NCBI RefSeq assembly: GCF_002993885.1
Contig: NZ_CM009578.1
Coordinates: 124,001 to 188,000 of the forward strand
Length of the DNA stretch: 64,000 bases
Direction: 5' to 3'
Source of the DNA: Sphingopyxis lindanitolerans
GTDB taxonomy: Bacteria; Pseudomonadota; Alphaproteobacteria; Sphingomonadales; Sphingomonadaceae
Positions 1 through 64,000 of this stretch are shown in pieces. Every line of letters begins with the position of its first letter. Within the stretch, counting starts at the first letter, position 1. The notes below the pieces were generated by a model. It was not told the DNA's origin, searched no databases, and saw nothing but the letters and a program-made list of their open reading frames with translations. A program made the translations under genes and the position numbers.

Positions 1-2154
1 TGGTCGATTGCAGACGGTTCCATCAACGGTGTCTATGACCGCTCGCGTCTGCTGATCTTCAGCGGCACGGGCGGCGTCGTGACGGTCGATAATACAGGCT
101 CACCCGTAACACTGGAAAACGGCGTCCAGTTCGCCGCCGACGGCTACACGGTGGCGGACGGAAATATCGTTCTGGACGATGACAATGTCGACCAGGTGAT
201 CTTTCGCGTTGGCGACGGTACCGCGGCCGGTGCGGGATTCACTGCAACGATCGGGTCTGCTCTGACTGGCGGAGCCGAGCTTCAAAAGACCGACCTCGGC
301 ACGCTCGTGCTGACCGGGGCCAATAGCTACAGCGGCGGGACGCATATCGTGAATGGCGCCATCCGCGGCAATGCGACGAGCATTCAAGGCAATGTCCGCC
401 TTGAAGATGGTGGCACGCTGGTTTTCGATCAGGCAAGCGATGGCGTCTTTGCCGGACTTTTTTCGGGAAGCGGGGTGGTTCGCACACGGGGCACCGGTGT
501 TCTCGACATCACGGGTTCGTCGGATGCGTTTGAAGGCATGACCATTGTCGAGGCAGGCGCGTTGCGGCTGACCGGTGCGCTTGGCGGTTTGACGAGGATC
601 GGATCCGCTGGCGCCCTGACGGGTGACGGCACATTGGCGCAGCTGGACGTTTCGGGCCGCGTGTCTCCTGGCGGGGCCGGTATCGCGACGTTAACGGTCG
701 ACAATTTCAACAATAATCAAGAAACACGTTTGCCTGCCAACAGCAGTTTCGCACGCGGAAGCATCGCCGCAGCAGTCGCGACCACGCCGGACATCGTCTT
801 CCGCGCCGGGTCGATCTACGCGGTCGATCTGGCGGCATCCGGTGCGGGTGACAGGATCAACGCCACCGGCACAGCGACATTGGAGGGCGGCACCGTCGCG
901 ATTACGACGCTCGACGCCGATCTTGCCTATACTGACGGCGTGATATTCCGCATCTTGAATGCAGAGGGCGGGTTGACCGGAACGTTCGCCGGACTGACCG
1001 AAAGTTCGGCGTTCCTCGATTTCGCGCTCGGCTATGATCCGACCGGGGCTTTCCTCCGGCTTTCCCAGGTTCGCATGTTCCCCGATGTCGCCCGGACCAT
1101 CAACCAAAAGGCCGCCGCAAGCGCGCTTGGCACCCTATTGCGCCCGGCGGGTTCGGACGGTTTGGCGGTCTATAACGCCGTGCTCGGGCTTGATGAAGAT
1201 GCGGCGCGCGCGGCATTTGATGCCAGCTCCGGTGAAATCTACGCTAGCCTCTTAGCTGCACGTCAGCGTCAGGGCTTTGCCTTGACCAGCCGGTTTACCT
1301 CGCGGGCGCAGGCCGATTTGCGCGAGGGTTTGGGAATTTGGGGCGGTATTACGGGCCATGATGGCCGGATCGATGCCGACGATGATCTGAACGCCGGACG
1401 CGTTTCCAGCGACGGTATCGGCGGCGAAATCGGCATCGATTACCGCGGCGACAATAATGCCTGGGCGGCGGGCTTAGGCGGCGGATGGCAAGACGGTAAC
1501 GTCGATCTGCCTATCCGTGCCTCTCACGCGAAGAACAAGACATGGCACGTCGGGGGCTATCTACGCGCCGGAACCGGCGGTCCGGGCTTTACGGCTGTTG
1601 CGACGGCGGTTCATGCCAGAGCGGACACCGATGTTGCCCGCTCGATCAACTTTGGCACAATCGCGCGCACGGCAAGCGCCAACACTGATATCTCGACCAC
1701 CGCGCTCGGCGTCGATGTGCGCTACGGTTGGGGCATCGGGAATTGGTCCCTTGGCCCGGCTGCGAGTGCAGGATTGGCGAATAGCCGTTTCTCCGCCTTT
1801 TCGGAAAGCGGTGCTGACACGCTGAACTTGTCGGGCAGCGGGAACCGCGACAAATTGAGCCGCTACGGTGTGGGAGGCTTCGTCCGCAACAGCGGGCCGG
1901 CAGGCTATATCGATCTGACAGCTTACTACGTGCCCGGCGACCGCGACGATGCACGCGCCACACTCAGCATGGCCGGATCGCCACAAGCTTTCACGGTGTT
2001 GGCCCCGCGCGGTTCGAAATCGTCCGTTCGGATAAGCGCGAGCAGCCAGTACAACATCACAGAAAATCTGTCGTTGGGTGGAAATCTTGGCTTCGATCAG
2101 GGCTCTAATGAACGCGATATCTACGGCCACGCTCGCCTCAGTTATCGGTTCTGA
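1..2154 (+). CDS. autotransporter outer-membrane protein (5' end outside window)
   Basis: The reading frame is open from base 1, so the gene starts upstream and only about 717 C-terminal codons are seen. The first third holds a passenger-type segment with an autotransporter-associated beta-strand repeat (KTDLGTLVLTGANSYSGGT, around bases 289-345), typical of secreted beta-helix passengers. The last 270 or so residues, from about base 1320, alternate polar and apolar residues and end in LSYRF with a terminal Phe, as in type Va autotransporter beta-barrels. The barrel inserts in the outer membrane and the passenger is exposed outside. A GTG at 79 is an internal codon, not a convincing start. 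It has no obvious functional tie to the catabolic genes downstream. The family assignment is firm, the passenger role unknown. Confidence 0.88.
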   Translation, partial: WSIADGSINGVYDRSRLLIFSGTGGVVTVDNTGSPVTLENGVQFAADGYTVADGNIVLDDDNVDQVIFRVGDGTAAGAGFTATIGSALTGGAELQKTDLGTLVLTGANSYSGGTHIVNGAIRGNATSIQGNVRLEDGGTLVFDQASDGVFAGLFSGSGVVRTRGTGVLDITGSSDAFEGMTIVEAGALRLTGALGGLTRIGSAGALTGDGTLAQLDVSGRVSPGGAGIATLTVDNFNNNQETRLPANSSFARGSIAAAVATTPDIVFRAGSIYAVDLAASGAGDRINATGTATLEGGTVAITTLDADLAYTDGVIFRILNAEGGLTGTFAGLTESSAFLDFALGYDPTGAFLRLSQVRMFPDVARTINQKAAASALGTLLRPAGSDGLAVYNAVLGLDEDAARAAFDASSGEIYASLLAARQRQGFALTSRFTSRAQADLREGLGIWGGITGHDGRIDADDDLNAGRVSSDGIGGEIGIDYRGDNNAWAAGLGGGWQDGNVDLPIRASHAKNKTWHVGGYLRAGTGGPGFTAVATAVHARADTDVARSINFGTIARTASANTDISTTALGVDVRYGWGIGNWSLGPAASAGLANSRFSAFSESGADTLNLSGSGNRDKLSRYGVGGFVRNSGPAGYIDLTAYYVPGDRDDARATLSMAGSPQAFTVLAPRGSKSSVRISASSQYNITENLSLGGNLGFDQGSNERDIYGHARLSYRF

Positions 2155-2517
2155 CGATGGGATGGCCGACGCCAAACATGCTGCAGAACATTGCCTTTAC
2201 ACGCCGACTTTCTGGGGTTTTCGATCAAAAAGCCGCCGGTCCGCAAGCAGCCAGCTCTTGTCAATTAGCGGCCGGGCGGCAACGCGCCCGATTTAGGCCG
2301 TACCGGCGGCCAAATGAAAAGCCCGAAAGCAGCCGCTCGCTGACTTCAGAACAACGCGATGGCTTTGTACCTGAGTAGAGCCGTTTGGACTACAATGGTC
2401 CGGCGCCTGAAAGCGGTCATTACGTCGCTAACGGACAGTGCCAGCTTCGCGCCGCGTCTCCTGCCGATCACACTAATAACGCTGTTTCTAGAACCGCCCT
2501 TCCGGCGCGTGCCATAG
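2155..2517. other. intergenic region between convergent genes
   Basis: These 363 bases lie between the autotransporter gene and the leftward crotonase operon. Short frames exist on both strands but none has a ribosome site or a recognisable product. A weak GC hairpin (GGGCG-loop-CGCCC near 2275) lacks a T-tract. I see no RNA gene or mobile element here. Confidence 0.5.
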
Positions 2518-3393
2518 TTACCGAAAGACGGGTTCGGACCATTCGGGCCAAATATTTGGCATCTCAGAGGATACGCGTCCGGTAAAAACAGGGGCCCGTT
2601 TCTCGAGAAAGGCCGCGAGTGCTTCGCGTGCATCTTGCGTGCCGCCCAGCATCTGGATCGCCCTGCTGTCGGCTCGATGGGCGGCCATCGGATGTTCGGC
2701 AGCCGCAAGACGCCAGAACATCTGGCGCGTAAGCGAGGCGGAAAGGGGGGCTGCTTGCTCCGCAATTTCCAACGCAAGCTCGCGCGCCGCCATCATGAGT
2801 TGGTCGGGTTCGTGGAGTGAAAAGACGAGGTTGCGGTGGAGCGCTTCCTCGGCCTCGACGGTCCGACCGCCGAGGCACCAGGCGAGCGCGGTCTGCACGC
2901 CGACATGCCGGGTCAGGAACCAGCTCGCCGCGGCCTCGGGGACGATGCCGCGGCGCGCGAAAACGAAGCCGAAGCGCGCTGTCGTTGAGGCGATCCGGAT
3001 GTCGGCCGCCAACGGAATCGTCGCGCCCGCGCCGATCGCGGGCCCATTGATCGCAGCGATTACTGGCTTCAGGCTCTCGAACATGCGCATCGTCACTCGG
3101 CCGCCGCCGTCGCGGTAGATGCCGTTCACTTTCGTAGTCTCGCGTTCGGGTTCGCCGCCTTTCGAAAATTCGAACGTCTTGGGGCCGCCGGACAGATCGG
3201 CGCCCGAACAGAAAGCGCGGCCTTCGCCGGTCAAGATGATCGCGCGAACTGCGTCGTCGCGGTCGGTTTGATCGAGGACATCGAGCAGTTCGGCCATCAT
3301 GCGGGTGTTAAAGGCATTGAGCTTCTCGGGCCGCGCGAGCGTGATCGTCGCGACATTCCCTTCGAGCGAATAGGTGATGGTCTCAAAGTTCAT
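2518..3393 (-). CDS. enoyl-CoA hydratase/isomerase (crotonase) family protein
   Basis: A 291-residue crotonase-fold protein, expected to act on an acyl-CoA thioester in the cytoplasm. The oxyanion-hole loop is visible as FCSGADLSGG (about residues 61-70) and the second glycine-rich loop as GPAIGAGATI near residue 120. At the two usual hydratase glutamates the first position is Thr, while the second (IVPEAA) keeps Glu, so simple hydration of a 2-enoyl-CoA cannot be assumed; isomerase, hydrolase or retro-Claisen chemistry are alternatives. I chose the ATG at 3393; a TTG 21 bases upstream would add only MKNGNSP. It lies about 23 bases after the neighbouring crotonase gene on the same strand, so the two form an operon that diverges from the TonB receptor and probably shares the IclR-type operator at 4313-4330. 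Confidence 0.85.
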   Translation of the reverse strand: MNFETITYSLEGNVATITLARPEKLNAFNTRMMAELLDVLDQTDRDDAVRAIILTGEGRAFCSGADLSGGPKTFEFSKGGEPERETTKVNGIYRDGGGRVTMRMFESLKPVIAAINGPAIGAGATIPLAADIRIASTTARFGFVFARRGIVPEAAASWFLTRHVGVQTALAWCLGGRTVEAEEALHRNLVFSLHEPDQLMMAARELALEIAEQAAPLSASLTRQMFWRLAAAEHPMAAHRADSRAIQMLGGTQDAREALAAFLEKRAPVFTGRVSSEMPNIWPEWSEPVFR

Positions 3394-3416
3394 GGGGCTA
3401 TTTCCATTTTTCAAAG

Positions 3417-4253
3417 CTATTCGAAGGCGGGGCGCCGTTTCTCGCGAAAGGCGCGCCAGCCCTCTTCGGCATCAGGGTGGTGATCCGAAATCGCTGCGCG
3501 CGCCGCAATGTCCATCGCGGCCTGCTCGAAACCAAGGTCGACTGCACTGTCGATGGCGTTTTTGAGCAGGCGCAGCGCCACCTGCGGGCCGTGGGCGAAT
3601 TCTAGCGCCAGCGCCCTGGCGCGGTCGAGCAGAGCGCCCGGCGACACGATTTCATGGACAAGGCCGAGCGCGGCTGCTTCATCGGCACCGACCAGACGGC
3701 CGCGAAGTAACAGATCCTTGGTGCGGGCGATCCCGATCAACCTGACGAGCAGATGATGGCCGCCTTCATCGGGCAGGAAGCCCATCCGCATGGTGCCGCT
3801 TCCCATTTTCGCGCTCTCGGCCACCAGACGGAAATCGCAGCAGAGAGCTAGCGAGAAACCCGACTGGACCGCGGCCCCGTTGATCGCAGCAATGGTGATC
3901 TTGTCGAACGTCATGAGCGTGCGGTTGAGTTGCTGCGATATCGTCCGCAGCGAACTGTAGGTCGCGATCGGGCCCTTCCTGCCCTTGCGCACGGGCTGCG
4001 ATCGCGCCGCTTCCCATTGCTCCTCGGCGAAGGCTCCCTTGACATCGTCGCCCGCGCAATAGGTGCGGCCCTCGCCGGTGAAGATCAACACGCGGCAGGC
4101 ATCATCATATTGGAGTTGGGTGAGCGCTTCGATGAGATCGCGCTTCGCCGAAATGTCGAGGACGTTGAGGCGGTCGGGACGGTCGAACCGGATCAGCGCG
4201 ATCCCGTCATCGTCGATGTCCAGTCGAAAGCCGCTGTAGCCTGCCTTGCTCAT
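3417..4253 (-). CDS. enoyl-CoA hydratase/isomerase (crotonase) family protein
   Basis: A 278-residue crotonase-fold protein, first gene of the leftward operon. The start ATG at 4253 (MSKAGYSGF) is preceded by CGGGAG. The upstream in-frame extension is rejected because it runs through the divergent promoter and is not protein-like. CAGDDVKG near residue 65 forms the first oxyanion loop. The position of the first catalytic Glu of true hydratases is Ser (SGFSLALCCD), while the second region, FLPDEGG, keeps an acidic pair; this pattern is seen in enoyl-CoA isomerase-like and ring-modifying members. It is likely co-regulated with the TonB receptor from the shared intergenic region. The substrate is not deducible. 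Confidence 0.85.
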   Translation of the reverse strand: MSKAGYSGFRLDIDDDGIALIRFDRPDRLNVLDISAKRDLIEALTQLQYDDACRVLIFTGEGRTYCAGDDVKGAFAEEQWEAARSQPVRKGRKGPIATYSSLRTISQQLNRTLMTFDKITIAAINGAAVQSGFSLALCCDFRLVAESAKMGSGTMRMGFLPDEGGHHLLVRLIGIARTKDLLLRGRLVGADEAAALGLVHEIVSPGALLDRARALALEFAHGPQVALRLLKNAIDSAVDLGFEQAAMDIAARAAISDHHPDAEEGWRAFREKRRPAFE

Positions 4254-4312
4254 GTTATAACTCCCGCACCCTAGTGCCGCCCTCATATTTCGGGCGCAAG
4301 GTGCGGGGCGCC

Positions 4313-4330
4313 ATTCCACATATGTGGAAT
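4313..4330. promoter_or_regulatory. candidate IclR-family operator, copy 1
   Basis: ATTCCACATATGTGGAAT is a perfect 18-bp palindrome in the divergent region, 60 bases from the crotonase start and 100 bases from the TonB-receptor start. A copy matching at 15 of 18 positions lies at 16439-16456 before the Rieske gene. The cluster encodes one IclR regulator, which makes it the likely ligand; that assignment is inference. Confidence 0.6.
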
Positions 4331-4429
4331 AAAGCGTGGGGGCGTTGTCTCGACCCACCGCGGTTCGCATCATCGAGCACGAGGAAGAGTTCCGGCCGAA
4401 AGGGGATCGGAACCATCGGGAGAGAAGAT

Positions 4430-6619
4430 ATGGCACGAGATTCGATCCATGGGCGTATTGCCGCCCGCGCACTGCTGGGCGTCAGTCTTTTCACGGTGAC
4501 ATCTGCTGCGCACGCTCAGGAAACGGCGACACAAACCGCAAAGGCGGCGGATGTCACCGCGGATGATAGCGGCGATATCATCGTCACTGCGCAGCGGCGC
4601 CAGGAACGGTTGACCGACGTCCCGATCTCGATCACTGCGATCACCGGCGACCAGATCGCTGCGGCGGGGATCTCCAACAGCAATGATATCGGGCTCATCA
4701 CGCCGGGTCTCTATATTCCGCAGACCGGGCAGAACGTACAGCCGACAATCCGCGGCATCGGTACGACGATTTCCGCTGTCGGCGCCGACGCCAACGTCGC
4801 GCTCTATATCGATGGCGTCTATCAGTCGGCGCAGACATCGAATAGCTTCGCATTGCCTGATCTCGACCGCATCGAGGTTCTGAAAGGGCCGCAGGGCACG
4901 CTGTTCGGGCGCAACGCGACCGGCGGCGCGATCGTCATTCATACCCGCGAGCCAAGCTTCACGCCGACGGGTTCACTCAGTCTCAGCTATGGCAGTTTCA
5001 ATGAGTTCATGGCGCGCGGCTACGTGTCGGGTCCGATCACAGACAAGCTCGCCGCCTCGCTCAGCTTCGTCTCGACCCATGATCGTGGCTACACCTGGAA
5101 CGCGACGCGGAACGAATGGAATTCCGAAACCGACGAGGACACGATCCGCTGGCGCATCCTCTGGGAACCGACGAGCGAACTCAAGGTCATCCTGACAGGC
5201 CAATATTCCGACCGCGCATCCAATTTGGCCCAAAGTATCAAGCCTTTGGATGGCAATGTAAACGTCAGGGGGACCCACCCGGACCTCTATCTGCCGACCG
5301 ATCCCAAGATCATCGTGATCAACGAAGCGCCGGTCGCCAAGGTGGAATCGAAGGGCGGAAGCCTCGACGTCGAATGGAACACGGGCGGCGGCACGTTGAC
5401 GTCGACCACCGCCTATTCGAAGGATGTTCCGTACCAGATTTTCGACACCGACTATACGTCGCTGTCCAATTCGGTGCAGGAATTCACGACGCCGTCCGAA
5501 ACCTTCACGCAGGAATTCACTTACGCCTCCGATCTGTCGGGACCGATAAACTTCGTCGTCGGGGGCTTCTATTTCGATAATAAGGCGCAGCTTATCCGCT
5601 GGTCGCGGCGACAGCTTGATGGGCCGCTCACCGCCTTTCTCGACGCGCGCACCAAGACGACATCGCTGGCGGCGTTCGGCGAACTCTACGTCGACCTGAC
5701 CGACCGCCTGCGCGTCATCGGCGGCATTCGTTATACGAACGAGAAGAAGTCCATCGATGCGACGGGAATTCTCGACGGGCCGGATACGCTCGTCACTGAC
5801 GACAAGTGGAACAGCTTCACGCCCCGCGCGTCGATCCTCTATGAAATCACCCCATCGACGAACGTCTATGCGACTTTCAGCCAGGGGTTCAAGGCCGGCG
5901 CATACAATCCGTCGTTCATCGCGGGCGTGCCGGTGCAGACCGACTCGGTCGATCCTGAAAAGGTGACCGCTTACGAAATCGGCTTGAAGCATAGCGATCC
6001 GAAACTGCGTTTCGGGCTTTCCGCCTTCTACTATGATTATAGCGATATCCAGGTGCAGATTCTGACCAGCATTGGCGGGGTCAATACGACGGTGATCCAG
6101 AATGCAGCCGATGCGACAGTCTATGGCGGCGACGCCGAGCTGAGCTATCGGGTCAGCGACGTCTTCTCGCTCCAGGCAGGGCTCGCCTACACCCACGGGC
6201 GTTACGACAATTTCGAGGACGCGGTGCTGACCGAACCGTTACCGAACGGCGGTAATCGCCAGTTCGTCGGCGATGCGAGCGGCAACAAGATGATCCGCAC
6301 AGCGCCCTTTACCACCAATATCGGCTTTAACTTCAACCATCCAGTGAATGACGATCTGAGCGTCGAGGTCAACTCGGTCGCATCCTATAATTCGGGTTTC
6401 TACATGGATCCCGGCAACCGGGTGAAGCAAAACGCCTTCACACTGATCAACATGAGCGCGTCGCTCGTCTTCGGGGACGGTGGCTACAAGCTTGGCGTGT
6501 GGGCGCGCAATCTGCTCGACGAAGGATATAATATCTATGCCGCGCAATCGACGACCGGCGACAATATCGCTTACGGCCGTCCTCGCAGCATCGGTGTTCA
6601 GGCGTCGGCGCGGTTCTGA
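4430..6619 (+). CDS. TonB-dependent outer-membrane receptor
   Basis: A 729-residue receptor for energised uptake across the outer membrane. The start ATG at 4430 follows GGGAGAGA; it gives a clean signal peptide (MARDSIHGRIAARALLG, cleavage after AHAQ) and then the plug domain, beginning at DIIVTAQRRQE. The plug holds the conserved segment LKGPQGTLFGRNATGGAI near residue 155. The 22-strand barrel fills the rest and ends in ASARF with a terminal Phe. It heads a long rightward operon of acyl-CoA-degrading enzymes, the next gene starting 5 bases later, so it probably imports the compound those enzymes degrade. The IclR-type palindrome 100 bases upstream suggests substrate-responsive control. Confidence 0.93.
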   Translation: MARDSIHGRIAARALLGVSLFTVTSAAHAQETATQTAKAADVTADDSGDIIVTAQRRQERLTDVPISITAITGDQIAAAGISNSNDIGLITPGLYIPQTGQNVQPTIRGIGTTISAVGADANVALYIDGVYQSAQTSNSFALPDLDRIEVLKGPQGTLFGRNATGGAIVIHTREPSFTPTGSLSLSYGSFNEFMARGYVSGPITDKLAASLSFVSTHDRGYTWNATRNEWNSETDEDTIRWRILWEPTSELKVILTGQYSDRASNLAQSIKPLDGNVNVRGTHPDLYLPTDPKIIVINEAPVAKVESKGGSLDVEWNTGGGTLTSTTAYSKDVPYQIFDTDYTSLSNSVQEFTTPSETFTQEFTYASDLSGPINFVVGGFYFDNKAQLIRWSRRQLDGPLTAFLDARTKTTSLAAFGELYVDLTDRLRVIGGIRYTNEKKSIDATGILDGPDTLVTDDKWNSFTPRASILYEITPSTNVYATFSQGFKAGAYNPSFIAGVPVQTDSVDPEKVTAYEIGLKHSDPKLRFGLSAFYYDYSDIQVQILTSIGGVNTTVIQNAADATVYGGDAELSYRVSDVFSLQAGLAYTHGRYDNFEDAVLTEPLPNGGNRQFVGDASGNKMIRTAPFTTNIGFNFNHPVNDDLSVEVNSVASYNSGFYMDPGNRVKQNAFTLINMSASLVFGDGGYKLGVWARNLLDEGYNIYAAQSTTGDNIAYGRPRSIGVQASARF

Positions 6620-6624
6620 CGGTG

Positions 6625-7698
6625 ATGGCGGAGGATGCGTTCGACACGGGGGCGCTGATAGCAAGCGTCGAGGAGGTGCTCGCCGATCTGCTTGATGTCC
6701 GGGCGCATCAGCGCATCGCCGATGGTGATGCCGAGGTCGAACGGCGTATCTGGTCGACAGCGCGGTCGCTCGGTTGGCTGTCGATCGGCGTTTCCGAAGA
6801 AAAGGGGGGGCTGGGGCTGGGGGCCGCGGGCATCGCCGCGGTGCAGCGAGCGCTGGGTGCGGCGCTGGCCCCTGGTCCCTTCCTGCCGACCCTGGCGGCG
6901 GCGCAGCTGCTCGATACATGGCCCGCAGGCGGCGATGTCGTCGCGGACCTCGTCGCCGGTGAAGCTTCGGCGGCGATCCCGGCCGACTTCGGCGTCTCGA
7001 ACCATATATCGTGGGACGGAAAGCAGCTGACGACTCCCGGCAAACTGCTAATGTTTGGGGCACCCGACGCTCGGTTCTGTCTCCTTCCGGTCCGGAGCGG
7101 AGCGCTGCTTCTTTGCGAAATGGATGCGAAGGAAACACGCGCGCTCGACAGCTGGGATCGTTCGCGTGCGTTGTTTGAAATCGCCGGCGCTTCGCTCGCG
7201 CCGCTTGTCGCCGGCGATGATCGGCAGGCCGCTCATCTCGAGTGGATATTCCTCTTGCTCCTCGCCGCCGACAGCCTCGGAGGCTCCGAAGCCATTTTGG
7301 CGCAAACGATTAATTATATGAAAATACGCGAACAGTTCGGCCAGCCGATCGGCTCCTTCCAGGCGCTCAAACATCGCGCCGCCAATCTGTCGGCCGATAT
7401 CGTGACCAGTGCGCGGATCGCCGAGCAGGCAATCGACAGTCATGATGCCGTGGCCGGTTTTTGGTCGCGTCTAGCGAAAGCCGCAGTGAGCGAAACCTTT
7501 GTTCGTACCGCGGGTGAGGCGGTCCAGCTTCATGGCGGCATCGGCTATACCTGGGAGCATGGCTGCCATCTTTATCTCAAGCGCGCGCGCCTCAACGAAG
7601 CGCTGTGTCGCAGCAACTCGGCCCTCCGGGATGCCGCCGCGTCCGATCTCATCGGGCTCCTTGCCACTGGGGTCGACGTTATGGAGATTGCGGCATGA
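6625..7698 (+). CDS. acyl-CoA dehydrogenase family protein, short subunit type
   Basis: A 357-residue FAD enzyme of the acyl-CoA dehydrogenase fold, forming an alpha,beta-unsaturated acyl-CoA. The C-terminal signature LHGGIGYTWEHGCHLYLKRA (about residues 300-319) is clear; the N-terminal and middle domains are shortened and divergent. The stop overlaps the start of a second acyl-CoA dehydrogenase (ATGA). Such pairs of one conventional and one shortened subunit are known as alpha2beta2 heterotetramers, for example in steroid side-chain oxidation, so these two probably work as one enzyme. A GTG lies three bases before the chosen ATG; neither has a strong ribosome site, which fits translational coupling to the receptor gene. 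Confidence 0.87.
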   Translation: MAEDAFDTGALIASVEEVLADLLDVRAHQRIADGDAEVERRIWSTARSLGWLSIGVSEEKGGLGLGAAGIAAVQRALGAALAPGPFLPTLAAAQLLDTWPAGGDVVADLVAGEASAAIPADFGVSNHISWDGKQLTTPGKLLMFGAPDARFCLLPVRSGALLLCEMDAKETRALDSWDRSRALFEIAGASLAPLVAGDDRQAAHLEWIFLLLLAADSLGGSEAILAQTINYMKIREQFGQPIGSFQALKHRAANLSADIVTSARIAEQAIDSHDAVAGFWSRLAKAAVSETFVRTAGEAVQLHGGIGYTWEHGCHLYLKRARLNEALCRSNSALRDAAASDLIGLLATGVDVMEIAA

Positions 7699-8867
7699 TC
7701 GTCGAGCATAAGGGCGATCCGGTCGTCTTTCGCGCGGCGCTTCGTGAGTGGCTCGCACGCGTTGTTCCCGCCGACTGGAGCCGCAAGATGCTTCGCGCGA
7801 GTTCCGACGAGTTCGTCGTGTTCCAACGCTGGTGGATGGAAGAGCGGCGTAAGGTCGGGATGGCAACCCCACACTGGCCTGCCGAATTTGGCGGTGCCGA
7901 CCTCCGCCTGGCGCATGAGATCATCATCGCCGACGAATTCGCGCGCGCCAATGCTCCGCCGGTTACCCTTTATATCGTTTCGCTCAACCATATTCCCGCA
8001 ACGCTGCTGCAATGGGGGACGCAGAAACAGAAGGATCGCTACCTTCCAGGGGTCGCGCGCGGCGAAATATGGTGCCAGGGGTTTTCGGAACCGAGTGCGG
8101 GATCGGATCTTGCTGCGCTGCGGACCCGTGCGGTGCGTGACGGTGACAATTACATCGTCAACGGCCAGAAAATATGGTCCTCTTATTCGATGTATGCCGA
8201 CTATTGCATCCTGCTCACCCGCACCGATTTCCAAGCATCCAAGCATCGCGGCATTTCCTATTTCATTCTCGACATGCGCGCCCCGGGCGTCGAGGTTCGT
8301 CCGATCCGGCAGGCGAACGGCCATGCGCGCTTCGGCGAAATCTTCCTTACTGACGTCGTCATTCCGGCTGCAAATCTTGTCGGCGCTGAAAATGACGGCT
8401 GGACTGTCGCGCAGTCGACACTCGCTGCCGAGCGTGGCATCTTGAGTTTTGAACGCGCGGAGCGCCGCGGCTATGCAATCGCGGCGCTCGTCGCTGAGGC
8501 GGCGGCCGACCCCCAAAGCTGGTGGCGCGAGCCGGCGCTCCGCGCCGAATTCATGCAGATCTTCGCCGAGGCGCAGGCGAGCCGCAGGCTCGCTCGCGCG
8601 CTGCTTGCCGAAAAGGGAGGCGGCGTTCCGCTCAGCAAGATGACCGCAGCCTATATGAAATTGACCTCAACCTCACTGATGCAGCGGATCGGTGACTTTC
8701 TGGTCCGCGCCCACGGGATTTCGGCGCAGGTCGATCCGACCGGCGAGGGAACGGCCAGCGAGGGAATGCGCGAATATCTTCAGAGCTTCGGCGAGACGAT
8801 CGCCGCCGGTTCGAACGAGATCATGCGCAACCTCATCGCCGAGCGCGACCTGGGGTTGCCGCGATGA
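7695..8867 (+). CDS. acyl-CoA dehydrogenase family protein, partner subunit
   Basis: A 390-residue acyl-CoA dehydrogenase. The FAD/substrate signature FSEPSAGSDLAALRTRAV (about residues 131-148) and the C-terminal GSNEIMRNLIAERDLGLPR are both present. The start ATG at 7695 overlaps the preceding stop as ATGA; upstream in-frame sequence is the wrong frame of the partner gene. It is likely to form a heteromeric dehydrogenase with the product of 6625-7698 and to pass electrons to an electron-transfer flavoprotein that is not encoded here. It is tightly coupled to the following acyl-CoA synthetase (ATGA overlap at 8864). Confidence 0.9.
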   Translation: MIVEHKGDPVVFRAALREWLARVVPADWSRKMLRASSDEFVVFQRWWMEERRKVGMATPHWPAEFGGADLRLAHEIIIADEFARANAPPVTLYIVSLNHIPATLLQWGTQKQKDRYLPGVARGEIWCQGFSEPSAGSDLAALRTRAVRDGDNYIVNGQKIWSSYSMYADYCILLTRTDFQASKHRGISYFILDMRAPGVEVRPIRQANGHARFGEIFLTDVVIPAANLVGAENDGWTVAQSTLAAERGILSFERAERRGYAIAALVAEAAADPQSWWREPALRAEFMQIFAEAQASRRLARALLAEKGGGVPLSKMTAAYMKLTSTSLMQRIGDFLVRAHGISAQVDPTGEGTASEGMREYLQSFGETIAAGSNEIMRNLIAERDLGLPR

Positions 8868-10537
8868 GCGCTGAAAGCGGGCTTTCTTTGATGCTTGATC
8901 TTCCGGGCGGCGCGGCTTTTCGTCCGACGCTTCCTGATTGTTTGCAGGCTGCCGCGGCAGCCTATGAAGACGCCGAATATCTCGTGTCGAGCGACCAGCG
9001 GGTCAGCTTTCGCGAGGCCGAGCGGGCTTCCGCCAAGATTGCGCGCGCGCTCCTTGCTCTCGGGTCGACGAAGGAGAGCCGCGTCGGCCTCCTGATGTCG
9101 AACCGCCCGTTCTGGGCGGTGATCTTCTTCGGCATCGCGCGTGCCGGCGGTATAACCGTGCCGTTCAGCACCTTTTACCAAGCACCCGAGATCGCATGGT
9201 GTCTCGCGCACACCGACGTCGAGACGCTGATCATCGAGCCTTCCTATTTACGGCAGGACTATCTTGCGCTCCTTGAGGCGGCAATCCCGGGGCTTGCGGA
9301 CCAGAAAGGGCCGACACTCTTCTTCCCCGACTTTCCTTTTTTGCGGCGCATCATTGTCGCGGGAGCGTGCGATCGCGCGTGGGCATTGTCGCTCGATGAC
9401 GCGCTCGATGCGGCGGCATCGCGCGCTGAAATCGACGACGCCTTTCTCGCGCGCGTCGAAGCGGCGATCAGCCCGGCCGACCGTCTGCTCATCATCTGCA
9501 CATCGGGATCGAGCGGCGAACCGAAGGCGGTCGTCCACACACACGGCGTCGCGGTCCGGATCACCAACAGCTTTCTCGACTACCTTGACTTGCGCCGGGG
9601 TGATCGCAATTATACCGGTCAGCCCTTCTTCTGGATCGGAGGGCTCAATGTGAACCTGCTCCCGGCGCTTCAGGCCGGGATGTGCCTGATCTTCGCCGAT
9701 CGACCCGAGCCAGCGGAGCTGGCGCGGCTTATTGCCGACGAGTCGATCACCCGGCTGTCGCTCTGGCCCGCCCAGATCAAGGCGATCGTGGAAGCCGCCG
9801 AGCGCGAGGGCGTATCACTGGCGAGTGTGCGCAGCGGCCTCGGTGCCCCGCGTGACGAAGCCGGCCTGGTCATCCCCGCCGATCGCCGTATGGGCGGCGT
9901 TCTCGGGATGACCGAGAGTTTCGGCATGCACAGCATCGACCGGCGAACCACGCCGCTGCCGCGCGGCAAGGGCGGCACATGGGGGCGACATCTTCCGGGG
10001 GTCGAGCGGCGCATCGTCGACCCCATTACGCGCGCCGTTCTGCCGCCGGGCAGCAAGGGCGAGCTTGAAGTGCGCGGCTACACGCTGATGCAGGGCTATT
10101 ACAAACGCGATCGCGAGGAAGTATTCGCCGCCGATGGCTGGTTCGCAACCGACGATCTTTGCACCATCGATGCGGATGATTTTCTTTATTTTCACGGTCG
10201 TGCAGGCGAGATGATCAAGACGTCGGGCGCCAATGTATCACCGCGCGAGGTCGAACTCGCCCTGCAGTCGCATGCCGGGATCGAGGAAGCGATTGTGTTC
10301 GGTGTCCCCGATTCGGTGCGTGGCGAAACCATCGTTGCGGTGATCGTGCCCGTAGGGGAAGGCCGTTTCGACGAGGCGGCGGCGCGTGGGCATCTCGCGA
10401 CGCGCATTTCAAGCTTCAAGATTCCGCACCGCTTCGTCGCCATGGCGAAGGAGGAAATCCCCCGAACGGGTTCCGAAAAACCGATCAAAGGCGTGCTTCG
10501 CGATCGCCTCGCCGATCAAAGCAGCAACAAGGAGTGA
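8864..10537 (+). CDS. AMP-forming acyl-CoA synthetase (ANL superfamily)
   Basis: A 557-residue enzyme of the AMP-binding family that activates a carboxylic acid with ATP and CoA. The phosphate-binding loop is CTSGSSGEPKAVVHTHG (about residues 210-226). The hinge region around HGRAGEMIKTSG and the C-terminal catalytic Lys in RTGSEKPIKG are intact. The length matches fatty-, bile-acid- or aryl-CoA ligases, and the sequence alone does not separate these. The start overlaps the previous stop (ATGA). Together with the second synthetase at 11361 it suggests that two different acids, or one acid at two stages of breakdown, are activated in this pathway. Confidence 0.9.
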   Translation: MSAESGLSLMLDLPGGAAFRPTLPDCLQAAAAAYEDAEYLVSSDQRVSFREAERASAKIARALLALGSTKESRVGLLMSNRPFWAVIFFGIARAGGITVPFSTFYQAPEIAWCLAHTDVETLIIEPSYLRQDYLALLEAAIPGLADQKGPTLFFPDFPFLRRIIVAGACDRAWALSLDDALDAAASRAEIDDAFLARVEAAISPADRLLIICTSGSSGEPKAVVHTHGVAVRITNSFLDYLDLRRGDRNYTGQPFFWIGGLNVNLLPALQAGMCLIFADRPEPAELARLIADESITRLSLWPAQIKAIVEAAEREGVSLASVRSGLGAPRDEAGLVIPADRRMGGVLGMTESFGMHSIDRRTTPLPRGKGGTWGRHLPGVERRIVDPITRAVLPPGSKGELEVRGYTLMQGYYKRDREEVFAADGWFATDDLCTIDADDFLYFHGRAGEMIKTSGANVSPREVELALQSHAGIEEAIVFGVPDSVRGETIVAVIVPVGEGRFDEAAARGHLATRISSFKIPHRFVAMAKEEIPRTGSEKPIKGVLRDRLADQSSNKE

Positions 10538-10539
10538 CT

Positions 10540-11364
10540 GTGTCCCATTTGTCCCCGCCCAGCGGCTATGAACAATATACCGCCCTTCGCCTCGAGCGCG
10601 CCGATGGCATATTGACGATAACCATCTCCAACCCGGCCAAGAAAAATGCGGTGACCCCGCAAATGAGCGAGGAACTGGCGACCATTTGGGAAACGATCTG
10701 GGTCGACCCCGAAACCCGCGTTGTGATCCTGACGGGCGATGGCGACAATTTCTGTTCGGGCGCCGACTTGTCCGGGATCGCCGCACGGCATGGCTCGGCT
10801 CCGCCCGAGCGACTGACGCATCCAACCACGCGCGTCGCAAGGAAGCATGTCTTCGGCATCATGGAGTGCGAGAAGCCGGTCCTAGCCAAGGTGCGCGGCG
10901 TTGCTTATGGTCTTGGTGTCAATATGGCGCTCGCGAGTGACATGGTGTTCGCGTCGGAAAATGCGCGGTTGTGCGACAGCCACGTCAAGGCGGGCATGGT
11001 AGCTGGTGACGGCGGGGTATTGCTCTGGCCGCTTGCGATTGGCTTTCACCGCGCCAAGCAATATCTAATGACCGGCGATCCAATCCCCGCCAAACTCGCC
11101 GAAGAACTGGGCCTGATCAACGCTTGCCTTCCCGACGACCAGCTTGACGCGCACGTCCAGGCGATGGCCGAAAAGCTACGCGATCTGCCACCGCATGCGG
11201 TCAATTATACAAAGATGTCGCTCAATCTCGCGCTGAAGCAGATGACGCAGACGGCGTTCGAGGCCTCGCTCGCCTATGAAATCTATTCGATGGGAATGAA
11301 CGACTTCAAAGAGGCGACCACTGCCTTTGTCGAGAAGCGCAAAGGCGTATTCAAGGGCAATTGA
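10540..11364 (+). CDS. enoyl-CoA hydratase/isomerase family protein
   Basis: A 274-residue crotonase-fold protein. I prefer the GTG at 10540 because AAGGAG at 10529-10534 is then 5 bases away; a GTG at 10534 would overlap that site. The first loop reads FCSGADLSGI. The usual catalytic glutamates are replaced: Asn in GVNMALASD and Asp in AGDGG. The C-terminus ends in EKRKGVFKGN, typical of the family. It lies between the two acyl-CoA synthetases in the operon, so it presumably acts on one of their CoA thioesters after dehydrogenation. The divergent active site makes plain hydration uncertain. Confidence 0.85.
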   Translation: MSHLSPPSGYEQYTALRLERADGILTITISNPAKKNAVTPQMSEELATIWETIWVDPETRVVILTGDGDNFCSGADLSGIAARHGSAPPERLTHPTTRVARKHVFGIMECEKPVLAKVRGVAYGLGVNMALASDMVFASENARLCDSHVKAGMVAGDGGVLLWPLAIGFHRAKQYLMTGDPIPAKLAEELGLINACLPDDQLDAHVQAMAEKLRDLPPHAVNYTKMSLNLALKQMTQTAFEASLAYEIYSMGMNDFKEATTAFVEKRKGVFKGN

Positions 11365-13088
11365 ACGTGGCCGAAGCATTCGATCTCGAAGCCGACTCGA
11401 CGCCGCGCCGCAGCACCGCCGAGGTCGAGACGATACTCACCGCACCCGGCGCGCCCTTCGAAATGGCAACGATCGAAGTGGAGGGCGCGCCGACCCGTGT
11501 CTATGTCCATGCCAAGGCTGATCTTCGCGCCATATTCGAGGAGTCGCGGCGTTTCGGGGATGCGATCTTTCTTCAATATCTGGACGAGAAGATCAGCTTC
11601 GAGGCGCATTGGCGCGCCGCGACCACTCTTGCCCATCATCTGGCGGACAGCGTTGGCGTCGGGAAAGGAGACCGCGTCGCGGTCTGCATGCGCAATTATC
11701 CCGAATGGTCGGTTGCGGCGTGGGCGGCGCTGGCGGTTGGCGCGGTGCTTGTGCCGCTCAACGCTTGGGGAACGGGTGAGGACATCGCGCGGCAGGTGGG
11801 CGAGACCGGAGCGAAGCTGTTGTTCGCAGACAGCGAGCGGATGACACGGCTCGAAGGTCATGATCTGGGTGGCGTGCCGCAGATTTCAGTCCGGGGTGCG
11901 GGCCGGGGCAGGCCGCTCGATGAACTCATCGGATGTCCTGGCACCTGGGCTGATCTCGACCCGCCCGCGCTGCGCGATCCCGGCCTCAAACCCGACGACC
12001 TTGCGACGCTCTTCTACAGCTCGGGGACGACGGGCCGCAGCCGTGCGGTGTTCGGAACGCACCGCAACATCACGACCAACCTTGTCAACACCGGTGTGCG
12101 CGCGGCACGCGCTGCGCTGCGCCGCGGCGATGAACTGCCGCCGCCGACCGGGCCCAACAGCCTTCTCCTCGGCGTCCCGCTGTTTCACGTCACCGGGTTC
12201 AACGCCGTGCTTGTGCCCGCGCTGGCCGCGGGTAGCCGCGTCGTCCTGATGTATAAATGGGACGCGGGGGAAGCAGCGCTGCTCATCGAAGAAGAGCGCG
12301 TGACCGCGACGACGCTCGTTCCAACCATGTGGCTTCAGCTACTCGAAAGTGTCGAAGCCGGCATCCATGATCTCTCATCACTCGTCACCGCAGGGTCAGG
12401 CGGTGCGGCGGCTGGCGCGTCGCTTTTCGACCGGCTTCGCCACCGCATTCCTTGCGCGTCGATCGGACAGGGCTATGGCGCGACCGAAACCGCTTCGCTG
12501 ATTGCCGCTATCTGCTGCGAGGATCTCGATCACCGCCCCGGCAGCGTCGGGCTCCCGGTACCGTGCTGCGACGTGCGGATCGTCGACGACGACGGGTTCG
12601 ACGTTCCGCCTGGGGTCCGCGGCGAGCTTCTCGTACGCGGCGCGAACGTCACCCAGGGCTATTGGCCGCTGGGCGAAGCCGAACCCGCGGCGAGGGGCGA
12701 CGGTGATTGGTACGCAACGGGCGATCTCGTGCGGCAGGATAGCGAGGGTTTCCTCTATATCCTCGACCGGAAGAAGGATCTGATCATCCGCGGCGGCGAG
12801 AATATCCATTGCCTCGAGATCGAGGAAGCACTTCGCGCGCATGAAGCGATCATCGACGCCGCCGTGCTCGGTCGATTTCATCCGATCCTCGGCGAGGATG
12901 TCGTAGCGGTCGTCCAACTCGCGGAAGCCGCGCCGCGACCCTCGGATTCGGACGTCGCCTTCTTTCTTTCTGACCGGCTGTCGGCGCACAAATGCCCGGT
13001 CGCAATCGACTATCAATGGGAACCGCTTCCGCGCAATGCGGCGGGCAAGGTCCTGAAGCCGCTCCTGCGCGAAAGGATGTCGCGGTGA
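11361..13088 (+). CDS. AMP-forming acyl-CoA synthetase (ANL superfamily)
   Basis: A 575-residue AMP-dependent ligase, distinct from the one at 8864. It shows the phosphate loop FYSSGTTGRSRAVFGTHRN (about residues 216-234), the adenine motif GYGATET, the hinge motif LDRKKDLIIRGGENIH and the C-terminal catalytic Lys in PRNAAGKVLKP. A TTG at 11361 overlaps the previous stop, and a GTG at 11367 (MAEAFDL) is an equally good start after AAGGG. It acts in the cytoplasm, making an acyl-CoA with release of AMP and pyrophosphate. It is coupled to the downstream transporter gene by a 4-base overlap. Confidence 0.9.
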   Translation: MNVAEAFDLEADSTPRRSTAEVETILTAPGAPFEMATIEVEGAPTRVYVHAKADLRAIFEESRRFGDAIFLQYLDEKISFEAHWRAATTLAHHLADSVGVGKGDRVAVCMRNYPEWSVAAWAALAVGAVLVPLNAWGTGEDIARQVGETGAKLLFADSERMTRLEGHDLGGVPQISVRGAGRGRPLDELIGCPGTWADLDPPALRDPGLKPDDLATLFYSSGTTGRSRAVFGTHRNITTNLVNTGVRAARAALRRGDELPPPTGPNSLLLGVPLFHVTGFNAVLVPALAAGSRVVLMYKWDAGEAALLIEEERVTATTLVPTMWLQLLESVEAGIHDLSSLVTAGSGGAAAGASLFDRLRHRIPCASIGQGYGATETASLIAAICCEDLDHRPGSVGLPVPCCDVRIVDDDGFDVPPGVRGELLVRGANVTQGYWPLGEAEPAARGDGDWYATGDLVRQDSEGFLYILDRKKDLIIRGGENIHCLEIEEALRAHEAIIDAAVLGRFHPILGEDVVAVVQLAEAAPRPSDSDVAFFLSDRLSAHKCPVAIDYQWEPLPRNAAGKVLKPLLRERMSR

Positions 13089-14524
13089 ACGGGGCATCGG
13101 CGCCGAAGCGGTCGATCGGTCGGCTCGTCGTCGCGCTGATGATGGTCGAGATGATCAGTTCGTTCGAAAACAGCATGACGATTACCGCGCTGCCGACAAT
13201 AGCGCGCCAGTTCAACGATATTGCCCATGTCGGGTGGCTCATCACCGGTTTCGTCCTTGTTCAGGCAGGGACAGCGGCAGTCGGCGGGCGGCTTGGCGAC
13301 ATCTACGGGCGCCGTCGGATGCTCGCCATCATTGCGATTCTCTGCGCCGCGGGATCGGTCGTCAGCGCGCTCGCGACGACGCTTGAGGGTATTATCATTG
13401 GCCGCGCTATCCAGGGCGTCTCAGGCGCGCTGCTGCCGCTTTGTTTCGGCATCGTCCGCGAATATGTGCCGCAGGAGAAGGTCGCCTTCTGGGTCGGCTG
13501 CCTGTCGGGTGCCTATGCGGTGGGGGCGGGGCTCGGCAACGTCCTGGCCGGATTTCTGGTAGACCTTGGCGGCTGGCACACCATCTTCCTCTTCACCGCC
13601 GGCTACAGCGTGCTGGCGCTCATCCCGCTGGCGACGATGGTTCCCGAAACGACGCGCCTTACGCTTAAGGGCCAAACCGACTATCTTGGGGGCCTTTTGT
13701 TCGTGCCCGCGGTCGCGCTCACCCTCTACGGTTTCGGCAATATCTCGAGCAGCCCGTTTTTGTCGGTCACCGTCGCAGGCTGTTCATTGATCGGCCTTGG
13801 ATTGATCGCGCTTTGGGCCTGGCACGAAAGTCGTCATCCCGAACCGCTTATCGACGTGCGCCTGCTCGCGAACCGCGACATCGCGCTTGCTAATCTCTGC
13901 TATGCATTGCTCGGCCTCGGGATGGTCCAGATGCCGATCATCTCGATGATGCTCCTGCAGCAGCCGGTCTGGACGGGCATCGGCCTTGGCGTGACCGCTA
14001 CGATCGCTGGGATCGTGAAAACCCCCACCGCGTTCGGCTCTGCCGTGGCTTCGCCGCTCAGCGGCTATATCAGCGGGCGTTTCGGCGGTCGGGCGTCGAT
14101 CGTCACTGGTTCGGCGCTTGGTATCGTCGGTTGGGGCGGGCTCACCCTGTTTCATGATTCGATCGCGCTGGCGGTGATGTGGATGACGATCGGCGTCGCG
14201 GCGATCGCGATGCTGCTGGCCGCGGTGCCCAATATCGTTCTCGCCCACGTTCCGCTATCGCGCAGCAGCGAAGCCACCGGCCTGTCGATGGTGGTTAAGG
14301 GCATTTTCGCCGGCGTCGGGGCACAGGCGGTAACGGCAATCCTGGGAAGCCGTTCGATCCTAGGTGCCGACGGGACCGCCTATCCTTCGCGCGAGGGCTT
14401 CATGCTCTGCCTTGGCCTGACGACAGGGACCGCGGTGCTCATTCTTCTCACGGGGCTCACGATCGGACGCGGGAAACCGACACCCGCAGCCGAAGAAAAC
14501 ACGGTGCGGGAGGTGGCCGCATGA
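13085..14524 (+). CDS. MFS transporter, DHA2-like (14 predicted membrane segments)
   Basis: A 479-residue inner-membrane major facilitator. The start GTG at 13085 overlaps the previous stop (GTGA); the longer in-frame extension is the antigenic frame of the synthetase and is rejected. The motif-A loop GRLGDIYGRRRMLA falls between the second and third membrane segments (about residues 72-85), and the antiporter-type arrangement with about 14 hydrophobic segments places it with DHA2 drug/proton antiporters. Within a degradative operon it may import the substrate or export a toxic intermediate; the family favours export, but direction cannot be read from sequence. Confidence 0.87.
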   Translation: MNGASAPKRSIGRLVVALMMVEMISSFENSMTITALPTIARQFNDIAHVGWLITGFVLVQAGTAAVGGRLGDIYGRRRMLAIIAILCAAGSVVSALATTLEGIIIGRAIQGVSGALLPLCFGIVREYVPQEKVAFWVGCLSGAYAVGAGLGNVLAGFLVDLGGWHTIFLFTAGYSVLALIPLATMVPETTRLTLKGQTDYLGGLLFVPAVALTLYGFGNISSSPFLSVTVAGCSLIGLGLIALWAWHESRHPEPLIDVRLLANRDIALANLCYALLGLGMVQMPIISMMLLQQPVWTGIGLGVTATIAGIVKTPTAFGSAVASPLSGYISGRFGGRASIVTGSALGIVGWGGLTLFHDSIALAVMWMTIGVAAIAMLLAAVPNIVLAHVPLSRSSEATGLSMVVKGIFAGVGAQAVTAILGSRSILGADGTAYPSREGFMLCLGLTTGTAVLILLTGLTIGRGKPTPAAEENTVREVAA

Positions 14525-15573
14525 GCGGCGCCGGAACAGGGCCCGAAGGCGTCCGCCCCGTCGAAGCGCGCGATCAACTCGATCGCGACAGCCTGCAGCG
14601 CTGGCTCGACGCCGCGGTTCCCGGGGCCGGGCCGGTCCACGGCCTTTACGCTTTCAATGGCGGCAATTCGAACCCGACTTTCCTGCTTGTCACTGCGGCT
14701 GGCGAACTCGTCCTGCGGCGCAAGCCGATCGGCAATCTGCTCCCCTCGGCGCATGCGGTCGATCGGGAATTTCGCGTCATGGCGGCGCTCCGCCAAACCG
14801 ATGTTCCGGTGCCGCGTGTTCACGCGCTCTGCGAGGACGACGCGGTGCTCGGCGCGGCCTTCTATGTCATGGACCGGGTGCCGGGGCGCGTGATCTGGGA
14901 TCTGTCGCTTCCCGGCTTCGAGCCCGGCGAACGAGCGGCTCTTTATACCGATCAGATCGACACGATCGCGCGGCTTCACGCGGTCGATCCGAACGCCATC
15001 GGCCTTGCCGACTATGGCCGGTCCGGGAATTACAACGAACGCCAGATCAGCCGCTGGGTACGCCAATATCGCGCGTCGGCGGGCCAGACGATCGATTCCA
15101 TGGAGGCCCTTATCGACGCCTTGTCGGCGGCGATCCCCGCTTCTAATGCTGCGGTGATCGTCCATGGCGATCTCAGACTCGACAATATGGTCATCGCCGA
15201 ACGCACACCGGCGGTGGCCGCGCTTCTGGACTGGGAATTGTCGACGATCGGCAATCCCGACGCCGACTTCGCTTATTATCTCATGCATTGGGATTTGCCT
15301 GCGGGCGAGCGCAGCAGCCTCGGCGGGCACAATTTGGCCGCGCTGGGCATACCGTCGTGCGATGAGGCGCTGCAGCGCTATACCGGGACGAGCGGCCGCG
15401 CGATTCCGGACATCGCCTGGTATATCGCCTATAATATGTTTCGCCTTGCGGCGATCCGCGCCGGAATGGCGGCGCGGGTACGGGCGGGGACGGCGTCCAA
15501 CGAACGCATGGCGAGCGCCGCCGCGAGCATTCCGAAGCTGGCACGGCGGGCGCTGGACCTGCTAGGAGGGTGA
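14521..15573 (+). CDS. phosphotransferase family protein (APH fold, ACAD10/11 kinase-like)
   Basis: A 350-residue small-molecule kinase of the aminoglycoside-phosphotransferase fold. The catalytic loop VIVHGDLRLDNMVI (about residues 212-225) and the metal-binding DWE of LLDWELSTIGNPDADFAY are intact. The latter signature is typical of the group fused to acyl-CoA dehydrogenases in ACAD10/ACAD11 and of LvaA, which phosphorylate 4-hydroxyacyl-CoAs so the phosphate can be eliminated. Given an operon full of acyl-CoA enzymes, a 4-hydroxyacyl-CoA kinase role is more likely than antibiotic resistance. The start overlaps the previous stop (ATGA). Confidence 0.83.
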   Translation: MSGAGTGPEGVRPVEARDQLDRDSLQRWLDAAVPGAGPVHGLYAFNGGNSNPTFLLVTAAGELVLRRKPIGNLLPSAHAVDREFRVMAALRQTDVPVPRVHALCEDDAVLGAAFYVMDRVPGRVIWDLSLPGFEPGERAALYTDQIDTIARLHAVDPNAIGLADYGRSGNYNERQISRWVRQYRASAGQTIDSMEALIDALSAAIPASNAAVIVHGDLRLDNMVIAERTPAVAALLDWELSTIGNPDADFAYYLMHWDLPAGERSSLGGHNLAALGIPSCDEALQRYTGTSGRAIPDIAWYIAYNMFRLAAIRAGMAARVRAGTASNERMASAAASIPKLARRALDLLGG

Positions 15574-15593
15574 TCCAAGGAGCTTATCGAGCG

Positions 15594-16439
15594 ATGTCGG
15601 GTTCGCGGCGACAGGACGAGGACCGGGAAAAGGACGAGGCGTCGCATCCGCGGCTCGAATTCCGCTACGAGTCCGACGGCCGCGGTGGGCTCGTCAAATC
15701 GGCGGTTCGCGCGCTCGAGGTCCTCGAGCTTTTCGATGATCTCGGGCGCCGCGCGGTTGTCACCGAAATCGCGGAAATTCTGGGATATCCGATATCGAGT
15801 ACATCGGTCCTGCTGCAGACGCTTGCGGCTTGCGGCTATCTCGATCTCGATCCCCGCGACCGGAGCTATTATCCGACCGCGCGCGTCGCGCTCCTCGGCC
15901 ACCGGACGAGCGAGGCCTTTGTCACCAATGGCCCGATCCTGCGCCTGATGACCGATCTCAGCGATCGCACGGGCGCGATCGTCATCCTGGCGGCGCGCAG
16001 CGGCGTCGGGCTCAAATATATCAACATCCTCCAGGCGCGCGGCCGCAACGCGCCGCACATCGTGCTGGGATCGGTCCGGCCGCTTACCGAAAGCCAGGGA
16101 GGCTACGCGATCCTTAGCCGCATGCGCGAGCGCGAGATGCAACGCATCGTCACGCGTATCCGCACCCAGTCTGACCGGCCCGAGGCCGTCCCTACGCAGC
16201 GCCAGGTCCAGGAACGCATCGACGAAGGGCGCGCCCGCGGCTATTTCTTCGGTGTCGATCCCGTCGTAACGCAGGGCGCGCAGCTCGCGACCGCCTTTCC
16301 CGACCATATCGCGAGCGAGATGAGCCTGATCATCGGCGGCCCAACCCAGTCGATCGAGTCGCGCGTCGCCGAAATCGTCGACGCCATCTCGAACGGATCG
16401 CGTCACCATCTCAATTTCGATCTCATCCGGCGCGGCTGA
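15594..16439 (+). CDS. IclR-family transcriptional regulator
   Basis: A 281-residue regulator with an N-terminal winged helix-turn-helix (KSAVRALEVLELFDD ... LLQTLAACGYL, about residues 28-80) and a C-terminal effector domain from about residue 100. The ATG at 15594 follows AAGGAG by 11 bases; a GTG at 15570 overlapping the kinase stop would add eight residues. IclR proteins bind palindromes with small-molecule control, often in aromatic or fatty-acid catabolism. Two similar 18-bp palindromes flank its target genes (4313-4330 and 16439-16456), the second starting at its own stop codon, so it likely controls both the divergent crotonase/TonB promoters and the Rieske operon. Repressor or activator mode is not visible. 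Confidence 0.9.
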   Translation: MSGSRRQDEDREKDEASHPRLEFRYESDGRGGLVKSAVRALEVLELFDDLGRRAVVTEIAEILGYPISSTSVLLQTLAACGYLDLDPRDRSYYPTARVALLGHRTSEAFVTNGPILRLMTDLSDRTGAIVILAARSGVGLKYINILQARGRNAPHIVLGSVRPLTESQGGYAILSRMREREMQRIVTRIRTQSDRPEAVPTQRQVQERIDEGRARGYFFGVDPVVTQGAQLATAFPDHIASEMSLIIGGPTQSIESRVAEIVDAISNGSRHHLNFDLIRRG

Positions 16440-16456
16440 TTTCACATATGAAGAAT
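16439..16456. promoter_or_regulatory. candidate IclR-family operator, copy 2
   Basis: ATTTCACATATGAAGAAT matches the perfect palindrome at 4313-4330 at 15 of 18 positions, and it lies 92 bases before the Rieske start, close to the 100-base spacing of copy 1 to the TonB gene. The shared spacing argues for function over chance. Confidence 0.55.
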
Positions 16457-16547
16457 GGGACGGGTTCGCTGGCTCCTGGCCGCTTGCCCGTGCATCATGA
16501 CCAAAATCGCGGCGCCGAACACCGCCGCCTTGGGAGAGAGGCAAGCC

Positions 16548-17822
16548 ATGCCGTCGAAAGAGACGAACGAATTGCTGACGCGGGTCGAAGGTGACGCCCC
16601 GATGGGCCGGATGCTTCGCCAGCATCACTGGGTTCCGGCGGTCCGTGCCGCCAAGCTCGTCGCCGATGGCGCACCCGCGCATGTCCGGCTCTTCGGGCGC
16701 GATTATGTCGCGTTTCGCGCGACTGACGGACGTGTCGGCCTTCTCGACGAGGCGTGCCCGCATCGCCGCGCGTCGCTTCTGCTCGCGCGCAATGAGGATT
16801 GCGCGCTGACCTGCATTTTCCACGGCTGGAAGATTGGCGTCGATGGCACCCTCCTCGACACGCCGACCCAGTTCCATCGCAAGGAAGCCTTTGCCGCCTC
16901 GGTGAAGGTGCGTCGTTATCCCGTGCGCGAAGCGGGCGGGCTGGTCTGGGTCTGGCTCGGCGACGACGGTGAGGCGCCGCCTTTTCCCGAGTTCGAATTC
17001 ACACAGCTTCCGCCAGAAAATATCGTCGTCGCCTCGGCCCAGATCGACTGCAACTGGATACAGGGCCTCGAGGCGGCGCTCGATCCCGTCCATGTCGGGA
17101 TACTGCACAGCAGCTTCATTGGATCGGGGCGTGGCTATCTCGGCCTTACATCGGCCGCTACTCCCTATTTCCAGGTGCTTCCCAAGGACTTCGGACTTCA
17201 GGTGGCGGCGCTACGCCCGCTCGGTGACGGCACTACTTATGTCCGCGTCACCAGCTATGTGATGCCTTATTATGGCTTTACTCCGCCCAACGATCCGAAG
17301 CTCGCCGACCGCACCGTGTTGATCGCGGTTCCGGTCGATGACACGCACACGCGGCAGTTCTTCGTGCGGTACAATCTCTTCGGCTCGCCGATCGACAATC
17401 ATTTCGCCGAGACCGTCGAGGCCTCGGACCCCGACAATTATACGCCTTTCCCCGGCGGAAAGGACGCCGTCTGGGGGCAGGATCGCGAGGCGATGAAGAA
17501 CGGGCATTTTACCGGATTTCCGCGCAATATCTTTAGCGAAGACATGGTCGTTCAGGTCAGCATGGGGCCGATCACCGATCGGTCGGAAGAGCATCTTTCC
17601 GAAAGCGATATCGGGATCGTCCATGGCCGGCGCCTTCTGATCGAGGCCGCGTGCGCCTTTCAGGAGGGAAAGCACCCCGTCGGCGCGCCCGAGGGCATCG
17701 ATTACCGGTCGGTCCGCGCGCCGACCGGGCTGATCAAGGGCGGCACGGATTGGCAGGCGGAGCTTTCGACGCTCGAGGACGCGCCCACGCCCGAACCGTC
17801 GCTTGCCGGCGAACCGGGCTGA
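16548..17822 (+). CDS. Rieske [2Fe-2S] aromatic-type oxygenase, alpha subunit
   Basis: A 424-residue Rieske non-heme iron oxygenase. The cluster ligands are C70-P-H72 and C89-x2-H92 (CPH...CIFHGW). The mononuclear iron site is D179-P-V-H182-x4-H187 (LDPVHVGILH), the usual one-carboxylate two-histidine set. The start ATG at 16548 follows GGGAGAGAGG; the upstream in-frame extension would cross the operator and is rejected. The type resembles phthalate- or phenoxybenzoate-dioxygenase-like enzymes that hydroxylate or demethylate a ring substrate. No ferredoxin or reductase gene lies nearby, so electrons must come from elsewhere in the genome. It heads the operon with the acyl-CoA dehydrogenase at 17850. 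Confidence 0.9.
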   Translation: MPSKETNELLTRVEGDAPMGRMLRQHHWVPAVRAAKLVADGAPAHVRLFGRDYVAFRATDGRVGLLDEACPHRRASLLLARNEDCALTCIFHGWKIGVDGTLLDTPTQFHRKEAFAASVKVRRYPVREAGGLVWVWLGDDGEAPPFPEFEFTQLPPENIVVASAQIDCNWIQGLEAALDPVHVGILHSSFIGSGRGYLGLTSAATPYFQVLPKDFGLQVAALRPLGDGTTYVRVTSYVMPYYGFTPPNDPKLADRTVLIAVPVDDTHTRQFFVRYNLFGSPIDNHFAETVEASDPDNYTPFPGGKDAVWGQDREAMKNGHFTGFPRNIFSEDMVVQVSMGPITDRSEEHLSESDIGIVHGRRLLIEAACAFQEGKHPVGAPEGIDYRSVRAPTGLIKGGTDWQAELSTLEDAPTPEPSLAGEPG

Positions 17823-17849
17823 CCGCACCGCATTCCATCGGAGATAGAT

Positions 17850-19121
17850 ATGGATTTTGGTTTTTCACCGCGCCAGCAGGCGTGGATCGATCGCGTGCGC
17901 GCGTTTATCGACGGCGAGATCGTGCCGAATATCGGGCACCATGACGTCGAGCTCAAAGGCGGGGAAACCCGCTGGGCTATCCCGCCGGTCCTGATCGAAC
18001 TGCGGAGCAGGGCGCGCGCCGAGGGTCTCTGGAATCTGTTCATGCCGCCCCATCTGGGCAAGGATGATGGCTTTGCGTTCGAGGGCGGCGGTCTCACGAA
18101 TCTCGAATATGCGCCGCTCGCCGAAATGATGGGCCGGATCAGCTGGGCCTCGCGCGTCTTCAACTGCTCGCCGCCCGACACGGGCAATATGGAGATATTG
18201 AGCCTGTTCGGTACGCCGGCGCAAAAGGAGGCCTGGCTCCGGCCGCTCATGACCGCAGAAGCGCGTTCGGCGTTCCTGATGACCGAGCCCGATGTCGCCT
18301 CGGCGGACGCCACCAATATCGGGACCCGCATCGAACGCGACGGCGATCATTATGTCGTCCATGGCCGGAAATGGTGGTCGACGGGGGTCGGCGATCCCGA
18401 GTGCCGTTTCGCGATCGTGATGGGCCGGTCGGCGGACGACGATGCGCCTGCGCACCTCCAGCACAGCCAGATCATCGTTCCGCTCGATGCGCCGGGCGTG
18501 AAAGTCGAACGGATGCTCGGCGTTTTCGGATATGATGATGCGCCATACGGCCATGCCGAAGTGACGTTGACCGGGGTGCGCGTGCCGCTGGATCATATGC
18601 TGCTGGGCGAGGGCCGGGGATTCGAGATCGCGCAGGGGCGTCTCGGCCCCGGCCGCATTCATCACTGCATGCGCATGATCGGTGCGGCCGAGGCCGCGCT
18701 CGATGCGATGATCGGGCGGCTCGGCACGCGAATGGTGTTCGGCAAGCAGCTCATCGAACAGACGGTCTGGCACGAGCGGATCGCCAACGCGCGGATCCAT
18801 ATCGACGCCTGCCGTCTGCTCTGCCTGCACGCCGCAGACCTGATGGACCGCGAGGGCAACAAGGCGGCGCGGACGGCGATCGCGCTGATCAAGGCGGCGG
18901 CCCCGAAGATGGCGACCGCGGTTATCGACGATGCCATACAGGCGCATGGCGCCGCCGGCCTTTCGGCCGATTTCGCGCTGGCAAAAAGCTTTGCCAATAT
19001 TCGCGCGTTGAGGATCGCCGACGGACCCGACGAAGTTCATCATCGCACCATCGCCCGAAGCGAAATCAGGCGCGTAGCGGCGGCGGCCGCGCCCGTTGGG
19101 GGAGAGCGGATCGATGCCTGA
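17850..19121 (+). CDS. acyl-CoA dehydrogenase family protein (ACAD11-like)
   Basis: A 423-residue acyl-CoA dehydrogenase, starting at ATG 17850 after GGAGAT. The N-terminus (MDFGFSPRQQAWIDRVRAF) and the signature MTEPDVASADATNIGT near residue 148 place it in the ACAD11-like branch, and the C-terminus carries the HGAAGLSADFALAKSFANIR segment. Enzymes of this branch are often found with the phosphotransferase type encoded at 14521, as separate proteins of what is a fusion in animals. It probably desaturates a short or branched acyl-CoA of the pathway. Its end overlaps the following crotonase gene start by eight bases. Confidence 0.9.
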   Translation: MDFGFSPRQQAWIDRVRAFIDGEIVPNIGHHDVELKGGETRWAIPPVLIELRSRARAEGLWNLFMPPHLGKDDGFAFEGGGLTNLEYAPLAEMMGRISWASRVFNCSPPDTGNMEILSLFGTPAQKEAWLRPLMTAEARSAFLMTEPDVASADATNIGTRIERDGDHYVVHGRKWWSTGVGDPECRFAIVMGRSADDDAPAHLQHSQIIVPLDAPGVKVERMLGVFGYDDAPYGHAEVTLTGVRVPLDHMLLGEGRGFEIAQGRLGPGRIHHCMRMIGAAEAALDAMIGRLGTRMVFGKQLIEQTVWHERIANARIHIDACRLLCLHAADLMDREGNKAARTAIALIKAAAPKMATAVIDDAIQAHGAAGLSADFALAKSFANIRALRIADGPDEVHHRTIARSEIRRVAAAAAPVGGERIDA

Positions 19122-19901
19122 CATTCATGTAGAGCGACCGGGCAACGTCGCCTGGATCATTATCGATCGCGGGGACGGCCGGAACAGCCTTCAGCCATCG
19201 ACGCTGCGCGAACTGTGCGACGCGTTCGATACGGCGACCGCCGATGCCGGCGTCGGAAGTATCGTCTTCGCGGCGCGCGGGCGGCATTTTTCCGCCGGCG
19301 CCGATTTCGAGTTTTTGACCGAACTCAGGACGACGCCTGCTGCGGCGGTCAAGGACCAGATATATGCCGTTTTCCAGGGCGCAGCGCGGCGCATCTATCA
19401 CTGCCCCAAACCGGTCGTCGCGGCGGTCCAGGGGGCAGCCATTACCGTTGCCTGCGAGCTCGCGCTCGGGTGCGATTACCGCATCATCGCGCCTTCCGCG
19501 ATGTTCAGGAGGCGTGGATCAAGCTGGGGTTGCTCCCGCCTCTGGGCGGCCTGTTTCTCCTGCCGCGTATCGTCGGTCTCGGACGTGCCTCGGATATCCT
19601 GCTGAGCGGCCGACCAGTTCTCGCGGACGAGGCTGTGCGCATTGGTCTCGCAAGCGAGTGCGTCGAAACGGAAGACGCTTTGTGGATCCGCGCCCAGCAA
19701 CTCGCCGAGCAGATGGCCGCTTTGCCACCGCTGGCCTTTCGGGCGGCAAAGGAAGCGCTGCGCCACGGTATGAGTTCGACCATAGAACGTGAATGGGCCG
19801 CCAATAGCAGTGCTCAGAGCATCCTCATCGGGACGGATGACTTCGGGGAAAGACTCGATGCACAGCGGACAAAGCGAGCCACGAATTTCGCCGGACGCTG
19901 A
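19114..19901 (+). pseudogene. enoyl-CoA hydratase family gene with a one-base frameshift
   Basis: Start ATG at 19114 (MPDIHVERPG) follows GGGGGAG. The first 131 codons encode a normal crotonase N-terminal half, including FSAGADFEFL and VACELALGCD with the first catalytic Glu. At 19501-19512 the sequence ATGTTCAGGAGG reads into a foreign frame that stops at 19605, while the next frame from 19506 continues the family exactly (QEAWIKLGLLPPLGG to EWAANSS...FAGR) and stops at 19901. Adding one C (TTC CAG GAG) restores a 262-residue protein. This is either a genuine recent null mutation or a sequencing error. Last gene of the Rieske operon. Confidence 0.85.
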
Positions 19902-20457
19902 CTTGCCGATGGATTGCTAGGCGCCACTACCAAAGGCAATCCGTTCGGATTTGTCAGCGTTAGTTTGAGCGCCCGCCAGAAGAATCACGCAAGCCGGAAT
20001 TGGCTCGTCAAATTCATGGTGTCGTGGATTGGATGGCTTCTCTAACTGCCCACGCCGCCTTATGCTAGGCGCCGGGCCGCGTCGGCAATATCACGGGCGG
20101 CACGAGGCGACCAACGCACCTTGTAGTGGTGGGGCTGGCGATAATCGCGCCACGTAAGCAGGTGACCACTTTGCGCCTGATGTCGGTCGCACAGACCGTA
20201 GGAAGAAGCGCCTGTAAGCGGACGCTGGACTCAGTCGGCTCGGGTCAGTGTCGGACAATTGCGCCGAACCGTGGATTGTTCTCGATGGTGAGCCTCTCGG
20301 TTCGCCCGTTGTAGAGCATGCCGTTTGGCGGACAGGCTAAGATTTAGCGGAAAAACGTCTCTTCCAGGGAAAAAATTTAGATAAGTGCGAATTGTAGTTT
20401 TCAGTGCCTGCTCTTTCTCTCACTTCGGTGAGATAGAAATCGCAGGGGGTGATGGAA
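19902..20457. other. intergenic boundary between two gene clusters
   Basis: About 550 bases of lower GC content than the flanks and no convincing gene; a 62-codon frame at 20126 has no ribosome site or known product. An 11-base direct repeat (TGCTAGGCGCC) occurs at 19915 and 20063, which may be chance. The base composition and the truncated gene just after it suggest old recombination or insertion scars. Confidence 0.4.
20418..20433 (+). other. small hairpin with TTCG loop upstream of a truncated gene
   Basis: TCTCAC-TTCG-GTGAGA forms a perfect six-base stem closed by a stable UUCG-type loop, 24 bases before the start at 20458. It could shape the 5' leader of that message. There is no T-tract, so it is not a standard terminator. 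Confidence 0.3.
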
Positions 20458-20886
20458 ATGGCATTTCGCGAGCTAAAACGGTACGACGGACGTCAGCGCG
20501 GCTTGCTTCAAGATTGGGAAGTATGGCTCAAGCAGGCTGACAAATTGTACAACCGGTTCTTAGGCGACGTTGGTGACTCGCCGTTTTTCTACCACGAGGT
20601 GGCGTCGGTCGGTTTCCTTGCGTCGGCGGCGGCGATGGCCGGCTTTGTGCCCCTCGCCGAATATGCAGTGGTCAAGCGCGGACGTAACGACAAGCGCACG
20701 CGGGTTGATGGCCGTGCGGACCGCGCATTGATCAACAAGGTCAAACTCGACATCGCGAAACTGCATGGCGAACCCGTCTCGCTAGGCACCGCTTCCGGGA
20801 AGTGTCCTAGCCATTGCCTATTCCGGGCTCGGCCCAGGCGACGAGTTGCGCTTCGAGGAGTTGTCGGGCCGACTGTCCCAATCTGA
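20458..20886 (+). CDS. hypothetical protein, probably 3'-truncated
   Basis: An unrecognised frame of 142 codons. The start ATG at 20458 (MAFRELKRYDG) sits 8 bases after AGGGGG. The first 110 residues look like a real soluble protein (charged helices, a short hydrophobic stretch FLASAAAMAGFVPLAEYA). After GTASGK, near 20800, the frame enters the 3' end of the opposite-strand TetR gene and turns arginine-rich (FRARPRRRVALRG), which looks like read-through past a break. I infer that the gene lost its 3' part when the TetR-peptide cluster was joined here. No function can be offered. Confidence 0.4.
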   Translation: MAFRELKRYDGRQRGLLQDWEVWLKQADKLYNRFLGDVGDSPFFYHEVASVGFLASAAAMAGFVPLAEYAVVKRGRNDKRTRVDGRADRALINKVKLDIAKLHGEPVSLGTASGKCPSHCLFRARPRRRVALRGVVGPTVPI

Positions 20887-21433
20887 CCGGATCCAGGTCC
20901 GGTGTTATCCGGCTGTAAGACAGACCTTGCCACACCAGTATGATGGCGTCGACGAAGGCAACAACGTCAGTCTTCCCCGGCAGTCGTCCGTCGGCAATCG
21001 CGGCCTGCGTTGCGAGTGTCATCGCCCGCGTCGGGACACGTTCGATCGTGCCGCCCTGGAGCAGGTCGTCGAGATGATCGACGCGACTGAGATAGGTCGT
21101 CAATTCGATACGGGTAATGGGACTCAGGCCAAATGACTGCCGTAGATCATTGGCTTTTATATGAACGTCGATGATCTGCCCCGGGATGTCCGGACCGTCG
21201 AACATGTGACCGATAAGGTCCAAAATATACTCGCGGTCGCGTAGCAAAACGGCTGCAAAAACAGCGTCTTTGCTAGGAAAATAATAATAAAGATGGCCCG
21301 GCCGCATTCCGGCCTCGCGGCAGATGTCGTTGATACTCGTTTTCGCGATACCTTTGAGTTCCAAGCAATGCACCGCGGCATCGAGGATTCTCGCACGCTG
21401 TACCTCCGTGTTCCCCGCATCGACTCTGCGCAC
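20807..21433 (-). CDS. TetR/AcrR-family transcriptional regulator
   Basis: A 208-residue regulator. The N-terminal helix-turn-helix is clear (RILDAAVHCLELKG, then INDICREAGMRPGHLYYYF, about residues 14-48), followed by a helical ligand domain ending in a dimerisation region. I chose the GTG at 21433, six bases from AGGGGA; GTG at 21439 or an ATG at 21469 would be longer options with poorer spacing. It diverges from the TonB-receptor gene at 21594; a perfect 15-bp inverted repeat at 21485-21499 touching the receptor promoter is its likely operator. The expected role is repression of the peptide operon until a peptide-derived ligand binds. Confidence 0.88.
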   Translation of the reverse strand: MRRVDAGNTEVQRARILDAAVHCLELKGIAKTSINDICREAGMRPGHLYYYFPSKDAVFAAVLLRDREYILDLIGHMFDGPDIPGQIIDVHIKANDLRQSFGLSPITRIELTTYLSRVDHLDDLLQGGTIERVPTRAMTLATQAAIADGRLPGKTDVVAFVDAIILVWQGLSYSRITPDLDPVRLGQSARQLLEAQLVAWAEPGIGNG

Positions 21434-21484
21434 GCTCACTCCCCTATCTGTTGCCGACCGCGATCGCACCGACGTGTCTTTGAT

Positions 21485-21499
21485 GAACGATTATCGTTC
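21485..21499. promoter_or_regulatory. candidate TetR operator
   Basis: GAACGATTATCGTTC is a perfect inverted repeat (7-1-7) in the divergent region. Its right edge abuts the TTGACA box of the receptor promoter, so bound protein would block polymerase. Assignment to the adjacent TetR gene is by position only. Confidence 0.6.
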
Positions 21500-21529
21500 T
21501 TGACAAGAGGACCCTAGTCGCTGTTTATA
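21500..21529 (+). promoter_or_regulatory. candidate sigma-70-type promoter of the peptide operon
   Basis: TTGACA at 21500-21505, an 18-base spacer and TTTATA at 21524-21529. Two direct copies of TTATAnnTTGAG (21525-21536 and 21549-21560) follow within the leader and might be a further binding site. The receptor start is 65 bases downstream. Confidence 0.45.
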
Positions 21530-21593
21530 GTTTGAGCAATCACTCTAATTATAAATTGAGTCGCGAGGCGACCGCCGCAGGGGATGAAGGGCC

Positions 21594-23810
21594 ATGATGA
21601 GGAATATCCACAAGACCACATACTTGCTTTTGTTGGGGACCGCCGCGCTTGCTGGGATAGCAGAGAGCGCGCACGCTCAGGAAGCGAACCGCGCGGGCAA
21701 TTCCGCAGAGCCGAGTGATGAAATCGTCGTCACCGCCAACCGCCGCGAGGAATCGGTACAGGATGTGCCGAGCGCAATCACCGCAATCTCGCAAGCGCAA
21801 ATCGAGGCGCGCGGTATGGACAGTTTCGAGGGCTTTGCCCGTTCGGTTCCCGGCCTGACGATGAACCAGGCGACCAAGAATCGGGCCTCCTTCAACATTC
21901 GCGGCATCGCCACCAACACGAACGGTACCGCCAACACGCAGGATCCGGTTTCGGTCTATGTCAACGACACGCCAGTCACCGACACCTTTGGCGCTCCCGT
22001 CCAGCCGGATCTCAGATTGTTCGATGTGGAGCGGATCGAAGTGCTGCGAGGCCCTCAGGGCACGTTGTTCGGTTCGGGCTCGTTGGGCGGTACGATCCGT
22101 ATCATCACCAACAAGCCTGACGCTGGCAAGTTCGAGGCGGCGGGCCGTGTTGATCTGGGCACGTCCGATGGCGGTGCATTCCGCCAGCGCTACGATGCCA
22201 TGGTCAATGTGCCACTGGTCGAGGACCGCTTGGCCCTGCGTGTTGTCGGCTATTATCGCGACGAGGAAGGCTGGGTCGAGAATGTCGCGCTCGGCACCCG
22301 GAACGACAGCGTCGATTGGGGTGGGCGCGCCGCGTTGCGCTGGACGCCTACCCACGCCCTCACGATAAAGGCCGAGGCCTTCCATCAGGAAAGTGACCCC
22401 CAGGAAGGCGACGGCTGGAATCCTGCGGTGGGCAAGTTCAAGAAGGCATCCCCCATCGCCGAGGGGCGTCCGCTGAACCTGTCCAATTACAACCTGGCGA
22501 TCGACTATGATATCGAAGGTTTCGCAACGCTGACTTCGTCATCGACCTATCAGAAGAGCAAAACGAATTTCCGGTACGAATATGGTCAGTTTCTCGGCCC
22601 CAACACACCGACCTTCATCATGGACCCGGGCCCTTGGACGTCGCGGTTCCAGGTGCAGGAGTTGCGGTTGGTTTCGAACACCGAGTCCCGGCTTCAGTGG
22701 GTGTTCGGCGCCTTCTATATCAATCGTAAAAGCAGCATTCCGGACTACGCGATCGTGGCGCCGGGGCTGGATGCGTTCTTCGGCGGCATTCTCGGCAGCG
22801 ATTCCTATTTCGACTCGGATCTCACGATAAAGTCGACCGAACTCGCCGGTTATGCCGACGGCTCCTATGAGATCGCCGCTGGTCTGAAGCTGCGCGGCGG
22901 TGTCCGCGTCTTCCACACTACCGCCGACTATATCGAGAAGGATCGCGTCGCATTCAATTTCGCGACGTTCAGCTATGATCCGCCGCTCAGTTTCTCCAAT
23001 TCCTCGAAGGGTACCCACACCACCTGGCGAACCGGGTTCTCCTACGAGCCAAACAGCGACCTGCTGTTCTACGGCAACGTCAGCAAGGGTTTCCGTGTCG
23101 GCCAGGTCAACGCCAATTTCGGGCCAAGCCCGATCGACCCCGACGACTATGTGATCCCCGAGGGCTATGACCCCGACAGCACGATCAACTACGAGATCGG
23201 CGCCAAGACCAGTTTTCTGAACGGTAGAGTGACGCTGAATGCAACCGGATTCTATATCGACTGGGACAACATCCAGATCGATGGATTGCGCATCTCCGAT
23301 GGCCTCTCATTCATCGCCAATGCCGGCAAGGCAACGGTGAAGGGTTTCGAGTTCGAGATGACGGCGCGGCCGGCACGGGGTTTCAATGTCTATGCCACGG
23401 TAACAGTACAGGACGGTAAGATCGAACGCATACCGACCAACATTGTCGTGCCCGCAGCGGTCGGCGACAGGCTGCCCGGCCTGGCCCGGTGGAAACTTTC
23501 GGGCGGTGCCGAATATCGCTGGACGGTGGGCACCGACACCGAAGCCTACGCCCGGATAGATGGCCAGTTCACCGACAATTCGCCGAACACCTTTGCCAAT
23601 AGCGGCCTCAACCCGCTGTTTGCGAGCAATGCCGCCTACTCGACCCTCCAAGCCGCAATCGGCATCGACACCGAGTGGGGGAATGTCGCGGTCTATGGTG
23701 AGAACCTGACCAACAATGACAGCATCATTTTGAAGAACCTCTTTCTCCCGAACAGTTACACGACGCTTCGACCGCGGACATTCGGTCTGCGGGTCACCTA
23801 TCGCCATTGA
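21594..23810 (+). CDS. TonB-dependent outer-membrane receptor of the peptide operon
   Basis: A 738-residue receptor. The signal peptide (MRNIHKTTYLLLLGTAALAG, cleavage after SAHAQ) is followed by the plug from EIVVTANRREESVQDVPSA and the conserved LRGPQGTLFGSGSLGGTI near residue 155. The barrel runs to FGLRVTYRH; the final residue is His, not the usual Phe or Trp, which is a mild oddity. The start is ATG 21594 or 21597, after AGGGGATGAAGGG. It is the first gene of a run of transporter and peptidase genes spaced 7-26 bases apart, so it probably brings a peptide too large for porins into the periplasm. Likely repressed by the divergent TetR protein. Confidence 0.92.
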   Translation: MMRNIHKTTYLLLLGTAALAGIAESAHAQEANRAGNSAEPSDEIVVTANRREESVQDVPSAITAISQAQIEARGMDSFEGFARSVPGLTMNQATKNRASFNIRGIATNTNGTANTQDPVSVYVNDTPVTDTFGAPVQPDLRLFDVERIEVLRGPQGTLFGSGSLGGTIRIITNKPDAGKFEAAGRVDLGTSDGGAFRQRYDAMVNVPLVEDRLALRVVGYYRDEEGWVENVALGTRNDSVDWGGRAALRWTPTHALTIKAEAFHQESDPQEGDGWNPAVGKFKKASPIAEGRPLNLSNYNLAIDYDIEGFATLTSSSTYQKSKTNFRYEYGQFLGPNTPTFIMDPGPWTSRFQVQELRLVSNTESRLQWVFGAFYINRKSSIPDYAIVAPGLDAFFGGILGSDSYFDSDLTIKSTELAGYADGSYEIAAGLKLRGGVRVFHTTADYIEKDRVAFNFATFSYDPPLSFSNSSKGTHTTWRTGFSYEPNSDLLFYGNVSKGFRVGQVNANFGPSPIDPDDYVIPEGYDPDSTINYEIGAKTSFLNGRVTLNATGFYIDWDNIQIDGLRISDGLSFIANAGKATVKGFEFEMTARPARGFNVYATVTVQDGKIERIPTNIVVPAAVGDRLPGLARWKLSGGAEYRWTVGTDTEAYARIDGQFTDNSPNTFANSGLNPLFASNAAYSTLQAAIGIDTEWGNVAVYGENLTNNDSIILKNLFLPNSYTTLRPRTFGLRVTYRH

Positions 23811-23832
23811 TGCATCGGGATATTGAAGGCGT

Positions 23833-25143
23833 TTGAACGTGACCGAAAACAGCGCGCGCGCATCCTATCCGAGCATGGCGCGCGCGCGCTATGCACAGTT
23901 CGTGCTTGCGGGGCTAGCGTTGTTCTCGACGATGGACATGCTTGTCACCGGCCTGCTGATCGAGCCGATCAAGCAAGAACTGGCACTCACCGATTTCCAG
24001 GTCGGGCTGACACAGGCGACGGCCTATTACGCGGCCTATGGCTTGCTGGCGGTCCCGATGGGCATTCTCGCCGACCGCTGTGTCCGCGTCCGGCTGCTTA
24101 TTGTCGCGATGGTCCTCATGCCGGGCGGCTTGCTGATCACCGCCCTTTCGCACGAGGTGTGGACGCTTGCGGCTGCCAAGGCGCTGATGGGGGTGGCAAG
24201 CGCGATCATTTATCCGGCGGCGATGTCTTTGCTTGCCGATTATTTTGCACCCGATCATCGCGCCTTCGCCACCGCGAGCTATCCGATCGGTCAGGATTTG
24301 GGGCAGGTCGGCGCCCTGCTGGTTGGAGGTCTCGGCTACAGCGCGCTGGTCGACATGGTCGCCGCCGATCCCACCGCGCTCGGCGGCCTTTCGCCCTGGC
24401 GCGCCGTCTCGCTGATATTCGTGGGTCTCGGTCTGTTGCTGATCCCTTTGCTGATTGGCATGCGGGAGCCCGCCCGAATGGAGGTTCAGAACAGGGACAA
24501 GGGCTCGTTCGGCGCCCTGTGGGAGTACCGGGCTTTCCTGCTTGCGCTTTTTGCCGGAATCATGTTCCTCGCCCTGGTCGCCAGCGCGGTCAGGACCTGG
24601 GCTCTGGCCGCGCTGATCCGGCTCTACGCCCTGCAGCCGGGCGATTTTGCCGTCGTGTCCAGTGGGATCGTTCTTGTCGCGGGGATCACGGGACTCCTGC
24701 TCGGCAGTCGGCTGATCAATCTCGCTCGCGCGAGCGGTGACGACCGCAAGATGATTTTTCCCGCGGTGGTCGCGTCCGCTCTTTGCGCGCCGACCGCGTT
24801 TATGGCGACAATGCCCGATGCATTGTGGTTCGCCGTGTTTGCGGCGCTGTTCTTACTTGTTGCGAGCGTCGCGATAGCCGTTCCGGTGATATCGATCAGT
24901 TTTCGCATACCCAACGAACTGCGCGGCCTCTGCGTGGGACTTTATGTCGTGCTCGTCGCGCTTGCCGGCATGGTCGGGGCGCCGCTGGTCGGGGCGCTCA
25001 GCACCGCGATGGGCGGCGACATGATGCTGGGCTGGGCGATCGCCGCGGTCGGCGCCCCTGCATCGCTGCTCGCTGCCTTCAGCCTGTGGTTCGCAAGTCG
25101 GGCGCCGGCGAAGACCTCGATCCCCATGATGATCGGCACCTGA
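23833..25143 (+). CDS. MFS transporter, MlrD-like in context
   Basis: A 436-residue inner-membrane transporter with about 12 hydrophobic segments and the motif-A-like loop VPMGILADRCVRVRLL after the second segment. The start is TTG at 23833 or GTG at 23839 (MTENSARASYP); the ribosome site GAAGG favours neither strongly. It lies 22 bases after the receptor gene and 8 bases before a peptidase gene. In known mlr loci an MFS protein (MlrD) moves the cyclic peptide or its products across the inner membrane, and this gene holds the same place. Transport of a peptide is inferred from context, not from the sequence itself. Confidence 0.86.
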   Translation: MNVTENSARASYPSMARARYAQFVLAGLALFSTMDMLVTGLLIEPIKQELALTDFQVGLTQATAYYAAYGLLAVPMGILADRCVRVRLLIVAMVLMPGGLLITALSHEVWTLAAAKALMGVASAIIYPAAMSLLADYFAPDHRAFATASYPIGQDLGQVGALLVGGLGYSALVDMVAADPTALGGLSPWRAVSLIFVGLGLLLIPLLIGMREPARMEVQNRDKGSFGALWEYRAFLLALFAGIMFLALVASAVRTWALAALIRLYALQPGDFAVVSSGIVLVAGITGLLLGSRLINLARASGDDRKMIFPAVVASALCAPTAFMATMPDALWFAVFAALFLLVASVAIAVPVISISFRIPNELRGLCVGLYVVLVALAGMVGAPLVGALSTAMGGDMMLGWAIAAVGAPASLLAAFSLWFASRAPAKTSIPMMIGT

Positions 25144-25151
25144 GAGGAAAC

Positions 25152-27503
25152 ATGATGTCCATTACAGCCAATCCCTTGTCTGCCGAAACCTATGCGCGGG
25201 CCGCCGCTTTTGCGCCACCAGCATTCGTCCCGCATTTGAGCGGTGTCAGCCAGGGATATTGGGTCGATGCCGATCACCATTTTTTCTGCGTGACCGAGGT
25301 TAACGCCGAAGGCGACATGGCCACCGTCCCCAAGATCGCCAATGTTGACAGCGACACGGTGGTGACAGTGATGGAACCCGGCACGCTGGCCGCGCTGATC
25401 GCGGGACATGGCGAAAAGGACATCGATGTGGCGGCTCTCGCCGCCGCGCAATATGATATGCCCGATATGGACACGCTGGTCGTGTGCGTTGGGCCGGACA
25501 GTTACCATGTGGAGCTCGGCGGGCCGACACTCCTCGACGTCCAGACGCTCGATCCGACACCCGCGCTGCACTCGCCCGACGGCCGATATGCCACCTTCTT
25601 GAAAGACCATGCTGTCTGGCTGCGGGATCGCATGACCGGCGCTACCACACAGCTCTCGCCCGACGGCGCGGTCCATCATGCCTATGGCGCCGGGCCGGAA
25701 TCGGGCATCATGCCCGTGACCGGACGCAAGTTTCCGATGCCGAACGGCCTGTGGTCGGCGGACTCGCAATGGTTCGTCACGCACCGGATCGACGAGCGCG
25801 CGCTGCCGGATGCAGGTCTGGTCGAGCATGTGCCGATCGACGGAAAGCGGGCTACGCCCCATATCTACAAGGTGGCAGGCCCCGATGTCGAACCCGGACA
25901 GGTCGAGTTCGTTGCGTTCCATATATCCAGCGGCCGCGCGGTCAGCAGCGCGGAATGGCCGTTGATCTGCCAGCCCTTTTCCCCTTTTGCATTCCGGAGC
26001 TGTTGGTTCTCGGGCGACAGCCTGTATTTCCTGCGGTGGGATCGCTTCTCGTCCGAACTTGCGTTGATGGGGCTCGATCTTGCGACCGGCGAGCTTAGCA
26101 CCGTACTGGAACGCAAAGCCGAAAGTGGCTGGCTCGATACGCATCCCATGATCACCGGACAGCCGATCATCCGTCCCCTTCCCGAAAGCGGTGAGTTGAT
26201 CTGGTATTCCGATGCCGACGGCTATGCCCATCTCTACCTGCATGATCTTGCGAGCGGCACGCTCAAGAACGCGATCACCAGCGGTGCGTGGATGGTTCGC
26301 GAAATCGTGCATGTCGATACGGCGAAACGACGCGTCCTGCTCCTGGCCAGCGGATTCGAAGACGATACCGATCGCGGCCATCGCCGGCTGTGTGCGGTCA
26401 ATTTCGATGGCGGCGATTTCAGGACACTGCTGGCTGTCGATGGCGATGTTGCGGCGCCGGCCGATCCGGTTTCAGGCGTCGATCAGCTCAAGTCGTTCAG
26501 GCCCTCTTATGCATCGGGCGGGGTCTCGCCCGGCGGCCGACATGTCGTCGTCAGCATCGGCAGCGCGGATCAGCCGACGCGCACGATTTTGGTGGAGATC
26601 GCGACGGGCCGGCAGACCGAACTCTTCCAGTCCAACGTCGAAAAACTGTGGACTGCGCCCAAACCGCAGCGGTTCGAAGTGCTGGCGGCCGACGGCGTTA
26701 CGCCGCTCTATGGCGCGATGTATTTCCCGACCGGTTTCGATCCCGCCGGATGCTACCCGCTCGTCGATTATGTCTACCCGGGCCCGCAGCTTAACTGGTT
26801 CGTTCGCCGATTTCCCAGCGTCATGGCGCTCAACCTCCAATCGGTCGTCGAACTGGGCATGATCGGGATCATCCTGGAAACACGCGGCATGCCCAATCGG
26901 TCGCGCGCGTTCCATCAGGCCGGACAAGGCCGGATGCTCGAACCGCAACTCAGCGATCATGTCGCGGCGATCAAGCAGCTTGGTGAGCGGCACGGCTTCC
27001 TCGACCGCAACCGCGTCGGCATGTTTGGCCAGTCGGGCGGTGGCCACGCGACGGCGCGCGCGATGTTTGACTATGCCGATATCTTCAAGGCCGGCGTGTC
27101 GATTTGCGGCAATCATGACAACCGCAATTATATCTCCTACTGGATCGATAAATATGGCGGCAGACCCGGCACGTTTGAGCGCGAAGAGCAATCGAACGTC
27201 ACGGTGGCGCACAAGCTGCGGGGCAAGCTGCTGCTGATCCATGGCGACATGGACGACAATGTCCATCCCGCACACACCCTGGCGGTTTCGGCCGCGCTGA
27301 TCGCCGCGAACAAGGATTTCGAACATCTCATCGTGCCCGGCGCAGGCCACGGCGTCCTGCTCGAAAGCCCCTATGCCTTCCGGCGATTGCTGGATTTCCT
27401 CGCCCGCCACCTGATCGGCGCCGAACCGCCGGGGGAATATCCTCTGAACTGGTCGCCCGCCGACTATCACGCGACCTTGCGGCTGATGAACGACGCGATC
27501 TAG
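25152..27503 (+). CDS. S9 family serine peptidase (prolyl oligopeptidase / DPP IV type)
   Basis: A 783-residue peptidase with an N-terminal DPP IV-type beta-propeller (to about residue 500) and a C-terminal alpha/beta-hydrolase domain. The catalytic triad is visible: Ser628 in FGQSGGGHA, Asp701 in GDMDDNVHP and His733 in GAGHG. The start ATG at 25152 follows GAGGAAA; longer in-frame upstream sequence is the other frame of the transporter gene. There is no signal peptide, so it acts in the cytoplasm on imported oligopeptides, cutting after or near proline or alanine. In the operon it may do the first, ring-opening step that MlrA performs in microcystin degradation, but that is inference. Confidence 0.9.
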   Translation: MMSITANPLSAETYARAAAFAPPAFVPHLSGVSQGYWVDADHHFFCVTEVNAEGDMATVPKIANVDSDTVVTVMEPGTLAALIAGHGEKDIDVAALAAAQYDMPDMDTLVVCVGPDSYHVELGGPTLLDVQTLDPTPALHSPDGRYATFLKDHAVWLRDRMTGATTQLSPDGAVHHAYGAGPESGIMPVTGRKFPMPNGLWSADSQWFVTHRIDERALPDAGLVEHVPIDGKRATPHIYKVAGPDVEPGQVEFVAFHISSGRAVSSAEWPLICQPFSPFAFRSCWFSGDSLYFLRWDRFSSELALMGLDLATGELSTVLERKAESGWLDTHPMITGQPIIRPLPESGELIWYSDADGYAHLYLHDLASGTLKNAITSGAWMVREIVHVDTAKRRVLLLASGFEDDTDRGHRRLCAVNFDGGDFRTLLAVDGDVAAPADPVSGVDQLKSFRPSYASGGVSPGGRHVVVSIGSADQPTRTILVEIATGRQTELFQSNVEKLWTAPKPQRFEVLAADGVTPLYGAMYFPTGFDPAGCYPLVDYVYPGPQLNWFVRRFPSVMALNLQSVVELGMIGIILETRGMPNRSRAFHQAGQGRMLEPQLSDHVAAIKQLGERHGFLDRNRVGMFGQSGGGHATARAMFDYADIFKAGVSICGNHDNRNYISYWIDKYGGRPGTFEREEQSNVTVAHKLRGKLLLIHGDMDDNVHPAHTLAVSAALIAANKDFEHLIVPGAGHGVLLESPYAFRRLLDFLARHLIGAEPPGEYPLNWSPADYHATLRLMNDAI

Positions 27504-27529
27504 TCCCGCCCCAATCACGGATACACGCA

Positions 27530-28684
27530 ATGAACCAATATCTCGATTTTCAGTTGAATTCCGAATTTGCGAACGACGCGCTGCGACGTTGCGCACGCGT
27601 CACCGAAGACCTCGTCGAAACGCTCGGCAATCTTGGCGCGCTCGTCTCGATCGACGTCGATGGCATCGGTCGGGCAACCTTCACCGCTGGCCATTCTAAC
27701 CTGGAGAAAACCCGGTCCGTCCAGGTCGGCGATGTCTATCAGATCGGTAGTCAGAGCAAGACCATTACAGCGATGATCCTATTCCTGATGGCGCGTGATG
27801 GCCTGCTCGACCTCGACGATCCGGTGCGTGACTATCTCGACCTGCCGATCGATCGCCGGATCACGGTGCGCCATCTGTTGATGAACGCCTCCGGGCTTGG
27901 TGAATTTACGATGGGAATGTCCACGCAGCGTCTCGATCCGCGGATCAATTTTGCCCCCCGAGACCTCGTGGCGCTGGCGTTCCCGCAAGGGCAAATCTTC
28001 GAACCGGGCGCACGTTTCGACTATTGCAATACAGGCTGGGTGATCGCGGCCATGATGATCGAGGCGATCAGCGGCAGGAGTTATGGCGACATGGCGGATG
28101 CGCGAATCGTGAAGCCGCTGGGCCTGATGAACAGCGGGTTTGGCGGCACCATTCCTGCCGGGGAGCCGATGCGCGGCTATATGGATTTGCCGTTCGCGCG
28201 GGACACGATCGACACCAGCGAATGTCTGAGCTGGGCGTTCGGCGCTGGCGACGGCGTGTGCAGCGCCGACGACATATTGGCGATCTATCAAAGCCTGCTC
28301 CGCCCTGACAGCGCGCTGAAAATCTCGCTGGACGATCTTGCGCGAGAGACGATGAAGCCGGACGCCGCACCCTATTTCCCTATGAGCTGGGGGACCGAAT
28401 ATGGCCTGGGCCTGGAACGGCGCGCTTGGGCGGGCAGCGAAGTCTGGGGACATCCAGGGTCGACCGGGCCGTGCGGCACCTCGACCTGGATCGATTCGGA
28501 ACGGCGCGTTGCCGTAACGACGGCCGTGACCCATCATATGAAGCCCGGCGCCATCGACGGCGACTTGCGTTATCCACGCGCGCAACTGTTCGCGATGGCC
28601 CTGTCCACGGGTTACGCTCTTGCGCACGAGCGTGATCAATCCTGTCCGAGCGATACCGCCCTGACCATTCGCACACCATCCTGA
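27530..28684 (+). CDS. beta-lactamase-fold serine hydrolase (S12 / class C type, MlrB-like)
   Basis: A 384-residue protein of the serine beta-lactamase / D-amino peptidase fold. The active-site motifs are S74-x-x-K77 (GSQSKT), Tyr-x-Asn (FDYCNTGW) and HPG in VWGHPGSTG, standing for the third motif. There is no signal peptide, unlike true penicillinases, so a cytoplasmic peptidase or esterase role fits better. MlrB, which cuts linearised microcystin to a tetrapeptide, belongs to the same fold, and the gene sits between an S9 peptidase and an esterase upstream of an MlrC homologue. Members of this fold often accept D-residues. The ribosome site is weak, consistent with coupling. Confidence 0.87.
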   Translation: MNQYLDFQLNSEFANDALRRCARVTEDLVETLGNLGALVSIDVDGIGRATFTAGHSNLEKTRSVQVGDVYQIGSQSKTITAMILFLMARDGLLDLDDPVRDYLDLPIDRRITVRHLLMNASGLGEFTMGMSTQRLDPRINFAPRDLVALAFPQGQIFEPGARFDYCNTGWVIAAMMIEAISGRSYGDMADARIVKPLGLMNSGFGGTIPAGEPMRGYMDLPFARDTIDTSECLSWAFGAGDGVCSADDILAIYQSLLRPDSALKISLDDLARETMKPDAAPYFPMSWGTEYGLGLERRAWAGSEVWGHPGSTGPCGTSTWIDSERRVAVTTAVTHHMKPGAIDGDLRYPRAQLFAMALSTGYALAHERDQSCPSDTALTIRTPS

Positions 28685-28691
28685 GGATCCC

Positions 28692-29675
28692 ATGGCAACT
28701 GATTTTGGCAAGCCCACAGAGACACTCGATCCGGCGACCACGGCCCCGGAGAGTCGATCAAGCCGGGAGCCGCTTCCCGCCCAGAGCCCGGCTGTCCTGA
28801 CAGGCGCGATACAATTCGATCTGCCTTCCGCGATTACGGAACGGGTCTACCGGATCTACGTCGCGGTGCCGGATGCGCCCGCGCCCCCTGCTGGCTACCC
28901 TGTCGTCATCGTGAACGATGGGAACGGACTGTTCGGCACGGCCGCGATGCAGATGACTCTGGGCCGGTTCGACGGGTTGCATCCGGCGATTATTGTAGGC
29001 GTCGGCTATCCCGTCACCGATCTTCTGCAGACATTTGCGTTGCGGACCCTGGACCTGACCCCACCGACACCCACCGACAAGATCCCGCCCTATCTCACCA
29101 CGGGCCCAGACTACCAGGATGCCACGTTCGGCGGGGCTGAACTGTTCTACCGCTTCTTGGTGGAAGAATTGCGGCCGACGATTGCCGCCGCCTATCCGAC
29201 CGATTTCGGCGATCAGACCCTCTTCGGCGACAGTCTGGGCGGTTTGTTCACGCTCCACGTCCTGTTCAATCATCCCAACGCATTTCGGACCTATGTCGCA
29301 GCCAGCCCCTCAATCTGGTGGAACGACTGCGCTGTTCTCAAAGGCGAAACGGCGTTCCGCAATTTGGTGGAGGCCGGGCGCGTTGCGCCCCGCGTGCTCA
29401 TCACCGTGGGAGGTCTGGAGCAATCCACGGCAGACTTGCCCGCGGTCAGCGGCGCAGCGCGTGAGGCAATCGTCAAGCTTATCACGGATGCCCGTATGGT
29501 CGACAATGCGCGTGAGCTTGCCGGTCGTCTGTCGGCCATCGAGAGCCCAGAGGGCGCCCTCATCCGCTTCCACGAATTCGCGGACGAGACGCACCAAAGC
29601 GTCATACCCGCATCGATCAGCCGCGCCATTGGGTTCGCGTTAAAGCCTTCGCCCAGCGCACGAGAACTCGAATGA
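28692..29675 (+). CDS. alpha/beta-hydrolase esterase (IroE/Fes, esterase-D type)
   Basis: A 327-residue hydrolase of the PF00756 esterase group. The nucleophile elbow GDSLGG carries Ser181, and the probable catalytic His301 is in DETHQSV. The start ATG at 28692 follows GAGGAT, 8 bases after the preceding stop. Relatives hydrolyse ester bonds in siderophores (enterobactin, salmochelin) and other macrolactones. Inside a peptide operon this hints that the substrate may contain an ester link, for example a cyclic depsipeptide; simple acyl-ester hydrolysis is the alternative. No signal peptide is present, so cytoplasmic. Confidence 0.82.
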   Translation: MATDFGKPTETLDPATTAPESRSSREPLPAQSPAVLTGAIQFDLPSAITERVYRIYVAVPDAPAPPAGYPVVIVNDGNGLFGTAAMQMTLGRFDGLHPAIIVGVGYPVTDLLQTFALRTLDLTPPTPTDKIPPYLTTGPDYQDATFGGAELFYRFLVEELRPTIAAAYPTDFGDQTLFGDSLGGLFTLHVLFNHPNAFRTYVAASPSIWWNDCAVLKGETAFRNLVEAGRVAPRVLITVGGLEQSTADLPAVSGAAREAIVKLITDARMVDNARELAGRLSAIESPEGALIRFHEFADETHQSVIPASISRAIGFALKPSPSARELE

Positions 29676-29779
29676 GCATTGCCGAACGTGCGCTCAGCCA
29701 GATCCAAGACGCAGTCCCACCGGGCTTCGCGTGCGACGATTTAACGCGCGCTGTGTCACCCGTTCCTTTCCACGATTGA
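29672..29779 (+). CDS. possible small ORF of 35 codons
   Basis: An ATG overlaps the esterase stop (ATGA) and opens a frame MSIAERALSQIQDAV... that ends FHD-stop at 29779, ten bases before the MlrC-family start. It fills nearly all of the otherwise unusual 114-base gap in a tight operon. It may be a small protein, a translation-coupling leader or the relic of a longer gene. No homologue is recognised. Confidence 0.3.
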   Translation: MSIAERALSQIQDAVPPGFACDDLTRAVSPVPFHD

Positions 29780-29789
29780 GAAATATCCG

Positions 29790-31259
29790 ATGCGTATCTT
29801 CACAGCGACTCTCATGACCGAGACCAACACATTCTCGACCATGCCGACCGGACTGAAAGCGTTCGAATCCATCGGTGTCTTGCACGGGCGCGATGGCGAG
29901 CTTCCCGAAGGTCCTCTTACCGATGCCATGCTTCTTTGGGGGGCGCTGGCCCAGCGAGACAGCCATGAAATCGTTCATAGCCTCGCGACCTTCGCCCCAC
30001 CGGCAGGCCGGACCGTTCGATCCGTTTATGAGGCCTTCCGCGACGAGATCCTCGACGACTTCGCCGGAGGGGAGCCGTTCGACCTGGTCCTCCTGAACCT
30101 CCACGGCGCGATGGCGGCCGAGGGATATGACGATTGCGAGGGAGACCTCATCAGGCGGCTGAGAGACCTGTCAAAGAATCCCGTCAAGATCGGCGCTGTG
30201 CTCGATCTGCACTGCCACCTTACCGACGAGATGATTTCGCAAGCCGACCTCCTGATCACCTACAAGGAATATCCCCACACCGATCCTCTGGACCGGGCTC
30301 AGGAACTCTATGACCTCCTGCTGGCTGCGGCCGAGGGCAAGATCACGCCGACGATGGCGGCTGCCGATCTGCCCATTGTTAACTTCTGGGCCACCGGAGC
30401 CCAGCCGATGCGTGGGTTTGTCGATCGGATGACCGCGCTGGAGAGCCGGGACGGTGTGTTGTCGGTGAGTTTCGCGCATGGATTTCCCTGGGGCGATGTA
30501 TCCCCGGGGGCCGCAAGAACTCTTGTGGTGACCGACGACGACCCCGAATTGGCGTCCCGCATGGCGCGCGACCTTACCCATGAGCTTTGGGGCATGCGGC
30601 GGGAGACCGCATTCCAAGGAACGACGATCGAGGAAGCTCTCGACGCCGTCGGTTGTGGCGAGGGGCTGATCGTAATCGCGGACACCGCCGACAACACCGG
30701 GGGTGGTGCGCCGGGCGATTCGACCTTCGTCCTTGCCCGTGCGATCGAGCGAGGCGTTCGCGACCTAGCGCTGGGTCCGCTCTGGGATCCGACTGCGGCG
30801 CAAATTTGTCACGATGCAGGCCTCGGTGCCATTATCGACCTGCGCGTCGGTGGCAAGACCGGCCCGACATCAGGCGATCCGTTGGACCTCCGTGTCACCG
30901 TTCGCGGGTTGGCTGACAACCTTCGGCAGACTGTGCCGCACGGAGCGGGACAGACGATCTCCATGGGACCTTCGGCGTGGATCGAGGTCGATGGCGTGCA
31001 TATCGTCATCTGCTCGGTGCGCATGCAGACCTATGCTCCGGATCTGTTCACAAATATCGGGCTTCCGCTCGAGGCGATGAGGTTCGCAGTCGTAAAATCG
31101 ACCAACCATTTCCGTGCCGGTTTCGACCGGATTGCCGTGCGCACCACTTTTCTTCTCGGACCGGGCGCGATCGCTGGCGACTTTGAGAACTTCTCCTATC
31201 TGAAACGGACCAACCTTTTCTGGCCGAAGGTCGGCCAGATCGGACCCGAGTTCACATGA
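29790..31259 (+). CDS. M81 family metallopeptidase, MlrC (microcystinase C) homologue
   Basis: A 489-residue zinc metallopeptidase of the MlrC family, which in microcystin breakdown degrades linear and tetrapeptide intermediates. Family hallmarks are TETNTF at the N-terminus, NLHGAM, LDLHCHL and EYPHTD. The residues I recall as essential in characterised MlrC (Glu56, His150, Asp184, His186, His208) correspond here to Glu11, His105, Asp139, His141 and His163, all at one constant offset of 45. The C-terminal domain (GVHIVICSVRMQTYAPDLF) is complete. No signal peptide, so cytoplasmic. M81 proteins also occur outside mlr loci, so the peptide substrate remains open. Confidence 0.92.
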   Translation: MRIFTATLMTETNTFSTMPTGLKAFESIGVLHGRDGELPEGPLTDAMLLWGALAQRDSHEIVHSLATFAPPAGRTVRSVYEAFRDEILDDFAGGEPFDLVLLNLHGAMAAEGYDDCEGDLIRRLRDLSKNPVKIGAVLDLHCHLTDEMISQADLLITYKEYPHTDPLDRAQELYDLLLAAAEGKITPTMAAADLPIVNFWATGAQPMRGFVDRMTALESRDGVLSVSFAHGFPWGDVSPGAARTLVVTDDDPELASRMARDLTHELWGMRRETAFQGTTIEEALDAVGCGEGLIVIADTADNTGGGAPGDSTFVLARAIERGVRDLALGPLWDPTAAQICHDAGLGAIIDLRVGGKTGPTSGDPLDLRVTVRGLADNLRQTVPHGAGQTISMGPSAWIEVDGVHIVICSVRMQTYAPDLFTNIGLPLEAMRFAVVKSTNHFRAGFDRIAVRTTFLLGPGAIAGDFENFSYLKRTNLFWPKVGQIGPEFT

Positions 31260-31561
31260 GTGCCCGCCTGCACGATGCGGAGTTTCGATCCGTTGTTTCA
31301 ACCGATTGACCGAGAGATCGATAGGAATGGACCAAATCCCGTGGGCCAATCATTGATCGCCCGCCGTCAATCTCTGACAGGCGTTTCGCAACGGGGATGA
31401 TCGCCCGGCGCGCCGGCGTAGATGAAGTCGACGAAAATATCGGTTGCACGGGTTTTGCGGGAGCCGTTCGCCGCTCTGGACCGAACTCTGCCCGCAGGAT
31501 GACAGCTTGTTTCGCCAGAAAAGCGCGAGGCGCGCAATTTAAGATATCGATTGGAAACATC
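31260..31561. other. intergenic region before the D-amino-acid dehydrogenase gene
   Basis: These 302 bases separate the MlrC-family gene from the flavoprotein gene. The frame of the flavoprotein stays open upstream to 31397 but that extension is arginine-rich, lacks the fold's usual start and has no ribosome site, so I do not include it. No clear promoter, operator or RNA is visible. Confidence 0.45.
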
Positions 31562-32686
31562 ATGCTGACAGAAACCGATGTGATCGTGATTGGCGGCGGC
31601 ATTGCCGGTGCGGGCGTGGCGGCCGAACTAGCCGGCGAGCGCCGCGTCGTTCTCCTTGAGGCCGAGGAACGTCCCGGCATGCACACGACGGGCCGATCGG
31701 TATCGGTCCATTCCGAAACTTACGGCAGCCCCTGTGTCCGATTGCTCAGCCGCGGCAGTCGTGACCATTTCCTGGAGGGTGTCGACGGTCGCTCTTTCGC
31801 CAGTGATCGCGGCTGCTTATACCTCGCGACAGAAGCGCAGATCGAACGGCTGGATGCTTTCGGCGGGCAGCCGACGGTCGCACCTTCGATCGAGCGGATC
31901 GGCGAAGCTGAGATACGCAGCCTCAACCCGCTCTTTCGACCGGGTGTGGTGGTCGCGGCGCTATACGAACGTCACGCCTACAGCCTAGATGTCGATGCGA
32001 TCCATGCTGCTTATTTGAAGCGCTACCGCAGAGCGGGCGGCGTGCTGGAATGTTCGGCGGGGGTCGCGAAGCTCGAATATTCCGGCGGGCAATGGATGGC
32101 TGAAGCAGGGAGTCGAAACTTTCGCGCGCCGGTGGTCGTCAATGCCGCAGGAGCGTGGGGCGACGTCGTGGCGGGGATGGCTGGCGTGCAACCGATCGGT
32201 CTCCAGCCGATGCGCCGCACGGTTGCGCTTGTGGATGCGCCAACGGGGGTGGACCCGAGCCGTTGGCCGCTGGCGATCGATATTGACGAGCAATTCTACT
32301 TCAAGCCCGACGCGGGCAAGATCATCCTGTCACCGGCCGACGAAACGCCGATGGATCCTTGCGATGCATGGACGGAGGATGTCGATGTCGCAATTGCCGT
32401 GGACCGGGTTCAGCAGGTCATTGACTTGCCAGTCCACCGCGTCGCCCATAGCTGGGCGGGCCTTAGAACCTTCGCGCCCGATCGCACGCCGGTCGCCGGC
32501 TTCGATCGGCAGGCGCCTGGTTTTTTCTGGCTGGTCGGTCAGGGCGGATATGGGATCCAGACTGCCCCCGCACTGTCACGGTTCGCCGCAGCGATGGTTT
32601 GCGAGCAAGGCATGCCGTCCGATCTCGCCGAATTTGGCTTGCAGGCAGCAGATCTTGCGTCCGAGCGTTTCGCGTGTCGGGAATAG
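31562..32686 (+). CDS. FAD-dependent D-amino-acid dehydrogenase (D-arginine dehydrogenase type)
   Basis: A 374-residue flavoprotein of the DAO family. The N-terminal dinucleotide-binding fold is GGGIAGAGVAAELAG followed by VVLLEAEERPGMHTTGRS; the latter stretch is characteristic of D-arginine dehydrogenase (DauA/DADH), which oxidises many D-amino acids to 2-oxo acids. The C-terminal FAD-binding segment WAGLRTFAPDRTPVAGF is intact. Start ATG 31562 follows TTGGAAA. Sited after the peptide operon, it would consume D-residues released from the peptide. It may have its own promoter in the 302-base gap. Substrate range is inferred; a sarcosine- or glycine-oxidase-like role is a less likely alternative. 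Confidence 0.85.
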   Translation: MLTETDVIVIGGGIAGAGVAAELAGERRVVLLEAEERPGMHTTGRSVSVHSETYGSPCVRLLSRGSRDHFLEGVDGRSFASDRGCLYLATEAQIERLDAFGGQPTVAPSIERIGEAEIRSLNPLFRPGVVVAALYERHAYSLDVDAIHAAYLKRYRRAGGVLECSAGVAKLEYSGGQWMAEAGSRNFRAPVVVNAAGAWGDVVAGMAGVQPIGLQPMRRTVALVDAPTGVDPSRWPLAIDIDEQFYFKPDAGKIILSPADETPMDPCDAWTEDVDVAIAVDRVQQVIDLPVHRVAHSWAGLRTFAPDRTPVAGFDRQAPGFFWLVGQGGYGIQTAPALSRFAAAMVCEQGMPSDLAEFGLQAADLASERFACRE

Positions 32687-33222
32687 GGTGGGAGCCGCGG
32701 ATATAATAATCTGCAAGTCGCTTGGGATCGCATCGCAGGAAATTGGGACCGGACTATATCCTAAGAATGGCTGCTCATTGAGACGCCGGGCAGCGGGTCC
32801 ATTTCGGCTAAACTTTGCGTGGACGTCAAGCTGAGTAGCCCGGTGCGGCCCCCGAGAGGCGTCGGGCCGTTAAGCTAATCACACTTACGTCAGCTTTCTC
32901 AATTTTCTGCCGCAAAGTTGCCTGGACGCAAACGGCCAGCACGGGATGCTGAATTCACTAACGAGTGCGGGAGATCTTTTCTTGCCGCTCGTTTCTGAGG
33001 CGTGGGCCCTCCCGATCAGGACAATCTGCACACTCTTGACTGCTGCCTCGTTCAATTGCGGGCAGCGAGAAGTTTCATCTGAGTGGGATGTGTCCTATGT
33101 AGAGCATTGATAAATATAGTCTTTACTCAGGTTCTTCTTCTCATGACCGTTGACTGCTTCTCAATAATTCTCGCGAATCAATCTGCCAGTTCCATCTCGA
33201 TCAGCCGGAAGGGGCAGGGGGA
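32687..33222. other. intergenic region upstream of the integrase
   Basis: About 535 bases of reduced GC content with no gene. It contains one strong GC hairpin (32846-32869) and AT-rich stretches with possible promoter boxes for the integrase (TTGACT near 33035 and 33148). I looked for a tRNA gene, the usual partner of P4-type integrases, and found none. Confidence 0.45.
32846..32869 (+). terminator. GC-rich hairpin, possible transcription terminator
   Basis: CGGCCC pairs with GGGCCG around a 12-base loop, 160 bases after the flavoprotein stop. There is no T-tract (TTAAGC follows), so it is at best a weak or Rho-assisted end of the peptide cluster. Confidence 0.25.
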
Positions 33223-34548
33223 ATGCTGACGGCCCTCCAAGCCAAAGCCGCTAATCCGCGGACCAAGAGCTATAAGCTCGCCGACGCGCGCGGTCTCTAT
33301 CTGTTCGTATCGACCACCGGCACCAAATCTTGGCGGTTCAAATATCGTCGGGAAGGAAAAGAGAGGTTGCTGACATTCGGTCAATTTCCTGAGGTAACGA
33401 TTGTCGAAGCTCGGGATTGGCGAGAGGTGGCAAGACGAGCCCTGAAGGAGGGGAGCGATCCCGCAATCGTGATCGAGACGCGAAGACGGCAACCAGTCAT
33501 GGTAGCTGACGTCACATTCGAAACGGTCGCGCGGCAATGGCTGGCAGATCATGAAGTGCATTGGTCCCGCGCCGATGCTACTCGTGTCCGCAATCGCATC
33601 GAAAGGGATCTGCTGGAGGTTCTCGGTGATGTTCCGGTGCGGAATATCAGCAGCACCCTGATCCTGAAACAGTTGCGCAAGATCGAGCAACGCGGGTCGA
33701 TCGAGACGGCGAAGCGGGTAAGAGGTTACATCCTCGCCATTCTGAAGCGTGCGAGAGGCGAAAAACTGATATCGTCAGATATCATCGAGGACGTCGAGTT
33801 TCTCGCTGATGCGCTCAAACCTAATCCGCCCTCCAACAAGCTGCCGGCACTGACAAACGCATCTGATTTGCTTGCTTTCCAGAAGACGGTGGATCGGTCG
33901 ATGGCTCCAGTTCTCGTCAAGCTGGCATCACGCTTCCTGGCGCTGGCTTTGGTACGCATCAGCGCGCTTCGCCTCGCGACATGGTCAGAATTCCAGGGAA
34001 TAAATTGGGAAGATCCGGAGAAGCCGGTCGATAAAGCCATTTGGTATATACCGGCTGCCCATATGAAATTGGCTGCTGCGAACAAGCGGAGTGCCAACTT
34101 TGGCCACAGCGTGCCGCTGTCCAGGCAGGCCGTGGACGTACTGCGAGCCGTTCACGAAATTACGGGACGGCACAACCTGGTCTTTCCCAGACCCACCGTC
34201 TGGTATGAGCCGATGTCGGATTGCACCTTGAGCACATTGTATAAGTGTATGGCTGAGGGCCGGTACAAAGGCAAAATGGTCCCGCACGGCTGGCGCTCCG
34301 CCTTCTCGACGATCATGAATGAGCGAGCGGCATTGCTGGAACGCGATGGCGACAGGCTGATGATCGACATGATACTCGCCCATGTACCCAAAGGTGTATC
34401 GGGATCGGAGTGGGCGTATAATCGTGCCCGCTATTTTGGCCCCAAGGCAACCCTGTGCCAGGCTTGGGCAGAGATGGTTACACACGGCTTGTGTCCTCCT
34501 GCCGCATTACTCGATATCTATCGGGAGGAGGGGAGGTGGTTCAGATAG
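33223..34548 (+). CDS. tyrosine-type site-specific integrase, P4 family
   Basis: A 441-residue recombinase. The N-terminal arm-binding domain (MLTALQAKAANPRTKSYKLA, then ADARGLYLFV and WRFKYRREGKERLLTFG) is typical of P4-like integrases of genomic islands. The catalytic domain keeps an Arg in VRISALRL, His355-x-x-Arg358 (HGWR), a His in LAHV and the Tyr399 nucleophile in AYNRARY, so it looks active. The ATG at 33223 matches the family's standard start and follows AAGGGG. It lies between the peptide cluster and the second catabolic region, with lower GC than both. It probably mobilised one flank; which one cannot be told without the second attachment site. Confidence 0.92.
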   Translation: MLTALQAKAANPRTKSYKLADARGLYLFVSTTGTKSWRFKYRREGKERLLTFGQFPEVTIVEARDWREVARRALKEGSDPAIVIETRRRQPVMVADVTFETVARQWLADHEVHWSRADATRVRNRIERDLLEVLGDVPVRNISSTLILKQLRKIEQRGSIETAKRVRGYILAILKRARGEKLISSDIIEDVEFLADALKPNPPSNKLPALTNASDLLAFQKTVDRSMAPVLVKLASRFLALALVRISALRLATWSEFQGINWEDPEKPVDKAIWYIPAAHMKLAAANKRSANFGHSVPLSRQAVDVLRAVHEITGRHNLVFPRPTVWYEPMSDCTLSTLYKCMAEGRYKGKMVPHGWRSAFSTIMNERAALLERDGDRLMIDMILAHVPKGVSGSEWAYNRARYFGPKATLCQAWAEMVTHGLCPPAALLDIYREEGRWFR

Positions 34549-34696
34549 TCGCTTGCTTTTGGTTATTCGGATTGCGACGGTGCCATGCTTTCGTGCGGTT
34601 CAGTCTGGTATCTTGTTTGACCGGACGATATACCCTTGGCCGAAGTCGGCGGCTGTCCTTTAGTGGCTCGTCGATTTCCCCTGCTGAAAGTCTCTT

Positions 34697-34720
34697 GGGG
34701 GAATTTCTGGGGGTATTTCA
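34697..34720 (+). repeat. tandem 12-base repeat near the integrase
   Basis: GGGGGAATTTCT is followed directly by GGGGGTATTTCA (10 of 12 identical), about 150 bases after the integrase stop. Short repeats of this kind are expected as arm-type binding sites of tyrosine integrases; that role is inference. Confidence 0.4.
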
Positions 34721-34764
34721 GGCGGATTGGCGATATTTGTAACGCCATTCCAATATTTTAGATG

Positions 34765-34890
34765 TTTATTTTTGGAGCTGCCGGGCCCACCATCGCTTCT
34801 CTCAACCGCCCGTCGAACCGGTCGATCGCGAGCAGCTCGGCGCCGCCCGCGAGCGCCGCCACGACTGGCGGTCCCGGATTTTCCGAACAG
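34765..34890 (-). pseudogene. possible gene remnant at the island edge
   Basis: On the minus strand, just downstream of the gene at 34901-35401, about 40 codons have ordinary protein-like composition (PPVVAALAGGAELLAIDRFDG, then RLREAMVG) before the frame hits the AT-rich integrase-side DNA and stops as PAAPKINI. It may be the stub of a gene cut by the integration event. I cannot name the family. Confidence 0.25.
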
Positions 34891-34900
34891 GGTCCGCGGA

Positions 34901-35401
34901 TCAGCCAGCCTGCGTGTCCATGTCCTTTTCGAGGCCCGCCCAGTCGCGGCTGACGAACCGTTCCTGAATCGCGGTGCGCGTTTCGAGATTGCCGTCGCGA
35001 ATCCAATGCCAGGTGCGGCAGCGCGACTGGCCATCGTCGGACAGTTGGATCATTTCATAAAGATAGAGGCTGGGGTCGCCCTGGCGCTGCCAATAGAGCA
35101 TCATGGTGCGGTTGTTCTGGTCGAGGCTGACTTCGGCCGCCCAGCCCTTAATCAGCTCATTGTCCCACCAGATGCGCCCGTCGTGATAGGCGGCGGGAAA
35201 GTCGCGCATCTCGGTGCGCCCGTCGCTCCACGTGTAATAATTGGTCTGGTGATAGGGGAATTCGCCGCCGTCGGGCAGGCGGCAGAACAGGCGCGATGTG
35301 TGCTCGTCGACCTGTTCGCCGGCCGCATTATAATAGGTGTAGACGCCGTCCCACACGCCCTCATGGCGGGCCAGCAGCGGCATATCATTCCTTATGCTCA
35401 T
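34901..35401 (-). CDS. conserved hypothetical protein, paralogue of 38556-39002
   Basis: A 166-residue soluble protein, rich in aromatic residues and alternating strands, plausibly a small calycin/nitrobindin-like beta-barrel (DUF3598-type), though I am not certain of the family. It shares a clear pattern with the protein at 38556: RHEGVW-G-Y near the start, WSDGR, a DGRIWWD motif, EMIQLSDDG, then RTWHWIRDG. Start ATG 35401 follows AAAGGAGAG and overlaps the end of the hydrolase gene by 17 bases, so it is the second gene of that leftward operon. A ligand-binding or isomerase-like role in the pathway is possible. No signal peptide. Confidence 0.75.
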   Translation of the reverse strand: MSIRNDMPLLARHEGVWDGVYTYYNAAGEQVDEHTSRLFCRLPDGGEFPYHQTNYYTWSDGRTEMRDFPAAYHDGRIWWDNELIKGWAAEVSLDQNNRTMMLYWQRQGDPSLYLYEMIQLSDDGQSRCRTWHWIRDGNLETRTAIQERFVSRDWAGLEKDMDTQAG

Positions 35402-36971
35402 TTTTCTCTCCTTTGTCGTTTGATTTTGGTGACCAGATATCGGCGCGTCCGGCGGCCCAATCCTCTGTCTCCCACCGTAGCAGCGGCGGCGCGTTCACTA
35501 TCAGCGTCGCGCGATCGGCGGCGGCAAGCGTCGCCAGCAGCGACCGGCCGGCGCGGGCGCGGATCAGGCTGCGATGTTCGGCCGCGAGCGCATCGGGGGC
35601 GATGTCGGCGGTGACAAAGGGGATGGCGTTGGCCGCCTTCGCCTCGAACCACGGCCAGAAAAAATGGGCCGCGCGCACCGCGCTCCATGCGGCGTGCAGA
35701 TAGGCGCCGTGGCGGTCGGGTGAGCCGTCTGGAATGGCATGATCCGCCCAGTCGGCCGCGGCGGCGCCCTCGACCGGAAGATGCGCGGCGATGCCGCCCC
35801 AGCCTGGCGCCCCCATTTTGCGCGCGACCGCGGCGGCGAGCAGCGCCGAAAAGCCTTCCCCGACAATGACGGGTGTGCGCCCACCCGTGATCGCCCCCAG
35901 CGCCGAGGCGACGACATCGCTCCAATCGTCAAGCGTCGGCGCGTCGCCGCCTGCCCAATCGTCCGACAGGCCATGGCCGGGCAGGTCGATCGCAAGCGTG
36001 CCGTCGTGCGGCAGCAAGTCGGCGGCGCGGCCCGGCGCGGGGAGCCGCACGGTATCGGCAGCAGGGTCGCCGCGCCAGTGGATCAGTCCGTCGAATCCGG
36101 CGGCGCGGACGGGAGCGAAGCCGCCGTTGCTGCCTTCGGCGATCGGCGGGCAGGGATGCGAGGGGGCTGCGCGCAGATGGCCGAGGCAGGCGGTCTCCAA
36201 CGCGGACGGTGTCGCCACGGCTTCGGCGCGCCACCCCGCGGGCAGTTCGCCGAGCCGGGCGATATGGCCCTGCAACGGGTCGCCGTCATAGGCGGCGATC
36301 AGCACCGGCGGCATCGCGGTGTCGGCCGGGGGAATGGCCGAGGGCGCGCTCAGCGCCGCGCCATAGCCGGAGCGATAGGCATCGCCGCTGTCGAGCATCT
36401 CGCGAACCACGGCGTCGATCCGCGCCGGATCGTCGTGCGCGCCGCCGAGTCGCGTTTCATCGCGGACATCGAACCAGGGAAAGAACCAGCTTTGTTCGGC
36501 GATGCGGTTCCACAGCCAGGTCAGATGCTCGCCATAGGCGCTCGGGCGGAAGGCGGGCAGATAGGATTCGCTGAAAACCGCCATTTCCTGCGGCGTCCAC
36601 ACCGCGTAGCCGCCGGTCGCCAGCGCCGTGAACCGCGCCGGATGATGCTGCAGCGCCTCCATCAGGATGATGCCGCCGCTGTGAAAGCCATAGGCGGCGG
36701 TCCGGTCGAGCCCCAGCGCATCGAGCAACGCGACCAGCGCATCGGCGAAGCTGGTGACATCGGGCTCGCCGGGCAGCGGGTCCGATTGTCCGAACCCCGG
36801 GGTGTCGGGGGCGATGCAGGTGAAATGGTCGGCCCAGCGCCGCATCAGCGCGTCATATTCGGCCGAGCTGCGCGGGCTCTGGTGCACCATCAGCAGCGCC
36901 GGCCCATTTCCCGCTTTGCGGTAATGGACGCGGCGACCCTTGACCTCGATGAAATGGCGGGTGATCGACAT
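35385..36971 (-). CDS. alpha/beta-hydrolase with a second, degenerate hydrolase half
   Basis: A 528-residue protein. The first half is a full alpha/beta-hydrolase: MVHQSPRSS oxyanion region (His30), PDTPGFGQSD, and the nucleophile elbow YGFHSGG with Ser98. The second half (from about residue 290) repeats the pattern (LAIDLPGHGLSDDW, then VIVGEGFSALLAAAVA) but the elbow has no Ser at the expected place, so it looks like a fused inactive copy. I chose ATG 36971; the operator palindrome at 36978-36995 begins only six bases upstream, leaving no normal ribosome site. It diverges from the aldehyde dehydrogenase and is probably repressed by the GntR protein. The hydrolysed bond is unknown. Confidence 0.83.
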   Translation of the reverse strand: MSITRHFIEVKGRRVHYRKAGNGPALLMVHQSPRSSAEYDALMRRWADHFTCIAPDTPGFGQSDPLPGEPDVTSFADALVALLDALGLDRTAAYGFHSGGIILMEALQHHPARFTALATGGYAVWTPQEMAVFSESYLPAFRPSAYGEHLTWLWNRIAEQSWFFPWFDVRDETRLGGAHDDPARIDAVVREMLDSGDAYRSGYGAALSAPSAIPPADTAMPPVLIAAYDGDPLQGHIARLGELPAGWRAEAVATPSALETACLGHLRAAPSHPCPPIAEGSNGGFAPVRAAGFDGLIHWRGDPAADTVRLPAPGRAADLLPHDGTLAIDLPGHGLSDDWAGGDAPTLDDWSDVVASALGAITGGRTPVIVGEGFSALLAAAVARKMGAPGWGGIAAHLPVEGAAAADWADHAIPDGSPDRHGAYLHAAWSAVRAAHFFWPWFEAKAANAIPFVTADIAPDALAAEHRSLIRARAGRSLLATLAAADRATLIVNAPPLLRWETEDWAAGRADIWSPKSNDKGEKNEHKE

Positions 36972-36977
36972 GATTGT

Positions 36978-36995
36978 AATTTGTCCGGACAAATT
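36978..36995. promoter_or_regulatory. candidate GntR operator, site 1 (18-bp perfect palindrome)
   Basis: AATTTGTCCGGACAAATT is perfectly symmetric and contains the 12-bp core TTGTCCGGACAA. It lies in the divergent hydrolase / aldehyde dehydrogenase region, six bases from the hydrolase start. The same core recurs exactly at 49036 and 49826. Confidence 0.75.
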
Positions 36996-37126
36996 GCGCT
37001 CGACAAGTCTTTTTTTTTCGGACTAGGGTGCAAATCATAAATTTGATGGAGACGGACGATGACGCTGATCGGCACCAAAATGGTTCGCGACCGGCGAAGA
37101 GCCTGCCGCAGGTGGGAAACACAGCC

Positions 37127-38563
37127 ATGACGCTTCCCGTCGTCAATCCGCGCACTGGCGCGGCCGATTACAGCATTGAACCGCTCGACGGCATGGCGAT
37201 CGCGTCGCTGGCGGCACGGCTGCGCTCCGGTCAGCGGCAATGGGCGGCGTTGACGCCCGAAGCGCGCGGTTATGCCTTGCGTGCGCTGGCCGAAGCGATG
37301 GGCCGCCACCGCGCGGCGCTGATCGCGGCGCTGACCGCCGATACCGGGCGCGCGGCGATTTCGGTGATCGAGGCCGATTCGATGGTGCGCACGCTCATTC
37401 GCTGGGCGGACAGCGCGCCCGCCATCATCGCGGGCGCCGAAATGACGGGCCGGCAGACGGGCATCCCGACGATCACCACATCGACGCGACTGATTCCCTA
37501 TCCGCTGGTCGGCGTCATCAGCCCGTGGAATTTCCCGCTGACACTGGCGCTGATCGACGCGATCCCGGCGCTCGCCGCGGGCTGCGCGGTCGTCGTCAAG
37601 CCGTCCGAAATCACCCCCCGCTTCATCCGCCCGCTGATGGCCGCGATCGCCGAGGTTCCGGCCATCGCCGCCGTGCTGGCGCTGATCGAGGGGGACGGCG
37701 CGACCGGCGCGGCGCTGGTCGAGCATGTCGACTATGTCGCCTTCACCGGATCGGTCGCGACGGGGCGCAAGGTCGGCGAGGCGGCGGCGCGCGCTTTCAT
37801 CCCCGCCAGCCTTGAACTCGGTGGCAAGGATCCGATGATCATCCTTGCCAGCGCCGATCCCGAGCAAGCGGCGGAAACCGCGCTGCGGGCGTCGGTGGTC
37901 AATACGGGGCAGGCGTGCCAGTCGATCGAGCGCGTCTATGTCGCGCGCGCCATTGCCGATCGCTTCCTGGCCGCGCTGGTCGCCAGGGCGAAAGCGGTGC
38001 GGCTCAATCATCCCGATGTGAACCGCGGCGACATCGGCCCCTTCATTTTTGCGCGGCAGGCCGCGATCGTTCAGGCACAGATCGACGATGCGGTGGCCAA
38101 GGGCGCAAAGCTGCTCGCGGGCGGGCAGGTCGAGACGCTGGGCGGTGGCCGCTATCTGCGCCCGACCGTGATCGTCGACGTCACCCCAGACATGGCGATC
38201 ATGACCGAAGAGACGTTCGGCCCGGTAATTCCCGTGACGCTGTTCGATAGCATCGACGAGGCGGTTCGCCATGCCAATAGCGGCATTTTCGGCCTGTCGG
38301 CCGCGGTGCTGGCGGGAAGCATCGAGGAGGCCGAAGCGGTGGCGGTGCGACTCGATGCCGGGGCGGTGTCGATCAACGACGGATCGCTGACCGCGATGGT
38401 CTGGGAGGCGGAAAAATCGAGCTTCGGCCAAAGCGGCCTCGGCCCGTCACGGATGGGCGACAGCGGCGTGCTGCGCTTTTTTCGCCGCCAGGCGATCATC
38501 CGGCAATCCGGCAGCGCGCTACCGCTCGCGGCCTATGCAGAGAAGGACATATTCAATGGATGA
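37127..38563 (+). CDS. NAD(P)-dependent aldehyde dehydrogenase
   Basis: A 478-residue aldehyde dehydrogenase oxidising an aldehyde to its acid. The cofactor region has SPWNFPLTLA (about residues 127-136), the general base is Glu230 in LELGGKD and the nucleophile is Cys264 in GQACQS. The ATG at 37127 (MTLPVVNPRTG) gives the family's normal N-terminus; an earlier in-frame start near 37028 would add 33 unlikely residues. It diverges from the hydrolase and shares its operator. The stop overlaps the next gene (ATGGATGA). It probably handles an aldehyde produced by the hydrolase or FAD oxidase of this regulon; the substrate is open. Confidence 0.9.
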   Translation: MTLPVVNPRTGAADYSIEPLDGMAIASLAARLRSGQRQWAALTPEARGYALRALAEAMGRHRAALIAALTADTGRAAISVIEADSMVRTLIRWADSAPAIIAGAEMTGRQTGIPTITTSTRLIPYPLVGVISPWNFPLTLALIDAIPALAAGCAVVVKPSEITPRFIRPLMAAIAEVPAIAAVLALIEGDGATGAALVEHVDYVAFTGSVATGRKVGEAAARAFIPASLELGGKDPMIILASADPEQAAETALRASVVNTGQACQSIERVYVARAIADRFLAALVARAKAVRLNHPDVNRGDIGPFIFARQAAIVQAQIDDAVAKGAKLLAGGQVETLGGGRYLRPTVIVDVTPDMAIMTEETFGPVIPVTLFDSIDEAVRHANSGIFGLSAAVLAGSIEEAEAVAVRLDAGAVSINDGSLTAMVWEAEKSSFGQSGLGPSRMGDSGVLRFFRRQAIIRQSGSALPLAAYAEKDIFNG

Positions 38564-39002
38564 TTTCAGGACGGCAATGCCGAACATGCTTCGGCACGAG
38601 GGCGTGTGGGAAGGCGAATATCGCCATGTCGACCGCGACGGCAGCCTGGTCGACTTCCACCATATGACCACGCGCTGCGAATTTCCGGCACACGGCGACG
38701 TCGCCTATATCCAGCATAATGTGCTGCGCTGGGATGATGGGCGTTCGGTGGAACGCAGTTTCGGCGGCGCGTTTCGCGACGGGCTGCTCTGGTGGGACAC
38801 CGATCGTTTCCACGGCCATGGCTGGGAGACGATGGACGGCATCGTCATGCTGCGGCTCGATCGCAAGGACGAGCCGGGCGTGCGCTTTACCGAGATGATC
38901 GAACTCAGCGACGACGGCCGGACACGCGCGCGCACCTGGCAATGGTTTCGCGACGGAGTCCCGTTTCGGCGGACCTTGTGCGACGAATGGCGGGTCGATT
39001 GA
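38556..39002 (+). CDS. conserved hypothetical protein, paralogue of 34901-35401
   Basis: A 148-residue protein starting at ATG 38556, overlapping the aldehyde dehydrogenase stop. Shared with the paralogue are RHEGVWEGEY, WDDGRSVER, DGLLWWDTD, EMIELSDDGRTR and RTWQWFRDG. It is likely a small beta-rich ligand-binding or isomerase-like protein. Its position mirrors that of the paralogue: each is the last gene of one arm of a divergent pair driven from the same operator. This suggests a heterodimer or two variants for successive intermediates; no catalytic motif is obvious. Confidence 0.75.
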   Translation: MDDFRTAMPNMLRHEGVWEGEYRHVDRDGSLVDFHHMTTRCEFPAHGDVAYIQHNVLRWDDGRSVERSFGGAFRDGLLWWDTDRFHGHGWETMDGIVMLRLDRKDEPGVRFTEMIELSDDGRTRARTWQWFRDGVPFRRTLCDEWRVD

Positions 39003-39034
39003 GCGTTTAACGCCCGCCATTCGCGCGCGCTGGA

Positions 39035-39769
39035 TCAGCGGTCGAGTTCGACCAGCTCGTACCAGGTCTGCATATAGCCCCCGACCCCGCCCTGGACGAA
39101 GATCGAGTCGCGGTCGGCGGTGACCCACATGTCATAATGCGGATGCGGGGTTCCGCCCATGCCGGGGCCTTCGTCGTCGACGAAGCGGAAGTGGCGGCAG
39201 TCGAAGGTGCCCGCCGCGACGGTGACGGTTTCTTCACCCACATATTCGAGCGCCATCACGACCTCGGCGATCATCGGCGGGGTGGCGCCGCGATGGTCGG
39301 GGGACGGAAGAAACAGGCGGAGTTTGCGGCGATGCGGACCTTTGGTCACGTCCATGCAGCGCGTGGTGTAGCCGTCGCCCGCGATGGGATGCGTGCCGAA
39401 CCCCTCGATCGCGCCCTGATAGGCGAGACTCTGCGACAGTCGGCCGATCGTCGGACCATGGCTTTCGCATGTGACGACGCCGCCGTCGGTGCCGGGCTGG
39501 TGGTGGATCCAGCCCGATCCCATGAAGCGGTCGCCGATCGTCAGGTGAACATGGAGATCCTGCGGGCGGCCTTCGCTGTCCATCGCATAGACGATGTCGC
39601 GCAGCACCGTCGGAGCAGGCTCCTCGATCTCGCAGCGCGCGCGAAAGATGCTGCTGCCGTCGCCATGATGGGTGAAGCTGAACCACTCGCGCCCGCGTTC
39701 GCGGTCGAACATCTCGGGCTTTTTCGACGTATAGCGGATCAGGCCGCTGACCGTGCGATGCTGCATCAT
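39035..39769 (-). CDS. hypothetical protein (DUF3108-like C-terminus)
   Basis: A 244-residue protein, last gene of the eight-gene leftward operon that begins with the TonB receptor at 48982. It is beta-rich, with paired His/Asp patches (HPHYDMW near the end) and a segment TVAAGTFDCRHFRF that resembles the core of DUF3108-type proteins. There is no signal peptide or membrane segment. The start overlaps the previous stop by four bases. I do not recognise a specific function; the conserved C-terminal GGYMQTWYELVEL suggests a fold that binds a hydrophobic ligand. Confidence 0.65.
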   Translation of the reverse strand: MMQHRTVSGLIRYTSKKPEMFDRERGREWFSFTHHGDGSSIFRARCEIEEPAPTVLRDIVYAMDSEGRPQDLHVHLTIGDRFMGSGWIHHQPGTDGGVVTCESHGPTIGRLSQSLAYQGAIEGFGTHPIAGDGYTTRCMDVTKGPHRRKLRLFLPSPDHRGATPPMIAEVVMALEYVGEETVTVAAGTFDCRHFRFVDDEGPGMGGTPHPHYDMWVTADRDSIFVQGGVGGYMQTWYELVELDR

Positions 39770-40134
39770 GTGTCGCGCATCCGCATATTCAGTTCGGCCA
39801 ATGACGGCTCGGGTGCTGCCTGCATGGCTTCCATCTCCTGCTGCATGCCGCGCATGATCCGCGCGACATATTCCTTGGTCATCAGCGCGCGGTCATAGGC
39901 GGCGTCGCGATCGGGCGCATAAGCGTCGATGTCGGCGCGGCAGATCACCGCCTTGGTCTCCAGCAGCCGCTCGACCGTGTCGAGCCGCTCCTTGACCACC
40001 GCGAGCTCGCCCGCCAGCGCCATCACGATCGAAAGCGTGCGTTCGGCATGATAGTCGTTCAGCGTATCGGGGCGCTTGCCCTTGGCGCGGGCTCCGGCGC
40101 GGGCAATCCAATCGATGGGGTCGTCGTTGCTCAT
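39766..40134 (-). CDS. hypothetical small protein with coiled-coil helix
   Basis: A 122-residue, mostly helical protein. The ATG at 40134 (MSNDDPIDW) overlaps the methyltransferase stop (ATGA). The middle (LSIVMALAGELAVVKERLDTV, about residues 34-54) has a heptad-like pattern, so self-association or pairing with a neighbour such as the methyltransferase is plausible. The C-terminus is Met- and Glu-rich (MRGMQQEMEAMQ). No known domain is recognised. Both its ends overlap neighbouring genes by four bases, which argues that it is real and made in step with them. Confidence 0.65.
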   Translation of the reverse strand: MSNDDPIDWIARAGARAKGKRPDTLNDYHAERTLSIVMALAGELAVVKERLDTVERLLETKAVICRADIDAYAPDRDAAYDRALMTKEYVARIMRGMQQEMEAMQAAPEPSLAELNMRMRDT

Positions 40135-41330
40135 GCGTCTGCCTTCCAGGCTCCATAGGCGTTCCACGCCGCAGCGCGGCCGTGATCTTCGGTGTCCCCG
40201 GCGGGCGCCTGGGGGAAAATGTCGCGATCGACCACGGCGAGCACGCGCGCGGTAAACTGGCTGTCGCGCGGAAAGCCTGCGTCCGCCATGACCTGTTTCA
40301 GGTCGAGCGCGTGCATGGCCGACCAGCAGGGTTCGTTGTTGTTGAACGCATCCCAGTCGCGGATAAACTGTTCGTAAAGCGGCATGTCCGGATCATATTG
40401 CGGCTGTTCGAGGTGGAACATCAGGCCGCCGGGCGCCAGCACGCGCGCCGCTTCGGTGATGATGCGGGGCAGCGCCTTGCCCGACAGTTCGTGCAGGAAC
40501 ATCGTCGTTTGGACCCAGTCGAAATGACCGTCGGGAAAACGGCTCATATCCTCGGCATCCATCTGGATGAAGCGCAGATTGGTCGCGCCCAGCGCCTGCG
40601 CGCGGGCATGGCCATAGCGCAGCACCGCCGCGCCAGTGTCGATGGCGATCACCTCGGTGTCGGGAAAGGCGAGCGCGAGCGGCACGATATTATGGCCGAT
40701 TGTGCAGCCCAGATCGAGGATGCGGCGCGGCGTCCAACCCGGGCGTTCCTTGGCGATCCATTCGACCAGCGCCTGCCCGCCGCCGTCGGTCAAGGCGCCG
40801 AGCGCGCCTGCGGTCGTGGCAAAGAAGCCGCTGTCGTAATTGGCGCCCGTCGACATATCACCGGCGCGTTCCTCGCCATAATAGCTGCCGGGCATGCAAT
40901 GAATGTCGGCGGCGGTCATATAGGGCGGTTGCGCAAGGTCGGGATCCAGCTCGAGCGTGTCGCGGCCCTCGTTGAACTGGCGGACCTTCGCCGACAGCTC
41001 GTCGATCTGGCGCAGTGTGATCGCGCGGCCGTTCTGCTGGCGCATTTCCATCGAATTGCGCTTGAGCGCCGACCAATAGCGGTGCCAGTCGTCGGCGTTC
41101 ATCGCATCGCGAATCTCGAAACGATCGGCGGGATCGCGGCCATGTTCGGCCCGGAAGGCGGGGAGGACGCGCGTGTCATAAGCGATCTTGTTGCCCGCGC
41201 CGAGCGCGCCCGACAGATATTTGTTGAGCGCGGCGAGATAGTTATAGCGCGCCGCTTCATCATGTGTCGGGGAAGGGAATACCGCGTGCCGGGCAACCGC
41301 CGAATAGGGCGGGGGGACATCCTGTTTCAT
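40131..41330 (-). CDS. class I SAM-dependent methyltransferase
   Basis: A 399-residue protein. The last 220 residues form a Rossmann methyltransferase domain with motif I LDLGCTIGHN (about residues 205-214), the acidic residue of VIAIDT, MDAEDM and the post-motif LAPGGLMFH. The first 170 residues are an extra helical domain I do not recognise. ATG 41330 overlaps the preceding stop (ATGA). In a degradative operon a methyltransferase may move a methyl group from the substrate to an acceptor, or modify a phenol or acid; sequence does not tell which. Confidence 0.82.
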   Translation of the reverse strand: MKQDVPPPYSAVARHAVFPSPTHDEAARYNYLAALNKYLSGALGAGNKIAYDTRVLPAFRAEHGRDPADRFEIRDAMNADDWHRYWSALKRNSMEMRQQNGRAITLRQIDELSAKVRQFNEGRDTLELDPDLAQPPYMTAADIHCMPGSYYGEERAGDMSTGANYDSGFFATTAGALGALTDGGGQALVEWIAKERPGWTPRRILDLGCTIGHNIVPLALAFPDTEVIAIDTGAAVLRYGHARAQALGATNLRFIQMDAEDMSRFPDGHFDWVQTTMFLHELSGKALPRIITEAARVLAPGGLMFHLEQPQYDPDMPLYEQFIRDWDAFNNNEPCWSAMHALDLKQVMADAGFPRDSQFTARVLAVVDRDIFPQAPAGDTEDHGRAAAWNAYGAWKADA

Positions 41331-42457
41331 ATCAGACCTTCCTTTGCGAGGCGTTCGATCGCCTGTTCCTGAACCCGCAGGAAATGGTCGCGGTCGGGCA
41401 CCTTGATCTTGCCGCCTTCGATCAGGCTGTCGGCGGGGTGCGGCGCTGTGCCGCCATAGATGGGTGCGAACAGTTCGAGCCGCTGGCGCGCGAGGAAATT
41501 GGTCATTCCCGGCTTGCGGCGCTGCGCGCGCAGGGCGTTAAGATCGATGTCGGCAAAAGCGGTGAAGGTTTCGCCGCTATTCGATTCGGCGAGCATATTG
41601 CCCTTGTAATCGATGATCGACGAATTGCCGTCGGCCGACGCCAGCGGCATCGCCGTCGCCTCGATCCCGCCGGTGTTCGCCGAGACGACATAGGCGATAT
41701 TCTCGAACGCGCGGGCGCGCCGCGCGATCTGCTTGGGCGTTGCGAGCGGCGATCCGATCTCGGACGAGCTGTGAACGAAAATCTCCGCGCCGCGCAGCGC
41801 GTGGGCGCGCGCGATTTCGGGATAGAGGATTTCCTCCGACGCGATGGCCGCGAGGTTGCCGATCTCGGTCCGGGCAACGGGAAACACGCCGTCGATCCCA
41901 TAGATGTCGAGATATTTGGACCAGACGTCGTGCGGCGTCGGCGCGAACATCGAATTGAGCCGCCGGTAGCGCAGCACGACCTCGCCGTTCGGCGCCACGA
42001 CGAAACTGGTCTGGAAATAGAGGCCGGGGAAATTCGGATCGCGTTCATAGGCGTTGCCGGCGATGAACAGTTTCTGCGCCTGCGCCACCTTGCCCAGGGC
42101 GTCATATTCGGGGCCGTCGATGTCGAGCGCCGCCTTTTCGGCAAAATCGGGGATCGAGATGCGGCCAGGATAGCTGGTCAGCACATATTCGGGCAGCACG
42201 GCAAGCCGCACCGGGGTGCCGCCATATTGCTGGATGAAGATCGCGGACGAGCGGAGTTTGACTCCGATTTCCTCGATCATCGCGATCATCTGGGCACTCG
42301 CGCCCTTGCGGTCGGGCTGACGTTCGACCGAGCGTGCGGCGAGTTGCAGGGCCACGGCGGCAAAAGGCTTTGTCGCGGTCATCGCTTCAACCCTGGCCGG
42401 CCATGGCAGGCTGGCGGCGATCATCCCCGCCAGCGCATGTCTGCGATCGAGAATCAT
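41327..42457 (-). CDS. nitrilase-superfamily protein with altered catalytic triad, Tat-like signal
   Basis: A 376-residue protein of the carbon-nitrogen hydrolase fold. The Glu of the Glu-Lys-Cys triad is present (E90 in AVLPEYVLTSY), but the Lys position reads YRR (Arg166) and the Cys position, just before the ILYPE element, reads Ser207. The usual amidase or nitrilase reaction therefore cannot be assumed. The N-terminus LDRRHALAGMIAAS followed by PWPARVEA looks like a twin-arginine signal peptide, which is rare for this superfamily. It sits 14 bases after the FAD-oxidase gene. It may be a binding protein, a serine-based hydrolase or a lyase; the fold is firm, the function open. Confidence 0.82.
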   Translation of the reverse strand: MILDRRHALAGMIAASLPWPARVEAMTATKPFAAVALQLAARSVERQPDRKGASAQMIAMIEEIGVKLRSSAIFIQQYGGTPVRLAVLPEYVLTSYPGRISIPDFAEKAALDIDGPEYDALGKVAQAQKLFIAGNAYERDPNFPGLYFQTSFVVAPNGEVVLRYRRLNSMFAPTPHDVWSKYLDIYGIDGVFPVARTEIGNLAAIASEEILYPEIARAHALRGAEIFVHSSSEIGSPLATPKQIARRARAFENIAYVVSANTGGIEATAMPLASADGNSSIIDYKGNMLAESNSGETFTAFADIDLNALRAQRRKPGMTNFLARQRLELFAPIYGGTAPHPADSLIEGGKIKVPDRDHFLRVQEQAIERLAKEGLI

Positions 42458-42471
42458 CCATCATCACCCCT

Positions 42472-44031
42472 TTATAGCCCGAGGCTGCCCGGATTCATAA
42501 GATTGTCGGGATCGACCGCGCGCTTGATCGCGCGCAGCAGGCCCCACGCCGCGTCGTCGCTCGCCGCGGCGAGTGGGTAGGCGCGCGCGACTTGCAAATG
42601 CGCGGCATCGAGGTCGCGGAAAATGCCGATGATGTCGCTGCGCAGCCGGGCGACGAGCGCGTGCGCCTCCGGATTTGGCGGGAAACGGCCCAGCTTTGCC
42701 AGATGATCGGGCTCGATCGAGCGGCAATGGATCGGCTCCAGCGCGTCGGGCCAGAAAAAGACCGGCTCGATCAGGCAGGTCTGGCGGCTGACCGCGGCGA
42801 GCATCGCCCCCGCCGCGATCCCCTGCGCCTCCATCGCGGCGCGCTCGTCCGCGAACAGCGCCTGAATGCGGTTCCAGCCCTCGACCAGCCGACTGTGCGG
42901 CAGCAGCCCGTGGACCGGAACCCAGCGCTCGCCGCCCGGCCCGACCATCGAATTGACCGGCGGAAAGGGGTTGGCACGCAGGATCTTGGGGATCGTATTT
43001 TCGATCGGCTTCCCGCCGTGCCGGACCGCGATCGCCTCGATCGCCATCATATCGGCGTCGACCGCGCTCTGGTGGCGCCCTTCTGCGATCAGGTGGAGCG
43101 AGAAGGGGACATCGTCGAGGAAAGCGCGCCCCGCCGCGACAACCTTGGCGCCTTCCTTCAGCGCCTTCAGCACCGATCCTTGCGCCTTCATCATGTTGAC
43201 GAGCGATTTGGCGTCCTTGGTCAGGCTGTCGCGCTTCACCCGCTGCGCCTGAAGATAGGGATCGAAACCGAAATTTTCGGACGCGAGGCCTTCGCGCGCG
43301 ATTTCGCTCATCGCTCCGAAATAGGCGGCGGCGTCGGGAAAGGCGAACGAGCCATAAGCAAAGGCGGCGCCGTCGCGGACCAGCTTGAGCGTGATCGTCG
43401 CCTTCACCCCCAGCGCGCCGCAATCGGCGGCGAACAGCCCGGTGATGTCGGGGCCGAAGGGACGGAAGAAATCGCCGCCGGTCGACAGGATGCGGCCATC
43501 GGCGAGCACGACCTCGAAGCATAGCGCGGCGTCGACGACGGTGCCGCCCGCCGCGCCCCAAAAGACGCCATTCTGGCTCATTCCGCCGCCGACCGTGGCC
43601 CGGATGCCCGACAGGGTGCCCCAGGCGAGCGTGCGCAGCCGCCGGGGCTTCAGCGCCTGATGCAATTGCGCCCAGGTGCAGCCCGCCTCGACCGTGACCG
43701 TCATATCCTCTTCGTTGATGTCGAGAATGCGGTTCATCGCGCCGGTGTCGATCAACAGCGCGCCGGGCTGGTCCGCCAGATAGCCGCCGGTATAGCTCAT
43801 CCCGCCGCCGCGCGGGACGACGGCGATGCCCTGCGCGGTGGCCGCGGCGATGCCGCGGGCGAGCATGGCCTTGTCGGTCGGCCGGAACACCGCAAGCGCC
43901 AGCGCGCCATCGCTGAACACGTCCTGCGAATAATAGCGCAGTTCGTCGGCATCGCGGACCAGGGCATCGGGACCGACCGCCGCGGTCAATGCCGCGAAAA
44001 CATCGCTCCTGGCCTCGATCGTCGTCGCCAT
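42472..44031 (-). CDS. FAD-binding oxidoreductase, VAO/PCMH type (FAD-linked oxidase)
   Basis: A 519-residue flavoprotein. The FAD-binding PCMH domain has VPRGGGMSYTGGYLA (about residues 70-84) and TVEAGCTWAQLHQAL; the C-terminal half is a FAD-linked oxidase domain ending in DPDNLMNPGSLGL. Relatives include glycolate/D-lactate dehydrogenases and vanillyl-alcohol or cresol-type oxidases. ATG 44031 (MATTIEARSD) starts one base after the MFS stop. It probably oxidises an alcohol, phenol or 2-hydroxy acid in the pathway. There is no export signal, so it acts in the cytoplasm. Whether it uses oxygen or a carrier is not visible. Confidence 0.87.
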   Translation of the reverse strand: MATTIEARSDVFAALTAAVGPDALVRDADELRYYSQDVFSDGALALAVFRPTDKAMLARGIAAATAQGIAVVPRGGGMSYTGGYLADQPGALLIDTGAMNRILDINEEDMTVTVEAGCTWAQLHQALKPRRLRTLAWGTLSGIRATVGGGMSQNGVFWGAAGGTVVDAALCFEVVLADGRILSTGGDFFRPFGPDITGLFAADCGALGVKATITLKLVRDGAAFAYGSFAFPDAAAYFGAMSEIAREGLASENFGFDPYLQAQRVKRDSLTKDAKSLVNMMKAQGSVLKALKEGAKVVAAGRAFLDDVPFSLHLIAEGRHQSAVDADMMAIEAIAVRHGGKPIENTIPKILRANPFPPVNSMVGPGGERWVPVHGLLPHSRLVEGWNRIQALFADERAAMEAQGIAAGAMLAAVSRQTCLIEPVFFWPDALEPIHCRSIEPDHLAKLGRFPPNPEAHALVARLRSDIIGIFRDLDAAHLQVARAYPLAAASDDAAWGLLRAIKRAVDPDNLMNPGSLGL

Positions 44032-44032
44032 G

Positions 44033-45292
44033 TCAGCTTGCCTCATTCGCGGCGGGATAGCGGCCCAGCGTGAGGAGCAGCGAGCCACCGATCACGAACA
44101 TCACCATCGCGGCGGCCAGCATCGGGTCATAATTGCCGCTCCGGTCGCGGACGATGCCGTAAAGGATGGGCGAGATCGCCGAGCCGATGGCGAAGGGCAT
44201 GTAGAGCACGCCATAGATGCGGCCATAATGCACCATGCCGAAATATTTGGCGGCGAGATAGGCGATGACGTCGGATTCGGCCCCGGCGGCGAAGCCGAGC
44301 AGGAAGCCGCCGACGATGACGTGCCACAAGGCGGCGTCGGTGCCCATCAGCACCCAGCAGGCAATGGCGGGGAGCAGCAAGGCCGGAAAGGCGACGCCGG
44401 GCGCCCAGAAACGATCGAAGAGATAGCCGATGAGCAGGCGTCCGGTCAGGATGCCGATCGCCACCACGCCGAGCACGCTGGCCGCCACTTCCACCGAAAA
44501 GCCATGCAGGCCGACGATCTGTGCGATGTGGATATGCGCGCCGCCATAGGCGAGGGCGATGAGCAGGATCGACGCCAGCAAGACCCAGAAGCGATAGCCG
44601 CGCGCCGCCTCGCCCAGCGTCAGGCCGAAAACGGTGCCGCTCGCATCGGAGACCCCGGCGGGACGCTCGTCGGGTCGTGGTTCGCGGAACCAGGCGAACG
44701 CCAGCGGCAGGGCGACGAGGAGCGGCAGCAGCGCCACCACCGGAAAGGCGAGGCGCCAGCCGCCGGCCGAAATCGCGGCCTGCGCGATTTGCGGCACGAC
44801 CATCGCCGCAAGGCTCGTGCCGAGCAGCATGATGCCGAGCGCAAGGCCGCGATGGCGGTTGAACCACATGCTGATCGCCCGGCTCCATGTCACCGGCGTC
44901 GATCCGATGCCGATGGCGCCGAGAACCGCCCAGAACAACAGGTAGCCGGTCTTGGACGCCGGGAGGAAATAGAAGGATGCGAAGATGATGGCGAACAGCA
45001 ACAGCGACCACAGCACGACCGGGCGGACCCCGTGACGGTCGGCGAGGCCGCCGTAAAAGGGCGCGAACAGTGCGGCGATGATGCCGAAAACGGTCACGCC
45101 GGCGCTCGTCGATGCGAAATCCCAGCCGAATTCGCTACTGATCGGCCCGAGGACGAGCGGCAGCACATTGAACGGCAGCGGCGAGGCGCCGCAGGCGACG
45201 CCGATCAGCGCCGCCGCCAGCGGCTTGGCGCCCAGTTTGAATTCGGAGCGCGGCACGCTTGTGCCGCCTGCGGCGTGGGCCGTCAAAACCAT
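44033..45292 (-). CDS. MFS transporter (OFA/monocarboxylate-type)
   Basis: A 419-residue inner-membrane protein with about 12 hydrophobic segments. The loop GGLADRHGVRPVVLW between segments 2 and 3 and the N-terminal ASPLPFNVLPLVLGPISSEF fit oxalate-formate or monocarboxylate-type facilitators. Only one base separates it from the serine-hydrolase gene upstream and one from the FAD-oxidase downstream, so it is part of the receptor-led operon. It is probably the inner-membrane importer of the acid that the TonB receptor delivers to the periplasm. Confidence 0.87.
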   Translation of the reverse strand: MVLTAHAAGGTSVPRSEFKLGAKPLAAALIGVACGASPLPFNVLPLVLGPISSEFGWDFASTSAGVTVFGIIAALFAPFYGGLADRHGVRPVVLWSLLLFAIIFASFYFLPASKTGYLLFWAVLGAIGIGSTPVTWSRAISMWFNRHRGLALGIMLLGTSLAAMVVPQIAQAAISAGGWRLAFPVVALLPLLVALPLAFAWFREPRPDERPAGVSDASGTVFGLTLGEAARGYRFWVLLASILLIALAYGGAHIHIAQIVGLHGFSVEVAASVLGVVAIGILTGRLLIGYLFDRFWAPGVAFPALLLPAIACWVLMGTDAALWHVIVGGFLLGFAAGAESDVIAYLAAKYFGMVHYGRIYGVLYMPFAIGSAISPILYGIVRDRSGNYDPMLAAAMVMFVIGGSLLLTLGRYPAANEAS

Positions 45293-45293
45293 C

Positions 45294-46487
45294 TTATTTC
45301 ATCCCGCGGATCAATATATTGGGGATCAGGGCTTCGTTCCACGACGGCGGCCAGCTTTTTCCCGCGCGCATGATCACCAGCTTTTTCGAGGGGATGATCC
45401 ATACGCGCTGGAACCCATGACCGCGAAGGGCGATGATGTCCGGCGCCGCGAAGGGCTCGCTTTGCCAACTGTCGTCGGGCGCCAGATGGGACGGTCGCTC
45501 GGCTTCCACCTTCTGGTCGCCCAGCCAGATCTGATAGCCATAGCCCTTATAGGGGGCCGATGGTTTGATCATCGCGGCAATCCACGATGCCGGGACGATC
45601 TCCCGTCCCTCCCATTTGCCGTTCTGGAGGATCAACTGGCCGATCTTGGCCCAATCGCGCGGGTGCGACAGGATGCAGCAGGCCGTGATCGGATGACCCT
45701 CGGGCTTGTCGAGATAGAGGTGGGCGTCGCGCAGGCCGAGCGGGGCCCAGAGCTTGCGCGACAGATAATCGGCATAGCGTTCGCCCGTGGCCCGCTCGAC
45801 GATGAGGCCGAGCAGGTTGCTGCCGTTATTATTATAGTCGAAGGTTTGGCCCGGCGGCACCTTGGCCCGCAGGGTCAGGATCGGCGCATGGAAGTCCGAA
45901 CCGAAATGTTGCCGCGCTGCCGGATTTTCAGGGGTCAGTTCATAGCCGAAGCCCTCTTCCAATTGGGCCAGCCCGCTCGCCATGTTGAGAAGATTTTCGA
46001 TCGTTATCTTGCCGCGCGGATCGCCGCGCCATTCGGGCACATAGCGTTCGACCGGGTCGTCGACCGACCGGATCTTGCCGTCGGCGATCGCGGCGCCGAC
46101 CAGAAGCGCCAGCACGGTCTTTGACATCGATTGCGGATTGAACACACTGTCGGGGCCATTGTCCCGCCAATAATGTTCATATTCGACGGCTCCATCGCGC
46201 ATCACGATCAACGCCGTCGATCCCTGTGCCTCGGCATAGCTCGCCGCTGCGGCAAGGGCGGTGGAGGCGATGGCTTTTGTCGAGGGGGCGGCGACCGGGA
46301 TCGAAGTGTCCCCGCCGCCCGCCACGCGTTCGGTCGGATCAAACCATTCGGGCGGGGCCGTCAGAGCATCATAGCCGGCGTCGATAAAGCTGTTGAATCT
46401 CTTATCGAAAACGGGGTCCGGCGAGGTGGCCGCTATCAAAAGCGGCGCACCCACCAGCAGGAGCAACAACGACCTCGCATATCGCAT
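45294..46487 (-). CDS. exported beta-lactamase-fold serine hydrolase
   Basis: A 397-residue protein with an N-terminal signal peptide (MRYARSLLLLLVGAPLLIAA). The active-site Ser-x-x-Lys is SMSK (about residues 119-122) and the Tyr-x-Asn motif is FDYNNNG. It is expected in the periplasm or anchored there. The ATG overlaps the TonB-receptor stop by one base (TGATG). It likely hydrolyses an ester or amide of the incoming compound before inner-membrane uptake by the following MFS protein. True beta-lactamase activity is unlikely from context. Confidence 0.87.
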   Translation of the reverse strand: MRYARSLLLLLVGAPLLIAATSPDPVFDKRFNSFIDAGYDALTAPPEWFDPTERVAGGGDTSIPVAAPSTKAIASTALAAAASYAEAQGSTALIVMRDGAVEYEHYWRDNGPDSVFNPQSMSKTVLALLVGAAIADGKIRSVDDPVERYVPEWRGDPRGKITIENLLNMASGLAQLEEGFGYELTPENPAARQHFGSDFHAPILTLRAKVPPGQTFDYNNNGSNLLGLIVERATGERYADYLSRKLWAPLGLRDAHLYLDKPEGHPITACCILSHPRDWAKIGQLILQNGKWEGREIVPASWIAAMIKPSAPYKGYGYQIWLGDQKVEAERPSHLAPDDSWQSEPFAAPDIIALRGHGFQRVWIIPSKKLVIMRAGKSWPPSWNEALIPNILIRGMK

Positions 46488-48982
46488 CAGAAATTGATCC
46501 GACCGCGAATGGTCCAGGACATGGGCGGGTTCAGATAGTTGAAGTTCGCCAAGGATGTCTGGACAAAGGCCCTATTGAAGCAATTGGTGCAATTGGCCGA
46601 AATCTGCCACTTGTTGTCCGGCCCGTTGAGCGCCAGTCCGGCGTTGATCAACCAGCTCGCCTGGCTCGCCGAACCGGTAATGAAATCGCCGCTGTAGGGA
46701 TTGGCGGGGAAGGTGCCGTTCGTTCCCGTGATCGACCCGGTATAAAGCGAGTAGTTCGACGTGCTGACTTCGAAATCCGAACGGTAACTTGCGTTCACCG
46801 ACGGAACCAGCGTCATATCCGACGGCAGGGCAAAGGCATAGCTTCCGCCCAATGCAAGCGACCAGTCCGGCGTGCGCACCGGGGTGGCCAGATTGCCGTC
46901 AGGCCCGATAATACCGGCCGCGCACGACCCGGCATTGGGGCCGCCGGGAATATTGCCCGCCGCGAGCTGGGCCAGGCAATCGCGCTGCTGCGCGGCGACC
47001 GACTGGATGCCGTAAATATCGACGTCGGGCGCATTGCGATCGATGATATATTTGTCGTTCTGATACCCGAAATTCGCAAACAGGTTCAATTCCGGCGTCG
47101 GCGCGAACGTCAGTTCGCCTTCGACGCCATAGTTGCGATAATCGGCAAAATTGCGGGTGATGAAGGTGATCGAGCCATTGGGGGCGATAAAGGCCGACGG
47201 CGTCTGGAGACTGGTGACGTCGGACCAATAGCCGGTCAGGTTCACGCGCACTTTCCGGTCGAACCATTCGGACTTGATACCGCCTTCATAGCTCCAGACC
47301 TTTTCGGGGCCGAACGGCAAAAGCTGGCTGGGCGTGGTCGCGCGGGCGTTCCAGCCGCCCGATTTGAAACCGCGCGTCGCCGATGCGAAGAGCAGGATAT
47401 CTTCGGTTGGCTTGATGTTGACGGCAAAGCGCGGCGTCCAGATCTTGGTGGTCTGGCTGGTCGGGATGGCTTCCCCCGACGGCCCGAACAAATTGGCGTC
47501 GTTGAGGCAGGTCGCCTCGATCGTGCCGTCGTTGCAACTCGCCCGATTGTCGCTGACGTGGAAGGACTTGGTTTCGTCGGTATAGCGAATGCCGGCCGTC
47601 AGCGTAATGGCATCGGTGATGTTGAAATCGGCCTGCGCATATCCGGCATAAGCCGTGGTATTATTGCGGATAATATCGTCATTCAGCAGGATCGTCAGCG
47701 CCGGGGACAGCGTGAAGACACCCGCATAATCGGTCTTGTTCCGTTCATCCATATAATAGAGGCCGGTGACGAAATTGATGCGTCCGTTCAGCAATTCGCC
47801 GTTGATCTTGATTTCCTGCGTGAACTGCTGGTTCAATCCGTCGTTCAGATAGACGAACCCGCCTCTTGGATAGCCCCGGACGGGCGGCCGGGGGACGGCA
47901 AGGCTGGGTGCGCCGCGTCCATCGAAGAAGTCGAGCGCATATTGCTGCACCTGATTCACATATCCGGTGATGAGGTTGAGCGAGATATCCGACGACAGAT
48001 CAATCTCCAGATTCGAGGTGATCAGATCGGTTCCCGTGCGATTGCCCTGAAGATAATTGGCCTTGCGGCCAGCGACCTGAACCGGCGCATAGGGCGACGT
48101 CGCCGCCGACCCGCCCGCGGGCAGCCCCGTCGTGATGAAGCGCCCCTTGCAGTCGCTGAGGTCTCCCGGGTTGCAGTCATAGTTCATGATGTTTTCGCCA
48201 TTGGCGGCGATATGGGCATAGGAACCGGTCCAGCGCGCCCACGGGGCCATCTCGCCCTTGACGCCAAGGCGGATGCCCCAGCCGTCATCGTCGTTCAAAC
48301 GGTCGCCGGTCGTGACATTTCTCGCATAGCCATCGTCATTCTGATAATAGCCGCTGAGCTTGATCGCGAAGGTATCGGCCAGCGAAATATCCTTCGACCC
48401 GCGGGCCAGCCGCTTGTTGAACCGGCCATAGCCGATTTCGGCATAGCCGCTGCCGTCATGACCAGGATCGCGCATGATGACGTTGATGGCGCCGCCGGTT
48501 GTGTTGCGACCGAATAATGTTCCCTGCGGCCCGCGCAGAACCTCGACGCGCTCGACATCGAACAGGCTGAGATTATTGGCATTCTGCCGCGAAAGATAAA
48601 TATCGTCGACATAGGTTCCAACCGGCGGGTCGAACGTGGCGATGGTTTCGGTATTGCCGAGCCCGCGCAGATAATAGGCGTTCGCCGAGCCAATCCCCGT
48701 ATTGTTCATCGAGACGAGGTTCGGAACGAACTGGCCAAGCTCCAATGTGTTGGAAATGCCCTGTTCGCGCAGCTGGTCGGACGAGAAAGCGGAAATTGCG
48801 ATCGGGACATCCTGCACGCTTTCCGCCCGGCGCTGGGCGGTAACGATGATGTCCTGGATACCGCTCGCCTTCTCATCGTCGGCGGAGGCCTGTTGTTCGT
48901 CGGGGGCGGTTTGTGCGTGAAGCGGCGCGGCGGACAGGCCGGCGGACAGCAGGGCGGTGGTAGCCAAAAGCAACTGTTTCAT
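46487..48982 (-). CDS. TonB-dependent outer-membrane receptor
   Basis: An 831-residue receptor. ATG 48982 follows GGGAGA and gives a standard signal peptide (MKQLLLATTALLSAGLSA, cleavage after LHAQ); an in-frame extension to 49054 covers the operator and is rejected. The plug begins at DIIVTAQRRAESVQDVPIA and contains LRGPQGTLFGRNTTGGAI; the barrel ends in RGRINF with a terminal Phe. First gene of an eight-gene leftward operon (receptor, hydrolase, MFS, FAD oxidase, nitrilase-like, methyltransferase, two hypotheticals). The GntR-type palindrome is 54 bases upstream, with TTGACA on this strand at 49073-49068. Probably takes up the inducing compound. Confidence 0.93.
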   Translation of the reverse strand: MKQLLLATTALLSAGLSAAPLHAQTAPDEQQASADDEKASGIQDIIVTAQRRAESVQDVPIAISAFSSDQLREQGISNTLELGQFVPNLVSMNNTGIGSANAYYLRGLGNTETIATFDPPVGTYVDDIYLSRQNANNLSLFDVERVEVLRGPQGTLFGRNTTGGAINVIMRDPGHDGSGYAEIGYGRFNKRLARGSKDISLADTFAIKLSGYYQNDDGYARNVTTGDRLNDDDGWGIRLGVKGEMAPWARWTGSYAHIAANGENIMNYDCNPGDLSDCKGRFITTGLPAGGSAATSPYAPVQVAGRKANYLQGNRTGTDLITSNLEIDLSSDISLNLITGYVNQVQQYALDFFDGRGAPSLAVPRPPVRGYPRGGFVYLNDGLNQQFTQEIKINGELLNGRINFVTGLYYMDERNKTDYAGVFTLSPALTILLNDDIIRNNTTAYAGYAQADFNITDAITLTAGIRYTDETKSFHVSDNRASCNDGTIEATCLNDANLFGPSGEAIPTSQTTKIWTPRFAVNIKPTEDILLFASATRGFKSGGWNARATTPSQLLPFGPEKVWSYEGGIKSEWFDRKVRVNLTGYWSDVTSLQTPSAFIAPNGSITFITRNFADYRNYGVEGELTFAPTPELNLFANFGYQNDKYIIDRNAPDVDIYGIQSVAAQQRDCLAQLAAGNIPGGPNAGSCAAGIIGPDGNLATPVRTPDWSLALGGSYAFALPSDMTLVPSVNASYRSDFEVSTSNYSLYTGSITGTNGTFPANPYSGDFITGSASQASWLINAGLALNGPDNKWQISANCTNCFNRAFVQTSLANFNYLNPPMSWTIRGRINF

Positions 48983-49035
48983 GTCGTTCTCCCTCGTTCC
49001 GATCACGGCGATCATTGCGTGTCGCCTCTTGTGAT

Positions 49036-49047
49036 TTGTCCGGACAA
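49036..49047. promoter_or_regulatory. candidate GntR operator, site 2
   Basis: A perfect TTGTCCGGACAA lies between the divergent TonB-receptor operon and the membrane-protein gene. A TTGACA box on the minus strand at 49073-49068 places it near the expected -10 region of the receptor promoter, a repressor-like position. Confidence 0.75.
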
Positions 49048-49104
49048 CTTTCATGTTGAAGAAAGGCTGTCAAGCCGCAATGGCAGGGAATGGGAGAGAT
49101 GATG

Positions 49105-49785
49105 ATGTCGCTGAACGATCTGGCCTATCCGATGATGGTCTATTTCCATTTGATATTGTTCGTTATTTGGCTCGGCGGCGATATCGGCGTATTCTTGGCC
49201 GGTCAGCAGTTTCGCAAGCGGACTCGCTATTCGCTCGATCAGCGACTCGCGCTCCTGCGGCTCTTGGTCGGCATCGATATGTTCCCGCGTTCGGCCTGGG
49301 CGCTGATGGTGCCGTCCTCGTTGACGCTGCTGGTCCTGGGTGGATTCTGGGCGCTGCCGCTCGCCGCGCTGGCGGCCGCCTGGGCGACGGGTTTCGTCTG
49401 GCTCTGGCTCATCTGGGACGCGCATCATCACGATATGACGCCCCGCGCGGTGCGCAACCGGCGGATCGAAAGCTGGCTCAAATATGCGATTGCCGTCGGC
49501 TATCTGGCGCTGGGCACGGTCTCGCTCACCAGCGGCGCGCCGCTGGCGCCGCCCTGGCTGGCGGCAAAAGCCTTGCTGTTCGGCCTGATCTTTGTCGCCG
49601 CCATCCTGATCGACGTCTGTTTCAAACCCGTCGGACCGCAATTGGCGCGTCTGATCGAGCAGGGATCGAGCGACGCGACCGAGGGGCCGTTGCTCCGCAC
49701 GATGGACCGCACGCGGATATGGGTTTTCGTCGTTTATGCGCTGTTGATCGCCGTTTCCTTTATCGGAGCGGTCAAGCCCTTCTGA
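49105..49785 (+). CDS. integral membrane protein of unknown function
   Basis: A 226-residue protein with about five to six hydrophobic segments, beginning MSLNDLAYPMMVYFHLILFV. I prefer the third of three successive ATGs (49105), six bases from GGGAGAG; starts at 49090, 49099 or 49102 are possible. A His in the first membrane segment and the loop WDAHHHDM could bind heme or a metal, as in CopD- or DUF2269-like proteins, but I do not recognise the family with confidence. It shares the operator at 49036 with the TonB operon and precedes the CitE-led operon. It may take part in uptake or electron transfer. Confidence 0.75.
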   Translation: MSLNDLAYPMMVYFHLILFVIWLGGDIGVFLAGQQFRKRTRYSLDQRLALLRLLVGIDMFPRSAWALMVPSSLTLLVLGGFWALPLAALAAAWATGFVWLWLIWDAHHHDMTPRAVRNRRIESWLKYAIAVGYLALGTVSLTSGAPLAPPWLAAKALLFGLIFVAAILIDVCFKPVGPQLARLIEQGSSDATEGPLLRTMDRTRIWVFVVYALLIAVSFIGAVKPF

Positions 49786-49813
49786 TGAAATTCGCCCTTT
49801 CCGACATTTGCGC

Positions 49814-49842
49814 TTGACTTATAAGTTGTCCGGACAAATTCT
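49814..49842 (+). promoter_or_regulatory. candidate promoter of the CoA-lyase operon
   Basis: TTGACT (49814-49819), a 17-base spacer and AATTCT (49837-49842). The operator at 49826-49837 fills the spacer, the classic placement for a repressor. The -10 match is weak. Confidence 0.4.
49826..49837. promoter_or_regulatory. candidate GntR operator, site 3
   Basis: A third perfect TTGTCCGGACAA, 33 bases before the GTG start of the CitE-like gene. It is identical over all 12 bases to the cores at 36981 and 49036. Confidence 0.75.
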
Positions 49843-49869
49843 TAAAGCCGCAATCAGGGAGATTCATTC

Positions 49870-50700
49870 GTGACCACGGCCAATGGCCTTTCGTCGATGC
49901 TGTTCGTGCCGGGTTCGAAGCCCGAGCGATTCGAAAAGGCGCTGGCGAGCGGCGCCGATGCCGTGTGCATCGATCTGGAGGATTCGGTTCCCGAGGCGGG
50001 CAAGGTCGGCGCGCGTACGGCGGCGATCGCAGCGCTGGCCGGCGGCGACCGGCGCCTGGCCATGCGCATCAACGGCCTGGCGACCCGCGCCGGGCTGGAA
50101 GACCTGCTCGCGCTCGACGATGCGGCGACGCTGCCCGCCCTGCTGTTCGTTCCGATGGTCGAAAGCGACGCGCAACCGGCGCTCGTTCGCGCGGTGCTGG
50201 GCGACCGCGCCCCCGGCATCGTCCCGTTGATCGAGACGGTGAAGGGGTTGCGCGCGGCGCCGGACATCGCGGCGGCGCCGGGCGTGGCCGCGATGATGTT
50301 CGGCGGCGGCGACCTGTCGGCGGACCTTGGGGTGATGCTGGCGTGGGAGCCGCTGCGCACCGCGCGCGGACTGTTCGTCATGGCCTGTGCGGGCGGCGGC
50401 ATTCCGGCGATCGATGTGCCTTTCCTTGCCCTCGACGATGCCGACGGACTGCGCGCCGAGGCCGAGGCCGCGAAAGCGATGGGCTTTACCGGCAAGGCGG
50501 CGATCCATCCGGCACAGGTCGCCGCGATCAATGCCGCGTTCCGCCCGACGGCGGACGAGATCGCCGAAGCCGAAGAGGCGCAACGGGTTTTCGACGCGGC
50601 CGGCGGGGCCGCGGTTCGTTTCAATGGTCGCATGCTCGAAACACCGATCATGCGACGCTATCAAAGGATATTGGCAATGCGGAGTATGCAAGATGCGTGA
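49870..50700 (+). CDS. HpcH/HpaI-CitE family CoA lyase
   Basis: A 276-residue lyase of the citrate-lyase beta / malyl-CoA lyase type. Family motifs are LFVPGSKPERF, DLEDSVPEAGK, the metal-binding Glu of PLIETVKGL and Asp of FGGGDLSADLG, and GKAAIHPAQV near the end. GTG 49870 follows GGGAGA. Such enzymes split or form 3-hydroxy dicarboxylyl-CoAs such as malyl-, citramalyl- or methylmalyl-CoA. Followed by a MaoC hydratase, an acyl-CoA dehydrogenase and two CoA-transferases, it would perform the final carbon-carbon cleavage. The exact substrate is inferred from the module, not proved. Confidence 0.87.
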   Translation: MTTANGLSSMLFVPGSKPERFEKALASGADAVCIDLEDSVPEAGKVGARTAAIAALAGGDRRLAMRINGLATRAGLEDLLALDDAATLPALLFVPMVESDAQPALVRAVLGDRAPGIVPLIETVKGLRAAPDIAAAPGVAAMMFGGGDLSADLGVMLAWEPLRTARGLFVMACAGGGIPAIDVPFLALDDADGLRAEAEAAKAMGFTGKAAIHPAQVAAINAAFRPTADEIAEAEEAQRVFDAAGGAAVRFNGRMLETPIMRRYQRILAMRSMQDA

Positions 50701-51202
50701 CGGTGTGATCGAGGTCGGGCCGCAGCGGTATCGCGAAAGTTTTGGCCGCTACTACGAGGAATTTGTTGTCGGGGACGTGTACGAGCACCGCCCCGGCCGG
50801 ACGATTACCGAGACCGACAACACCTGGTTCACCCTGCTGACGATGAACACGCATCCGGCTCACTTCGATTTCGAATTTGCGAAGAAGACCGAGTTCAAAA
50901 AGCCGCTGGTCTGTTCGCCGCTGACGGTAGCGATCATGACCGGGCAGAGCGTTTCCGATGTCAGCCAGAAATCGGTCGCCAATCTCGGCTGGAAGGAAAT
51001 CCGTCTGTTGAAGCCGGTCTTTGCCGGCGACACGATTTATTCGGAGACCGAGGTGCTGGAAAAGCGCGAATCGGGTAAGCGCCCCGAACAGGGCATCGTG
51101 ACCATCAAGACCATCGGCAAGAATCAGCATGGCGAAGTCGTGTGCGATTTCGTCCGCGTCATGCTGATCTGGAAGCGCGGCTTCGGCCCGGTCGATGATT
51201 GA
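50693..51202 (+). CDS. MaoC-like acyl-CoA hydratase
   Basis: A 169-residue hotdog-fold protein. The hydratase signature is altered toward the mesaconyl/itaconyl-CoA type: ETDNTWFTLLTMNTHPAHFD (about residues 41-60), with an Asp and a His at catalytic spacing. ATG 50693 overlaps the lyase stop (50698-50700) by eight bases. It would hydrate an unsaturated acyl-CoA formed by the following dehydrogenase, giving a substrate for the lyase. A mesaconyl-CoA hydratase activity is a reasonable guess because the same trio (CitE-like lyase, MaoC, CaiB) occurs in mesaconate and citramalate metabolism. Confidence 0.85.
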   Translation: MRDGVIEVGPQRYRESFGRYYEEFVVGDVYEHRPGRTITETDNTWFTLLTMNTHPAHFDFEFAKKTEFKKPLVCSPLTVAIMTGQSVSDVSQKSVANLGWKEIRLLKPVFAGDTIYSETEVLEKRESGKRPEQGIVTIKTIGKNQHGEVVCDFVRVMLIWKRGFGPVDD

Positions 51203-51212
51203 GGAAGCCCGG

Positions 51213-52382
51213 ATGACCGACCCCATTCAACGCCAGATCGACCCCGACGACGAGGCGGCGCTGCTCGACAGCATCGACCGCTGGATCGAACGCGATGTGC
51301 GCCCCGTCGTCATGTATCACGATCATAACGACATCTGGCCCGCCGAACTGGTGGCACAGATGGCGGAAATGGGGCTGTTCGGCGCCACCATCGGACAGGA
51401 ATATGGCGGCCTTGGCCTGCCGGCGACCACCTATGCCAAGATCATCACGCGCATCTCCTCCTATTGGATGGCGCTGACCGGAATCGTCAATTCGCACCTC
51501 ATCATGGCGGCGGCGGTCGAACGCTTCGGGACAGAGGCGCAGAAGACGAAATGGCTGTCGCAATTCGCGAGCGGCGCGATCCGCGGCGGCCTGGCGCTGA
51601 CCGAACCCGACGCGGGCACCGATCTTCAGGGCATTCGCACCACCGCGGTGCGCGACGGTGACGATTATGTCATCAACGGCACCAAGACCTGGATTTCCAA
51701 CGGCATTCAGGGAAGCTGCTTTGCGCTGCTGGTCAAGACCGATCCCAAGGCCGAGCCGCGATACAAGGGCATGAGTTTCTTCCTCGCCCCAAAGGGCGAC
51801 GGATTTTCGGTCGGCAAGAAGTTCGACAAGCTGGGTTACAAGGCTATCGATAGCGCCGAACTGGTGTTCGACAATTATCGCATCCCGGCCGAAAATCTGA
51901 TCGGCGAGGTCGAGGGGCAGGGCTTTTTCCAGGCGACCGGCGGGCTCGAGCTCGGGCGGATCAACGTCGCGGCGCGTGGGGTGGGGCTCGCCGAAGGCGC
52001 GCTGCGGCTCTCGACCGAATATGCCCAGATCCGCAAGACGATGGGTAAGCCTATCGCCCAGCATCAGGCGATCCAGCTCAAGCTCGGCGAAATGGTCACC
52101 CGCACCGAGGCGGCGCGGTTGCTCGTCGCGCAGGCGGCGCAGGCCTATGACCGCGGCGAGCGTTGCGACATGGAAGCCGGCATGGCGAAATTCTTCGCTT
52201 CGGAGGCTGCGCTGAGCAACGCGGAGGAAGGCATGCGCATTTTCGGCGGATACAGCTATTCCAAGGAATATGAGATCGAGCGTTTCTATCGCGACGCCCC
52301 CCTGATGTGCATCGGCGAGGGCACCAACGAGATGCAGCGGATGATTATCGCCAAGCAGTGGCTGAAAAGGAATCCGGCGTGA
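51213..52382 (+). CDS. acyl-CoA dehydrogenase (glutaryl-CoA/short-chain type)
   Basis: A 389-residue acyl-CoA dehydrogenase. Signatures are ALTEPDAGTDLQGIRTTAV (about residues 130-148), KTWISNG, and the C-terminal YRDAPLMCIGEGTNEMQR with the catalytic-base Glu of GEGTNE. ATG 51213 is seven bases from GAGGAA; an ATG at 51195 overlapping the MaoC stop would add six residues. It desaturates an acyl-CoA and passes electrons to an electron-transfer flavoprotein encoded elsewhere. It is coupled to the first CaiB gene by a GTGA overlap. Confidence 0.9.
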   Translation: MTDPIQRQIDPDDEAALLDSIDRWIERDVRPVVMYHDHNDIWPAELVAQMAEMGLFGATIGQEYGGLGLPATTYAKIITRISSYWMALTGIVNSHLIMAAAVERFGTEAQKTKWLSQFASGAIRGGLALTEPDAGTDLQGIRTTAVRDGDDYVINGTKTWISNGIQGSCFALLVKTDPKAEPRYKGMSFFLAPKGDGFSVGKKFDKLGYKAIDSAELVFDNYRIPAENLIGEVEGQGFFQATGGLELGRINVAARGVGLAEGALRLSTEYAQIRKTMGKPIAQHQAIQLKLGEMVTRTEAARLLVAQAAQAYDRGERCDMEAGMAKFFASEAALSNAEEGMRIFGGYSYSKEYEIERFYRDAPLMCIGEGTNEMQRMIIAKQWLKRNPA

Positions 52383-53572
52383 CGGCACCACTGCCGCTGG
52401 CCGGTTTTCGCATCCTGTCGGCCGAACAATATGGCGCGGGCCCCTATGGCACCATGTTCCTAGCGCAGATGGGCGCCGAGGTCATCAAGATCGAACCGCC
52501 GGGGGTGGGCGATACCGCGCGCGCGGTCGGCCCGCATTATCTGCGCGAGGGCGAAAGCCTCTATTTCCAGAGCTTCAACCTCAACAAGCGCTCGCTGACG
52601 CTCGACCTCAACAAGCCCGAAGGGCAGGCGATATTGGCGCGGCTCGCCGCGTCGAGCCACGCGATGGTCAATAATCTGCGCGGCGACCTGCCCGACCGCA
52701 TGGGACTGACCTATGCAAAAATGGGGCAGGCCAATCCGGCGATCGTCTGCGCGCATCTGTCGGCCTATGGCCGCGACAATGAACGTCGCCGCTGGCCGGG
52801 CTACGACTATCTGATGCAGGCCGAGGCGGGGTGGATGGCGATGACCGGCGAGCCCGACGCCCCCCCGACGCGCGCCGGGCTGTCGCTCGTCGATTTCATC
52901 ACCGGCACGATCATGACGATCGGGTTGCTCGGCGCGCTGGTCGATGCCCAGCGGACGGGCAAGGGCCGCGATGTCGATGTCGATCTGTTGTCGGCGGCGG
53001 TTCACCAGATGAGCTATCCGGCGCTCTGGTATCTGAACGAAGGCGATGTCACGGGGCGGGTGCCGCGGTCGGCGCATCCGTCGGTGACGCCCAGCCAGAT
53101 GTTCCGCGCCGCCGATGGCTGGCTGTTCGTCATGGCGCAGCTTCCGAAATTCTGGACCGTGCTGATCGAGCGCATCGGCCATCCCGAGTTGGCGGCCGAT
53201 CCGCGTTTCGCGACACCCGCCGACCGGCTGGCCCACCGCGATGCGCTTACCGATGTTCTCGACGGCATCTTCGGCACGCAGCCGGTCGGCTATTGGATGG
53301 ACCTGCTCGCCAGTCATATGCCGGTATCGCCCGTCTATGGTCTCGACCAGGCGCTCGACAGCGCCTGGCTGCGCGAAACCGGGATGATCGACAGCGTGTC
53401 GCATCCCGACCGCGACGAAATGCAGGTGCTTGCCAACCCGATCCGTTTCGATGGCGAACGGCTGCCCAATCGCGCCGCGCCGTTGCTTGGCGCCGACACC
53501 GACGCGGTGCTGGCCGAAGCCGGCTATGCGGCGAGCGAAGTGGCGGCGCTGCGCGCTGACGGCATCGTCTGA
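52379..53572 (+). CDS. CaiB/BaiF family CoA-transferase (family III), first copy
   Basis: A 397-residue type III CoA-transferase. The N-terminus FRILSAEQYGAGPYGTMFLA, then GAEVIKIEPP, and the middle GYDYLMQAEAGWMAMTG with VDFITGT are typical. GTG 52379 overlaps the dehydrogenase stop and follows AAGGA. These enzymes move CoA from one acyl-CoA to a free acid via an aspartyl-CoA intermediate. A second, different CaiB gene begins four bases after its stop; the two may form a heterodimer, as in some benzylsuccinate CoA-transferases, or act on separate steps. Confidence 0.88.
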   Translation: MTAPLPLAGFRILSAEQYGAGPYGTMFLAQMGAEVIKIEPPGVGDTARAVGPHYLREGESLYFQSFNLNKRSLTLDLNKPEGQAILARLAASSHAMVNNLRGDLPDRMGLTYAKMGQANPAIVCAHLSAYGRDNERRRWPGYDYLMQAEAGWMAMTGEPDAPPTRAGLSLVDFITGTIMTIGLLGALVDAQRTGKGRDVDVDLLSAAVHQMSYPALWYLNEGDVTGRVPRSAHPSVTPSQMFRAADGWLFVMAQLPKFWTVLIERIGHPELAADPRFATPADRLAHRDALTDVLDGIFGTQPVGYWMDLLASHMPVSPVYGLDQALDSAWLRETGMIDSVSHPDRDEMQVLANPIRFDGERLPNRAAPLLGADTDAVLAEAGYAASEVAALRADGIV

Positions 53573-53576
53573 TCCG

Positions 53577-54665
53577 ATGGGGAAGCTGTCGGGCATCAAG
53601 GTCGTCGATCTGTCGCAGTTCCTGCCGGGGCCGATGCTGTCGATGATGATGGCCGACCAGGGCGCCGAGGTGGTGAAGGTCGAGCCACCCTCGGGCGACC
53701 CGGCGCGCGACCAGGCGCCGTTCGAGGCCGGGCAGTCGATCTGGTTCCGCAACCTCAACCGCGGCAAGCAGAGCGTCATGCTCGACCTTAAAAGCGAAGC
53801 CGGGTGCGCGGCGCTTTGGCGCCTGATCGACGAGGCCGATGTGTTCATCGAGGGGTTTCGCCCCGGCGTCGTAGCCCGGCTGGGTTTTGGCTATGCGGCG
53901 GTGGCGGCGCGCAACCCGCGACTCGTCTATTGCTCGATTTCGGCCTTTGGGCAGACGGGCGCCCTCGCGCACCATCCCGCGCACGACATGGCGGTGCAGG
54001 CGATGGCGGGGTTCCTGTCGGTCAACGACGGGCCGGACGGAACGCCGGTCGTTCCCGGCGCCGCGTCGGCCGATATGGCGGCGGGTCTGACCGCGCTGTC
54101 GGCGGTGCTGATGGCGCTGATCGGCCGCGCGGCGAGCGGCAAGGGCGATTATGTCGATATTGCGATGTTCGACGCGATGCTGCCCTGGTGCGCGCATATC
54201 GCCGGAACCGCGATCGGCGGCGGCGATCCGCCGCGATCGGACAGCCAGCGCTCGCTGGGCGGCGCGGCTTTCTATAATATCTATGACACCGCCGATGGAC
54301 GGCATGTCGCGCTGGGCGGACGCGAACCCAAATTCGTTGCCAATCTATTGACCGCGCTGGGCCGTCCCGACCTCATCCCGCTCGGCAGCGAGGCGCCGGG
54401 CGATGCGCAGGCGCCGCTGATCGCATTTCTGCGCGGCATTTTTGTAACCCGCACGCGCGATCAATGGGTGCAATGGTTCGCCGACAAGGATGTCGCTTTT
54501 TCGCCGATCCTCGATTTTCGCGAAGCGTTCGCCGCGCCGCATATCGCCGAACGCGGATTGGTCGCGGCGACGGATGGGGCGCACCAGATTGCGCCCGCGA
54601 TCCGCTTCGCCGACGAAGCGCCGTGGACGCCAACGACGGCGCCGGAACTCGGCCGCGATGGCTGA
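53577..54665 (+). CDS. CaiB/BaiF family protein (AMACR/CoA-transferase type), second copy
   Basis: A 362-residue family III protein beginning GIKVVDLSQFLPGPMLSMMM, followed by GAEVVKVEPPSGDPAR and DMAVQAMAGFLSVN. The opening resembles alpha-methylacyl-CoA racemases more than the first copy does, so it could be a racemase/epimerase that sets the configuration required by the dehydrogenase. Alternatively it is the second subunit of a heteromeric CoA-transferase. ATG 53577. It ends four bases from the convergent GntR gene, closing the operon that starts at 49870. Confidence 0.86.
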   Translation: MGKLSGIKVVDLSQFLPGPMLSMMMADQGAEVVKVEPPSGDPARDQAPFEAGQSIWFRNLNRGKQSVMLDLKSEAGCAALWRLIDEADVFIEGFRPGVVARLGFGYAAVAARNPRLVYCSISAFGQTGALAHHPAHDMAVQAMAGFLSVNDGPDGTPVVPGAASADMAAGLTALSAVLMALIGRAASGKGDYVDIAMFDAMLPWCAHIAGTAIGGGDPPRSDSQRSLGGAAFYNIYDTADGRHVALGGREPKFVANLLTALGRPDLIPLGSEAPGDAQAPLIAFLRGIFVTRTRDQWVQWFADKDVAFSPILDFREAFAAPHIAERGLVAATDGAHQIAPAIRFADEAPWTPTTAPELGRDG

Positions 54666-54669
54666 CCTC

Positions 54670-55425
54670 CTATTTGTCCGCCTCGATATGCATCGCATAG
54701 GCGAAACGGTCGCCCGGATGGTGGCTGGCCGAAATCTCGAATATCCGGTCGGACGGATCGACGAAGCAGCGCAGGATGCGAAGGCAGGGGCTGCGTCGCG
54801 GCACGTCGAGTGCGGCGGCTACCGGCGCGCTCGCCGATACCGCCTGAATATCCTGGGTGATGCGCGCGATGCGAAGCCCGGCCAGCCGTTCGAGCTGGCG
54901 AAAGACCGGATCCTCGTTGGGCCGGATCTGCCGCGCCGCGGCGGCAAGATCGGGATGAATATAGGTGTCGGTCAGCGCGATCGGTCCCTGTTCGCCCTGC
55001 CGCGTCCGAAGACCCCGGAAATGGTGCCAGCGCCCGCCCGACGCGTCGCCGATATGGACGGAGAGCTTTCTGGGGAGCGGCGTCGTGCCCATCGGTTCGA
55101 ACACATAGCTGCTGTCGCGGGCATATTGCAGGATTTCGCCAACGTTCGACAACGGCTGGTGCAGCGCGCCGCCGCGCGCCGCCGCCGGCTGGACCACCGT
55201 CCCCGATCCGCGGCGACGCTGGATCAATCCTTCGCTTTGCAGCGAGCGCAGCGCTTCGCGAACGGTGAAGCGGCTGACGCCGTAGCGCGCGCAGAGTATG
55301 CTTTCGGTCGGAAACTGCGCCGGGTCGGGATAATCGCCGCGCAGGATTTCGGCGCGCAATTCGTCGGCCAGCGCCTGATAGCGCGGCTTTCCGTTGCCAT
55401 TTCGAATTGCGATCGACAAATCCAT
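54670..55425 (-). CDS. GntR-family (HutC/UTRA) transcriptional regulator
   Basis: A 251-residue regulator with an N-terminal winged helix (FPTESILCARYGVSRFTVRE, recognition helix about residues 39-58; RRRGSGTVV wing) and a C-terminal UTRA ligand domain. ATG 55425 (MDLSIAIRNG) follows AAGGGG; an ATG at 55446 would add seven residues. UTRA regulators of this subfamily bind symmetric GT...AC sites, and the perfect TTGTCCGGACAA at three promoters nearby fits that layout. A one-mismatch copy at 55531-55542 lies between or just inside the divergent genes here and could give autoregulation. The inducer would be a pathway metabolite. Confidence 0.9.
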   Translation of the reverse strand: MDLSIAIRNGNGKPRYQALADELRAEILRGDYPDPAQFPTESILCARYGVSRFTVREALRSLQSEGLIQRRRGSGTVVQPAAARGGALHQPLSNVGEILQYARDSSYVFEPMGTTPLPRKLSVHIGDASGGRWHHFRGLRTRQGEQGPIALTDTYIHPDLAAAARQIRPNEDPVFRQLERLAGLRIARITQDIQAVSASAPVAAALDVPRRSPCLRILRCFVDPSDRIFEISASHHPGDRFAYAMHIEADK

Positions 55426-55463
55426 TCTCCCCTTTGGGCTGATCATCGGCCGGAGACTGCCCG

Positions 55464-56711
55464 GTGAACGCCGACGATCATAGCCTGATAGAGCGAACTG
55501 CACAGCATTTGCAGCGCCCGATGGAAAATATTGTCCAGACAAAGGCGCGGCTCCATCTGCTCGACTGGATCGGCTGCGTCGCGGGTGCACGAAACTCGGA
55601 AATCGGCCGGATACAGCGCCGCGATCGGCTCGGCGAGGCCGTGGTCGATCGGGCGGCCTGGCTCGGCAATGTGCTGGAAATGGACGATGTTCACCGTGCG
55701 GCCATCCTGCATCCCGGCCCGGTCATCTGGCCCGCGGTGCTGGGGGCGGGGAGCGACGCGCTGGACGAAGCGCTCGCCGCCGCGGTGCGCGGATATGAAG
55801 CGGTCATCGCAATCGGCGCCACTTTCGACGCGCGCCATTACGGCCACTGGCACAATAGCGCCACCGCCGGCTGTTTCGGAGCGGCGGCGGCGGCGGCATG
55901 CCGCTTGGGCGCGAGCCAGGATCAGCTCGTTTCGGCCCTCGGGCTTGCCGGTTCGGTGACCGGCGGCCTGTGGCAGATGCGGCACGAGCCGGTAATGGCG
56001 AAGCAATGGCATATCGCCCATGCAGTCGCGACTGGGCGCGCGGCGGCGCGGCAGGCGATGGCGGGGGTGACCGGGCCGCGCTTCATCCTCGAAGGACCGC
56101 AGGGCCTGTTCGCCGCGACCTGCACCGAAGCGAAGCCGCTCGCCCTTGGCGCGGGTTGGCGGATCGACGAAGTCAGCTTCAAGCCGTGGGGCGCGTGCCG
56201 CCACGCCCACCCCGCGATCGACGCCGCGCTGGCGTTGAAGGCGGCCGGGAAATTGGCCGGGCCGGTGACGGTGTCGACCTATCGCGACGCGCTGACCTTT
56301 TGCGACCGGGCGACGCCCGACGGCGTCGCGGAGGCGAAATTCTCGCTGCAACATGCCGTTGCCGTGGTGATGGCGCGCGGCGAGCCCCGGCTGACCGATT
56401 TCGAGCCCGACGCCATCGCCGCCCTGGCGGAGGTGCGCGCGCTCGTCACCGTTGCAGAGGACGAGGCGCTGACCGCCGCCTACCCCGCGCATTTCGGCGC
56501 GACGGTATCGAGCGGGGCCGGATCGGTGACGCTGGCCGACGCGCGCGGCGATCCCGAACGGCCGCTGCCCGTCGATGGCGTGATCGAGAAGGCCCGGGCG
56601 CTGATGATATGGGGCGGCATCGCCGCGACGGCGGCCGAGAATGCGATTTCGACCGTCCTCGAAACCGATCGCGTGTCCGCCGTTACCGACCTTTTGGAGG
56701 ATTGGCTGTGA
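55464..56711 (+). CDS. MmgE/PrpD family protein, first copy
   Basis: A 415-residue protein of the 2-methylcitrate dehydratase (MmgE/PrpD) family. The core segments AVRGYEAVIAIGATFDARHY (about residues 108-127) and VSFKPWGACRHAHPAID are present. GTG 55464 is seven bases from GGAGA; an ATG at 55521 would put the start next to the imperfect operator. Members dehydrate or isomerise hydroxy-tricarboxylic acids, and several act as decarboxylases or itaconate-pathway enzymes. It precedes a second member with a GTGA overlap. A heteromeric dehydratase is likely; substrate unknown. Confidence 0.86.
   Translation: MNADDHSLIERTAQHLQRPMENIVQTKARLHLLDWIGCVAGARNSEIGRIQRRDRLGEAVVDRAAWLGNVLEMDDVHRAAILHPGPVIWPAVLGAGSDALDEALAAAVRGYEAVIAIGATFDARHYGHWHNSATAGCFGAAAAAACRLGASQDQLVSALGLAGSVTGGLWQMRHEPVMAKQWHIAHAVATGRAAARQAMAGVTGPRFILEGPQGLFAATCTEAKPLALGAGWRIDEVSFKPWGACRHAHPAIDAALALKAAGKLAGPVTVSTYRDALTFCDRATPDGVAEAKFSLQHAVAVVMARGEPRLTDFEPDAIAALAEVRALVTVAEDEALTAAYPAHFGATVSSGAGSVTLADARGDPERPLPVDGVIEKARALMIWGGIAATAAENAISTVLETDRVSAVTDLLEDWL
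55531..55542. promoter_or_regulatory. imperfect GntR-type palindrome
   Basis: TTGTCCAGACAA differs from the perfect operator core by one base. It lies about 105 bases from the GntR start and within the first codons of the MmgE gene. Intragenic placement makes it weaker than the other three sites; autoregulation is possible if transcription starts upstream. Confidence 0.35.
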
Positions 56712-58018
56712 CCAACGCAACGCAGCGCCTGCTCGATTTCGCCCAGGCGGAGCATCGACCGCCAACATCGGTGCGCGACGCGGCGCTGCACCTGCTCGGC
56801 GATACGCTCGCCACCGGGGCTGCCGGGGTGACGGCGCCCGGCGCCGATGGCGTGCTGACGGCGGCCAGCATGTGGGGCCAGGGAAACGACGCCCGCATCA
56901 TCGCACGCGAAACCCGTTTGCCCGCCGCGGGCGCGGCGTTCGTCAACGCATTCCAGATTCACTGCCTCGAATGGGATGCCGTCCACGAGCCAGCGGTGGT
57001 CCATGCGCTGTCGACCGTTACGGCTGCCGTGATGGCGGCGATCGACCGGCGCGGCGGCTGCGATCCCGACGAAGCGCTGACCGCGCTGGCGATCGGGGTC
57101 GATATTGCGTGCGGGATGGGGCTGGCCGCCGATACCCCGCTGACCTTTTTCCGTCCCGCCACCGCCGGCTGTATCGGCGCGGCGCTGGCGGTCGCGCGGA
57201 TCGACGGGGTGGAGGCGCTGGCCGACGTGCTGGGCCTCGCCTATTCGCAATGCGCGGGGACGATGCAGGCGCATGTCGAAGGCTCGATCGCGCTGCCGCT
57301 CCAGATTGCCGGCGCAGCGCGTGCGGCGGTGGCGGCGGTCGATCTGGTCAAGGCCGGGCTGACCGGCCCGCACGACGCGCTCGAGGGGCCATTCGGTTAT
57401 TTCCGGCTGTTCGATCGCGGTGATCTTGCCCCTTACGCCGATGCGCTCGGCAGCATCTGGCGCATCGTGGAGGTCAGCATCAAGCCTTTCCCCTCGGGCC
57501 GCGCCAGCCATGCGGTGCTGGCGACTCTCGACGCCTTATTGCGCGAAGGTGCGGTCGATGCCGGATCGGTCGCGACGATCGAGGCGTTCGTTCCGCCGCT
57601 GATCGAGCGGTTGGTGGGCCGCCCGCTGAAGGCCGACATGACGCCGGCCTATGCACGGCTTTGCCTGCCGCTGCTCGCTGCGCTGATGCTGACCGACCGC
57701 CGCATCGATCCACGGCGGTTTACGGCTGCGACCTTCGCCGATCCGGCGATCGTGGCGCTGGCGTCGAAGCTCGTCATTACCTGCGACGGCAACGCCGATC
57801 CCAATGCGCTGTCGCCGCAGCGGCTGGTGGTGACGCGCGATGATGGATCGACTGTCGAACGCATCATTCCCGCGACGCTGGGCCATCCCGATGCCGCGAT
57901 GAGCGCCGACCAGACCGAGGCCAAACGCGGCCTTGCCCGCGAACTTGCCGTCGGCGCACCCGATCTGCGCCTGTTCACCGACCCGCTTTCCTATGTCACA
58001 CGTCCGGAGCCTGTATGA
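56708..58018 (+). CDS. MmgE/PrpD family protein, second copy
   Basis: A 436-residue MmgE/PrpD family protein, divergent from the one before it. It shows AAFVNAFQIHCLEWDAVHEPAV type family segments (about residues 77-98), split here as NAFQIHCLEWDAVHE, and VSIKPFPSGRASHAV. GTG 56708 overlaps the preceding stop after GGAGGA. The adjacent pair suggests two subunits of one enzyme or consecutive dehydration and isomerisation steps. The gene following (58015) overlaps by four bases, so it belongs to the long rightward operon that runs to the window end. Confidence 0.86.
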   Translation: MTNATQRLLDFAQAEHRPPTSVRDAALHLLGDTLATGAAGVTAPGADGVLTAASMWGQGNDARIIARETRLPAAGAAFVNAFQIHCLEWDAVHEPAVVHALSTVTAAVMAAIDRRGGCDPDEALTALAIGVDIACGMGLAADTPLTFFRPATAGCIGAALAVARIDGVEALADVLGLAYSQCAGTMQAHVEGSIALPLQIAGAARAAVAAVDLVKAGLTGPHDALEGPFGYFRLFDRGDLAPYADALGSIWRIVEVSIKPFPSGRASHAVLATLDALLREGAVDAGSVATIEAFVPPLIERLVGRPLKADMTPAYARLCLPLLAALMLTDRRIDPRRFTAATFADPAIVALASKLVITCDGNADPNALSPQRLVVTRDDGSTVERIIPATLGHPDAAMSADQTEAKRGLARELAVGAPDLRLFTDPLSYVTRPEPV

Positions 58019-59388
58019 CTTTCCCCAGCCTTTTTGAAGCCTTCGATGCCAAACAGATGCTTCGCGACTATCCCGTCGGCGATGAATTCGTCGCGCGCTA
58101 CACCGCGATGAGCCGCGACGAGCTTCACGCGGTCCAGGACGCGCAGTTTCTGAAGCTTATGCGGCGCGGCTGGGAAATCCCCTTTTATCAGCGTCTGTGG
58201 GGCGCGAAGGGCATCGAGGCGGGCGACATTCGGGGGATCGAGGACATCGTCAAGCTGCCGGTTTACGACAAGAGCGACCTGATGGCATCGATCGGCGCCT
58301 ATCCGCCCTACGGCGATTTCGCGGGACTGGGGGCAGGGGACGATCGCCCGCCGGTTTTCTTTCACACCACCTCGGGCACCACCGGGCGGCCACAGGCGCT
58401 GCTGTTCGGCGCCAAGGGGCGCGAGGTCGGCAATCTGCTCGTCGGGCGCATGTATCGCTGGCAGGGACTGACCGCCGATGACGTGGTCCAGTCGGTCTAT
58501 GGGCACGGCATGATCAACGGCGGCCATTATATCCGCGAGGCGGTGACCCATTTCACCAATTCGATCTTCCTGTCAGCGGGGACAGGGATCGAAACGCGCT
58601 CGATCAACCAAATCGGGTTGATGCGCGATTTCGGCGTGTCGGTGCTCGTCGGTTTCGTCGATTATATCCGCAAGCTTGCCGATGTCGCGGCCGCCGAGGG
58701 GCTGATGGATCAGATCCATATCAAGATGATCTGCGGCCATCTGGGCACCGAGGATCGTGCCAGCGTCGAACAGGCATGGGGCGGAGCAAAGGCCTATGAC
58801 TGGTATGGCGTCGGCGATACCGGCACCATCGCCGGCGAAGGCCCCGAGCGCGATGGCCTCTATGTCTGGGAAGACGCCCAATATCTGGAACTGCTCGACG
58901 TCGACAGCGGCGCGCCGGTGGGGGCGGGCGAGACCGGCGACATGGTCGTCACCTGCCTGTACAAGGACGATATCGCGCCGTGCATCCGCTTCAACACCCA
59001 TGACATCACGCACGAACTGAGCGGCGCGAACCAGACCGGGATGGTGTTCAAGCGGATCGCCGGCTTCAAGGGACGCAGCGACAATATGGTCAAGCTGCGC
59101 GGGATCAACGTCTTTCCGCACGCGATCGGTGCCTTGATCGAGAATCGCGCCGACCTGACCGGCGAATATGTCTGTCACCTGTCGCGCGATGCGGCGGGGC
59201 GCGACGACATGCGCGTGACGCTGGAAAGCCGCGGCGGCACCGACCCCGGGCAGTTGTCCGCGATGCTGCGCCAGGGGCTGGGCGTCGAAGTGACGGTGGC
59301 GCTGGTCGGGGCGGGCGAAACCGCCGCCGCGACGCAGATCGACGTGCGGCAAAAGCCGATCCGCCTGATCGACGAGCGCGGCGTGTGA
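58015..59388 (+). CDS. PaaK-like AMP-dependent CoA ligase
   Basis: A 457-residue ligase of the phenylacetate-CoA ligase type, shorter than the ANL enzymes at 8864 and 11361. The ATP loop is FHTTSGTTGRPQALLFG (about residues 118-134); YGVGDTGTIAGE is the adenine region and FKGRSDNMVKLRGINVFPHA the hinge to the C-terminal domain. ATG 58015 overlaps the MmgE stop. It activates an aromatic or heteroaromatic acid to its CoA ester, the entry step for CoA-dependent degradation. This fits a pathway in which the amidase or imidase downstream frees an acid. Confidence 0.88.
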   Translation: MTFPSLFEAFDAKQMLRDYPVGDEFVARYTAMSRDELHAVQDAQFLKLMRRGWEIPFYQRLWGAKGIEAGDIRGIEDIVKLPVYDKSDLMASIGAYPPYGDFAGLGAGDDRPPVFFHTTSGTTGRPQALLFGAKGREVGNLLVGRMYRWQGLTADDVVQSVYGHGMINGGHYIREAVTHFTNSIFLSAGTGIETRSINQIGLMRDFGVSVLVGFVDYIRKLADVAAAEGLMDQIHIKMICGHLGTEDRASVEQAWGGAKAYDWYGVGDTGTIAGEGPERDGLYVWEDAQYLELLDVDSGAPVGAGETGDMVVTCLYKDDIAPCIRFNTHDITHELSGANQTGMVFKRIAGFKGRSDNMVKLRGINVFPHAIGALIENRADLTGEYVCHLSRDAAGRDDMRVTLESRGGTDPGQLSAMLRQGLGVEVTVALVGAGETAAATQIDVRQKPIRLIDERGV

Positions 59389-60560
59389 TCGACCGCGCAC
59401 GCCTCGACGCGGCAAATGCGCGGCTCAACGCCTTTGTCGACTGGGATGACGAGGCGACCGGCGGCGAGGGAGTGCTTGCCGGGGTGACGGTCGGCGTCAA
59501 GGCGAATGTCGCCGTCCGGGGATTGCCCTGGACCGGCGGGATGGAGCTTTTTCGCGACCGGATCGCCGACCGCGACGCCGACACGGTCGCGCGATTGCGT
59601 GCGGCAGGTGCCATCATCGTCGGCAGCCTCAATATGGAGGAAGCGGCGCTCGGCTCGAAGTCCGACAATCCCTGGTACGGGCCGGTGCAGAACCCCCATC
59701 ATATCGGCTATTCGCCCGGCGGCTCGTCCGGCGGCTCGGCCGCGGCAGTGGCGGCAGGGCTGTGCGACGCATCGCTCGGCACCGATACGATGGGATCGAT
59801 CCGCATCCCCGCGGCGCATTGCGGCATCTATGGCTTCAAGCCCGCGACCGATCGCGTCAGCCAGCACGGCCTCGAAGCCACCGACTTGGCCTTCGACGCC
59901 ATCGGTCCGCTGGCACGCGATCTCGACCTGTTGGAACGCATGGCGCGGACGATGTCCGATTTCGGCGAGGGCATGATGGGTGAGGCCGGGGCGGTGCTGA
60001 TCGATCACGGCGTCGCTGTCGATCCGGCCATCGCGGCCGCCTTTGCCGCGGCGTGCCCGGCGGGTCTGCCCCAGATCAAGCTCGATTGGCCGCAAAGCCG
60101 CATCCGCTTTGCCGGCTTCATCCATGTCGCCAAGGCGATGGATGCCCATCTGGCGGGCGCCGACCCGGAAAAACTGTCCGACCGCCTGCGCCGCGCGGTC
60201 GCCTATGGCCCGCGCCGCAAGGACCGCGACTGGGCCGACGACCAGCAAATTCTGGCGCGGGTTTCCGCGCAGCTTCGCGCGGCGGTCGCAGAGCATGGCT
60301 ATCTGATGTTGCCGACGACGCCCAATCCCCCCTTTCCGCACAGTCAGGACGACCCGGCGGCGCAGGCCGATTTCACCTGCCTCGCCAATTTCGCTGGCCT
60401 GCCCGCGCTATCGCTGCCGATGGGCTGGACGGCGGACGGGTTGCCGCTCGGGCTTCAGGTCGTCGGCGAGGCCGGGAGGGAAGCGGGTCTCTTCGCGCTC
60501 GCACGCAGCCTTGATGCGGCGCTGGCTGCCTATCGCCGTCCCGCGATCTATGGATATTGA
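59385..60560 (+). CDS. amidase (amidase-signature family)
   Basis: A 391-residue amidase. The Ser-cisSer-Lys triad is complete: Lys39 in TVGVKAN, the cis-Ser in SPGGSSGGSA and the nucleophile Ser in TDTMGSIRIPA. It is shorter than many family members but all core elements are there, including GIYGFKPA. ATG 59385 overlaps the ligase stop. It hydrolyses a carboxamide to acid plus ammonia or amine. Given the PuuE/cyclic-imide-type hydrolase two genes on, it may cut a half-amide formed by ring opening. No signal peptide. Confidence 0.88.
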   Translation: MIDRARLDAANARLNAFVDWDDEATGGEGVLAGVTVGVKANVAVRGLPWTGGMELFRDRIADRDADTVARLRAAGAIIVGSLNMEEAALGSKSDNPWYGPVQNPHHIGYSPGGSSGGSAAAVAAGLCDASLGTDTMGSIRIPAAHCGIYGFKPATDRVSQHGLEATDLAFDAIGPLARDLDLLERMARTMSDFGEGMMGEAGAVLIDHGVAVDPAIAAAFAAACPAGLPQIKLDWPQSRIRFAGFIHVAKAMDAHLAGADPEKLSDRLRRAVAYGPRRKDRDWADDQQILARVSAQLRAAVAEHGYLMLPTTPNPPFPHSQDDPAAQADFTCLANFAGLPALSLPMGWTADGLPLGLQVVGEAGREAGLFALARSLDAALAAYRRPAIYGY

Positions 60561-60572
60561 AAGGAGAGCATC

Positions 60573-60878
60573 ATGCAGATCATCGTCTTGTTCAATCTCA
60601 AAGCGGGCGTCGATGCAGGCGCCTATGAACGATGGGCGCGCACCACCGACATTCCGGGGGTCAACGCGCTGGGTTCGGTCGCCGATTTCCAGGTCTATCG
60701 CGCGACGGGTCTGCTTGGCAGCGACGCGGCTCCGCCCTATGCCTATATCGAGGTGATCGACGTCGCCGACATGGATGGTTTTGGCGCCGATGTCGCCGGC
60801 GAAGCGGTGCAAAAAGTGGCCGCCGAATTTCAGCAATTCGCCGACAATCCCCAGTTCATCCTGACAGAGGCGCTGTGA
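60573..60878 (+). CDS. REDY-like protein, HapK type
   Basis: A 101-residue protein with a dimeric alpha/beta-barrel pattern: an N-terminal strand MQIIVLFNLKAG, a helix AYERWARTTDIPGV, a central YAYIEVIDV strand and a C-terminal helix. This matches the HapK/RedY-like group, small proteins found beside prodigiosin-type and many catabolic genes. ATG 60573 is preceded by AAAGGAGAG. Its role is unclear; the fold fits a small-molecule isomerase, cyclase or monooxygenase-like helper. It is co-operonic with the amidase and the SDR. Confidence 0.8.
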   Translation: MQIIVLFNLKAGVDAGAYERWARTTDIPGVNALGSVADFQVYRATGLLGSDAAPPYAYIEVIDVADMDGFGADVAGEAVQKVAAEFQQFADNPQFILTEAL

Positions 60879-61711
60879 TGCGGCGCTTCGCAGGCAAGAC
60901 GGTCGTCGTCACCGGATCGGGGCGCGACAAGGGGCTGGGGCAGGCGATTCTGCAACGCTTTGCCGACGAAGGCGCCCACTGCGTCGTATCGGACCTTGGT
61001 CAACCCGCCGAGCATATGGACGCGGGCGACATCGGGACCACCGCCGCGATGAGCGCCGTGGCCGACGAACTCCGCGCGCGCGGAGCAAAGGTCGCGGTCG
61101 TCCCGTGCGACGTGCGTTCGGGCGAGAGCTGCGACGCGCTGGCCCAGGCGGCGGTCGATGCGTTCGGTTCGCTCGACATCTGGGTGAACAATGCGGGGAT
61201 CGGCTATATCATGAAGCCGCTTCTCGAAACGAGCGCCAGCGAATGGGAGGCGGTGATCGGCGTCAATCTGACCGGCGCGTTCCACGGCACCAAGGCGGCC
61301 GCCCGCACGATGATCGCGGCCGGGCGCGGCGGGCGCATCATCAACATCGCCAGCCAGGCGGCGAAGTCGGGCTTTCCGCACATGGCGCCCTATACCGCTT
61401 CGAAACATGGCATGGTGGGGTTGACCCGGTCGAATGCGATCGAACTCGGCGCGCACGGCATCACCGTCAACGCGGTGTGCCCCAACCATGTCACCACCGG
61501 GCTCGGTGCGAAGCAGAATGACTATTTCTCCAAGCTCTTGGGCTTCGACAGCGTCGAGGCCTATCTCGACAATATGAAGCGCAAGAATCCGATGGGGCGT
61601 CCGGGGCTGGGCAGCGATACCGCGGCCGCCTGCGCCTGGCTCGCGTCCGACGACGCCTTTTACGTAACCGGCGAGGCGCTCAACGTCTCGGGCGGTGAGG
61701 AGATGCATTGA
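60878..61711 (+). CDS. short-chain dehydrogenase/reductase (SDR)
   Basis: A 277-residue classical SDR. The cofactor motif TGSGRDKGLG (about residues 12-21), NNAG, the catalytic Ser of NIASQ and the YTASK of APYTASKHG are all present. ATG 60878 overlaps the HapK stop by one base (TGATG). It interconverts a hydroxyl and a keto group with NAD(P). Within the operon it probably oxidises a 3-hydroxy intermediate made by the hydratase or crotonase. Confidence 0.9.
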   Translation: MRRFAGKTVVVTGSGRDKGLGQAILQRFADEGAHCVVSDLGQPAEHMDAGDIGTTAAMSAVADELRARGAKVAVVPCDVRSGESCDALAQAAVDAFGSLDIWVNNAGIGYIMKPLLETSASEWEAVIGVNLTGAFHGTKAAARTMIAAGRGGRIINIASQAAKSGFPHMAPYTASKHGMVGLTRSNAIELGAHGITVNAVCPNHVTTGLGAKQNDYFSKLLGFDSVEAYLDNMKRKNPMGRPGLGSDTAAACAWLASDDAFYVTGEALNVSGGEEMH

Positions 61712-62577
61712 TGAAGGAAGAACGGATCGACTGGCCGAACGGCGCCAAAATGGCGCTGTCGGTGGTGGTCAATGTCGAGGAAGGGTCCGAAATGACCGTG
61801 GCGCGCGGCGACCGCGGGATGGAGCCGGTCGACGAACTCGGCATCCACATCAAATCGCCGATCCGCAATTACAGCAATGAATCCAACTATCTCTACGGGA
61901 TCAAGGCTGGGGCGCCGCGCGTCGTCAGGCTGTTGCGCGATTATGGCATCATGGCAAGCTGGACCGTCGCGGCGCTGAGCCTCGAGAATCATCCCGAAAT
62001 CGCGCAGGCGATCGCCGACCTTGGGCACGAGCCGGTCAGCCACGGCTGGCGCTGGGTCCATCAATTCAAGATGGACGAGGCGCAGGAGCGCGAGTTCATC
62101 CGCAAGGCGGCGGCCTCGATCGAAAAGACGGTCGGGGTGCGACCCTATGGTTGGCTCAGCCGCTATTTCCACACCGACAACACCCGCCGCCTGCTGATCG
62201 AGGAGGGTTTCACCTATCATATGGACGATTATTCGGGCGACGTTCCCTTCTGGGACCGCGACACCGTGCCCGGAAAGCCGATCGCGATCGTCCCCTATCA
62301 GCTCGATTCGAACGACATGAAGATGTGGACCGATCCCGCGATGACCCCGGTCCAGTGGCTCGATTATGCCAAGAACTGCTTCGACCAGCTCTACCGCGAG
62401 GGCGAGGCGGGCAATCCCAAGATGATGTCGCTCGGCCTGCACCTGCGCATCATCGGGCGGCCGGGACGGATCTGGGCGCTAGAAGAATTCTTCCGCCACG
62501 TCACCGCAAGAAAGGATGTGTGGATCACCACGCGCCACGCGATCGCGCAGCATCTGGCCCAGGTCGATCCGGCATGA
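61711..62577 (+). CDS. polysaccharide-deacetylase-fold hydrolase (PuuE / cyclic-imide-hydrolase type)
   Basis: A 288-residue metal-dependent hydrolase of the NodB-like fold. It starts WPNGAKMALSVVVNVEEGSE (about residues 8-27) and contains EPVSHGWRWVHQF and SLGLHLRIIGRPGR, the segments expected for the PuuE allantoinase branch; NVEE stands where many relatives have a metal-binding Asp. Cyclic imide hydrolases belong to this branch, so opening of a cyclic amide or imide is more likely than polysaccharide deacetylation. ATG 61711 overlaps the SDR stop; GAGGAG is nine bases away. No signal peptide. Confidence 0.84.
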   Translation: MKEERIDWPNGAKMALSVVVNVEEGSEMTVARGDRGMEPVDELGIHIKSPIRNYSNESNYLYGIKAGAPRVVRLLRDYGIMASWTVAALSLENHPEIAQAIADLGHEPVSHGWRWVHQFKMDEAQEREFIRKAAASIEKTVGVRPYGWLSRYFHTDNTRRLLIEEGFTYHMDDYSGDVPFWDRDTVPGKPIAIVPYQLDSNDMKMWTDPAMTPVQWLDYAKNCFDQLYREGEAGNPKMMSLGLHLRIIGRPGRIWALEEFFRHVTARKDVWITTRHAIAQHLAQVDPA

Positions 62578-63338
62578 GTGTGCGGCTGGAAAAGCAGGGG
62601 ACGGTCGCGCATCTGCTGATCGACCGCGCCGAAAAGCGCAACGCCTTCACCCAGGCGATGTGGGAGGCATTTCCCGAACTACTCGCCGATGCGATGGACG
62701 ATACCGCGATCAAGGTCGTCATCCTGCGGTCGGCGGCGGCGGGGCCGTTTTGCGCCGGAGCCGATATTGTCGAGTTCGGGGCGGGCGCGCTCGATCCCGA
62801 CTGGCGGGTCCGCAATCAGGCGGCGATCCGCCGCGCGCAGCATGAGCTGGCCCGCGCCGAAAAGCCCGTGATCGCCGCGATCGATGGCGATTGCGTCGGC
62901 GGCGGGTGCGGCCTTGCCATCGCCTGCGACCTGCGCGTCGCTTCACCGCGTGCGCGTTTCGGCATCACCCCGGCCAAGCTCGGCCTTGTCTATTCACTCC
63001 ACGACACCAAATTGCTCGTCGATCTGGTCGGCCCCGCTCAGGCCAAGCGCATCCTGTTCACCGCGCAGTTGCTGCCCGCCGAAGAGGCGCAGCGGATCGG
63101 GCTGATCGAGATCATCGACGAGGATCCGGTCGCGGCCGCGACCGCGCTGGCCGACACGATCGCGGCGGCTTCGTCGCACAGCGTCCGCAACACCAAGAAA
63201 ATCGTCCGCCGCATCCTCGACGGGCAGGCCGACGACGACGACCAAACGCACGCGCTGTTCGCCGCGGCATTTACTGGCGCCGATTTTGCCGAAGGGGTTT
63301 CGGCGTTCCTCGAAAAACGCAAGGCGGTGTTCCAATGA
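62574..63338 (+). CDS. enoyl-CoA hydratase/isomerase family protein
   Basis: A 254-residue crotonase-fold protein. The oxyanion loops are FCAGADIVEF and GDCVGGGCGLA. Both usual catalytic glutamates are missing: Gly follows the GGGC motif and the second region reads GLVYSLHDT. It therefore cannot be a normal hydratase; isomerase, hydrolase or ring-cleaving chemistry with other residues is possible. ATG 62574 overlaps the deacetylase stop (ATGA) and its own stop overlaps the VOC gene. Confidence 0.86.
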   Translation: MSVRLEKQGTVAHLLIDRAEKRNAFTQAMWEAFPELLADAMDDTAIKVVILRSAAAGPFCAGADIVEFGAGALDPDWRVRNQAAIRRAQHELARAEKPVIAAIDGDCVGGGCGLAIACDLRVASPRARFGITPAKLGLVYSLHDTKLLVDLVGPAQAKRILFTAQLLPAEEAQRIGLIEIIDEDPVAAATALADTIAAASSHSVRNTKKIVRRILDGQADDDDQTHALFAAAFTGADFAEGVSAFLEKRKAVFQ

Positions 63339-64000
63339 GTAATTTTCTGTCCCATGGCCGCATCATGGGCGGCGTGGTTTCGACCCCCGATCTGGATGCG
63401 GCGCTGACCGATTATCACGATTGCCTTGGCCTCGACATCGTCGAACAGGGGACGATCGACGCCGACCTCGCGGCAAGCTGGGGCTGCCCGAAAAGCGGCG
63501 GCGCGCGCTTCGCGACGCTCCAGCCGCAAAGCGGGGCGCCGTGCTTCATCCGGCTGGTCGAGGCGCCGCTGCCCGACGATTTCAAGCCGACGCGCAGCTA
63601 TGGCTGGGCGGCGTTCGAACTGACGGTGCAGGATGTGTTCGGCTGGCCCGGGAGGCTGCGCGAGAGCGGCTTCGACATCGTCGGCCCGCCCAAGGAACTG
63701 GAGGGATTGCCCTATTTCATCCCGATGCAGGTGACGGGGCGCGGGCGTGAGATGATTTATCTCAACGAGGTGGCGGAAAACACGCCGACATCCGACCTGC
63801 CGAAAGCCGCCTCGCTCACCGATCATATCTTCATCGTCGTCCTCGCGGCGCCCGATCGCGAGGCGAGCCTTCGCTGGTTCGAACAGGCGCTGAAGCTCGA
63901 GATTTCGTCGAGCTACACGCTATCCTATTCGATGATCAACAATGCGTTCGGGTTGGGCGACGACTATCGCACCACGATCACGATGGTCCAGAAAGGCCGG
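63335..64000 (+). CDS. VOC-family (glyoxalase/dioxygenase fold) protein, 3' end outside window
   Basis: The first 222 codons of a vicinal-oxygen-chelate protein. Two VOC modules are visible: one starting GRIMGGVVSTPDLDAAL (about residues 8-24) and a second from LTDHIFIVVLAAPDREASLR (about residues 164-183). ATG 63335 overlaps the crotonase stop. Members of this superfamily include extradiol dioxygenases, epimerases and glyoxalases; the metal ligands cannot be judged from the incomplete gene. The frame is open at the window end, so the operon continues. Confidence 0.85.
   Translation, partial: MSNFLSHGRIMGGVVSTPDLDAALTDYHDCLGLDIVEQGTIDADLAASWGCPKSGGARFATLQPQSGAPCFIRLVEAPLPDDFKPTRSYGWAAFELTVQDVFGWPGRLRESGFDIVGPPKELEGLPYFIPMQVTGRGREMIYLNEVAENTPTSDLPKAASLTDHIFIVVLAAPDREASLRWFEQALKLEISSSYTLSYSMINNAFGLGDDYRTTITMVQKGR

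Follow-up and report, generated by a model that had tools for sequence, protein, structure and literature searches.

The window analysed here is a 64,000-nucleotide stretch of the Sphingopyxis lindanitolerans genome (contig NZ_CM009578.1, positions 124,001 to 188,000), and coordinates below are in window numbering. The 12-bp perfect palindrome TTGTCCGGACAA occurs in it at 36981, 49036 and 49826, as stated in the original prediction, and a search of the whole 4.37-Mb genome finds no fourth exact copy. Three copies in 13 kb were also said to be beyond chance, which is borne out: base composition predicts 0.17 exact copies per 4.37 Mb, and the reversed-pattern control has none genome-wide. At up to two mismatches the 12-mer is at background level (102 occurrences genome-wide versus 94 for the control). 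A one-mismatch copy, TTGTCCAGACAA, is found at 55531.

Given the inferred start codons, all three exact sites are intergenic. The 36981 site is 9 bp upstream of abH528 (ATG at 36971), with an aldehyde dehydrogenase (ALDH) gene on its far side; the 49036 site lies 53 bp before a TonB-dependent receptor gene (ATG at 48982) and 42 bp before the gene at 49090; and the 49826 site lies 32 bp before a CoA lyase gene (GTG at 49870). The longest mechanical open reading frames (ORFs) of abH528 (from 36992) and the TonB receptor (from 49054) would overlap their sites; for the latter, the ATG at 48982 was chosen because a signal-peptide-like stretch comes after it. Scans around the three sites found no sigma-70-like promoter, so promoter overlap is judged from the distance to start codons that are themselves inferred. 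The earlier placement of each copy in a promoter region holds to the extent that all three are intergenic near such starts.

The flanks of 117 distinct exact sites (those of genome G072 were left out) concur on AAT...ATT, with a common flank of only about 3 bp per side. The operator therefore probably extends to about 18 bp, AATTTGTCCGGACAAATT, a palindrome with TTGTCCGGACAA as its core. The putative operator at 36978..36995, between abH528 (minus strand) and ALDH (plus strand), is a perfect match to this sequence; that at 49033..49050, between the TonB receptor (minus) and 49090 (plus), has two mismatches to the 18-bp consensus; and that at 49823..49840, before the plus-strand CoA-lyase operon, has one. 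Searching with all 18 bp reveals a fourth site, at genome position C1:195765 (71765 in window numbering), 7.8 kb past the window, preceding a COesterase-DUF1838-amine oxidase-TonB-ADH unit. A LytTR gene lies across from this site.

On the minus strand, abH528 (35385..36971, start inferred) encodes a 528-aa alpha/beta-hydrolase and is the first of a two-gene unit, followed by a small protein with a weak DUF3598_N match (34901..35401). The TonB-dependent receptor (46487..48982, start inferred) is the first gene of a minus-strand operon. Behind it are genes for a beta-lactamase-fold (PF00144) esterase-like protein (45294..46487), which has no match listed in 16 relative loci; an MFS transporter (44033..45292); an FAD_binding_4 oxidoreductase resembling GlcD/D-lactate dehydrogenase (42472..44088); a carbon-nitrogen hydrolase (41327..42457), with four PDB matches at E≤1e-10, three of them to formamidases; a class I methyltransferase (40131..41330); a conserved protein without a Pfam match (39766..40167); and a conserved protein with a weak DUF3108 match (39035..39769). 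This operon had been given as 12.5 kb long. It is actually about 9.9 kb (48982 to 39035), since the ALDH gene (37028..38563, start uncertain) is convergent on the plus strand.

The plus-strand genes begin with 49090 (49090..49785), a small protein that is hydrophobic by eye (membrane-like) and has no family above its cut-off. The CoA operon follows, led by an HpcH/HpaI CoA lyase (49870..50700) and continuing with an ORF that holds a MaoC-type hydratase (50387..51202; the true start, near 50700, is not fixed), an acyl-CoA dehydrogenase (ACAD; 51195..52382), and two CaiB-type CoA-transferases, CaiB1 (52307..53572) and CaiB2 (53577..54665, within ORF 53430-54665). Further plus-strand genes (55464..63338) are syntenic and encode PrpD1, PrpD2, a PaaK-like ligase, an amidase, an SDR, a PuuE-like deacetylase and an ECH; these belong to the cluster, and their control by the motif is uncertain.

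Between the two plus-strand groups, on the minus strand at 54670..55425 (start inferred), is the HutC/UTRA-type GntR regulator that the original prediction placed in this region. It matches PF00392 (68.1 bits) and PF07702 (66.6 bits), both above cut-off, which places it in the HutC (UTRA) subfamily, and it is the only regulator among the selected, scanned window genes from 28692 on. A protein search returned 1136 relatives at E≤1e-20; among the best 120 of these, the shortened names are only GntR or HTH-type regulator. The protein is not a true HutC histidine repressor: its TIGR02018 score is 94.7 bits, below the 220-bit cut-off, and two other proteins of this genome pass that cut-off (281 and 279.5 bits). 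HutC belongs to the same GntR subfamily, but hut genes were not recognised in the cluster. Histidine regulons under HutC, with a TonB receptor, are mentioned for Sphingomonadales in the available text of PMC5343134.

The one-mismatch core (55531..55542) is indeed beside gntR, 105 bp upstream of its inferred start, and lies inside the PrpD1 5' coding region. It may be an autoregulatory site and is weak in this genome, with five positions off the 18-bp consensus. The exact core is found at the same place in three loci (L004, L008 and L081), and of 63 distinct regions (this genome's among them), 17 have a core with at most one mismatch in the 250 bp upstream of gntR.

Placement of the motif was compared in two sets of relatives. 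The wider set was partly motif-picked, as some of its loci were retrieved through the motif or from around it, so counts from 27 contigs fetched by GntR alone are less biased. At least one exact copy is held by 25 of these 27 contigs, with an exact site before the CoA lyase in 23/23, the TonB receptor in 11/11 and the 49090-type gene in 13/13, and before ACAD, CaiB1 and CaiB2 in 0/25 each. In the wider set (own-genome loci L001-L003, L031 and L061 excluded), the distance from the end of the site to the abH528 start is 7–19 bp (9 rows), and to the CoA-lyase start 28–58 bp in 32 of the 35 rows that relatives contribute. Both sets dropped rows below 45% identity, alignments starting past residue 45, upstream regions under 230 bases, and duplicates. 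Stop codons close to the beginning of the MaoC query make the MaoC rows less complete than others in the synteny, dispersed-copy and both placement tables. Two later genes of the minus operon have exact operators of their own in some relatives: the methyltransferase in 4 of 14 rows and the 39035..39769 gene in 3 of 12. ALDH was rejected as a conserved target, the motif preceding it in 0/7 rows from relatives; of the five transcription units originally assigned to the sites, abH528, TonB, 49090 and the CoA-lyase operon are retained.

Some genomes have dispersed copies (G038, G250, G219 and G030), and 11 of the 13 were viewed. Seven lie directly before a homologue of TonB, MaoC, PDA or the 34901 gene, two precede a distant TonB homologue (32–36%), and for two (L111 and L119) the nearest 300 bp contain no cluster homologue. 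Other regulators are seen near single copies elsewhere: a LysR gene in G285 and, in G218, an FCD-type GntR that sits in an ORF next to the CoA-lyase site (several ORFs in one of the neighbourhood views are mechanical and were used for orientation only).

Among 397 genomes of the family, the exact motif is found in all 50 that have a GntR orthologue (E≤1e-50), 48 of them with at least two exact copies, versus 28 of the 347 without one (Fisher p about 1e-43, with genomes counted as independent and no correction for phylogeny; copy numbers were entered by hand from tables). The 28 comprise G203 (four copies), G385 (two) and 26 others with one each. Four genomes from outside the family, with homologues of 35–38%, were also viewed: motif variants lie near the homologue in three of the four, and in G462 two exact copies are on its contig. 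Genome-wide counts at up to one mismatch in G541, G409, G554 and G462 (7, 8, 4 and 4) are not clearly above the reversed control (4, 3, 5 and 7). On these comparisons, the link between the motif and the GntR/UTRA gene at 54670-55425 is well supported. The operator-regulator tie in the original idea of a local GntR regulon is supported by the 50/50 co-occurrence; the regulon is not strictly local, since the 18-bp version finds the site at 71765.

The GT-N4-AC spacing of the operator is NagR/HutC-like. In NagR (YvoA of Bacillus subtilis, which binds dre sites), Arg48 contacts G-4, Gly69 forms a wing contact and Arg38 reads G-5, according to the available text of PMC4333415. An alignment of 62 distinct sequences (own included) has Arg at the Arg48 position in 62/62, with the wing glycine kept; at the Arg38 position it has Ser, Thr, Ala, Asn or Gly in 62/62, with Ser in the protein studied here. 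The operator carries G at -4 and T at -5. The loss of Arg38 agrees with what would be predicted from an operator with G-4 but T-5, and the G-4 palindrome, helix-3 arginine and wing glycine appear fully concordant at the sequence level. NagR and DasR share the GntR/UTRA architecture, the equally placed G-4 and the Arg48 and Gly69 equivalents; unlike them, the present system has lost the Arg38 equivalent and has T in place of G at -5. They score only 60 bits (NagR) and 39 bits (DasR) against the regulator, and NagR/DasR orthology was rejected, as the Arg38 equivalent is found in 0/62 distinct sequences and amino-sugar genes were not recognised in the cluster.

Motif uniqueness in the home genome, regulator co-occurrence, conserved placement and matching contact residues are all computed results; DNA binding, a repressing instead of an activating role, the inducer and the substrate are inferences. 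It is very probable that TTGTCCGGACAA is the operator of a HutC-type GntR/UTRA repressor encoded at 54670-55425. A GntR dimer would sit on the palindrome close to the promoters of abH528, TonB/49090, the CoA-lyase operon and the operon just past the window, and so block transcription. Release would come when a pathway intermediate, a small molecule, occupies the UTRA domain. The targets would form one import-and-catabolism system: uptake by the TonB receptor and MFS transporter, ester/amide hydrolysis and oxidation, then CoA activation, dehydrogenation, hydration and C-C cleavage.

That GntR binds these sites and activates, or is a dual regulator, is unlikely. Mode of action is not readable from sequence, but the distances of the sites to the abH528 and CoA-lyase starts are typical of repressor operators, and the PDB entries of the nearest relatives with a solved structure, YvoA and DasR, call them repressors. 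We consider it improbable that the palindrome serves as operator for a different regulator travelling with the cluster (e.g. an unlinked transcription factor), GntR controlling only itself. The four copies in G203 without a GntR orthologue, the weakness of the site nearest to the home gntR, and the LysR, FCD-type GntR and LytTR genes near single copies would fit such an arrangement; the 50/50 co-occurrence, the spacing and contact residues expected of HutC-type proteins, and the lack of a second regulator among the scanned genes argue against it, as does the occurrence of motif variants near non-family homologues, even with genome-wide counts so close to the control.

That the copies are a REP/HIP-like repeat, mobile or iterated, with no part in regulation is very improbable. 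Many copies in unrelated coding DNA, which the original prediction held would count against it, are not seen in the home genome, whose only exact copies are the three near gene starts; relative G072 does have many (36), and 12 of 15 viewed are deep inside likely coding ORFs (GC3≥0.81), with one about 10 bp before an abH528 homologue. For the home genome, a repeat element was ruled out by the short common flanks and by the positions kept before the same genes in the 27 GntR-fetched contigs. Chance recurrence of the 12-mer has a negligible probability: nothing was found in its favour, and the expected copy number and the conserved placement in the same contigs refute it. G072 and G203 are exceptions that the GntR regulon model leaves unexplained.

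Itaconate degradation by RipABC uses a CoA-transferase, an itaconyl-CoA hydratase and a citramalyl-CoA lyase, and the same enzyme types (CaiB, MaoC and HpcH/HpaI lyase) are found in the present cluster, which adds an acyl-CoA dehydrogenase, a second CaiB and several hydrolases. The CoA lyase is RipC-like at 228.8 bits (193 bits to the solved chain 3qll), and this score, which is under the RipC cut-off of 375 bits, does not support membership in the Rip pathway. The Pfam, NCBIfam and PDB matches of the cluster genes are too general to fix a substrate. A speculative reading, to which we give little weight, is a catabolic pathway not previously described, for a lipophilic, imide- or amide-bearing natural product such as tetrapyrrole ring fragments. 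After TonB uptake, a PuuE-like cyclic-amide hydrolase and amidases would open the ring to give an alkyl-substituted succinate or maleate; this acid would be activated with CoA, then dehydrogenated and hydrated before the citramalyl-CoA-lyase-like enzyme cleaves it, and a diacid or its CoA ester could be the GntR inducer.

In open-licence literature, represented mostly by titles and the beginnings of abstracts, searches on the cluster or regulon did not show this regulon (PMC4333415, PMC2018728 and PMC5343134 included), nor did those on cyclic imide/maleimide catabolism, and the sole match to the operator string concerns Drosophila. With the GntR model, a catabolic cluster of more than 20 genes, present in several genera of sphingomonads (Sphingobium and Erythrobacter among them), has a regulator, an operator and a list of genes that can be put to the test. 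The operator is a handle for finding dispersed pathway members in other genomes, one example being the DUF1838 operon beyond the window, and an operator-reporter fusion would allow a screen for the inducer. Because the altered Arg38 position goes with T at -5, the system would also be a clean natural test of GntR/HutC recognition rules.

The 12-bp palindrome occurs exactly at 36981, 49036 and 49826 in the window, and a search of the whole S. lindanitolerans genome (4.37 Mb, 3 contigs) found these same three copies and no others, with none for the reversed motif pattern used as a control. Base composition predicts 0.17 exact copies in the genome versus the three found, which bears out the original prediction that they are not there by chance. 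Placement in promoter regions is also likely: all three sites are intergenic and close to gene starts, given inferred start codons (the longest mechanical ORFs of abH528, a 528-residue alpha/beta-hydrolase [35385-36971, minus strand], and of the TonB receptor would extend into their sites). No promoter hexamers were recognised in scans around the three exact copies. With up to two mismatches to the 12-mer, the genome holds 102 sites versus 94 for the reversed control, which is background level; the information thus sits in the exact core.

The surrounding genes were described by Pfam and NCBIfam profiles and by PDB sequence matches. A minus-strand operon (48982-39035) encodes a TonB receptor, a PF00144 esterase-like protein, an MFS protein, an FAD_binding_4 oxidoreductase, a carbon-nitrogen hydrolase, a methyltransferase and two small conserved proteins; it spans approximately 9.9 kb, so that the 12.5 kb first given for this TonB-led arm was too long. 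A plus-strand operon starting at 49870 encodes an HpcH/HpaI CoA lyase, MaoC, an acyl-CoA dehydrogenase and two CaiB CoA-transferases, and is followed on the minus strand by the GntR/UTRA gene (54670-55425). A third block contains PrpD1, PrpD2, PaaK-like, amidase, SDR, PuuE-like deacetylase and ECH genes, and the rest of the cluster comprises abH528 with the small protein gene 34901 behind it and 49090 (49090-49785, plus strand), encoding a small membrane-like protein. Gene order is largely kept, with gaps, in contigs of Sphingobium, Sphingopyxis, Erythrobacter, Altererythrobacter, Glacieibacterium and other family genomes; the PF00144 gene is present in none of the 16 relative loci listed. C-N hydrolases of different folds are abundant in the cluster (41327-42457, 59385-60560 and 61708-62577), the types being carbon-nitrogen hydrolase, amidase and PuuE-like deacetylase, with an isochorismatase type in relatives G285 and G218. 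Near the cluster's left end, a phage-type integrase (33223-34548), which has an arm-binding and a central domain, adjoins the hydrolase unit. The MlrC-like (M81) protein at 29790-31259 is, by profile score, a relative of MlrC rather than microcystinase MlrC itself, because its 308.5 bits fall below the 999-bit cut-off. Ten ORFs scanned in 1-28684 include two TonB receptors, two enoyl-CoA hydratases, two AMP-ligases, an acyl-CoA dehydrogenase, a prolyl oligopeptidase-type protein, a PF00144 protein and an autotransporter; this region, which has no motif copy even with up to two mismatches, may perhaps hold a second catabolic cluster.

Among 397 genomes of the family, 65 encode a GntR homologue at E≤1e-25, 50 of them at E≤1e-50. 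The exact motif is present in all 50 of the latter (at least two copies in 48; median five) and in 28 of the remaining 347 (one copy in 26, two in G385 and four in G203), giving a Fisher p of ~1e-43 that ignores kinship, the genomes not being phylogenetically independent. Four of the 15 genomes with only a weaker homologue carry the motif; the two copies in G385 lie 6-8 kb from its weaker homologue. G203 has no detectable GntR orthologue, and no cluster homologue lies beside the three of its four copies that were viewed (L109, L115, L121). G072 has 36 exact copies on two contigs, so that either the palindrome is iterated there or its target set is much larger: 12 of the 15 viewed (L125-L139) are deep within ORFs with GC3 of at least 0.81, likely coding and with unrelated flanks, one (L136) is directly before an abH528 homologue, and two more, outside the viewed 15, are 4-5 kb from its gntR. 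A search of 385 genomes of the class, some of the same family, identified four homologues at E≤1e-40 (35-38% identity) besides that of the home genome. Within 8 kb of the homologue in G462 lie two exact copies and a near one; in G541 and G409 a one-mismatch copy lies approximately 1.3 kb from the homologue, and G554 has no copy with up to one mismatch near its own. Because genome-wide counts with up to one mismatch in these four are not clearly over the reversed control, extension of the motif-regulator link to class-level homologues is only suggestive.

Of the 27 contigs picked solely for carrying the regulator, a less biased set, 25 contain at least one exact copy; of the other two, L018 ends short of the expected place and L029 is a 33% partial match. 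Within these contigs, the motif is located no more than 300 bp before the gene for CoA lyase (23/23), TonB (11/11) and the 49090-like protein (13/13), and before gntR in 2/26 and ACAD, CaiB1, CaiB2 and PaaK in 0/25 each. The wider, partly motif-picked set gives 35/35 for CoA lyase, 21/22 for TonB, 22/27 for 49090-like, 9/10 for abH528 and 0/7 for the aldehyde dehydrogenase (37028-38563, plus strand). Four genomes (G038, G250, G219 and G030) have motif copies far from gntR: of the 11 viewed (from 13), seven are directly before a TonB, MaoC, PDA or 34901 homologue, two precede a distant TonB homologue (32-36%) and two lack any cluster homologue within 300 bp. Single copies in G285 and G218 have another regulator gene nearby (LysR and FCD-type GntR, respectively), whose product could conceivably act as a co-regulator.

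The nearest solved relative of the GntR protein by sequence is NagR/YvoA (60 bits), with DasR matching at 39 bits. Identification as HutC was rejected (94.7 versus a cut-off of 220, which two other home-genome proteins pass). In the NagR account (PMC4333415), Arg38 reads G-5, Arg48 reads G-4 and the wing residue Gly69 reads G-7; the aligned equivalents here are Ser, Arg and Gly. Among 62 distinct sequences (at least 44% identity, own included), the Arg48 position is Arg in all, and the Arg38 position is Ser (34), Thr (22), Ala (3), Asn (2) or Gly (1). On these contacts, the kept Arg48 and lost Arg38 equivalents predict G-4 and T-5, and the operator TTGTCC/GGACAA agrees (G at -4, T at -5). Compared across 117 distinct exact sites (leaving out G072), the flanking bases agree on A at positions -3 (0.65) and -2 (0.88) and on T at -1 (0.73), extending the consensus to AATTTGTCCGGACAAATT, which the site at 36981 fits 18/18. 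Co-occurrence, placement, behaviour in trans and recognition residues all point to the GntR/UTRA protein as the probable regulator at the palindrome, as originally proposed.

The one-mismatch copy noted beside gntR is at 55531. The gap between gntR and PrpD1 is only 38 bp, so any gntR control site would have to fall within PrpD1. At the place of 55531 in 13 aligned relatives, the core is exact in L004, L008 and L081, with one mismatch in L009 and two in L005. Autoregulation is plausible in part of the group, since cores with up to one mismatch occur in 17/63 distinct gntR upstream regions (own included) versus 104/4000 stretches drawn at random from the same loci, real sites being included in this control; in the home genome the 55531 copy, which differs from the 18-bp consensus in five positions, is a possible but weak autoregulatory site.

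Searching the home genome with the 18-mer (up to three mismatches) gives four sites, and none for the control. The regulon had been described as local; three exact sites do lie in the cluster, but the fourth site (C1:195765; 71765 in window numbering; 7765 in locus L061), with two mismatches, is 7.8 kb past the window end. Behind it is a minus-strand unit (L061:6074-7966, approximately 70074-71966 in window numbering) of COesterase (start inferred), DUF1838, amine oxidase, TonB receptor and zinc ADH genes, and on its other side a LytTR regulator gene. This unit, with its AATTTGACTGGACAAATT site, probably belongs to the same regulon. Exact copies are followed directly by DUF1838 genes in G060 and G364 and by isochorismatase-family genes in G285 and G218; with the fourth site, this means that the regulon probably extends slightly past the window.

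The open-licence papers searched gave no description of this regulon. The best reading of the GntR/UTRA protein is a repressor released by a pathway intermediate: repression is suggested by the site positions (7-19 bp upstream of abH528 and, in 32/35 rows, 28-58 bp upstream of CoA lyase) and by repressor relatives, and, by analogy with NagR, such a HutC-type protein would leave its operators once the intermediate binds the UTRA domain, which was found by profile. The itaconate/methylsuccinate route comprises CoA transfer, dehydrogenation, hydration and cleavage, which yields acetyl-CoA plus a 2-oxo acid. Itaconate as such is not put forward as the substrate, since the cluster CoA lyase scores 228.8 bits against the RipC (itaconate) model, below its cut-off of 375. 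The cluster enzymes suggest that a lipophilic ester or amide compound would be taken up and hydrolysed, and its product then degraded through the same four steps by an itaconate- or methylsuccinate-like CoA route.
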